This document shows, in pieces, positions 1-33,669 of a DNA stretch of 33,669 nt. The notes under the pieces are model-generated. The model made no database searches. It was not told where the DNA came from and saw only the letters and a program-made list of their open reading frames with translations. Position numbers and translations under genes: made by a program. Each line of letters starts with the position of its first letter. Positions within the stretch are counted from its first letter, which is position 1. Source of the stretch: Gallionellaceae bacterium (lineage in GTDB: Bacteria; Pseudomonadota; Gammaproteobacteria; Burkholderiales; Gallionellaceae); the NCBI GenBank assembly GCA_008080515.1, contig VIKH01000029.1:1-33669 (forward strand). Reading direction: 5' to 3'.

Positions 1-114
1 GCTGAACAGGCTGGGTAGCTGGGTGCTGTTGAGAAGGGGGAAGCCGCCCGCGTGCAGCGTCAACGGGGCCAGCAACAGCAGGAGCATCAGCCAAAGGCAA
101 CGCAGACGAATCAT
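1..114 (-). CDS. N-terminus of a secreted protein (runs off left edge)
   Basis: Reading leftwards from an ATG at 114, the frame stays open for all 38 codons to the window edge. The peptide begins MIRLRCLWLM, runs into a block of leucines and ends in a polar stretch after APLTLHAGG. This is a classic Sec signal peptide with likely cleavage near residues 22-23. Nothing is left of the mature domain, so no function can be given. It is transcribed away from the transposase gene, and the 155 bases between them must hold its promoter. The frame could in principle be a chance opening, but the positive n-region and hydrophobic core argue for a real gene. Confidence 0.55.
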   Translation of the reverse strand, partial: MIRLRCLWLMLLLLLAPLTLHAGGFPLLNSTQLPSLFS

Positions 115-269
115 GGACGGACTTCGGGATTGGAATATAGGGGGAGTTTAGCGGCCTTATGTGACGGGTTTGTTATGTGCGGAAGGTTTGTGCGATAGAT
201 TTTTTGTGGGGCGGATTGGTTGTCATATGCGCGTGTCAGGCTTCGCAGTTTTAGTGGGCGGGGGCGGAC

Positions 270-1163
270 ATGGTGTGGATGGTGTGGTGGTGGATCGCGG
301 TCCGAATCAAGGCGTGGTTTAAGCGGAGGTTGCGACGCCCGCCCACAAGTCAGGGGCGCAGAAAGCTAGTGACTGCAACTCGTAAATCACAGCTCAAGCC
401 GATGTGGGTCGTGCGCGAGATTATCCGTCTCAGAGCGTTAATGCCGAATGTAGGTTGTCGCAAGATCGCTGACGTTTTTAATCGGCGCCATGCCGCCAGC
501 CGCAAAATAACGGTGGGCAAGACATTCGTTTCGGACACGTTGCGGCGGCATCGCTATGAGATCGAGGTGATGCGGCGCAAGCTCAAGCATCGCGTGCCCC
601 CTGCCCTGCCGCGCAATTTTATCTGGGCGATGGATTTGACGGGCAAGGGAGATGCGGCGGGAAACATGCACATGATCTTCGGTCTCGTCGATCACGGCAG
701 CCGGGCCTTGTTGAGCTTGGCGGCATTGCCGGACAAGTGTTCGTGGACGTTGCTCGGATACTTGTTTCTCTCCATCGGGAAGTACGGCAAGCCGCGCGCT
801 GTCCGAACGGATAACGAGGCGTGTTTTACCAGCCGCTTGTTTCGCACGGTGCTGATGCTGGCAGGCATCCGCCATCAACGCAGTGATCCTGGCTGCCCGT
901 GGCAGAACGGGCGCATCGAGCGGTTGTTTGGGACGTTGAAGCAGAAACTCGATCAGTGGGAAGTGGCGGGCTTTGAGGCGTTGAATGGCTCGCTGGGCGA
1001 GTTCCGGTTCTTCTACAACTTTGTGCGGCCTCATCAACATCTGAGCGGCAGGACGCCTGCCGAGGCGTGGGCAGGCGTGAATCCTTTCGGCGTAAAAATC
1101 AAAAGCGAATATTGGTTCGAGGCGTGGGACGGGTTGCTGCAAGGATATTATTTGCGGCGCTGA
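270..1163 (+). CDS. DDE integrase-core transposase (IS3/IS481-like)
   Basis: This is a 297-residue protein with an N-terminal basic helix-turn-helix part (about residues 15-110) and an rve-type integrase core (about 112-265). The catalytic triad is visible: Asp in WAMDLTGKG, Asp in AVRTDNEACF, and Glu in NGRIERLFGTLK. The C-terminal FVRPHQHLSGRTPAEAW box is typical of IS3/IS481-type transposases. It probably cuts and joins DNA ends of its own element. It stands alone with no second reading frame, and I could not find convincing terminal inverted repeats or a target duplication on either side. The tryptophan-rich start (MVWMVWWW) is odd, so a later start is possible. It sits just downstream of the truncated exosortase, so the element may have taken part in that deletion. 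Confidence 0.85.
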   Translation: MVWMVWWWIAVRIKAWFKRRLRRPPTSQGRRKLVTATRKSQLKPMWVVREIIRLRALMPNVGCRKIADVFNRRHAASRKITVGKTFVSDTLRRHRYEIEVMRRKLKHRVPPALPRNFIWAMDLTGKGDAAGNMHMIFGLVDHGSRALLSLAALPDKCSWTLLGYLFLSIGKYGKPRAVRTDNEACFTSRLFRTVLMLAGIRHQRSDPGCPWQNGRIERLFGTLKQKLDQWEVAGFEALNGSLGEFRFFYNFVRPHQHLSGRTPAEAWAGVNPFGVKIKSEYWFEAWDGLLQGYYLRR

Positions 1164-1333
1164 AGCGACGCGCAGAAGGAAATAATGGGCGGACAATCAT
1201 ACTGTCCGGGGCGGCGTTCGACCGATGATCTGCCAGCGGCAAAAATCGCCTCGGGTTGATGGTTCGACAATGGAAATGTGAAGGAGAAAAGTTGATTCGA
1301 TGAAGGAGCGATGACAGGGAAATTACAAGGAGG

Positions 1334-1696
1334 TTAAAAACGGAAAAAATCCCGGGCGCAAAAATTCAAAAATGCTTGGCGGACAGGCGGACGGGACCCG
1401 AGCCGAGCCACCATCATTGCCGATGCGAGCAAAAAGACGACTTCGCTTCCCTCGCAACCGTTGAGGATGTTGATGCCGCCCCCGGCGGCTTTGAGACGGG
1501 TTCCGGAAGCCTGCACCGCGATTTCGGGCGTGATGAGGTTGATCAGCCAGGCGGCGGGCCTGACAGTCAGCACCTCGATGGCTATCTGTTCCAGGCCGGT
1601 ATCGCGCGCACTGTTCCATCCAAACTGCATCGCAACAAAAAGACCCGCAAAGAGCATGACCCGTGTAATGCGGAAACCGCTTGCTTCTGGCACCAT
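1334..1696 (-). pseudogene. Truncated exosortase (XrtH-like), C-terminal half missing
   Basis: The frame encodes 120 residues from an ATG at 1696, with an AAAGG ribosome site about 7 bases upstream. It matches the first half of small exosortases: a membrane helix near residues 12-25, the LINLITPEIAVQASG segment, then INILNGCEGSEVVFLL with the presumed nucleophile Cys81. Exosortases cleave PEP-CTERM tails at the inner membrane and need a Cys-Arg-His triad. Here the reading frame departs after ASAMMVAR and stops, so the helices carrying the Arg and His are absent. They do not appear in the other frames of the 170 bases before the transposase gene. It is the last gene of the epsD operon. The GCEG context resembles XrtH more than EpsH/XrtA, but the exact subfamily is uncertain. 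It should be inactive. Confidence 0.65.
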
Positions 1697-1767
1697 GATT
1701 TTGCCTTTATTTTCTCGGCTTATAAGGCCGCAGCATTCACCCGATCGCAGAAATTCTGAAAATGTTT

Positions 1768-1783
1768 CGCAACCCCCACGCCT
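1768..1783 (-). promoter_or_regulatory. Candidate sigma-54 (-24/-12) promoter before the exosortase remnant
   Basis: On the minus strand the bases AGGCGTGGGGGTTGCG place a GG doublet exactly 12 bases before a GC doublet, close to the TGGCACG-N4-TTGC sigma-54 pattern. It lies 72 bases upstream of the exosortase start. PEP-CTERM regulons are often driven by sigma-54 with the PrsK/PrsR pair, so the position makes sense. A short match like this can arise by chance in GC-rich DNA. Confidence 0.22.
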
Positions 1784-1933
1784 TTCAGGATGGGCGGAAA
1801 TTATTGCAGCAATATTTCCCTCGAAGCCCTCGAAGCAAACAGGTTCCGCCCATCCACGCCATTGTTGACATGCAGCCGGTGTTGGCCGCATCTGGGATGC
1901 CACCCTTGCCAGTAGGCCAAGGTGATGACAGCC

Positions 1934-3142
1934 CTATAACCCGAAGGTCATATTCAGTTTGATGGTTCGGTCGTCATAATCAAACTCCGGCTGGTTGGAT
2001 CTGCGGCGTTCGTCCTGAATGCTGGCAGACAGGCTGATGGTGCGCGCGGGCTGGTAGCTGACGGAAAGACGGGCAGAGTTGACCGTGTCCTGCCGGATTG
2101 GCGCAAGCAATCCCGGAAACAGTTTCAACAGCGGATTGCCGAGAAAGTCCCGTTTCGAGTGTTGCAACTGCGCCGAAACATTCAGCTTGCCAGACGGGCT
2201 CCAGGTCGGCTCCAAGCTGACGCCCTTGCTACGGGTAAAGCTGGTGGTGAGATTATCGTAGCCGTTGATTTCGTTCCACGCGGTCAAGCCAAGCTGGCTC
2301 TTGCCGCTGGCGAGCCAGGTCAGCGCCCCGCGCAGGGTGGCGCCGCTGAAATCGCGCTCCGGAACCTGGTTGTGAGTCCTGCTCACCACGCCCGCCTGGC
2401 CGTTGACGCGAACATGGCCGCTATAGAGCCAATTGGCCGTTGCCAGCAACTGATCCTGGGTAAACCCGTTATCTACCGGCACACCGGAGAACGTCTCCAG
2501 GGCAGGATAGCTCTGCACTTGGCGGGTGCCCCGGATGCCGGCGGTATTTCCGCTTGAAGGAGTGAAGTCGGCGCCGACCGCGCAGCTCGTGGACTCGTTA
2601 CCGTAAACCGGGTTGCCCGCAACGCTATAGGTGGCATGATTTAACGTGCCGCTCAAGTGCAAACCGGGCTGCACCTGCCATTTGCCGCCGACAAACTTGT
2701 TGTGTTGCGTGTTCAGGTTGTTGGCCAAGCTCTGCTGCTCGGAAAAACTGCCGAGAGAGGTATTTCTGCTGTAGCCGATCTCACCGCCCAAGCTGTTGCC
2801 CAACTGCCAGTTCCAGCGTGACTGCAAGTTTGTGCCCCGATAGTTCAGCGAAGTAAAGCGGGAAAACCTGGACTCGCTGACCGCCGCATCCAGCAGCACC
2901 TCTTGCCTGCCCTGTTTCCAGTCCACCTTCATCCCCAGCGTGCCTTGCTTGATGGTATCGGCGGAAGGCTGCCCCAAGGAACCGGCAGAGCGCAATCGCA
3001 GCAGGTTATTGTCGTGCGTGATGGATGTGTTGATGTAGGCCTGCACGGTGTCCCCGGGTGAAGCCCAAAGCAGAGCGGGACTGGACAGGATTGCCGCCAT
3101 CAATAGCAGGGGAGCTTTCCGGATGGCGCTGGCGAGCCGCAT
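1934..3142 (-). CDS. EpsL-like outer-membrane beta-barrel protein of EPS locus
   Basis: The protein has about 402 residues, with a signal peptide (MRLASAIRKAPLLLMAAIL, cleavage near LLWA-SPGD). The rest alternates short polar and aromatic strands such as RFSRFTSLNYRG, SRWNWQL and LSVSYQP, and ends in a beta-strand with terminal Leu (IKLNMTFGL). This fits an outer-membrane barrel of the EpsL family, which accompanies exosortase-type EPS loci. It probably helps secrete or anchor polysaccharide at the outer membrane; this role is inferred from the family. I chose the start at 3142 because it gives a clean signal peptide 8 bases after the protease stop. An in-frame ATG at 3166 would overlap that gene by 16 bases. 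The gene is the third of the minus-strand operon. Confidence 0.72.
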   Translation of the reverse strand: MRLASAIRKAPLLLMAAILSSPALLWASPGDTVQAYINTSITHDNNLLRLRSAGSLGQPSADTIKQGTLGMKVDWKQGRQEVLLDAAVSESRFSRFTSLNYRGTNLQSRWNWQLGNSLGGEIGYSRNTSLGSFSEQQSLANNLNTQHNKFVGGKWQVQPGLHLSGTLNHATYSVAGNPVYGNESTSCAVGADFTPSSGNTAGIRGTRQVQSYPALETFSGVPVDNGFTQDQLLATANWLYSGHVRVNGQAGVVSRTHNQVPERDFSGATLRGALTWLASGKSQLGLTAWNEINGYDNLTTSFTRSKGVSLEPTWSPSGKLNVSAQLQHSKRDFLGNPLLKLFPGLLAPIRQDTVNSARLSVSYQPARTISLSASIQDERRRSNQPEFDYDDRTIKLNMTFGL

Positions 3143-3150
3143 GAACAGGT

Positions 3151-3840
3151 TTACCAGAAACTCCATTGGCCGGTGTGCAGCACCCACAGCCCGAGCAGGC
3201 CATTGGTGGTGGCATGCGCCAGCACCGGAACCCACAGCTTTCCGCTCTTCATGTAGATCGCCCCATATACCAGCCCCGCGACGATGCCGGCCAGCCACAA
3301 AGTATGACCGGCCCCGAACAGCGCCGAACTGATCAGCAGCGCTTTAAGTCCGGCCCGCGAGGGATCCACTCCCCAGAATTGCGGAAGGCTTATCCAGCGC
3401 AGCAAAAATGAACGCCAGAACAACTCTTCCATTACCGGCACCATCACGGTTGCGCCAAACAGCCTGGGCAGCGCCAGCGACCAGTCAATGCCGCCGGACA
3501 AATTGCTCGGGTCGTAGCCAGCGGAACTTCCCAAATTCATCCACCCGTAATCAAGATTTATCCAGAGCAGGAACACCCCCGCCCCCGCAGCGACGCTCAA
3601 TAACACCTCGCGCAGCCGCAGGCCGAATGCCGCAAGTTCCCCGTAGCGCCGCCAGAAATAAGCAAGCAGCAGCACAACGCACGCCACCTTGCACGGATAG
3701 ATCAGACGGAGATCAAACGCGGGCGCCGAAAAGTTCTTGCGGGCAACATCTTCCAGCACGAGAAAGGCCATATACATGGCGAACGGGAGCACCAACGGCA
3801 ATGCCGGGTGCGCGAGTAGCCTTGTGAATAATGCACGCAT
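3151..3840 (-). CDS. CAAX prenyl protease-related membrane protein (exosortase-associated)
   Basis: This is a 229-residue polytopic membrane protein of the CPBP/Abi family. Three active-site motifs are intact: EELFWR (EExxxR), FGAGH (FxxxH) and HATTN (HxxxN), spread over the C-terminal half. The family member that travels with EpsH-type exosortases is known as the PEP-CTERM-associated CAAX protease-related protein, and the length and gene order fit it. It is probably an intramembrane metal-dependent peptidase, but its substrate is unknown. It may process EPS-locus or PEP-CTERM proteins. It lies 39 bases after epsD and 8 bases before the EpsL-like start, so the genes are surely cotranscribed. 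Confidence 0.8.
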   Translation of the reverse strand: MRALFTRLLAHPALPLVLPFAMYMAFLVLEDVARKNFSAPAFDLRLIYPCKVACVVLLLAYFWRRYGELAAFGLRLREVLLSVAAGAGVFLLWINLDYGWMNLGSSAGYDPSNLSGGIDWSLALPRLFGATVMVPVMEELFWRSFLLRWISLPQFWGVDPSRAGLKALLISSALFGAGHTLWLAGIVAGLVYGAIYMKSGKLWVPVLAHATTNGLLGLWVLHTGQWSFW

Positions 3841-3879
3841 ACCAAAAAGACCGCCTTGCAGCCCGGGGAGGCATGGGGT

Positions 3880-4863
3880 TTACTTCAGGCCGGAAAGCCC
3901 TTTTTCCATATAGCCGTCCTTTGCGGCATCACCCTTGCCAGGCTCTGCCGGTGCCGGTGCCGATGCCGGTTGCATTGGCGCTGGCGGTGCGGTTGCGGAA
4001 TCCTGCCGGAATTTACCCGCATCGGTATAGGCGCCCAGATACTCGATACTGGCCGCATCCCGCAGCTTCTTCATTTCCGCATCAAGCAGCGTCTTGCGTT
4101 TTTGCTCCAGCAGAAAATTCCCGATTCCGGGTTTGGCTTGCTCTTCTGTCAGCGGCTGCTCCCTGAAATCCTGTAATTGCAGCACGGTGATATTTCCGCC
4201 AACCGGAATGATCGCCACCTCCCCTTTTGCCATCCTGGAAAACCTCGGCAGCAAGGCTGTAGGCAACTCTTCCGCGCCCTTGACGGCAGTGACAGTCTTG
4301 AACGGGATATTCTCCTTTTGCAGTTTTCCGGCGAATTCCTCGAGGCTCTTTGTGCCGGATAGCATCTGTTTGACCTTCTCCACGTCTACGGTGCCCGCCA
4401 TCGCGATTTCGGCGAACCTGTAGATGCGGCGGCCAGCGAACAGCTCGGGCGTCTTGACGTAGTAATCATGGATCTCGGCATCCGTCGGCCTGGATGCCTG
4501 CGCGACCAGTTGTTCGAGAAACGCCTGCGCCAGAATCTGGCGCCTGGAATTTTCGAGCGCCTGAAGCACATCGGGATTGCGGTCAAGCTTCTTGTCTATC
4601 GCCGTTTTCACCAGTATCTGCTGGTCAACCAACCCGTTCAGAACCTGTTTGCCCGCTTCCTCCTCTTTTCCTTTCGGAATATTGCCAAGCCGCGTCACCG
4701 CATAATTGATCTGATGGACGGAGATCTCCTCGCCGTTCACTTTTGCGGCTATCTGGGTATTTCCACCCGCCTTCTTGCTGTCACCGCAAGCGGCCAGAAA
4801 AGCGGTACAAAACACCATCAGCGTCACTGTTCTGCCAAGATTCATCACATTATTTCCCATCAT
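3880..4863 (-). CDS. epsD: EpsD-family lipoprotein peptidyl-prolyl cis-trans isomerase
   Basis: This 327-residue protein begins with a lipoprotein signal; the lipobox LAAC places the lipidated cysteine at residue 26. A SurA-like N-terminal helical part (about 35-125) contains VNGEEISVHQINYAVTRLG and LVDQQILVKTAI, features of the EpsD family. A parvulin-type isomerase domain follows at about 128-235. The last 40 residues are rich in Ala and Pro and look disordered. EpsD proteins sit in exosortase-type exopolysaccharide operons and are thought to help fold outer-membrane or secreted parts of the export machine. It is the first gene of the minus-strand operon that continues into the CAAX protease and the EpsL-like protein. 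The start could also be the ATG at 4845; an AAGG lies 9 bases before the ATG at 4863. Confidence 0.85.
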   Translation of the reverse strand: MMGNNVMNLGRTVTLMVFCTAFLAACGDSKKAGGNTQIAAKVNGEEISVHQINYAVTRLGNIPKGKEEEAGKQVLNGLVDQQILVKTAIDKKLDRNPDVLQALENSRRQILAQAFLEQLVAQASRPTDAEIHDYYVKTPELFAGRRIYRFAEIAMAGTVDVEKVKQMLSGTKSLEEFAGKLQKENIPFKTVTAVKGAEELPTALLPRFSRMAKGEVAIIPVGGNITVLQLQDFREQPLTEEQAKPGIGNFLLEQKRKTLLDAEMKKLRDAASIEYLGAYTDAGKFRQDSATAPPAPMQPASAPAPAEPGKGDAAKDGYMEKGLSGLK

Positions 4864-4980
4864 CGTTAAGCCTTATCGAGGCGGCCATGATAGGCAGGAA
4901 TTATTGCAATTTTGTGTCTGTTATTTTGAAACTCAAAGTGGATTTCGGTACCACCAGCATTTTTTAAGTACGCATTTCAC

Positions 4981-5015
4981 CATGATTATCAGTTATCAAA
5001 TAACCGATAATCATG
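4981..5015. promoter_or_regulatory. 35-bp near-perfect palindrome upstream of the ATPase gene
   Basis: The arms CATGATTATC and GATAATCATG are exact reverse complements, and the inner bases continue the symmetry with only two mismatched pairs around a central base at 4998. It ends 13 bases before the ATPase ATG at 5029, where no clear Shine-Dalgarno is seen. It also lies between that gene and the divergent epsD operon. It has the look of an operator for a dimeric repressor, although a cruciform or an RNA hairpin affecting translation is also possible. Confidence 0.5.
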
Positions 5016-5028
5016 GTATTCTGCTGCC

Positions 5029-6186
5029 ATGATTAAACGCTCCGCCTCGCTTGAGGCAATCCGGGCGGCGCTTGCGCGCAGCCGGATTGTCACGCTGATC
5101 GGCCCGCGCCAGTGCGGGAAGACGACGCTTGCACGCGAGTTTCTCGCGGAGGATTCAGCGAATTATTTCGATCTGGAGGATCCTGCCAGCCTGGCTCGCT
5201 TGGCCGAACCGATGACGGCGCTTGGTTCTTTGAAGGGGCTGGTGGTCATTGATGAGGTGCAGCGCCGTCCCGATCTGTTTCCGGTGCTCAGGGTGCTGGC
5301 GGACCGCAAGGGATTCGCGGGTAGATTCCTGATTCTCGGCAGCGCTTCCGGTGATTTGCTCCGGCAGTCGTCGGAGACCTTGGCGGGCAGGATGGAGACG
5401 CTGACGCTGCGGGGCTTCAGCCTGGGCGAGCTGGGCAATCCGGCGCCCGAAAAACATTGGTTGCGCGGCGGGTTCCCGCTGTCTTATCTTGCGGCCAGCG
5501 ATGCCGATAGTCTGGCTTGGCGCAAAAACTTTATCCAGACGTTGCTGGAACGCGATCTGCCGCAGTGGGGAGTGCGCGCCCCGGCGGTGGCATTGTGGCG
5601 GTTCTGGTCCATGCTGGCACACTACCATGGGCAGACCTGGAACGCGGCGGAACCCGCCCGCGCCCTGGGCGTAAGCGAATCCACCACGCGCCGCTATCTC
5701 GATGTGTTGACGGATGCGTTCATGGTGCGCCAGTTGCAGCCCTGGCACGCCAACGTGCGCAAACGCCAGGTCAAGGCGCCCAAAATTTATATCCGTGATT
5801 CCGGCCTGTTGCACCAGTTGCTGGGCATCCGCAACGACAGGGAGCTCCAGACGCACCCCAAGATCGGCGCATCGTGGGAAGGCTACGTCGTGGAAGAGGT
5901 GCTGGCAGCCGCCCGGCCCGATGAGGCATATTTCTGGGCGACGCATCAGGGCGCCGAAATTGATCTGGTGTTGCGCAAGGATGGGCGACTGTTCGGTGTC
6001 GAATGCAAACGGACGGATGCGCCGCGACTGACTCCATCCATGCGCATCGCGCTGGAGGATTTGCAGCTCGAACGTATTGCGGTGGTTTATCCGGGCTCAA
6101 AACGGTTTTCGCTTGCATCGTCAGTCGAGGCGGTGCCTTTGCACGATGTCTGGCGGAGCGGTCTGTTTGCCGAGGTAGCAGCCTGA
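5029..6186 (+). CDS. AAA-14 / DUF4143 ATPase
   Basis: This 385-residue protein has an N-terminal P-loop ATPase domain: Walker A GPRQCGKTT at about 25-33 and Walker B LVVIDEVQ at about 71-78. A sensor-like LILGSAS follows. The C-terminal half (about 190-345) is the DUF4143 domain, with the SWEGYVVEEVL and GAEIDLVL blocks that resemble a restriction-endonuclease-like fold. These ATPases are widespread accessory genes of unknown role. They often sit near toxin-antitoxin or mobile genes, which suits the palindrome in front and the RelE-like remnant behind. The next frame starts on the last base of the stop codon (TGATG), so the two are translationally coupled. The gene is complete and shows no defect. 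It points away from both neighbouring minus-strand operons and looks like an inserted module. Confidence 0.88.
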   Translation: MIKRSASLEAIRAALARSRIVTLIGPRQCGKTTLAREFLAEDSANYFDLEDPASLARLAEPMTALGSLKGLVVIDEVQRRPDLFPVLRVLADRKGFAGRFLILGSASGDLLRQSSETLAGRMETLTLRGFSLGELGNPAPEKHWLRGGFPLSYLAASDADSLAWRKNFIQTLLERDLPQWGVRAPAVALWRFWSMLAHYHGQTWNAAEPARALGVSESTTRRYLDVLTDAFMVRQLQPWHANVRKRQVKAPKIYIRDSGLLHQLLGIRNDRELQTHPKIGASWEGYVVEEVLAAARPDEAYFWATHQGAEIDLVLRKDGRLFGVECKRTDAPRLTPSMRIALEDLQLERIAVVYPGSKRFSLASSVEAVPLHDVWRSGLFAEVAA

Positions 6187-6395
6187 TGGATTTCCGCATC
6201 GCCGACACCTTCACCGACAGCCTCGCCAAACTCACCGGCGAAGAGCAAAAGGCCGTCAAAACCACCGCCTTCGATCTGCAACTGAATCCGGCCAACCCCG
6301 GCATGAGCTTCCACAAGCTGGACAAGGCGCGGGACAGGAATTTCTGGTCGGTGCGGGTGAGCAGCGATACTTGCGCGCGGATCATCTGCTGGTGA
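6186..6395 (+). CDS. RelE/ParE-like N-terminal remnant of a larger helicase-type gene
   Basis: This 69-residue frame starts with MDFRIADTFTDSLAKL and contains LNPANPGMSFHKLDKARDRN followed by FWSVRVSSD. It resembles the RelE-like cap found at the N-terminus of some UvrD-family helicases. After SSD the expected RLIVHK part is missing. The frame changes to DTCARIICW and stops. In the next frame, from about 6368 to the TGA at 6449-6451, the bases read ADHLLVTRVEPASEFLDDL, which looks like the C-terminal tail of the same kind of protein. A large internal deletion joining the first and last parts would explain both pieces. The helicase assignment of the tail is from memory of the family and is uncertain. 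The fragment is coupled to the ATPase by a TGATG overlap and is probably non-functional. Confidence 0.5.
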   Translation: MDFRIADTFTDSLAKLTGEEQKAVKTTAFDLQLNPANPGMSFHKLDKARDRNFWSVRVSSDTCARIICW

Positions 6396-6493
6396 CCCGC
6401 GTGGAACCTGCTTCTGAATTTCTTGATGATTTGCAGATCGAAGCTGGCTGATAAAATACTTTAGCGTGAAATGCGCAAAGCGTTCGTTCGCCT

Positions 6494-6515
6494 CCTCTCC
6501 CGCAGGCGGGAGAGG
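6494..6515. repeat. REP-like hairpin (CCTCTCCCGC arms)
   Basis: CCTCTCCCGC at 6494-6503 pairs perfectly with GCGGGAGAGG at 6506-6515. It is followed by ATTGAGGTGAGGG, which matches a common dispersed proteobacterial repeat of the form CTCTCCC...GGGAGAG...GGTGAGGG. It lies in the converging gap between the helicase remnant and the glycosyltransferase operon, the usual place for such elements. Confidence 0.6.
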
Positions 6516-6528
6516 ATTGAGGTGAGGG

Positions 6529-6547
6529 AAACGGGCAATGCCCGTTT
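6529..6547. terminator. Candidate bidirectional terminator hairpin
   Basis: AAACGGGC at 6529-6536 pairs with GCCCGTTT at 6540-6547 across a tiny AAT loop. Both strands have A before and T at the end of the stem, as in a bidirectional terminator. It stands 25 bases beyond the stop of the minus-strand glycosyltransferase and 78 bases beyond the tail of the plus-strand remnant, where the two transcripts converge. The T-run is short, so efficiency is doubtful. Confidence 0.4.
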
Positions 6548-6572
6548 GATCAGCATCTCTTCTGCCAATAGC

Positions 6573-7733
6573 TTATGGCGAGCGGCATTCAATCACGGAT
6601 TTGTAAAAGGCCAGCATGCGTTCCGCCAGCCTGCTGGCCGACCAGCCATGCGCATACTCGCACCCCGCTTCCCCGAGTCGGACGCGGGCAGCGTCATCTT
6701 TCAGCAGTACGATCACCTTGGCAGAAAAATCTTCGGTTTCCTCTTCGGCGATGCGGACGCCGCAGCCTTCGCGCAACACATCGCGGGTACCCATTTCCGC
6801 GATGGCCACCACCGGCACGCCTTGCGCCATCGCTTCCAGCAGAACCAGCCCCTGGGTTTCCGTCTTTGACGAAAACACGAAAATATCGGCGGAGCGGTAG
6901 CAGTTGTTGAGTTCGGTATGGCGGTCGAGGTAGCCGATAAACATGACGTTTTCCGCCAGCCCAAGCTTGATGGCTTCGCGCTCCAGCCCGTCGCGAGCGG
7001 GACCTTCGCCCGCAATCAGCAACAGCACCTCCGGTATATCGCGCCTGACCCGCCCGACTGCTTGCAGCAGAAACCCGATGTTTTTTTCGTGCGCGACGCG
7101 CCCGACAAAGAGCAGCACGGGCCTTTCCTGCGCAATGCCGTACTTGCTGCGGAATGCGGCCCGGTCGCCCCGCACGAAGCTTTCCGGTTCGAGCCCGGTC
7201 GGGATGACTTCCGCGCGTGTCGCCACCCCGTAGCGGCGCAATACCTCCATCATGGGGCGGGATGGAACCACCATTCCGGACAAGCTGTTGCCTTGATGGC
7301 GGGAGAAGCGGCGCGCCACCGCACCCGTCACCGCTTTGGGTAAAAACGGGATGTAATGGTGAAAATATTCCTCGAAAAACGTGTGGTAAGTTTCCACGCA
7401 CGGAACGCCCAGCAAACGGGATAACTTCAGGCCGAGGTAATGCGCCACAAACGGGGTCTGGATATGCACGAGGTCGTACTGTTCGCCGCGCAATCTGTCG
7501 AGGTGCGCCATGGCGCGGCCGAATTTCATCAGCCGGTCTTCCGGGTCAAACGGCAAGCGGCTGGAGGGTACCCGCACGATGCCGCTTTCATCGGTGCTGG
7601 GCGCCATGTAATCCGGCGCGATCAGGTGTACCGTGTGACCGAGCTCGCGCAGCTCGCGCCGGAAAGTTTCAATGGAAGTGGAGACTCCATTGACACGCGG
7701 GAAATACACATCAGACACGAACAGAATTTTCAT
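6573..7733 (-). CDS. GT4-family glycosyltransferase
   Basis: This 386-residue protein begins MKILFVSDVYFPRVNGVSTS, the acceptor-side start of GT-B glycosyltransferases of family 4 such as the PimB and diglucosyl-lipid type enzymes. The donor half contains LLFVGRVAHEKNIGFLLQAV and, near the end, FVFSSKTETQGLVLLEAMAQ, which holds the family E-x7-E motif for sugar-nucleotide binding. It probably moves a hexose from a nucleotide sugar to a lipid or polysaccharide at the inner face of the membrane. It is the last gene after lpxH-like and dgkA, so a glycolipid or lipopolysaccharide role is likely. The start at 7733 is chosen because homology begins there; an upstream in-frame start would add 25 unrelated residues. 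The substrate cannot be read from the sequence. Confidence 0.88.
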   Translation of the reverse strand: MKILFVSDVYFPRVNGVSTSIETFRRELRELGHTVHLIAPDYMAPSTDESGIVRVPSSRLPFDPEDRLMKFGRAMAHLDRLRGEQYDLVHIQTPFVAHYLGLKLSRLLGVPCVETYHTFFEEYFHHYIPFLPKAVTGAVARRFSRHQGNSLSGMVVPSRPMMEVLRRYGVATRAEVIPTGLEPESFVRGDRAAFRSKYGIAQERPVLLFVGRVAHEKNIGFLLQAVGRVRRDIPEVLLLIAGEGPARDGLEREAIKLGLAENVMFIGYLDRHTELNNCYRSADIFVFSSKTETQGLVLLEAMAQGVPVVAIAEMGTRDVLREGCGVRIAEEETEDFSAKVIVLLKDDAARVRLGEAGCEYAHGWSASRLAERMLAFYKSVIECRSP

Positions 7734-7773
7734 TGGGAAAGCGCGTAGCGCCGATAAAAGTGGGCCATGCCTG

Positions 7774-8142
7774 TCAGCCTGCCAGCACCAGCGCCCAGAC
7801 CGCCACAAGGTTGGCGATCGTGATGAGCACCGCAGCGCTGCCTATGTCTTTCGCGCGCTTGGCGAGCCTGTGGTCGTCCAGCGATATCCGGTCAACCGCA
7901 GCCTCGATGGCCGAATTCAGCAGCTCGACGATGAGCAGCAGCAGCACGCTGCCCACCATCATGGCGCGCCCGACAGCCTCCGCCTCCACCCAGAACGCCA
8001 GCGGTAGCAAGATAGCCGCCAGCAGCACCTCCTGGCGGAAGGCATCTTCATTCCGGTACGCTTCCTTGATGCCGGAACAGGAATAATACAACGCGTTCAA
8101 CAGGCGCTTGAATCCGGTCTTGCCTTTGTAAGGGCTTTCCAT
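7774..8142 (-). CDS. dgkA: Diacylglycerol kinase
   Basis: This is a 122-residue integral membrane protein with three hydrophobic helices (about 38-55, 62-80 and 100-120), the size and layout of prokaryotic DgkA. The signature ELLNSAIEAAVDR at about 73-85 and the upstream NEDAFRQE acidic motif carry the catalytic and metal-binding residues. It phosphorylates diacylglycerol with ATP to give phosphatidic acid, recycling lipid released by envelope glucan and LPS modification. The ATG at 8142 has an AGGTG site just upstream. It lies 7 bases after the stop of the lpxH-like gene and 40 bases before the glycosyltransferase, so all three form one lipid operon. Confidence 0.93.
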   Translation of the reverse strand: MESPYKGKTGFKRLLNALYYSCSGIKEAYRNEDAFRQEVLLAAILLPLAFWVEAEAVGRAMMVGSVLLLLIVELLNSAIEAAVDRISLDDHRLAKRAKDIGSAAVLITIANLVAVWALVLAG

Positions 8143-8149
8143 AAAGCAC

Positions 8150-8926
8150 CTATGATCCGGCGGCAAAATCCGGGTTCGCATTCCACTTGATGAGCTCCAT
8201 GCGCCCGTCAAGATGTTCCACGATCGCCGTGCAGCTATCCACCCAATCGCCGCAGTTCATATAAGAGAACCCGCCGACCTCCTTGATCATCGGCCAATGG
8301 ATGTGCCCGCAAATCGCTCCATCCAGCTTGAGCTCGCGGATATGGTGAATAACCGATTCCTCAAAATTGAAAATGAAATTGACCGCAGTTTTTATCTTGC
8401 GTTTGGCGTAGCCGGCCAGCGACCAGTAACCGGGACGTCGGAACGTCCTGCGCAACCAGGATAAATAGATATTCAGGCTTACCAGCAGGTTGTACGACTT
8501 GTCACCCAGAATGGCCACCCATTTGTAATGGCGCGTCACCTGATCGAACTCGTCGCCGTGCAACAGCAAATAGCGGCGCCCGTCTGCGGCGACATGCACC
8601 ATCTCGCGCGCAACCTCGACATCACCGAACGACGCTCCCGCATATTCGCGCATGGCCTCGTCATGGTTGCCGGGGATGAAATAAATCCGGTCGCCGTGGC
8701 GCGCCCGGCGGAGCAGTTTCTGCACTACCGTATTCTGGGCTGGCGTCCAGTAGATTCCGCCCCGGCTCATCGCCCACAAATCAACGATGTCGCCAAGCAG
8801 GAATATGTTTTCGGAGGAGTATTCTTTCAGGAAATCGAGCAGGCGATTCGCCTGGCAGGCCCTGGTTCCGAGGTGAATATCGGAAAGGAATATTGACCTG
8901 ACCTGCATCATTTGCGGCGCTTGCAA
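8150..8926 (-). CDS. LpxH-like UDP-2,3-diacylglucosamine pyrophosphatase (metallophosphoesterase)
   Basis: This 258-residue calcineurin-type phosphoesterase has all metal ligand motifs in order: SDIHLGT (15-21), LGDIVDLW (44-51), PGNHDE (85-90), LHGDEFD (122-128) and CGHIHWP (206-212). The spacing and the GDEFD box match the LpxH/LpxH2 group that hydrolyses UDP-2,3-diacylglucosamine to lipid X in lipid A synthesis. The protein is a little longer than classical LpxH and carries a basic amphipathic stretch (LSWLRRTFRRPGYWSLAGYA), likely to touch the membrane. It opens the dgkA-glycosyltransferase operon, in keeping with a lipid role. The start may be ATG 8926 or the internal ATG 8911. A related phosphoesterase with another substrate cannot be excluded. 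Confidence 0.82.
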   Translation of the reverse strand: MQAPQMMQVRSIFLSDIHLGTRACQANRLLDFLKEYSSENIFLLGDIVDLWAMSRGGIYWTPAQNTVVQKLLRRARHGDRIYFIPGNHDEAMREYAGASFGDVEVAREMVHVAADGRRYLLLHGDEFDQVTRHYKWVAILGDKSYNLLVSLNIYLSWLRRTFRRPGYWSLAGYAKRKIKTAVNFIFNFEESVIHHIRELKLDGAICGHIHWPMIKEVGGFSYMNCGDWVDSCTAIVEHLDGRMELIKWNANPDFAAGS

Positions 8927-9069
8927 TTCGCTATCCGGTCAGACATTGGAAGCAACGGTGGTGTATTGATGGTGGGAATGCTAATTGCCGAATATTTAAC
9001 CCTCGTGAATTATTTGTGACGGATTTATTGCGCGGTTTCTGCTGGAGGATGCCGCACGATTCTCGATAC

Positions 9070-10944
9070 TCACCAGTGGAGGCGCCGCAGCAGCGATTTC
9101 TTTTTCTGCTGGTGGGCTTGCATGCGATGCAGGATGTCATCCAGCGCCCGGACGGCCTCGATGATGTGCGCCCCCTTGTTCAGCATGACGCATTCGGCGC
9201 GCACACCCATCGCCGCATCGGTGATTTCAGCGCGGCTGGGCTGGCCGCTTTTGGATAAGCCCTCCAGCACCTGGGTAGCCCATATAACCGGTAAATGCGC
9301 CGCCTCGGCCAGCCACAGAATTTCTTCCTGCAGCTCCGCCAACCTTTCATAGCCGCACTCCACCGCCAGATCGCCGCGAGCGATCATGACGCCGACAGTT
9401 GGCGAGTGCAGAAGCGCGAAAAACAGTTCCGGCAAATTCTCGAACGCTGCGCGCGTTTCAATTTTCAGAACGATGCCCAGTTTTTCCGTGTTCAACCGCG
9501 CCAGGTGTTTCTGCAACAACCCGATGTCGGCAGCGCTCCTCACAAATGAAAGCCCGACCATATCCGCGTGCTGCACGACAAATTCCAGATGTTCGATATC
9601 CTGCTGCGTCAGGCCCGCCAGATCGAGATGGCTGTCCGGCAGGTTGATGCCTTTATTTGCCAGCAACTTCTCTCCGCCTTCGCGGGCCTGCGTAATTTCC
9701 ACCACTATTTTGTTGCTGCCGACACTGCGGATTACGCCGCCGATCCTGCCGTCGTCAATCAGAATGCGCTCCCCCGCCTGAACGGTGCGGAATATTTCCG
9801 GCAGGGAGCAGGCGATACTGGCCGCGCTCAACAAACGCCCGGCGGCATCAAATTGGGCCGGTCTCCCCGGCAACGGCTCGCGTGTGATGATCAGGGTATC
9901 TCCGGCTCGCAGGCGGATCAGTTCGGGGGCTGGCGGTAGCGCCCCGACGATGCCGGTGCGCCCCACCCGGTGCAGGTGCCCGGATATGGGCGCACGCAGG
10001 AGATGCAGTTCCGTGCCGGGTGCGATATAGGCGGTTTGTCTGGATTCCGCCCAAAAACCCTTTCCGGCCTGGCTGACGACTTGCAGGGTGCGCGGGGCGT
10101 CCCTCGCATCCGCAAACTCAATGATGTCGCTCGGCACCACCTTTGCGAGCCATTCCCCCTGCACGGGCAGGCAGGCGTCGGCGGGAGCCGGGCTGGGAGA
10201 AGCGTCGCCTTCCGGGTACAGCCATATTCGCGCGGGGGCAACCACGCTGCCATACCTGTCCCGCTGCGGTCTCCATTTGAGCACAGGAGGCGCTTGGGCA
10301 ATTTCTCCGGTGCGCAGCTTGGGGCCGCCCAGGTCCATCAGGATACGGCAATGCCTCCCCGTTTCGCGGCGCGCCAGATTGATCTGCTCGATCATTCTTG
10401 CCCACGTTTCGGGGGAATCGTGCGCACAGTTGATGCGGGCGCAGTCCATGCCATGGACGAGCATGTCCTTGACCAGCGAATAATCCCCTGCCGCTTCGCC
10501 CGGCAGCGTGACCATGATGCGCACCCGGCGATGCGAAGGAAGCTTGCCAAACAGACGATTGGTATTGCCCTCAAGCTGCGCGGCACCCGCCGCCTCCGGA
10601 GCGGGCAATATCTTGTCAGCCGTCACCCTGCCCAGCGCGCACCGCAAAAGATCAATGATGGCGTCGAGATTGGTCAGGACGTGCGATTCCATGCGGCCCA
10701 GCGATGAAAGGCCTGTCGCTGCCAATCTTTCCTGCAGCGCCCGCATATCCCTTCGCCTCAAGCTGAGGTAATGGATCAGGTTGACGGCGCTCGCCAGATG
10801 GCGCGGGTTCACGCCTTGCAGGGTTGTTGCGGATGACCGCTCAAACTCTTGCAGCTCGTTCCGCAATTCCTCCAGCTCGTGCAGCAGGCCGCTGTATGGA
10901 TGCTGTTCTCCGCGCTTGCGGGAACCCGGTTGCGGTTCGCTCAT
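9070..10944 (-). CDS. Long pyruvate kinase-family protein with N-terminal extension
   Basis: This is a 624-residue protein. Residues 1-135 form a helical extension not found in ordinary pyruvate kinase. The rest keeps the barrel motifs: CARINCAHD (168-176), MDLGGPKLRTG (203-213), LIDDGRIGG (395-403), NKGINLPDS (430-438), LKIETR (493-498), IARGDLAVE (521-529), WATQVLEG (555-562) and SRAEITD (570-576). The B domain between 214 and 395 is enlarged. The protein stops where the barrel ends, so the usual C-terminal allosteric domain is lacking. The catalytic Arg, Lys and the metal-binding Glu/Asp appear present, so phosphoenolpyruvate to pyruvate transfer is plausible, although a different phosphotransfer reaction is possible. 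It follows glycogen phosphorylase on the same strand after a 306-base gap, linking it to sugar breakdown. Confidence 0.82.
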   Translation of the reverse strand: MSEPQPGSRKRGEQHPYSGLLHELEELRNELQEFERSSATTLQGVNPRHLASAVNLIHYLSLRRRDMRALQERLAATGLSSLGRMESHVLTNLDAIIDLLRCALGRVTADKILPAPEAAGAAQLEGNTNRLFGKLPSHRRVRIMVTLPGEAAGDYSLVKDMLVHGMDCARINCAHDSPETWARMIEQINLARRETGRHCRILMDLGGPKLRTGEIAQAPPVLKWRPQRDRYGSVVAPARIWLYPEGDASPSPAPADACLPVQGEWLAKVVPSDIIEFADARDAPRTLQVVSQAGKGFWAESRQTAYIAPGTELHLLRAPISGHLHRVGRTGIVGALPPAPELIRLRAGDTLIITREPLPGRPAQFDAAGRLLSAASIACSLPEIFRTVQAGERILIDDGRIGGVIRSVGSNKIVVEITQAREGGEKLLANKGINLPDSHLDLAGLTQQDIEHLEFVVQHADMVGLSFVRSAADIGLLQKHLARLNTEKLGIVLKIETRAAFENLPELFFALLHSPTVGVMIARGDLAVECGYERLAELQEEILWLAEAAHLPVIWATQVLEGLSKSGQPSRAEITDAAMGVRAECVMLNKGAHIIEAVRALDDILHRMQAHQQKKKSLLRRLHW

Positions 10945-11250
10945 CGGTTCAGCGGGTTTAGTGTCGCAAACCAGAAATAACGAAACATGAAACGGCGTCT
11001 TTTTTCGCTATGCGGCGTTGCATCCACTTGCCGTATACCCCATACGGCTGCGTGTCTGCGCCTTGCCTGGCAAAAAAATCCATCCATTTCATTTGCCCCC
11101 TACTTCTGGTTTGCGACACTCGCCATTCCGGCAAGAGTAACGGGTTAATTAAGCGGCTTGGGTCGAGTTTATGTTTGACGGTTGTTTTCAAATTCACGGC
11201 ATGCGGAATTCCTGATCGCGGATGAGCAAATGCGGGGGCAACCGGCGCGC
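10945..11250. other. Gap between glgP and the pyruvate kinase-like gene
   Basis: These 306 bases separate two minus-strand genes. They include a 44-codon frame (10958-11092) and a 7-bp perfect hairpin GCCGTAT/ATACGGC at 11030-11048 with an ACCCC loop. The hairpin has no T-run, so it is not a standard terminator; it could be an operator. The AT-richer part around 11140-11200 is the likeliest place for the promoter of the pyruvate kinase-like gene, but I see no convincing consensus. Confidence 0.4.
10958..11092 (-). CDS. Possible 44-residue small protein before the pyruvate kinase-like gene
   Basis: The frame starts MKWMDFFARQGADTQPYGVY and ends CFVISGLRH, 13 bases before the next start. An AGGGGG stretch lies 3-8 bases before the ATG, a close but usable ribosome site. 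The peptide matches nothing I recognise. The frame may be chance, since it contains the 11030-11048 hairpin and codon use is not informative at this length. If real, it could be a leader peptide. Confidence 0.18.
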   Translation of the reverse strand: MKWMDFFARQGADTQPYGVYGKWMQRRIAKKDAVSCFVISGLRH

Positions 11251-13740
11251 TCATATTTTGGATATCTTCACCGACAATGGCGGCACGCGCCATATTTCTT
11301 CGTTGTATTCGTGGATGGCGCGGTCTGACGAAAACTGCCCGCACCGCGCCACGTTCAGGATGGACATGCGCGCCCACTGCTCCTGATCCCGGTAAGCCTG
11401 GCTTACCCGTGCCTGGCAGTCGAGATAGTCCTGAAAGTCGGCGCACACCAAAAAAGGATCGCTGTTCAGCAAACCGTCTGTCAGCGGGCGGAAAAGGCCT
11501 CCGTCGCCGTGGGAGAAATGACCCGAGTTGATCAGGTCAATTGCGCCGCGCAGGTTTTCGTTGGAGTAATAGATTTCCCGGGGCCGGTAACCCGACGCCC
11601 AAGTTTCGCCCACCTCCTGCACGCTTTTGCCAAACAGGAAAAAGTTTTCTTCGCCCACGGCTGCGCGGATTTCCGCGTTGGCGCCATCCAGGGTGCCGAT
11701 GGTCAGCGCCCCGTTCATGGTGAACTTCATGTTGCCGGTGCCGGAAGCCTCCTTGCCTGCGGTGGAAATCTGCTCCGCGATGTCCGCCGCTGGGTAGATA
11801 TGCTGGCCGTTCTTGACGCTGAAGTTTGGCACGAACACCACCCGCAGCAACTTGTTGACCTGCGGGTCGCGGTTGACGACATCGGCCACCGCGTTGATGA
11901 GCTTGATGATCAGTTTCGCCATCTGGTAGCCGGGCGCCGCCTTGCCGCCGAAAATGAAAGTGCGCAGCGTGATGTCCAGCGACGGGTTTTGTTTCAGGCG
12001 CTGGTAGAGACTGACGATGTGGAGCGCGTTGAGATGCTGGCGTTTGTATTCGTGGATGCGTTTGACCTGGATGTCGAAAAGCGTGTCCGGATCCACGCCG
12101 ATGCCGCAACAGCGGCGAATGTGGTTTGCCAGGCGCTCCTTGGCCGAGCGCTTGATCCCGCGCCAGCGCGACCGGAAGTCGCTGTTGCCGGCGTAAGGCT
12201 CCAACCGGCGGAGCTTTTTCAGGTGGCGCAACCAGTCATCGCCGACGATCTCCTCGATCAGGGCGACCAGGGGCGGATTGGCCAGTGCGATAAAGCGTCG
12301 CGGCGTTACGCCGTTGGTCTTGTTGTGGAATTTCTCCGGCCACATGTCGTAGAAATCCTTCAGCACCGTCTGCTTGAGCAGTTCGCTGTGCAGCTCCGCC
12401 ACCCCATTGATTGCCAAACTGCCGACACAGGCCAGATTGGCCATGCGCACGCGGCGCACCCCGTCGCCACCCCCCTCGTCTATCAGCGACATGCGCGCCA
12501 GGCGTGAGCCATCGTCAATGAAGCGGATGCGCACGTCATCCAGAAAGCGGCTGTTGATCTCGTAGATGATGGCGAGATGGCGTGGCAGGATGCGCTGGAA
12601 CAGCTCCAGCGGCCAAGTTTCCAGCGCTTCCGGCAGCAGGGTGTGGTTGGTATAGGCAAAACTTCGCCGCGTGAGATTCCAAGCCGTATCCCAAGCCATC
12701 TGGTGCTCGTCAAGAAGCAGGCGCATGAATTCGGCGATGGCAATGGCGGGGTGGGTATCGTTGAGCTGAACCGCAAACCTGTCGGGAAAGTGTTCCAGGC
12801 TGCCGTCGCCGTCCAAGGTCATCCGTATCATGTCCTGCAGTGAGCAAGAGACAAAAAAATACTGCTGGCGCAGGCGCAGGGCCTTTCCGATCTCCGGCTC
12901 GTCGTTGGGGTAGAGAACTTTGCTGATGTTCTGTGCCGCAATCATGTTGTCCACGGCGCCGTAGTAATCGCCGGCGTTGAATGCCTGCAAATCGAACTGC
13001 TCGCGCGCTTCCGATTTCCACAGGCGCAGCAGGTTCACGTTGAGCACGCCGTAACCCAGGATGGGCGTATCGTAGGCGACACCGTAGACGATGGTCTCCG
13101 GCATCCAGCGGCTGCATGGCAGGCCCTCGCCGTCGCGGTAACACTCGATGCTGCCGCCAAGCTTTACCGGATAGCGCAATTGCCTCTGCAGCTCCCAGGG
13201 ATTGCCGTGGCGCAGCCAGGCGTCCGCCACTTCCACCTGCCAGCCGTCCTTGATGGATTGTTCGAAAATCCCGTATTCGTAGCGTATGCCGTAACCGATG
13301 GCGGGGATTTCCAGCGTCGCCAGGGAATCCATGAAACAAGCCGCCAGACGACCGAGGCCGCCGTTGCCGAGCCCCGGCTCTTCCTCGGCCTCCAGGATAG
13401 CATCAAGGTCGAGGCCCAATTCGCTCATGGCCTGCCGGACTTTATCCTGCAGGCCCAGGTTGAGCAGGTTGTTCCCCAGATGCGGGCCGGGGAGGTATTC
13501 GGCGGACAGGTATGCCACTGACTTCACGTCCCGGCGCTTGTAGTTTTCATCCGTCGCGATGAGCCGCGCCAGCAGGCGGTCGCGGATGGTATAGGCCAGC
13601 GCGGTGTAATGATCGAGGGTGGTGGCGTTGTCGAAGGTTCTGACGGTGACATAGAACAGATTGTCCACGAACGACCGACGGATGGCCTCGACCGAGCGGG
13701 CGATGCGCGTGTGCAGGGATCTTTCGGCAATATCAGACAT
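11251..13740 (-). CDS. glgP: Glycogen/starch/maltodextrin phosphorylase
   Basis: This 829-residue enzyme of GT family 35 releases glucose-1-phosphate from alpha-1,4-glucans in the cytoplasm. The full-length fold is present: the EPGLGNGGLGRLAACFMDS box, VQLNDTHPAIAIAEFMRLL, NGVTPRRF, and the pyridoxal-phosphate site EASGTGNMKF with the cofactor Lys at about residue 672 (codon 11725-11727). The length is normal for bacterial GlgP. It lacks the N-terminal phosphorylation segment of animal enzymes, as expected. I chose ATG 13740 rather than the in-frame GTG at 13752 because family similarity begins at IARSVEAI soon after. A GC-rich hairpin sits directly before the start. The next gene downstream is the pyruvate kinase-like protein, so both act in carbohydrate use. 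Confidence 0.95.
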   Translation of the reverse strand: MSDIAERSLHTRIARSVEAIRRSFVDNLFYVTVRTFDNATTLDHYTALAYTIRDRLLARLIATDENYKRRDVKSVAYLSAEYLPGPHLGNNLLNLGLQDKVRQAMSELGLDLDAILEAEEEPGLGNGGLGRLAACFMDSLATLEIPAIGYGIRYEYGIFEQSIKDGWQVEVADAWLRHGNPWELQRQLRYPVKLGGSIECYRDGEGLPCSRWMPETIVYGVAYDTPILGYGVLNVNLLRLWKSEAREQFDLQAFNAGDYYGAVDNMIAAQNISKVLYPNDEPEIGKALRLRQQYFFVSCSLQDMIRMTLDGDGSLEHFPDRFAVQLNDTHPAIAIAEFMRLLLDEHQMAWDTAWNLTRRSFAYTNHTLLPEALETWPLELFQRILPRHLAIIYEINSRFLDDVRIRFIDDGSRLARMSLIDEGGGDGVRRVRMANLACVGSLAINGVAELHSELLKQTVLKDFYDMWPEKFHNKTNGVTPRRFIALANPPLVALIEEIVGDDWLRHLKKLRRLEPYAGNSDFRSRWRGIKRSAKERLANHIRRCCGIGVDPDTLFDIQVKRIHEYKRQHLNALHIVSLYQRLKQNPSLDITLRTFIFGGKAAPGYQMAKLIIKLINAVADVVNRDPQVNKLLRVVFVPNFSVKNGQHIYPAADIAEQISTAGKEASGTGNMKFTMNGALTIGTLDGANAEIRAAVGEENFFLFGKSVQEVGETWASGYRPREIYYSNENLRGAIDLINSGHFSHGDGGLFRPLTDGLLNSDPFLVCADFQDYLDCQARVSQAYRDQEQWARMSILNVARCGQFSSDRAIHEYNEEIWRVPPLSVKISKI

Positions 13741-13742
13741 TA

Positions 13743-13767
13743 TGAAAAGCACCGCCGCAAGCGGCGG
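13743..13767 (-). terminator. GC-rich hairpin with T-run just before glgP
   Basis: On the minus strand CCGCCG...CGGCGG (13752-13767, 6-bp stem, CTTG loop) is followed by TGCTTTT and then, after three bases, the glgP ATG. This is an intrinsic-terminator shape. It could end the transcript of the histone-like gene upstream, or act as an attenuator or translation block for glgP, because it covers the position where the ribosome binds. Confidence 0.45.
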
Positions 13768-13840
13768 GGTCGTTCATTTGTGCTTCATTCCGAGAACAAA
13801 TTTACCCCGGCGTTTCTGCTATGGCCGGTTGACGTTCGTG

Positions 13841-14287
13841 TCAGCACCCCAAACCCAGCTTGGCCGCAACTTCGCGCTCGGCCGCCAGCCAATGGTCGTG
13901 GGAGTGCCCCTGGAAATCCTGTTGCTCCGCGATGAAGTAGGCCGCCACCTCAATCATGCGATTGAGTGTTTCATGGTTTGGTTTTGCCACCCCTTGGTGA
14001 GCGGCTACCGCCTTGGTTGAGGCGCCCGCAGCCTGACCCACCACGGCCTTTCTCTTCGCGGGAGAGCTTGCCGTTTTAGCGCAAGCCGCATGATCCACGG
14101 CGGCCTTGCCAGTCTGTCCGTGGCAGCTTTCGCAATCGCTTTTCCTTGTCGCCGTTTTTTTGGCTGCCGCCGATTTTTTCACCGCAGCCGTTTTCTTCGC
14201 TCCGGCAGTCGCAGTTTTTCCTTCAACCGTGACGGCACTCTTTACCGCCACTTTTTTTGCAACCTTTTTCGCCTTTGGTTCCATCAT
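13841..14287 (-). CDS. Histone H1-like Lys/Ala-rich protein with C-terminal DUF2934
   Basis: This is a 148-residue protein. Residues 1-50 are repeats of Ala, Lys and Val (AKKVAKKVAVKSAVT) like bacterial histone H1-type or KTAA-repeat DNA-binding tails. Residues about 108-145 (RMIEVAAYFIAEQQDFQGHS and DHWLAAEREV) match the DUF2934 helical domain, whose function is unknown. Between them is a Cys-rich stretch, SDCESCHGQTGKAAVDHAAC, containing a CxxCH motif at 52-56. There is no signal peptide, so heme attachment is unlikely and metal or redox use is a guess. An AAAGGAGG ribosome site lies ideally spaced before the double ATG at 14287/14284. A nucleoid-associated role is inferred from composition. 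Confidence 0.72.
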   Translation of the reverse strand: MMEPKAKKVAKKVAVKSAVTVEGKTATAGAKKTAAVKKSAAAKKTATRKSDCESCHGQTGKAAVDHAACAKTASSPAKRKAVVGQAAGASTKAVAAHQGVAKPNHETLNRMIEVAAYFIAEQQDFQGHSHDHWLAAEREVAAKLGLGC

Positions 14288-14354
14288 GCTGGCCTCCTTT
14301 TCTGATCCGTGGTTGAGGTTCTGCCGCGCCAGTTTGCACTGGCCCGAACAAGTG

Positions 14355-14379
14355 TTATCCGGCGGACTCTACCGGATAA
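14355..14379. repeat. Hairpin between the PEP-CTERM-like and DUF2934 genes
   Basis: TTATCCGG at 14355-14362 pairs perfectly with CCGGATAA at 14372-14379 around a 9-base loop. It lies 48 bases past the stop of the PEP-CTERM-like gene on the minus strand, where a terminator would be expected. The T-run is missing on that strand, so it may instead stabilise the 3' end of the transcript. Confidence 0.35.
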
Positions 14380-14426
14380 TTATTGCAGCAGAATGACGGC
14401 TCACGCAGCAGATCGTGCGGGCCGGA

Positions 14427-15266
14427 TCAAGCCATGCGGGTGTGTTGGTAGCGTCGCCGCGATGCGGCGAACAGGGCGCAGAAACCTATGGAGAGCATTA
14501 CCCAGACTTCAGTCTCCGGGATTGGAGAAAGCAATACCCCAGTCGGGAATATAACGATAGTCGGGAATATAAGGCTTCCGCTTGGCGGGGTGCTGGCGTT
14601 GCCAGCAATGAGGAGAGTTTCGTCCATATTGCGCAGAGTGGCCGACGTGAATGTCGCAAGCAGCGTGATAGACCCCGATGAAGCTATAGCAGCCCCGCTC
14701 GTACTGTTCAGCGCGATGGCGCCGCTTGACGTGCTTATGAGCCCTCCCGATACCAGCGTCGCATCCCCAACTACAGCCACATCACCCGTCGGAAATGTCA
14801 CCCCGGTACCTCCCGTGCCGGTGATAGTAGCCCCGCTCGTACTGTTCAGCGCGATGGCGCCGCCCGGTACGCTAATGGCACCCGAGACATCAAGTACCCC
14901 ACCCGATACCAGCGTCAGGTTGCTGCCTTGAGTGTTCAGAGAACCCGTCAGAAAAATGTTGCCGGGCGTTTCGATCAACAGGCTGTTTGCTCCCGCATCG
15001 AGTGTGCCCGCAATGCTGATATTTCCCGTTGCCAGCAACAGGATTTGCTGCGCCGAGGTCAATCCGCCGAAGCTGACAGTTACGCCGCCCGGAATGAATA
15101 TGTCGGTGAAATTGAAAACCTGCTGCGCCGGGTCGAGCGCCACCGAAACGGTCGGCTGGAATGCTCCGTCGGCGCCGGTGGAGGTATAGGCGTTTGCGGC
15201 AGCAGAGGAAAAGAACATTGCCAAAGCCAGCGCCGATGCCGCAATGCGAAAACAAAACCGCTTCAT
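14427..15266 (-). CDS. PEP-CTERM-like secreted beta-helical protein
   Basis: This 279-residue protein has a clear signal peptide (MKRFCFRIAASALALAMFFS, cleavage near ANA-YTS). Its C-terminal tripartite tail starts PIPETEVWVML, continues as a hydrophobic helix and ends in ASRRRYQ. This matches a PEP-CTERM sorting signal, with PET in place of PEP. The middle is made of short Gly/Ser/Thr repeats (GNISIAGTLDAGAN, VLDVSGAISVPGGAIALNS) like the beta-helix of haemagglutinin-type proteins. An exosortase would cut the tail and link the protein to the envelope or EPS. The start at 15266 is fixed by a strong GGGAGG site 6 bases upstream. No intact exosortase lies in the window, so one must be elsewhere if the tail is used. 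Confidence 0.75.
   Translation of the reverse strand: MKRFCFRIAASALALAMFFSSAAANAYTSTGADGAFQPTVSVALDPAQQVFNFTDIFIPGGVTVSFGGLTSAQQILLLATGNISIAGTLDAGANSLLIETPGNIFLTGSLNTQGSNLTLVSGGVLDVSGAISVPGGAIALNSTSGATITGTGGTGVTFPTGDVAVVGDATLVSGGLISTSSGAIALNSTSGAAIASSGSITLLATFTSATLRNMDETLLIAGNASTPPSGSLIFPTIVIFPTGVLLSPIPETEVWVMLSIGFCALFAASRRRYQHTRMA
14691..14863 (-). repeat. Exact 35-bp internal repeat in the PEP-CTERM-like gene
   Basis: The 35 bases at 14691-14725 recur without change at 14829-14863, 138 bases (46 codons) apart and in the same frame. They encode GAIALNSTSGA in both places. A shorter match around CCCGATACCAGCGTC also appears twice. The repeat suggests recent growth or conversion of beta-helix rungs. 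Confidence 0.8.
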
Positions 15267-15403
15267 GTTGAACCTCCCGGGATGGATAAGCCAAGGCAAC
15301 AAATGTGGATGAGTCGTGCAGCGTGTATCCTCCTGCTGCCTGGTGGAAACACAACGCTTTTCCCACCCTATCTTGGTTTTGTTAAGGAATTATTGGCCAG
15401 AAA

Positions 15404-15512
15404 TGAGCCAGAAGAACTATTGACGATGCGGCTACAATCTGCAACGCTCGACGCTATTTTCGCTGCCTGTAAAGCTGCGCTTCCGCCCGGTCGCGGGAAT
15501 CCTGGAAGACCG
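15404..15512. repeat. Direct repeat, copy A (fossil 3' end of the coiled-coil gene)
   Basis: About 109 bases beginning TGAGCCAGAAGAACTATTGA recur, slightly changed, at 15620-15728. Read on the minus strand, the last part encodes FQDSRDRAEAQLYRQRK followed by a TAG at 15454-15456. This is the C-terminus of the coiled-coil protein encoded at 17658-18329. The homology ends abruptly at the palindromic element at 15512. Confidence 0.65.
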
Positions 15513-15589
15513 TAGGGTGGGCACGTTTTTGTGCCCACGCGGATTCCAAACCGCGTGGGCAGACAAAAAACCTTGTCTGCCCACCCTAC
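15512..15589. repeat. 78-bp three-armed palindromic repeat element
   Basis: Perfect 12-bp ends GTAGGGTGGGCA (15512-15523) and TGCCCACCCTAC (15578-15589) enclose further inverted arms: GTGGGCAC/GTGCCCAC (15517-15524 and 15531-15538), GCCCACGCGG/CCGCGTGGGC (15533-15542 and 15551-15560) and GGGCAGACAA/TTGTCTGCCC (15557-15566 and 15573-15582). The GTAGGGTGGGCA motif is a familiar dispersed repeat in several bacteria. A REP- or MITE-like element that folds into alternative cloverleaf forms is likely. Confidence 0.7.
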
Positions 15590-15619
15590 ATGATTTTTTG
15601 AGAACAAACTTACCTTGAG

Positions 15620-15728
15620 TGAGCCAGAGGAGCTATTGACGATGCGGCTACAATCTGCAACGCCCAACGCTATTTTTGCTGCCTGTAAAGCTGCGCTTCC
15701 GCATGGTCGCGGGCGTCCTGAAAGCGGT
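15620..15728. repeat. Direct repeat, copy B
   Basis: This is the second copy of the 109-base repeat, 216 bases to the right of copy A and differing at roughly a tenth of positions. The shared part includes the block ATTGACGATGCGGCTACAAT, which lies outside the coiled-coil coding fossil. So the duplication covered the fossil plus its downstream flank. Confidence 0.65.
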
Positions 15729-15791
15729 TCTCGATTCCCACCCCTTTCGGCCCGATCAGTGGCTCCACTTATTTCAGCTCCGCCCTCTTGT
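15670..15791 (-). pseudogene. Fossil C-terminus of the 17658-18329 coiled-coil protein
   Basis: Read on the minus strand the bases give EAELK, a stop (TAA at 15769-15771, replacing a Tyr codon), then VEPLIGPKGVGIENRFQDAR and DHAEAQLYRQQK, ending in TAG. The intact protein has KAELKYVEPWTGLKGVEIEN and RFQNARDHAEAQLYRSRQ at its end. The match covers about 40 codons and stops where the upstream coiled-coil would begin. It is a dead partial copy. Confidence 0.75.
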
Positions 15792-15815
15792 GAATGTGTG
15801 TCGAGGTGCGGATTT

Positions 15816-17573
15816 TCATTTGGCCGGACTCCGTTGTTTTTCTCTCAACCACGACTCGAGCTGGTCAGCCGGCAGCGGTTTCGAGAACCGGTACCCCTGG
15901 ACAAACTCGCAACCGCTGGTTTGTGCCATGCTCAGTTCGCTGTCGGTTTCAACCCCTTCCGCAACCAGTTCCAGCGACATGCTTCTCCCCAACGCCGCAA
16001 TGGCCCGCACAATTTCGGCGTTTACCGGCTCCCGTTCCACATTGCGGATAAAGGACTGGTCCACTTTCAGCCGGTTGATGGGAAATCTTCTCAAATAACT
16101 CAAGTTTGAGTATCCGGTCCCGAAATCGTCAATCGCCAGTTTGACGCCCAGCTCGCGCAATTCGTGCAGGGTTTTAAGCACGGCTTCCACATCGTGCATA
16201 AACAGGCTTTCCGTGAGTTCGAGCTCAAGATACGCCGGTTGCATACCGCTGTCGGCGATGATGGAGCGCACCATCTCGCTGAATCCGGTTTGATAGAACT
16301 GCATCGCGGAAATGTTGACCGATATGCTCATGGGTTCCAAACCGTTTGCGATCCATGCCACCTGCTGTCGGCACGCTTCCCGAAGCACCCACTCGCCGAT
16401 GGAGACGATCAGCCCGGTTTCTTCGGCAATTTCGATGAAATGGATCGGGGAAAGCAGCCCGCGCTCGGGGTGCCGCCATCTTATTAACGCCTCGTTGCCG
16501 GCTATCTTCCCGGTGGCAAGCAGCACCTGCGGCTGGTAATGCAGCTCGAACTGGTTGCGCGCCAGGGCCGTGCGCAAATCGGTTTCAAGGGACATGCGAT
16601 CAAACGAATACAAATCCATACCCGGAACATAATGCCGCCAGGTATTGCGCCCGTTGCGCTTGGCTTCATACATGGCGGCATCCGCTTTTATTATCAGCCC
16701 GGTCGCATCTTCGTCGTCGCCGGGATACATTGCGGTGCCGATGCTGGCAGTGACGAACACTTCGCGCCCCATGATCTGCAAAGGCTGGTGCATCGCCTCC
16801 ACGATGCGCTCGCCCAGGATGTCGAGGTCACTCTGGGAATTCACATTCTCCACCAGGATCGTGAATTCGTCGCCGGACAAACGCGCGACCGAATCGCTTT
16901 TCCGCGCGCAAACGGTCAAGCGTTCCGCGACCGCGACCAGGAGCTTGTCCCCGAAGCCGTGACCCATCGAGTCGTTATAATGTTTGAAGTTGTCAAGATC
17001 TATGAACAGCAACCCCAGATGCGTATTCCTGCGGCCGGCTTTAATGATCGCCATGGCCAGCCTGTCCATGAAAAGCAGGCGGTTGGGCAGTTCGGTCAGA
17101 TGATCGAAGTGGGCAAGATAAAAAAGGTGGGCCTGCTTGCGCTGGGTGATTTCGTTCAACAAGCCATGGCCGTCCGCGACCCCGCTGTATTGCCCGTTAT
17201 CGGTGATGATGAACCCGCTCACCATATGCTGCATGCCGGCGTCAATAATGATCTTGGCAACATCATCAATCGAGGTTTCCTTGCCGACAATGATTGGGGT
17301 CTTATTCATGAAATCCGAAATCGGGCTCTTTCCGTAAATCTCCTTGGTAAATGGCTTGATAAAGCTTTCGACAAAAGTGTGGCGGTCAACGATGCCGCAG
17401 GGAATGTTGCCGCTATTGACCACCGGGATGGCAAAGATGGCCGGATTTTTCTGGAGCAGTTCCAGCGCTGCCAGGCATGTCGCCGAGTCCAGCACGGGCT
17501 GGATGAATTTCAGCAAAATTGCTACGGTGGGGCTCTCGTTTATCTTTTCCATGTGTGCGACCATCGTTGACAT
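15816..17573 (-). CDS. CBS-GGDEF-EAL cyclic-di-GMP turnover protein
   Basis: This is a 585-residue cytoplasmic protein without membrane segments. Residues about 15-145 form a CBS-type pair (FAIPVVNSGNIPCGIVDRHT; ISDFMNKTPIIVGKETSIDD) that may bind adenine nucleotides. A GGDEF domain follows (about 150-315) with DHLTELPNR and the active-site loop as SGDEF (233-237), a variant often still active. The EAL domain (about 325-575) keeps EALIRW (361-366), ELTES (452-456), DDFGTGYS (482-489) and VAEGVET (537-543), so phosphodiesterase activity is likely. It would make or break c-di-GMP in response to the CBS signal. It lies 84 bases after the coiled-coil gene and next to the PEP-CTERM-like gene, suggesting control of attachment or matrix. 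The start may be ATG 17573 or 17552. Confidence 0.92.
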   Translation of the reverse strand: MSTMVAHMEKINESPTVAILLKFIQPVLDSATCLAALELLQKNPAIFAIPVVNSGNIPCGIVDRHTFVESFIKPFTKEIYGKSPISDFMNKTPIIVGKETSIDDVAKIIIDAGMQHMVSGFIITDNGQYSGVADGHGLLNEITQRKQAHLFYLAHFDHLTELPNRLLFMDRLAMAIIKAGRRNTHLGLLFIDLDNFKHYNDSMGHGFGDKLLVAVAERLTVCARKSDSVARLSGDEFTILVENVNSQSDLDILGERIVEAMHQPLQIMGREVFVTASIGTAMYPGDDEDATGLIIKADAAMYEAKRNGRNTWRHYVPGMDLYSFDRMSLETDLRTALARNQFELHYQPQVLLATGKIAGNEALIRWRHPERGLLSPIHFIEIAEETGLIVSIGEWVLREACRQQVAWIANGLEPMSISVNISAMQFYQTGFSEMVRSIIADSGMQPAYLELELTESLFMHDVEAVLKTLHELRELGVKLAIDDFGTGYSNLSYLRRFPINRLKVDQSFIRNVEREPVNAEIVRAIAALGRSMSLELVAEGVETDSELSMAQTSGCEFVQGYRFSKPLPADQLESWLREKQRSPAK

Positions 17574-17657
17574 CTTCCACTCAGAGCCTCATGGCGCCCG
17601 GCGCCAAATTTCCCGCAAAACCATGCCCCGCTATTCCTGGCTCACGACACTTCGCCG

Positions 17658-18329
17658 CTATTGTCGCGATCGGTAAAGCTGCGCTTCCGCATGGTCGCGG
17701 GCGTTCTGGAAGCGGTTCTCGATTTCCACCCCTTTCAGCCCGGTCCACGGCTCCACATATTTCAGTTCCGCCTTCTCGTGCTGGCTCGCCATTTCATTGA
17801 ACAGATCGAGCAGGTTGGCGTTCTTCGCCTGGCACGCACCCACCTCGGTTTTCTGTTCCGCCAGGGCAAGCTCCAGGCCGGATTTCTCGCTGTTAAGCCG
17901 CTTGTTGAGCGCCTCGCTCTGCTGGAGCTGCTGCGCCGTCTCGACCTGTTTCTGCCGGGTCGCCGCCAGATCGTTGCTTGCCGCGAGCCGGGCGCTTTCC
18001 GCCTCGCGCTGGCAGGAAGCCAGTTGCGCGCCCTTTTCGGTATGCTCCGCCTGCAATTTGTCCAGTTCCCGCCGTTGCCTGGCAAGCTCTTTCCGGGCAG
18101 CGGCAAGCTTGATTTCTGTTTGTTCCTTGAGTGCGGCTTTTTCCTGTTCCAGCGCCGCCACATCCTGCTCGAACTTCTGCTGCATCTGTTGCATCCGGCG
18201 CTGGGCGGCACGCTCCTGCTTGTTTTTCGCGTCAGGTTCAGCCGCGAAAGAATACGGCGCGGACAGCAGCAGCGCCCCCATCAACAGAAAAATCGCACGG
18301 TCTCGACCGTTCTTTTTAGCGGGCTTCAT
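17658..18329 (-). CDS. Periplasmic coiled-coil protein of the Ton-like cluster
   Basis: This is a 223-residue protein. A signal peptide spans about residues 1-29 (FLLMGALLLSAPYSFA then AEP). Residues about 38-180 are almost pure heptad-rich Glu/Gln/Lys/Ala/Arg helix, a long coiled coil. A short conserved-looking tail (YVEPWTGLKGVEIENRFQNA and RDHAEAQLYRSRQ) ends the protein. I do not recognise a named family. The start is 5 bases after the stop of the porin gene, so the two are translated together, and it may trimerise or act as a spacer between the porin and the cell wall. Part of its 3' end has been copied twice into the region 15404-15795. Confidence 0.75.
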   Translation of the reverse strand: MKPAKKNGRDRAIFLLMGALLLSAPYSFAAEPDAKNKQERAAQRRMQQMQQKFEQDVAALEQEKAALKEQTEIKLAAARKELARQRRELDKLQAEHTEKGAQLASCQREAESARLAASNDLAATRQKQVETAQQLQQSEALNKRLNSEKSGLELALAEQKTEVGACQAKNANLLDLFNEMASQHEKAELKYVEPWTGLKGVEIENRFQNARDHAEAQLYRSRQ

Positions 18330-18334
18330 GTCGG

Positions 18335-19838
18335 TCAGAACCTGGAATTCAAGTCGAGCATCAGGACATCAATGGCCAGCGGCAACCCGCTGATTTCGTC
18401 GGTGCTGAACCAGCGCAGGCCGAACGAGGTGTTGGTGGCAATGCCGTAGCTACCCCCCAGCACCCAACCCTTGGCATCAGTACCGCCGAGATGAAAATCG
18501 GAATCCGTGTAGGCGTCCAGCACGGCATCGGCCCCGACCCGCTTGTACGCGCCAAAGACCTGCCAGTCGTGCCGGTTGGTGATTTTTGGCATGCCTGCCG
18601 CCAACCTGATCTGGTAGCCCTGATTCTCCTTCGGGTAGACGATTCCCGTGCGCCGCAGAATCTCGTCGGCATCGAAGCCGAGGTTGCGCACGTAATCACC
18701 CGTCAACACCAGATGTACGGGGTCGAACCTGGCCAGATCTATCTGGCCGGTCAGGTTAAGCTCGCGGAACCGGGAAGCCAGCCCGCAACCGCCGCTGCTC
18801 GTGCCAACGCCGCAGCTCGGCACGCCGCCCTTATTGATATCGAAGGTGCTGTTTCCCTTCTGGCGGGCGGCCAGCACCGTGCCGTCGTAGGCGGTGTCGC
18901 CGGGCACCAAAGTATTGGCCGTAGCTTGACCGAAGACTGGTTGGCGCTTCTCCATTCCATCCCCGCTTGCGCCCCAAACAGCCATTTATCTCTGGCCTTG
19001 TTGGTGTCGGACGACTGCACTTCCTCTATCGGGAACGCTCCGAGGGTGCCGAATGCGGACAGGCTGTCCGACATCCGGATGTCCATATTCGTCGCCACTC
19101 CGTCCAACGCCAGATCCTGATCCCATACCAGATCGGTAGAAAAGAACGGGTTGGCGAACCGGCCGCCGCTGACTGACAACCACGGATAGAGGCGCGCACT
19201 CAAAAAGGCGCGATCCAGCGCAAACGAATATTTGCTGTCCCGGGTGTTGAGCGTCTGGTTAGGCGAAACCGGATCCGTCGTCGAGCCGGTGGTCATGCGG
19301 ATGCCACCGGTCAAATCGTCGCCGAGCTTGGCATTTGCCCCCAGCCGGGCGCGAACGCGGAAGCGGCTGCGGTTGTCCGTGGTGTTGTCAACCACGTTGG
19401 CGTTGCGCGTCACGCTGCCCTTGAGGTTCGCGGGCAACACGTTCCCGGCAGGAAAACTCCCGGCAATGATCCCGGCGCCACCCAGCCTTCCGCTTGCGCC
19501 TTGGCCATGACCTCGTGTTTGATTTCTTCGCGCAATTCGTCCTTGACCGGCTTCGGAACGTATTGCACCCGCACTACATTCGGCTCACCTTTTGTCGGCT
19601 CGGTTTTTCCGACCGCGTTTTCCTGCTGTCTGGCGGCTTCCGCCTGCTTGATGATCCCCTCCGCCTTTTCCGGGGACAGCACGCCTTCCTGCACCAGAAG
19701 CTGGATCAGGTTGAGCGTGGTGGCGCGCAATTGCTCCAGAGATTCGCGTTCTGCCGCCAGCGCCGCAGGCGACGCCGCAAAGAATGAAAGTGCGGCCAAA
19801 CCGCAAAGCAGGAGCCGCTGTTGCCTGACAATTCGCAT
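18335..19838 (-). pseudogene. Putative outer-membrane porin, broken by two frameshifts
   Basis: Three frames together make one porin of about 500 residues. Part 1 (19838 to about 19450) has a signal peptide (LLLCGLAALSFFAASPAALA) and a helical stretch ESLEQLRATTLNLIQLLVQE, and reaches EGWVAPGSLPG. Part 2 (about 19460 to 18930) begins near ANLKGSVTRNANVVDNTTDN and holds barrel strands such as GGIRMTTGSTTDPVSPNQTL. Part 3 (about 18935 to 18335) runs from NTLVPGDTAYDGTVLAARQK to the terminal VLMLDLNSRF, ending in Phe as outer-membrane barrels do. At the first junction some residues also seem deleted. The gene is followed at once by the coiled-coil gene and preceded by tonB, so it was probably the outer-membrane partner of the Ton-like complex. 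Assembly indels could mimic this decay. Confidence 0.72.
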
Positions 19839-19894
19839 CTTTTTTATCTTTCCAAATAGGTTGTTATTGATCCGGCATGCTTTGAAGTTGATTG

Positions 19895-19960
19895 CCGTTC
19901 GTGCTGAGCTTGTCGAAGCACAAGAATCCATTCACATTTCGACAGGCTCAATGCGAACGG
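19895..19960. repeat. REP-like inverted repeat between tonB and the porin gene
   Basis: CCGTTCGTGCTGAGCTTGTC (from 19895) and, on the other strand, CCGTTCGCATTGAGCCTGTC (from 19960) form an imperfect inverted pair of about 23 bp around a 20-base spacer. The TGAGCTTGTCGAAG / TTCGACAGGCTCA motif is a widespread dispersed element of proteobacteria. It may shield or attenuate the transcript between tonB and the porin gene. Confidence 0.65.
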
Positions 19961-19988
19961 ATTCTAACCGGAAGCCGCCTCCCCGTGT

Positions 19989-20681
19989 TCATCCTGTTCT
20001 TTTCGCCGTAATGCGCAGCTTCACCGGCTGCGGCATATCTTCGGGGGGTCTTGCGGACAGAGAGGGCATGGTTGTCAGCGCGGCCTTAATCAGTTCGTCG
20101 GTAGCGGGGTCGCCGCTGGAACCGCCCAGCTCGACTTTTTCCGTGCTGCCGTCCGGCTTCAGCCAGATGCGGATCACCACCCGGTATTGGCCGTTGGCAA
20201 GCTGCTTGTCTTTGGCCAGGGCGTCCTCGATCAGCGCCTTGATCTGATCGGTGTAAAAGGCAAACCGGTAGGCGCTGTCGCGCCCGCCGATCCTGGTCTC
20301 TCCCCCTTGGTATTCGTTGGTCACCGCCCCGGCGGCGAACGGGCTGGCACCGTCGCCCGCCGCACCTTCCATCTTCAATGCTTCTGCTGGTGCGGGCTGC
20401 GCTTCCTGCGGCTTGGGCGGCTCGACTTTCATCTCCTTGGGCTGCTCTTTCGGCTGCTCCCTAGGTGGCGGCGGGGGGGGAGGGGGCGGGGCATCCGGCA
20501 GGATCCTGATATTGACGACCGGTTTTTTCTGCGGAGCATGGCCGGAAAACAGGCTGACCATCCCCGCTCCAATGCCATACAGGATCAGCAACAGTCCTGC
20601 AGCGATGGCGATGCGTGCGCCCCTGCCCCTCATAACCGGGAGCCATGAAGCGTCGGCCACCGCCATGCTGGCACCGCTCAT
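19989..20681 (-). CDS. TonB-family energy transducer
   Basis: This 230-residue protein is anchored by one helix (about 23-46). A periplasmic linker follows with a run of ten prolines and PKEQPKEMKVEPPKPQEAQP (about 63-100). The C-terminal domain (about 140-228) has the TonB beta-alpha-beta pattern, with VVIRIWLKPDGSTEKVELGG and the final PVKLRITAKR. It should carry the proton-driven movement of an ExbB/ExbD motor across the periplasm to an outer-membrane partner. The start codon shares a base with the exbD stop (TGATG), proving a shared transcript. No TonB-dependent receptor is in the window. The nearest outer-membrane protein is the broken porin, separated by a REP-like repeat. Confidence 0.85.
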   Translation of the reverse strand: MSGASMAVADASWLPVMRGRGARIAIAAGLLLILYGIGAGMVSLFSGHAPQKKPVVNIRILPDAPPPPPPPPPREQPKEQPKEMKVEPPKPQEAQPAPAEALKMEGAAGDGASPFAAGAVTNEYQGGETRIGGRDSAYRFAFYTDQIKALIEDALAKDKQLANGQYRVVIRIWLKPDGSTEKVELGGSSGDPATDELIKAALTTMPSLSARPPEDMPQPVKLRITAKRTG

Positions 20682-21085
20682 CAGGTGCCGATCCTGGCGG
20701 TGACCAGCCCGACATTCTTGATTTCGAGCCGGGTGATCAGATCAATCACCGCGATGATGCCGGCGTAAGGCGCATGCGCGTCGCCTTTGATCATCACGGA
20801 AAACTGGGAATCTTTGGCTTTGGCCGCATTGAGCTGGGCTTCCAGCTCCGCCGCAGAAACACCGATGCCGTTAACCAGGATCGCTCCTCCTTCCTGCACC
20901 TGCACGATCTTGACGTCGTGATGCTCGGTGCTGGGCTTGCTGGAGGGCTTGGGCAGATTCATGGTGAGCCCCTGCACCCCGGCGGTGGTCATCAGGATGA
21001 AAATGACCAGCAGCACATATGCCAGATCCAGCATCGGCGTGATGTTGATGGTGTCGTAAGGCTGGATATCGTTCTTGACCTGCAT
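20681..21085 (-). CDS. exbD: ExbD/TolR-family protein (second copy)
   Basis: This is a 134-residue protein with a cytoplasmic start, one membrane helix (about 18-38) and a periplasmic domain. The helix begins ITPMLDLAYVLLVIFILMTT, and Asp20 is the conserved proton-carrying residue of ExbD, TolR and MotB-type stators. The periplasmic part ends EIKNVGLVTARIG, the usual ExbD fold. It is about as similar to its upstream neighbour as paralogues in one stator usually are. It overlaps the other exbD and tonB by one base each (TAATG and TGATG), so the stoichiometry is set by coupled translation. Confidence 0.92.
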   Translation of the reverse strand: MQVKNDIQPYDTINITPMLDLAYVLLVIFILMTTAGVQGLTMNLPKPSSKPSTEHHDVKIVQVQEGGAILVNGIGVSAAELEAQLNAAKAKDSQFSVMIKGDAHAPYAGIIAVIDLITRLEIKNVGLVTARIGT

Positions 21086-21495
21086 TATTCCTGCACCCTC
21101 TTGGTCACCAGGCCGATTTCGGTGATACCCAGCTTCTTGCAGATTTCCAGCACCTCGGAAACCTTGTCATAGTGGGCGGCGGCATCGCCCTTGAGCACCA
21201 CCGGCAAATCCGGGTTGCCGCTTTTGTACCCCGCGAGGCGCTGTTCCAGCGTTGCCATATCCACCGGGTAAGCGTCGAGATACACCGAGCCGTCGCCGGT
21301 AACGGTGATCGCGCGCATCTGCGGTTTGGCCAGAGCCATGGTGCTGGAGGTATGCGGGATCTCCACCTTCACGCCCTGCACCGAGGCCGTGGTCATGATG
21401 ATGAAGATCACCAGCAAGACATAAGCGAGATCCAGCATCGGCGTGATGTTGATCTCGTCATACAGCTGGTTCTCTTCCCTCACATCCGCGGACAC
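21085..21495 (-). CDS. exbD: ExbD/TolR-family protein (first copy)
   Basis: This is a 136-residue ExbD homologue with the helix at about 20-40 (ITPMLDLAYVLLVIFIIMTT) and Asp22 as the proton-path residue. The periplasmic domain ends LGITEIGLVTKRVQE. It starts 11 bases after the ExbB-type gene and overlaps the second exbD by one base. Two distinct exbD genes in one operon suggest a heteromeric ExbD pair, as seen in some biopolymer-transport clusters. Its helix is nearly identical to that of the second copy, whereas the periplasmic parts differ, so the two may contact different partners. Confidence 0.92.
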   Translation of the reverse strand: MSADVREENQLYDEINITPMLDLAYVLLVIFIIMTTASVQGVKVEIPHTSSTMALAKPQMRAITVTGDGSVYLDAYPVDMATLEQRLAGYKSGNPDLPVVLKGDAAAHYDKVSEVLEICKKLGITEIGLVTKRVQE

Positions 21496-21506
21496 GGCCT
21501 ACCCCA

Positions 21507-23174
21507 TTACTTTCCGTGCAGCTCGGCGACGCGGGTGACAAACTCGTCAACGAAAATCTGCATCTCGATAGTGATGTTCTTGATGCGGCTGGCCAGATAG
21601 TTGTAGCCGAACAGCGCGGGGATCGCCACCGCCAGGCCGGCCACCGTTGCCAGCAGCGCGGCGGCAATACCGGGGGCAATGGCGTTGACGTTCACATCCC
21701 CGGCGGCAGCGATGGCGGCAAACGTGATCATCACGCCCACCACGGTGCCCAGCAGACCGAGGAAAGGCCCGCCGGAAATCGCGATGGTCAGCAGCACCAT
21801 CTTGTCGTTGATGCGCCGGGTTTCGCGCACCAGATCGGCATCAATGGCGGCCTTGATCGCATCCATCGAAGCGCCGCCCAGCGCCAGCGCCTCGCCCTGC
21901 TTTTCGCGCTTGCGGATTTCGCGCAAACCGGCCATGTAGAGCTTGTACAGCGTGGAGTCGGGCAGGGAGCCGCCGCTATCGAGCTGCAACAGATCCTGGC
22001 TGGCGCCCTGGAAGCGGTCGAGGAACTGCCGGTTATCCTGGTCGGTGCGCGAGATCAGGCGGGCCTTGGCGGCCATCACGGCGGCGCTGACCGCAAACAT
22101 CACGGCGAGAATCCCGATTACGATCTTGGCGTCCAGCGTCAGGCTGTTGACCAGAATGCCGATGTAGGAATCGCTTTCGCCGCCCTCCTCACCGTTTTCC
22201 GCATCGTGTACCGCGAGCAACTGGCTGTCCGCGCCCTGCCCGCTGGCGGCAAGCTTGATCCAGTCCGCGCTGCGCGCGACATTGGCGAGCTGCAACTCGT
22301 CCATTTCACCGGTGTAGTCTTTGCCGACCACGGCATCTGCCTGAACCTCGGCCAGCGCGACCTCGCCGCTGCCGACCGCGGCGCCATTGACGTAAAGCGT
22401 CGCCTTGCCCGCCTCTACCGTAACGGCCAGATGCTGCCATGCGGCGGGCTTGATCTCGCCGCCGGATAGTGCGGCCTTGCCTGCGATCAGCGCCAGCTTC
22501 TGCCCATCCAGCCGGATGCCGACATCATTCTGGCCGAACAGAACCGCCTGCTGCGGGATAGCTGCGGGCTTGATCCAGGCCGACCATGTAAAACCCGCGC
22601 CGCCCGATTTGACTGCCGGAACGGTGATCGGCTTGCCGCCGAACAAGGCGGCCTCGCCCAACAGCGCGGCTTTTTGCACCGCGATCTCACCGCTGGCAGT
22701 AAGGCCGCTGGCAGCGCTGTCCTGCAGCAGGGATTTTGCCGCAAAGTGGAAAACCGCCACCGCGCTGGCATCCGGCACTTTCCTGTCGCCAGCCGGGGCA
22801 GCGGCTTTCTCGTTGCCGTAATACAGCCAGAAATGGGCATCCTTGTCCTTCGGATCCACCTTGGGCAACTGCACCCAGATCACGGCCAGCTCGTTGACGC
22901 TGTCGAATTTCTCGATGTGGAACGCCAGCTCGGTCTTGTCGTCGTCGGCGATGAAGCGCAGGTCGGAACCGTCCGGCCTGGCGGCGATAAAGTTGAAGTT
23001 GCCGCTATGCAGCCGCACCGCCGCCGGAACCTGTTCCACCACGCCGCTCGCCGCTTGCGCGTTGACCGTTATCTTCTGGTGTACCGTCCAGTCCGGGCTC
23101 CATTCCGCATAGACAAGAGCAGGCAACACCAGCAAGACAGCCGCCATCAGGTTCAGTAAGTTACGCATCATCAT
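21507..23174 (-). CDS. DUF2341-LamG-ExbB fusion (proton channel with lectin-like periplasmic domain)
   Basis: This 555-residue protein has a signal peptide (1-23, LLVLPALVYA-EWSP). A DUF2341 segment (about 30-125) contains LRFIADDDKTELAFHIEKFD and HFWLYYGN. A LamG/concanavalin-like domain (about 140-310) contains FTWSAWIKPAAIPQQAVLFG and WQHLAVTVEAGKATLYVNGA. A membrane helix follows (348-369), and then the MotA/TolQ/ExbB domain (about 400-545) with SGGPFLGLLGTVVGVMITFA and PGIAAALLATVAGLAVAIPA. Ordinary ExbB is about 240 residues, so the first 340 are an added periplasmic module likely to bind sugar or a surface polymer. It is the channel for the two ExbD proteins and TonB encoded next. It lies 78 bases after the haemagglutinin frame. 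Any of three successive ATGs (23174, 23171, 23168) may be the start. Confidence 0.9.
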   Translation of the reverse strand: MMMRNLLNLMAAVLLVLPALVYAEWSPDWTVHQKITVNAQAASGVVEQVPAAVRLHSGNFNFIAARPDGSDLRFIADDDKTELAFHIEKFDSVNELAVIWVQLPKVDPKDKDAHFWLYYGNEKAAAPAGDRKVPDASAVAVFHFAAKSLLQDSAASGLTASGEIAVQKAALLGEAALFGGKPITVPAVKSGGAGFTWSAWIKPAAIPQQAVLFGQNDVGIRLDGQKLALIAGKAALSGGEIKPAAWQHLAVTVEAGKATLYVNGAAVGSGEVALAEVQADAVVGKDYTGEMDELQLANVARSADWIKLAASGQGADSQLLAVHDAENGEEGGESDSYIGILVNSLTLDAKIVIGILAVMFAVSAAVMAAKARLISRTDQDNRQFLDRFQGASQDLLQLDSGGSLPDSTLYKLYMAGLREIRKREKQGEALALGGASMDAIKAAIDADLVRETRRINDKMVLLTIAISGGPFLGLLGTVVGVMITFAAIAAAGDVNVNAIAPGIAAALLATVAGLAVAIPALFGYNYLASRIKNITIEMQIFVDEFVTRVAELHGK

Positions 23175-23252
23175 TAAAGTGGCTTTTCCAGAAGCGTTGA
23201 ATTGTATTAACCAATTGTTGCAGGACGGTTAAGGGTGGCTGGGTTCACGGAT

Positions 23253-24257
23253 TTACCGTAATTCATCGCGCGATTCTTTCCGGGATGACACTTCCTCGTC
23301 GCCGAAGCCAACCACGTCCACCTTGATGAGGGACGGCATGATCGGCTGCGCGGGGTTGCTGGCTGACCGGGCAGCCTGTTTGGCGACCTCCCCCGGGCCT
23401 GCCGCAGTGGGGGGGAGATTGTTAATGGTAGCCAGCGCACCCGCCAGACTGCCGGTATCGGCCTGCGGCACGCCGCTCGAAGATCCGGAAACATTGATAT
23501 TGCTAGCCCCGATCACTTGGGTGGCGACCGCGAGGAAGTTGCCCGCCGCGATGCCGGCCTCGCCCGCGTTCAGCACGCCGCGCGGCGCGATCAGCGCCAC
23601 CGAGCCCAGCTCCGGCGCCTGGCCTGCGCCGTCCTGGCCATCCGGGTCGTAGGTCTGCGCACGGATGCCGCTGCCCGCCGCCACGCCCTTGAACTCGACG
23701 GCGGTACTGCCGTCCGCGTCGGTAAGCACCTCGCGCTTCGGTACCGACACCGCCGTCTTGGAACCGCGCCCGGCATCAATGTCGCCGTTGTTCACCCACA
23801 CCGTGATATCGCCGCCGTACTGCGTGATGACCTTGGACTGGTTGACCAGGAAACCGGTCTCGGCGAAGGCGCGGATAGCGCCGCCGCGTTCGGTGACAAT
23901 ACCGATATCGTGCCCCAGCCCGGCGACGTCGCTCGGCACGCCCGCGTTGGCCAAACCGCCCGGCAGCAACAAATCAATGCTGCCGCCGCGCAGGGTGCGC
24001 ACCTGGCTCTTGTACATCATGAGATCGCCGTTGTAACCCGCGCCGCCAAACATGGCCGCGACTGCCGCGTCGCCGCGTTCGTGGTTGCCGCTCTCGGCGA
24101 AGCCCTTGCCCGAGGCCAGCAGTTCGGACGAAAAATGGCGGTTGGCGAACACCGCCTGGCGGTCGGCGTCCAGCGCCAGGTATTGCTGTTTGGCGTCAGC
24201 CTCTGACAGGCCGGAGTTACCCGTCAACTGGCGCATATAGACGGCAACCTCGCGCAA
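23253..24257 (-). CDS. C-terminal DUF3739-type part of the giant haemagglutinin (frameshifted off)
   Basis: This 334-residue frame continues the giant protein in another phase. It contains SGLSEADAKQQYLALDADRQ, LRGGSIDLLLPGGLANAGVP and GGDITVWVNNGDIDAGRGSK, the pattern of the DUF3739 C-terminal region of filamentous haemagglutinin-like proteins. The long frame reads ...PDQGALLPA and then loses register. Here GSDTLREVAVYMRQLTG picks up in the correct phase, starting near 24270. The only in-frame start, TTG at 24257, has no signal peptide or clear ribosome site, so separate translation is unlikely. A single-base indel in the GC-rich CTGCTGCCGGCTCCG would restore one protein. Confidence 0.8.
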   Translation of the reverse strand: MREVAVYMRQLTGNSGLSEADAKQQYLALDADRQAVFANRHFSSELLASGKGFAESGNHERGDAAVAAMFGGAGYNGDLMMYKSQVRTLRGGSIDLLLPGGLANAGVPSDVAGLGHDIGIVTERGGAIRAFAETGFLVNQSKVITQYGGDITVWVNNGDIDAGRGSKTAVSVPKREVLTDADGSTAVEFKGVAAGSGIRAQTYDPDGQDGAGQAPELGSVALIAPRGVLNAGEAGIAAGNFLAVATQVIGASNINVSGSSSGVPQADTGSLAGALATINNLPPTAAGPGEVAKQAARSASNPAQPIMPSLIKVDVVGFGDEEVSSRKESRDELR

Positions 24258-27200
24258 CGTGTCGGAGCCGGCAGCAGCGCGCCCTGGTCGGGCAGGGCGG
24301 GGTTGGTGGTGTTGGCCACCGAGAGTATGCCGGAGGTATCGGCCAGATCCACGTTGCGCCCGGCCTTGACCAGCAGTTCGCCGGGGCCGGCGATTTGTAG
24401 CCGGGTATTTTTCTTGCCGGATGGAAGCCTGAAATCGCCACCTGCACTGACCGAGGTAAGATCGCTCGATGCACTATGCTGGATGTGCGCGTTCAGCGTG
24501 ACGTCGCCGTCGGCGCGGATATAAGCCGCCTTGGGCAAGGCCAGCCCCGGCCCTTTGGTGGACTGGTGTTCCGCGACATCGTCGCCGACCATCGTGATCG
24601 AGCCGTTTGCGGCCACGATGGTGACGGGCTCGTCGTCATCGGCGTGCAGCGGCGTGGCGGCATGTCCGGTTCTCAACTCGATCATCCTGGTGCCGAGCAT
24701 GGAAGAACTGGCCAGCGGGTTCGCGATGCCGGGCACCAGCGCCGGATCGGCATCCGACATGGCGAGATAAGCGACCCCCTCGGTGCTGACGTTGCCCGCC
24801 GCCAGCAGGTTCAGGTTGCCCTTGGGCGATGGGGCCATGACCAGCTTGCGCAGGGCGATGTTGCCGCTGAACGAAGTGGCCTCCACCGTGCCCGGATGCA
24901 ATTCCAGCGCCGGGGCAGCCGCAGTCGTCGAATTGTTCAGCCCGGTTGCGTTCTTGATATTGCCGCTCTTCTCCAGCCCGATCCTGACATCTCCGGCCAG
25001 AGAGCTTATCCGGAACGCGCTGCCGTCGCCGTAGGTCAGAAAGAAGGAGCTGTCGCCGTTCGTTCCCAGCGTATTGGTCACGTTCGAGGACTGCGCCCAC
25101 AGCGTGGGGTTGAACACCGTTTCGATGGATGCGCCACTGACGGCAGCAACCTCGGCGCTGGCGTCCTGCAGCGCCAGCGCGGTGCCGAACGTACCCGATG
25201 CAGCGCCAATTTCGCCGCCAGCAATCAAGCGAATATCGCCGCGCCCGGCATGGTAGACACCGCTCCGGATATCTCCCACGGCGCGCACCAGCACGTTGCC
25301 GCCGCCATCCACGCTGAAATTGCCGGAGCCGTCATCGGTATATCTTGCAGTCGTCGGCACGGAGGCGGAGAAATTGGTGATGTTGCCGCCCGCCTCGACC
25401 ATGACGTTGCCGCCGCCGAATGCGGCCACACCCTGCTTGAACAGGTCGGGGCGCACCCACCAGCTCACATCCTTGCCGCCGGTTCCGCCGCCCTGGCGGA
25501 ACAGCCACTGGTTGACCGTCTGCTGGGCGCCGCCGGAAAATGTTTTGCCGGTGATATTGCCCTGCGCCCGGATAGCGATGTCGCCGCCGTCCGTCAGGTA
25601 GCTGGCGGTGGTTCTGCCATTTTTGTTGGTCAGTGCCGATAGCGCTGGCGCATCGAAGCCCGTAACATCGTCGGCGGCAACCCCGGCGGTGTAAATTACC
25701 GAGGCCTCGTTGCCCATGGTCAGATCGCCGCCGGCAGCGATGCGGACATCCCCCGTCCCGGTTCGGATCAGCTTGCCATTGGCCAGCGTCAGATTGCCGG
25801 AGCTGGTGCTGCCGATGGTGTCGAGCGGATTGGCCGCCGCCGTGTCGGCGCCCGCGACCAGGCGGTAAGCCCACGATTTTCCGGACGCCAGATTCGCGGC
25901 AGGCGTCACGGCATCGAAACCGTCGTTGAGGCTGCCGTTCATCACCAGATTGCCTTTGGCCTTGAGTGTCAGTACACCCGCCCCGGCCATGGCGAGCGTA
26001 CCATTAGCCGTTGCGTCCAGATTCCAGTCACTGGACAGCGTCAGGTTGCCGCCGGAAGCGCGCACTTCGACCCCGGGCGCAAGCGTCGCCGCCACGCCAT
26101 CCTGCGTCGTCTTATAACCGGCCAGGATCGCGTCAGCCCTGCTGTTGAATGCCTGGGTGTCGGCTGCGAGCTGCAATTGCGCCTTGGTGTCCAGCGCGGT
26201 TTTTTCGTAGGCACGCACGGCTTCCAACCTCACCTCGCCCGCGCCGGTTACCGCCGCCGGAACATCCCCCGCCACATTGACTCCCGCGCCAACTGCGCCG
26301 GAGCCGTTGATGAGCGAGCCGCTTGCGTCACCGGAAACCAGTTGAAAACTGGTGCCGTCGTAAACGGCCAGATAAGTCTTGCCGGACTTGAGGTCGCTGG
26401 CTGCCGCAGCAGTCCCTCCTGCTTTCTGGATGCTCGCAAGCCCCAAGCCGTTCAGATGCAGCTTGGGGGTTTCGCCGGTATCCGCGTTCGGTGAAAAGGC
26501 GACGACATCCCCCCTAGTCAGCTTGCTGGAGTCAGCGAGGCCGGAAACGGTGGCAGCCATGGCGGAACCCGCATCGCCGGATATCAGCTTGAAACCGCCC
26601 AGCGCGCTGTCATAAATGGCATAGCCAACCTTACCCGAAGCGAGGTCGGTTTTTGCGGCAACGCTGCCGTTGCTCTTGTACAAGCCAGTCACGCCCAGGC
26701 CATTCACATACAGCTTGGGCGTATCGGTGAGTGAAGCATTGGGCTTGAAAGCAACCACGCTTCCATCGGCCAGGCCGGTCAAACCGGAAACGGTCGCGAC
26801 TACGGTTGAGCCCGCGTTGTTTGAAATCAGCTTGAAGCCGCCTTTGACGCTGTCGTACACCGCGAAATTGACCTGGCCGGACTTGACGTCGCCTGCTGCT
26901 GCCGGCGCACTGCCATCGCTTTTCAGGACGGGCTTGACGGTCAGCGCACCAATTTTTAACCTGGGGGTGCCGGTCGGTTGCGTGTTGGGCTTGAACGCCA
27001 CGATTTTGCCATCCGTCAGGGTAAACCCGGACACTGTGGCACTGATGGTCGAAATCCCGCTTGCGGTTGCAACCGTTGCAGCCACCGAGTTGTAAACCGT
27101 CCCAGTCACAGGGTTGTAAACCGCCGCCGCAACGGGGTTGAAGGCGCTATTGTCGGCGCCGGTGCGCCCCGCCCGCAGAGTGACCTGGCCGCTGTCGCCC

Positions 27201-30200
27201 ATGGTGTCGCCTGCCTTGCCGCCGGAAACATCAATTTGCGCGGCATTCGCCAGCCGGGTCACACCGTCCGCTGCAAACACTTCAGCCGAGACCGTGCCGC
27301 TGTCCGACGACAGCACGACACTGCCACCCGCCCCTTTCCCGTCGCCCACGGCAAGGCTGTCGCCCTCGCCGCGCGCCAGCAGCTTGCCTCCCGCCTTGAG
27401 TGTCAGGCCATGCTTCGCGTAGATCTCGATGCTGCCACCGTTGCTGCCGCTGGCATCTGCGGTGCCCGCCACGTCCACCTTGCCGCCATCGGCGCTCAAT
27501 ACGAATTGCTGCGCCAGCACGGTGTCGCCCGCCGCGATCGCCACATCCCCGCTGCGCACGCGCATGTCGCGCGACGCGATAAATCCGCCCTCGTTCAGCC
27601 GGGTGTTGAGCGCGCTGAAATCATCCAGCGTTCCGGTATCCAGCACGAAACTGCCTGCCTGCTGCCCGGCAACGGCCTGCCCATCCAGGGTGCCGCCCAC
27701 GGCTACGCTACCGCTGGTTGCGGCGACTTTCAGAGTGCCCGCATCGCCGCCCGCGCCGCCGGAAACGTTGATCGTGCTGCCGGTTTCGGTGTATACATTT
27801 CCGGCATCGGCCTGCAGCGTGACGCTGCCGCCCGGCGTATGCCTGGTAAATTTATCGAACGCCACCGGAACAGAGGCAACCTTGATGCTGGCGCCGTTCG
27901 CCACGATCAGATCGCCTGCGGTCGCCTGCGCGGCAAACTGCCCGGAAGGCAATTCCACGCTTCCGCCCAGGTTCATGCCGGTGGCCGCCACCATTTTGAG
28001 TTTTGCGCCCAAGCCGACGGCATCGGGCAGGGCGGCGGGAGCGGCGGCCTGCACCGTAGCCAGCGTGCCTGCTGCCGCAAGCGTGTAATCGGCGCCGGTG
28101 TCCGCACCGATGCGGGCGCTGGCGATATTGGTTTGGTTGGCATTTATTTCCGTTGAACCAGCCCCTTTGAAGATCACTTCACCTGCCGCGTTCAGGCTTG
28201 CCGTCTCAAAACCACCGATGACTGTTTTGCCGCCCGCGTTGCCGGAAAAGGTAATGGAATTTGCATTGACTTCCAGGCTGCTTGCCGCGCCCGTTGCGCC
28301 GGTCGGGGGCAAGTAAGCGGCTCCCGCCGAATTTTCGAGCGCCAGCTTATTCGCTGTCAGAGTCGCGATCTGGTTATCGGCCAAGTGACCGGCGATGCCG
28401 CCCGCATTGACGGTGAGGTCCAAATTACGGTTGCCGAAACTGACCGGGCCATAGACATCAATATTGCTTCTGCTGTTGAGGGTGAGCCTGGCGATGTCTC
28501 CCAGATTTGCTATCGCCGCATCATCCAGTTTCAGGCCGGTTTCATTGCCCGAATCGCCCAGCAGAATGCGGTTTGCGCCCAGCGTGGCCGACCCGCCAGC
28601 ATCTGCATCTATATTCCCGTTTAACGTGGCGGCCAGAGTCGAATCGAGCACGAGGGAGCGGCCGGCTTGAATACTCGCGCCTGCAACCACGTCCAGCGTA
28701 CCCGTTGCGGGGCTGGCTGAAGCACCGCTGCGGTCAAACTCGATGTCGTTGAGCGAAGATACCGCCAGCAAGGCACCGTCGCCGCTGGCGTGCAACCGGG
28801 TGACGCCGGTGGTTCGCTTGCTCTCTGCGGTGTTGATCGCCGCACCGCTATCCAGCGTCAGCGTATCTTTGGCCACTGCAACCAGCTCGCTCGCTTCCAG
28901 CGCATGTTCGGTATCGTTGGCAAAAGTCACCCTATCGGCGTTCGTGACGATGCTCATCCCGTTGCTGTCGTAGCTGCGGGTGCCCCCCAGCAGCAGGCTT
29001 TCCGCATTGAGCGCATTGAGCGAGTCCGCAGTCAGTTGCAGCGTTCCATCCTCTGCGCCGACAGCGGAAACCACGCTGATCCTGCCGGAAACAATATCTA
29101 CCTGCGCACCGCGCGCACCGTCGGCTTTTCCGGTCAGCAGGTCGGCATCCATCACCAGATTGGCGCTCGCATCCAGCACCAGTTGGCCGGCGTCCGATGC
29201 CAGGCGCGGCAGATCCCGGCCATCGCTTAACGCAAGCTCGCGGAAAAAGGGGTTGCCGGTGGTCAGCCGGTATTCCGCCGGCCCCTTGTAATCTTTGGTT
29301 CCATAGTTGTCGCGAAAGATAGCGCCATCCGTCACCCTGAAGGTGCTGTATGCGGCATCGCGGCTGGAACCGTCCAGCGTGGTACGGTAACCTGAAACCA
29401 GGGTCGCGCCGCCCGGCTGCGGCACGGCGCGCCCCGGCGCCACGCGGGACGTGCTCGCCTCCACCATGAAAGCGCCAGGCAGCAGCGCATAACGGCCCGG
29501 CAGCAAGATATAGGCGCCCGCCGCCAAGCCCGGTATGCCGGACAGATATACCGCATCGCCCGGTTTGAGGTCGGTGCCGATCTGGTAGTTGTAATCGAAC
29601 GGCGCGTATTCGCTCTGCATGGTTGGAACCACCGCATAGACGTTCGACTGCCCGAGAATATCCTTGGAGCCGCCGATGCCTTCGATCCACTCGTAGGCCA
29701 GCGTGTCGCCGCCGCCGGAGATGTCCACTCTGGCGCCAGCCCGCATCTCAACATTGACGGACTTCAGGCTGACGCGCTTGTCCGGCTGAGAACGGATAAC
29801 GCTGTCCATGTTGTCGGTATTGGGTCTGATGTCCAATGTCGGCTTGTACATATTCAATCCGCCCAACCCCGTCAAGCCGTAGGGGATCAACTGCCCTTCG
29901 GCTGAAACCGAGGTCAGACTGTCCGGCATCAGGGTCAGCCTGTCCGCCGCATCCAGCTCGATCTGGCCCAATGGAGCGAGCAGCGCGCCTCCCTGCACAA
30001 TCTCGTCCGCTTTCAAGATTAACTGGCCGCCCGCCGACAGCACCGGCTCAGGCGTTGCGCCGCCGGGCTGTACTTCGATGCGGCTGTTTGCGCCGGTCGC
30101 CTCGAACCGGAACTGCCCATTGGTGACCGGATAAACCTGCCGCGCGCGCAGAACGATCTCGCCGGGCGCCGCCAGCGATCCCGGGTAGTACGAGTTGAAG

Positions 30201-33200
30201 CCGCGACCGCGTATGTCCGTCCGGCTGTCCAGCAAGGTGGACTTGACCCCGGCCACAGCCAGGCTATTGCTCAAATCAATGAAATCTGCGGCCACCTCCA
30301 GTCTGGCATCGCCGGCAACCGGTGCCGAACCGCCCACGGCGCTGGTCAGGGAAATATATGGAGCCGACACGCGCGCCGTCCCGTTGCCGGTGACTTCGAG
30401 CAAACCGGCATCCAGCGTGAGCGCGGTGGGCACATCGAGATTCAGCCCGGAAGGCAGCACGATCCTGTCCTCCGGATTGGACAAGCTGACTTTCAAGCTG
30501 ACGCGGTCAAATCCCCCCTCGCTAATCTGTTGCGCGGAGATCGCGCCCGTGCCGACATCATCATCCGGGTTAAGGAGATCGGCGCCCGGGCTGACGATCC
30601 CGTCCAGCGCATCGCCTGCCTGCAACCCGTCCGCCCGGTTGGTTCTGTTCTGCGTGACGGTCAGCAGGCGCGCGCCGTTGGGATGGTCGGGGTGGCCGCT
30701 GACGTTCCCCGGTGTCTCGGTCGCACCGTTGAGGGCGAGCGCGAGTGTTCCGCCGGTGCCGCTGCCGGTCGCGACGCCGCGCAAATCGCCATCCAGCGCC
30801 AGCCCGTTGCGCGAGCTGACAGCGATGCTGCCCGCCGCGCCGTGCAGGGTTTCCCGCACGTACCCATCGGCGCCCGCAACATCTGCCTGCCCGGAAACGC
30901 CGGACACATCCAGCAGGCTGCCTGCTCTGGTGACGACTGCCGCGCGCTGCCCGCCATCAAGCGTGATATTGCCGCCGTTCAGCACCTTGGCATCGAGCAG
31001 GCCGCCGTTTGACGGGGTCAGTGCGTAGTAGCCAGCAGCGAGCAGCCGGGCGGTCTCGGCGACGAACAGGCTGAGGGTGTCGTCATAATCGAAGTTCGGC
31101 GTGGCCCCGGTAATGGTGGCGCTGATGTTGCCGGTCGGCGCGATCAGGCTGCCCGCGATAGTCATTTGCCCGCCCGCTGCCAGAGAAATGTTGCCTTTGT
31201 TGCCCGCGACCGATGGGTTATCGGTGCGCAGGGTAGCGCCGGCGAACACCACCAGATCGTCGCCTGAAGTGAAGCTCATGGAAGCCGGAGAACGCAGGTG
31301 ATCCGGCGGCAAGGCTGGTGCTGCAACCTGCTGTATCGGGTTGCCGCTCGCCAGCACCCCGAAGCCCGAGCGCGCCTGCAGAATCTGCATCTGCGGGTGG
31401 ATGACCGTGGAGCCGCCTCCGGCATCACCGATCAGCAGATCGGCGTCAGCCGCCGAGGCGTTCACGGTGTATTTCGAAAAACCGCCTTGCCCGAAGAAGG
31501 AGTCAGACAGCCAGAAGGTATTTCCTCCCACCGGTTGCTGGCCGCCCACTTGCACATCCTGCAGCGTGCTCAGGGTAAGCTCGCCGCCATTGCTGAAACC
31601 GAAAGACTGCACCTGGCCTTCATCCAGCCCGGCCAAGCCGCCGAGGGTAATGTTGCCGCCCTTGCCGCCTTTCAGTTTTCCGCCCGAGTTCAGCCAGGCT
31701 CCGGCGCTGGCATCCAGCAGCGTGTTCTCGCCCAGCGCGAGCGCATTGGCGCCCGCAACGGTTCCGGTAAGCGATATATTGCCGCCATCCAACGCGATGG
31801 GGGCCGTCTGCGCTCCGCCCAGCCCCGGCGTGTCGTTGGTCCACAGCCCGGCGGTGCTCAGGGTCACGCCATTCGCCACCCGCACCTCGCCGCCCGCAAT
31901 GTCAATACTGCCGCCCGGCGCCACAATATCGGCATTGATCGCGACGCCCCCGCCACCGGCCAGCCTGACGGAGCCTTTCGGGCTGGTCCTGACGGCAGCA
32001 TCCACGGTTATCTGGCCACCCTTCAGATCGAGATCGTCGAATCCGGAGCGCAGCAGCCCCATGCCCAACTGCGACTCGCCGGATTGCTCGACCGGCAACG
32101 CCGCAGTAGCAGCGAATCCGGCTGGCAACTTCCAGGCATCCTGCACCAGGCGGACCGCGCTGTTGAGCGCGACATGGAAGGCGCCTCCATCAGGCGACAT
32201 CTCGCGCTGGAAAACTCCGGCGCGGGTGTTCGCCCTGAATGTTCCTTCCAGCGCGGCTTGGTCTGCCGCAACCCGGATGCTGCCCGCAGCGCTGCCGTCG
32301 CTATAGCCCTGCTGCATGGTTCCGTGTGGCGAAGGCGCCATCGTCCAGGTGCGGGTCACCCCCCATTTCGGGTCGGTCACGCTGTAGGTTTCGCCGGTGC
32401 CCTGGTATATCTTGTCCGGCGTGGCCTCGGCAATCGGGATCAGCTTGCCGTTGTAGCGCAGGCTGCTTTCGCGGATCAGGCCGGATTGGTAAGTGATCGA
32501 GCCGCCGGAAACGTCCACCACGGCACCCTGGCGCACGATTACGCCGCCCGGGTCATCCAGCAGGGAAGAAGCATTGAGCGAGACGGTGCCGCCTTGGGAC
32601 AATTTTTCCGCCACGGTGCGCCCCTTGAGCGCGAGAAATGGCGCGATGTCGGTCAAAGGCGTGCCCTTGCGCGCATCCACGTAAATCTTTTCGCCAAACA
32701 ATGCTCCTCCCCGGAGCAGCGGGCTATCCTTCAATTGGTCGGAGTAGAGCTGGATTTCGAGCTGGTGGCGCGACATGGGTGCGGTCGCATCCAGGCCCGA
32801 GACATCTATCCTGGCGTGTTCGCCCAGATAGACACGGTTCTTCAACTCCTGGAATTCGGGGTCGGTATGGGCGGGAGCGCTTGAGGCATCGGATTTGGCC
32901 TCGACGGCCACGTTGCCGCCTCTGGCCTCGATCAGGCCATCCACTTCGATGCTGCGGCCTTCGATCCTGATGCGCGAAGGGGTGAATGCCTGCTGGTCCA
33001 GCACCTCCTCCTTGTCGCCGGTCTCGGCGCTCACTACGGTTTCGCTGGCCTGGCCGACCACCACCTTGCCGTAACGCATCCCGCCACCGGCATTGACAGT
33101 ATCCCGCGCCAGCAGGTGGATGGAGCCGTTCGCGCGCACCGAGGTGCTGGCCGAAATGCGGCCTTCCTGGTTCACCGCCAGCCCCACCAGCGTTACGTTG

Positions 33201-33669
33201 CCGCGCTGGGCAACGATCTCGCCGAGGTTCTTCGCGGCGCCTCCGGCGCTCACCTCCACCAGCAGCCCCGCCGGGTCTGCGCTGTCCGCGAGATAGACCT
33301 TTTCGCCCGCCGCCAAAATGGTCTGTCCGTCCGGCGTGGTAATCACGCCACTGTTGGTCACGTCTTTCGCCAGCAGCATCACGCGCCCGCCGCTGGCCGC
33401 CGTCAGCGCCGCCCCCTGCTCCACTCTGACGAAACCGCCGGTTCCGCTGAACACCGCTTTGGTGGAGTCGGAAAGAATGCCGTTATCGAACAGATCGTCC
33501 GTTACATCCAGCGTGCTTGCGGTCAGGGAGCCGACATTGATCTGCGCGCCGTTGCCGAAAATGATGCCATTGCCGTTGACGAAATACAGGTGCCCATCGG
33601 CCTTGACGTTGCCGGAGATCAGGCTGGGGTTGGCGTCGTGGATGCGGTTCAGCGCCGCCCAGGAACGGT
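24224..33669 (-). CDS. Giant filamentous haemagglutinin-like protein (N-terminus outside window)
   Basis: At least 3,147 residues are read from the right edge to the stop at 24224. The first visible residues include ALNRIHDANPSLISGNVKAD and GNGIIFGNGAQINVGSLTAS. This is the two-partner-secretion haemagglutination domain that guides export through a TpsB-type pore. Nearly all the rest is Gly/Ser/Ala/Asn/Asp-rich beta-helix (GSVRLAGGGGVAINADIVAP, GKGGNITLGGLAGLDEG). Three tandem 81-residue repeats of different character lie at 26303-27031. The signal peptide and first helix rungs lie beyond 33669. It would be secreted and stay on the cell surface as an adhesin or matrix fibre. The gene leads the ExbB/ExbD/TonB run on the same strand. 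No TpsB pore is in the window. Confidence 0.9.
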   Translation of the reverse strand, partial: RSWAALNRIHDANPSLISGNVKADGHLYFVNGNGIIFGNGAQINVGSLTASTLDVTDDLFDNGILSDSTKAVFSGTGGFVRVEQGAALTAASGGRVMLLAKDVTNSGVITTPDGQTILAAGEKVYLADSADPAGLLVEVSAGGAAKNLGEIVAQRGNVTLVGLAVNQEGRISASTSVRANGSIHLLARDTVNAGGGMRYGKVVVGQASETVVSAETGDKEEVLDQQAFTPSRIRIEGRSIEVDGLIEARGGNVAVEAKSDASSAPAHTDPEFQELKNRVYLGEHARIDVSGLDATAPMSRHQLEIQLYSDQLKDSPLLRGGALFGEKIYVDARKGTPLTDIAPFLALKGRTVAEKLSQGGTVSLNASSLLDDPGGVIVRQGAVVDVSGGSITYQSGLIRESSLRYNGKLIPIAEATPDKIYQGTGETYSVTDPKWGVTRTWTMAPSPHGTMQQGYSDGSAAGSIRVAADQAALEGTFRANTRAGVFQREMSPDGGAFHVALNSAVRLVQDAWKLPAGFAATAALPVEQSGESQLGMGLLRSGFDDLDLKGGQITVDAAVRTSPKGSVRLAGGGGVAINADIVAPGGSIDIAGGEVRVANGVTLSTAGLWTNDTPGLGGAQTAPIALDGGNISLTGTVAGANALALGENTLLDASAGAWLNSGGKLKGGKGGNITLGGLAGLDEGQVQSFGFSNGGELTLSTLQDVQVGGQQPVGGNTFWLSDSFFGQGGFSKYTVNASAADADLLIGDAGGGSTVIHPQMQILQARSGFGVLASGNPIQQVAAPALPPDHLRSPASMSFTSGDDLVVFAGATLRTDNPSVAGNKGNISLAAGGQMTIAGSLIAPTGNISATITGATPNFDYDDTLSLFVAETARLLAAGYYALTPSNGGLLDAKVLNGGNITLDGGQRAAVVTRAGSLLDVSGVSGQADVAGADGYVRETLHGAAGSIAVSSRNGLALDGDLRGVATGSGTGGTLALALNGATETPGNVSGHPDHPNGARLLTVTQNRTNRADGLQAGDALDGIVSPGADLLNPDDDVGTGAISAQQISEGGFDRVSLKVSLSNPEDRIVLPSGLNLDVPTALTLDAGLLEVTGNGTARVSAPYISLTSAVGGSAPVAGDARLEVAADFIDLSNSLAVAGVKSTLLDSRTDIRGRGFNSYYPGSLAAPGEIVLRARQVYPVTNGQFRFEATGANSRIEVQPGGATPEPVLSAGGQLILKADEIVQGGALLAPLGQIELDAADRLTLMPDSLTSVSAEGQLIPYGLTGLGGLNMYKPTLDIRPNTDNMDSVIRSQPDKRVSLKSVNVEMRAGARVDISGGGDTLAYEWIEGIGGSKDILGQSNVYAVVPTMQSEYAPFDYNYQIGTDLKPGDAVYLSGIPGLAAGAYILLPGRYALLPGAFMVEASTSRVAPGRAVPQPGGATLVSGYRTTLDGSSRDAAYSTFRVTDGAIFRDNYGTKDYKGPAEYRLTTGNPFFRELALSDGRDLPRLASDAGQLVLDASANLVMDADLLTGKADGARGAQVDIVSGRISVVSAVGAEDGTLQLTADSLNALNAESLLLGGTRSYDSNGMSIVTNADRVTFANDTEHALEASELVAVAKDTLTLDSGAAINTAESKRTTGVTRLHASGDGALLAVSSLNDIEFDRSGASASPATGTLDVVAGASIQAGRSLVLDSTLAATLNGNIDADAGGSATLGANRILLGDSGNETGLKLDDAAIANLGDIARLTLNSRSNIDVYGPVSFGNRNLDLTVNAGGIAGHLADNQIATLTANKLALENSAGAAYLPPTGATGAASSLEVNANSITFSGNAGGKTVIGGFETASLNAAGEVIFKGAGSTEINANQTNIASARIGADTGADYTLAAAGTLATVQAAAPAALPDAVGLGAKLKMVAATGMNLGGSVELPSGQFAAQATAGDLIVANGASIKVASVPVAFDKFTRHTPGGSVTLQADAGNVYTETGSTINVSGGAGGDAGTLKVAATSGSVAVGGTLDGQAVAGQQAGSFVLDTGTLDDFSALNTRLNEGGFIASRDMRVRSGDVAIAAGDTVLAQQFVLSADGGKVDVAGTADASGSNGGSIEIYAKHGLTLKAGGKLLARGEGDSLAVGDGKGAGGSVVLSSDSGTVSAEVFAADGVTRLANAAQIDVSGGKAGDTMGDSGQVTLRAGRTGADNSAFNPVAAAVYNPVTGTVYNSVAATVATASGISTISATVSGFTLTDGKIVAFKPNTQPTGTPRLKIGALTVKPVLKSDGSAPAAAGDVKSGQVNFAVYDSVKGGFKLISNNAGSTVVATVSGLTGLADGSVVAFKPNASLTDTPKLYVNGLGVTGLYKSNGSVAAKTDLASGKVGYAIYDSALGGFKLISGDAGSAMAATVSGLADSSKLTRGDVVAFSPNADTGETPKLHLNGLGLASIQKAGGTAAAASDLKSGKTYLAVYDGTSFQLVSGDASGSLINGSGAVGAGVNVAGDVPAAVTGAGEVRLEAVRAYEKTALDTKAQLQLAADTQAFNSRADAILAGYKTTQDGVAATLAPGVEVRASGGNLTLSSDWNLDATANGTLAMAGAGVLTLKAKGNLVMNGSLNDGFDAVTPAANLASGKSWAYRLVAGADTAAANPLDTIGSTSSGNLTLANGKLIRTGTGDVRIAAGGDLTMGNEASVIYTAGVAADDVTGFDAPALSALTNKNGRTTASYLTDGGDIAIRAQGNITGKTFSGGAQQTVNQWLFRQGGGTGGKDVSWWVRPDLFKQGVAAFGGGNVMVEAGGNITNFSASVPTTARYTDDGSGNFSVDGGGNVLVRAVGDIRSGVYHAGRGDIRLIAGGEIGAASGTFGTALALQDASAEVAAVSGASIETVFNPTLWAQSSNVTNTLGTNGDSSFFLTYGDGSAFRISSLAGDVRIGLEKSGNIKNATGLNNSTTAAAPALELHPGTVEATSFSGNIALRKLVMAPSPKGNLNLLAAGNVSTEGVAYLAMSDADPALVPGIANPLASSSMLGTRMIELRTGHAATPLHADDDEPVTIVAANGSITMVGDDVAEHQSTKGPGLALPKAAYIRADGDVTLNAHIQHSASSDLTSVSAGGDFRLPSGKKNTRLQIAGPGELLVKAGRNVDLADTSGILSVANTTNPALPDQGALLPAPTRCARLPSICAS
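26303..27031 (-). repeat. Three tandem 243-bp (81-residue) repeats inside the haemagglutinin
   Basis: Units at 26789-27031, 26546-26788 and 26303-26545 are each exactly 243 bases. Each encodes the order SG-L..G-VVAFKPNA, TPKLYVNGLG, a Lys-Ser/Ala-Gly-Gly block, DL.SG..YAVYD and FKLISGDAG. They are clearly diverged from each other. The unit resembles repeats found in phage tail-fibre proteins (pattern: function of a parameter, NVNGLG, GDL, YDGTNFQLV). It differs from the beta-helix on both sides and so looks like an inserted domain array. Confidence 0.8.

Follow-up and report, generated by a model that had tools for sequence, protein, structure and literature searches.

Introduction

In Pseudomonas aeruginosa, the genes of a two-partner secretion (TPS) system are arranged in the order pdtA-phdA-pdtB-exbB2-exbD2-tonB4-PA0696-PA0697-PA0698-PA0699, in which PA0696 is a putative outer-membrane porin and PA0699 a PPIase (PMC7035377). 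The cluster is phosphate-regulated (PMC4971064, PMC9769906), its TonB system has been called still uncharacterised (PMC7035377), and it has already been noted that TPS, exbBD and PA0696 homologues are found together in several genera (PMC2729926). In the portions of the literature that we searched, we found no account of the role of the motor, either in TPS systems with ExbB and TonB or in the P. aeruginosa cluster, and the literature searched made no mention of DUF3739. The pdt-type kind of locus described here is thus already known; new within the literature searched are the exclusiveness of the association, a motif in the porin, a tail peptide on the adhesin and a separate clade of TpsBs.

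Gene content and layout of the locus

The window (the whole stretch of DNA that was analyzed, 33669 bases) is contig C27 of a draft genome of 2.9 Mb in 183 contigs. Its minus strand carries the genes for a giant adhesin, an ExbB fusion, two ExbD proteins, TonB, a Porin_5 protein, a coiled-coil protein and a CBS-GGDEF-EAL protein (Table 1). The motor genes are uninterrupted, with one-base overlaps at 21085 and 20681. A first-pass annotation had described this run of genes; those from the adhesin to the CBS-GGDEF-EAL gene are indeed real and lie on one strand, with the one-base overlaps within the motor, but the adhesin and porin frames are broken, and both the secretion partner TpsB and the known counterpart in P. 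aeruginosa had been overlooked. In this assembly, the breaks affect the adhesin and the porin but spare the motor genes that lie between these two; the frames were searched separately, unjoined, and their interruption reflects either an assembly error or decay.

Two neighbors that had been listed with the run, the CBS-GGDEF-EAL and the PEP-CTERM-like genes, were rejected as parts of the module. A tblastn search at E 1e-4 recovered neither of them from 49 related loci, a number of these being short or ending before the downstream side, and the PEP-CTERM-like gene lies outside the interval 15816..33669. Further along the window (1934-8926), genes for EpsL (XrtB/PEP-CTERM-associated), EpsD, a CAAX-type protease and a glycosyltransferase make up an exosortase-type polysaccharide locus.

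Table 1. Features of the locus; coordinates are those of the window unless a locus is named.
Feature	Coordinates	Strand	Evidence
TpsA, giant filamentous-haemagglutinin-type adhesin, TPS domain at start, 5' end missing	24224..33667	-	PF05860 1.2e-17
TpsA C-terminal part, shifted frame, DUF3739 and strand-like terminal peptide	23253..24257	-	PF12545 2.1e-37; tail motif
ExbB fusion: signal-like start, DUF2341, Laminin_G_3, MotA/TolQ/ExbB channel	21507..23174	-	Pfam; hydropathy; T477/T510 invariant
ExbD 1	21085..21495	-	PF02472 7.9e-27; TPMLD motif
ExbD 2	20681..21085	-	PF02472 4e-23; TPMLD motif
TonB: membrane anchor, proline-rich linker, TonB_2 C-terminal domain	19989..20681	-	PF13103 1.1e-09
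Porin_5 N-terminal piece, with VRVQYVP motif	19410..19931	-	PF16930 positions 2-97 of 535
Porin_5 middle piece, other frame	18751..19440	-	PF16930 positions 146-318 of 535, at 18922-19413
Porin_5 C-terminal piece, other frame	18335..18985	-	PF16930 positions 344-535 of 535
Coiled-coil secreted protein, signal-like start	17658..18329	-	no Pfam family; relatives have related gene after porin
CBS-GGDEF-EAL gene	15816-17573	-	
PEP-CTERM-like gene	14427-15302		16.5 bits vs cut-off 50
TpsB (POTRA_2 and ShlB), right end of contig C79, cut by contig end	L041:6032-7387	+	Pfam

The motor and its ExbB fusion

Pfam places DUF2341 at aa 68-130, Laminin_G_3 at aa 182-307 and the MotA_ExbB channel domain at aa 430-539 of the ExbB fusion. 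Against the NCBIfam profiles, the protein scores 71.1 bits for exbB (cut-off 206.2) and 138.4 bits for tolQ (cut-off 221); by these scores, it is a relative of both and neither of them itself. The window proteins comprise the ExbB channel domain, the ExbD membrane aspartate and the TonB C-terminal domain. The threonines T477 and T510 are invariant in an alignment of 20 ExbB sequences (A3), and each of the 54 distinct ExbD frames recognized by the motif pattern retains the aspartate; seven of 53 loci have no pattern-fitting ExbD frame, among them L083, which has VTPFVD. Since these residues are conserved, the motor should run, as far as can be predicted from its sequence. The presence of two ExbD proteins was rejected as a general feature of such loci: it was seen in L003-L009, L025 and Aquabacterium, and most others have one.

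As judged from hydropathy, the DUF2341-LamG part of the fusion is preceded by a signal-like hydrophobic start (aa 1-27) and followed by the first ExbB transmembrane segment (aa 337-375). ExbB membrane topology places an N-terminal segment of this kind in the periplasm. Because of its position in the chain and this topology, the DUF2341-LamG part is predicted to be periplasmic. This bears on the earlier proposal that the LamG domain of ExbB detects a glycan at the cell surface and thereby drives the handling of adhesin or polysaccharide. The Laminin_G_3 domain is real, and its sequence relatives among the domains of solved proteins include one of an arabinanase; LamG-type folds also bind proteins, however, and a domain predicted to reside in the periplasm is unlikely to sense a surface glycan, so that we find this proposal hardly credible.

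As had been stated in the first-pass annotation, the locus lacks a TonB-dependent receptor: Pfam searches of 20 window frames gave no match to such a receptor or plug. Five TonB-dependent receptor plug matches are found elsewhere in the genome, and another ExbB of this genome lies about 4 kb from a plug of this type (contig C37).

The adhesin and its secretion partner

The adhesin gene is cut at its 5' end by the end of contig C27 at 33669, and its match to the TPS secretion domain covers profile positions 62-248 of 252 (PF05860, start cut by the contig end). Over 415 columns, the N-terminal part of the window adhesin is 57% identical to that of the relative L047. The corresponding TpsB was found on contig C79; it scores 585 bits against the profile of motor-linked TpsBs, whereas the other TpsBs of this genome that were fetched reach at most 240. 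Its truncation by the end of contig C79 agrees with the loss of the 5' part of the adhesin gene, and the two genes, present on separate contigs, may be adjacent. Both parts of a type Vb system are present, the TPS domain of TpsA on contig C27 and the POTRA and ShlB barrel domains of TpsB on contig C79.

TpsB is encoded at the locus in 23 of 26 relatives, and the remaining three are short contigs (L003, L009, L025). It directly precedes the adhesin in each of the six relatives whose upstream side was fetched, and the ExbB fusion in 17 other relatives; all 15 genomes searched (loci L013 and L016 left out) contain a ShlB match. Adhesin sequence was detected in 18 of the 23 longer relative loci, and in the other five it may lie beyond the 10 kb flanks. 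In a TpsB tree whose non-linked rows were trimmed to their match with the linked profile, many of them therefore being short, the 33 linked rows form one clade (100/100 support) and the 22 others fall outside it. A TonB box ahead of the POTRA domain of TpsB was considered and rejected, since no conserved motif was found there among 16 TpsBs.

A secreted protein of about 510 residues is encoded near TpsB in seven loci (L041:4322-5842, on contig C79 before TpsB, and L045-L050). The four copies scanned have no Pfam family, and a profile of the protein resembles, weakly and in part, a phosphate-binding protein (E 0.011 to 4ecf).

The DUF3739 adhesins end with a variable linker followed by a strand-like peptide, e.g., LTVEVLGFG. 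Within the last 110 residues, a loose pattern for this peptide is found in 29 of 30 adhesins and a stricter one in 25 of 30, compared to 4 and 1, respectively, of 570 control windows taken from adhesin bodies; the peptide is short, and the patterns were fitted to the same sequences on which they were counted. Mean information amounts to 2.35 bits per column in the last tail block vs. 1.68 in the linker block. The peptide is followed by at most 17 residues in most adhesins and by 26-67 in seven.

The porin

The three pieces of the window porin jointly match the Porin_5 profile (Table 1), and no plug family is among their Pfam matches. The strand-like motif VRVxYVPE, or a close variant of it, is present in 51 of 51 full-length porins read (two sets, which may share species); like the adhesin tail peptide, it is short and was counted with a pattern fitted to these very sequences. 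A flexible linker precedes the motif, and a helix and then the barrel follow it. In one set, a narrow version of the pattern recognized 13 of 23 porins and a wider version 23 of 23; in the other set, the wider version recognized 23 of 24, and the motif of L095 was seen by eye. Variants occur in L095, L150 and L154 (VRVQFVP, IRVPYLS and VRVPYVS, respectively). The motif is found in 0 of 18 weak Porin_5-like proteins.

In 22 of 24 full-length porin loci, TonB was located beside the porin by profile, and in L095 by eye; in L091, the last of the 24, the motor lies further away on the same contig. We rejected the notion that Porin_5 is a general porin with accidental neighbors: 16 loci with weak, shorter Porin_5-like proteins, which are part of the weak matches and in some cases stand on short stretches, have no motor or TPS gene. 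Weak matches only are found in 26 of the 50 matched genomes, and in L097 about 5 kb separate one further weak copy from the full set.

A porin that is tied to the motor and bears such a motif would suit a function in uptake, in which the adhesin captures a surface ligand and the Ton motor opens Porin_5 via the TonB-box-like segment and thereby imports the ligand. There is a precedent in HxuA-HxuB-HxuC, where HxuA feeds the TonB-dependent transporter HxuC (PMC5422565), and the P. aeruginosa cluster is induced by phosphate starvation alongside a secreted phosphatase; the protein of about 510 residues encoded before TpsB fits as well. The likeness of this protein to a phosphate-binding protein is weak, however, and the substrate is hypothetical; the window porin pieces match no plug family, and TpsB, together with the PPIase of many relatives, indicates export. 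Although uptake is the main rival to the reading that we prefer, we consider it doubtful.

Co-occurrence across genomes

In a class sample of 360 genomes, full-length Porin_5 was found in 24, the fused ExbB in 22, DUF3739 in 23 and all three in 21, with a DUF3739 match below the cut-off in G237 excluded. The thresholds for the fused ExbB, which was scored by its N-domain (200 bits here, 150 bits in the phylum sample below), and for full-length porins were all set by eye at gaps in the lists. Within the 360, every genome with DUF3739 or the fused ExbB also contains the porin; the porin occurs without the fused ExbB in G115 and G214 (porin near contig end) and without DUF3739 in G118. Fisher tests gave 3e-33, 2e-35 and 1e-30 when the genomes were taken as independent, which they are not fully. 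The match starts of porin and ExbB lie 2.9-3.9 kb apart in 20 of the 21 genomes that have both on one contig, and 29 kb apart in G024. In a phylum sample of 180 genomes, each of the three families was found in five genomes, identical for all three families; three of these five are shared with the class sample.

ShlB, the TpsB family, was detected in 148 of the 360 class genomes; a TPS system alone therefore does not bring the motor with it, and most such genomes are without the module. The gene set recurs in the relatives and in the genome samples beyond chance, and TpsA (DUF3739), TpsB, the fused ExbB, ExbD, TonB, Porin_5 and the coiled-coil protein belong to one recurring module. That the fused ExbB, full-length Porin_5 and DUF3739 co-occur nearly one to one, and that another ExbB is placed near a receptor plug, supports the earlier suggestion of a dedicated motor.

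Spread, gene order and exceptions

The nearest relatives by the ExbB fusion are mostly Methylophilaceae, with L003 as the closest full-length one; by recorded name, the relatives include Bradyrhizobium, Inquilinus, Rhodoblastus, Rhodocyclaceae, Comamonadaceae and Verrucomicrobia. On L025, a short contig called Verrucomicrobia, the ExbB is 84% and the ExbD proteins are 82 and 77% identical to those of the window, and this contig may be mis-binned. The adhesin is found upstream, downstream (two Verrucomicrobia records and Methylosinus) or in divergent orientation (two genomes), with the genes still together. A match is present in 16 plasmid records; in 11 of them, 80% or more of the fused protein is encoded at a single site. 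We read five plasmid loci, and those of Aquabacterium, Methylosinus, Klebsiella and Cupriavidus have TpsB, ExbB, ExbD, TonB and the porin; the adhesin is visible in the stretch for three of these four. The module is thus carried on plasmids of alpha-, beta- and gammaproteobacteria.

The class sample contains 25 copies of the fused ExbB, and 22 of them accompany the set: 20 lie within 4 kb of the porin, one at 29 kb on the same contig and one beside the adhesin on a short contig. The other three (L120, L121 and L122) have ExbD and TonB, and no porin or TPS gene within 20 kb; two are located near V-type ATPase genes and one near type II secretion genes, their ExbD motif is VTPLMD, and each of their genomes also carries the full set. 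A fused ExbB copy on a Methylomagnum plasmid stands alone in the stretch shown, for which the gene table is incomplete. These exceptions show that the fused ExbB family has a second context. Wide occurrence of the fused ExbB apart from the set had been named in the first-pass annotation as speaking against its proposal; the copies apart from it are a minority, i.e., 3 of 25 plus that of Methylomagnum. A fused ExbB-ExbD-TonB group near phosphatases, with neither porin nor TPS, was also observed (L152).

It is conceivable that these genes are neighbors only, the motor serving receptors elsewhere and the association being inherited without function. Five receptor plugs in the genome and the 3 of 25 fused ExbBs found away from the set would be in keeping with this; the co-occurrence across many genera, in altered gene orders and on plasmids, and the adjacency of another ExbB to a receptor argue against it and make it very improbable.

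In L016 (4209-5812), a protein with STN plus TonB domains and a second TonB-type protein are encoded close behind the adhesin, and ECF sigma and FecR genes are present too; L017, L023 and L026 have a similar arrangement by profile. Signaling is the reading suggested by genes of this kind: the TonB-type domains would read the state of the adhesin in the outer membrane and pass it on to an ECF sigma factor through the STN protein and a FecR-type anti-sigma factor. The STN plus TonB domains behind the adhesin in a Bradyrhizobium locus and, by profile, in three more, the sigma factor and FecR-type genes in the Methylosinus and Klebsiella plasmid loci, and PUMA3 of P. aeruginosa accord with it. There is no such regulator among the window genes scanned, however, and expression of the regulon in low phosphate persists in a vreA mutant (PMC4971064); we regard signaling as unlikely.

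A proposed mechanism

The reading that we prefer, and hold to be somewhat probable, is that of a TPS system with its own Ton-type motor, which would act on the export, anchoring or release of the DUF3739 adhesin. As is usual for TPS systems, passage of the adhesin through the outer membrane would depend on TpsB. ExbB-ExbD would use the proton gradient to move TonB, whose C-terminal domain might grip a strand-forming peptide, namely the VRVxYVPE segment of the porin, which would sit in its N-terminal periplasmic part, and/or the C-terminal peptide of the adhesin; in this way the motor would complete, anchor or release the adhesin. In an ExbB pentamer, the DUF2341-LamG domains might form a periplasmic ring around TonB and ExbD, and the coiled-coil protein, together with the PPIase in many relatives, may act as periplasmic chaperones.

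TonB boxes are short strands on flexible arms, and the N-terminus of a TPS adhesin exits first; the C-terminus of the adhesin would therefore be the last part in the periplasm. The porin motif and the adhesin tail, recognized by their sequence features, are possible candidates for TonB grips. Tentatively, we envisage a powered variety of TPS in which TonB grips the C-terminal peptide of the DUF3739 adhesin and/or VRVxYVPE of the porin, proton flow completes, holds or releases a fiber of more than 3,000 residues and, where STN and ECF genes are present, the grip reports the state of the adhesin.

Several observations speak against this reading. No energy gradient is required for type V export as the literature describes it (PMC5422565), and PdtA/PdtB of P. 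aeruginosa are called a functional TPS, with no need for the motor stated (PMC7035377). Mutants in tpsA, tpsB, the tonB homologue and PA0696 had wild-type virulence in zebrafish embryos when the sigma factor was overexpressed (PMC2729926). The set does not accompany three of the 25 fused ExbBs, nor one plasmid copy, and the adhesin and the porin are interrupted in this genome.

In the genomes sampled, DUF3739 adhesins always occur with their own porin and nearly always with their own Ton motor, which suggests an exception to the gradient-free type V secretion (PMC5422565) and that a powered machine serves this adhesin class, in contrast to its relatives. The module provides a set of partners and a testable role for a Ton system that has been called uncharacterised in P. 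aeruginosa, and likewise offers a testable role for the DUF2341-LamG addition on ExbB.

Comparison with known systems

With type Vb systems, the locus shares the TPS domain on TpsA and the POTRA and ShlB barrel domains on TpsB; it differs in that type Vb secretion is described as unpowered (PMC5422565), whereas a motor and a porin accompany the pair here and the TpsBs form a separate clade. The same three families as in ExbB-ExbD-TonB systems are present with conserved channel residues, but the window ExbB carries the fused DUF2341-LamG part, and no receptor is found among the window genes scanned. DUF2341 is among the N-terminal additions named for non-flagellar motor subunits (PMC12505986); the accessible part of that paper gives no partner or function for it. 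As with Oar and PopC of Myxococcus xanthus, a Ton system would serve protein secretion (PMC6434023). Oar, however, is a TonB-dependent transporter, while the outer-membrane proteins here are TpsB and the porin.

The closest likeness is to PUMA3/pdt of P. aeruginosa. When the window and contig C79 are compared with the published gene list rather than with its sequences, TpsA, TpsB, ExbB, ExbD, TonB, the porin and a secreted protein are common to both, the coiled-coil protein of the window occupying the place of PA0697; several relatives of the window locus also have the PPIase and YbjN (PMC2729926, PMC7035377, PMC4971064). Unlike PUMA3/pdt, the window locus has two ExbD proteins, and no vreAIR-type regulators were found among the window frames scanned. 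The findings point to a real, conserved and little-studied machine, with the locus as one member of the pdt-type class.
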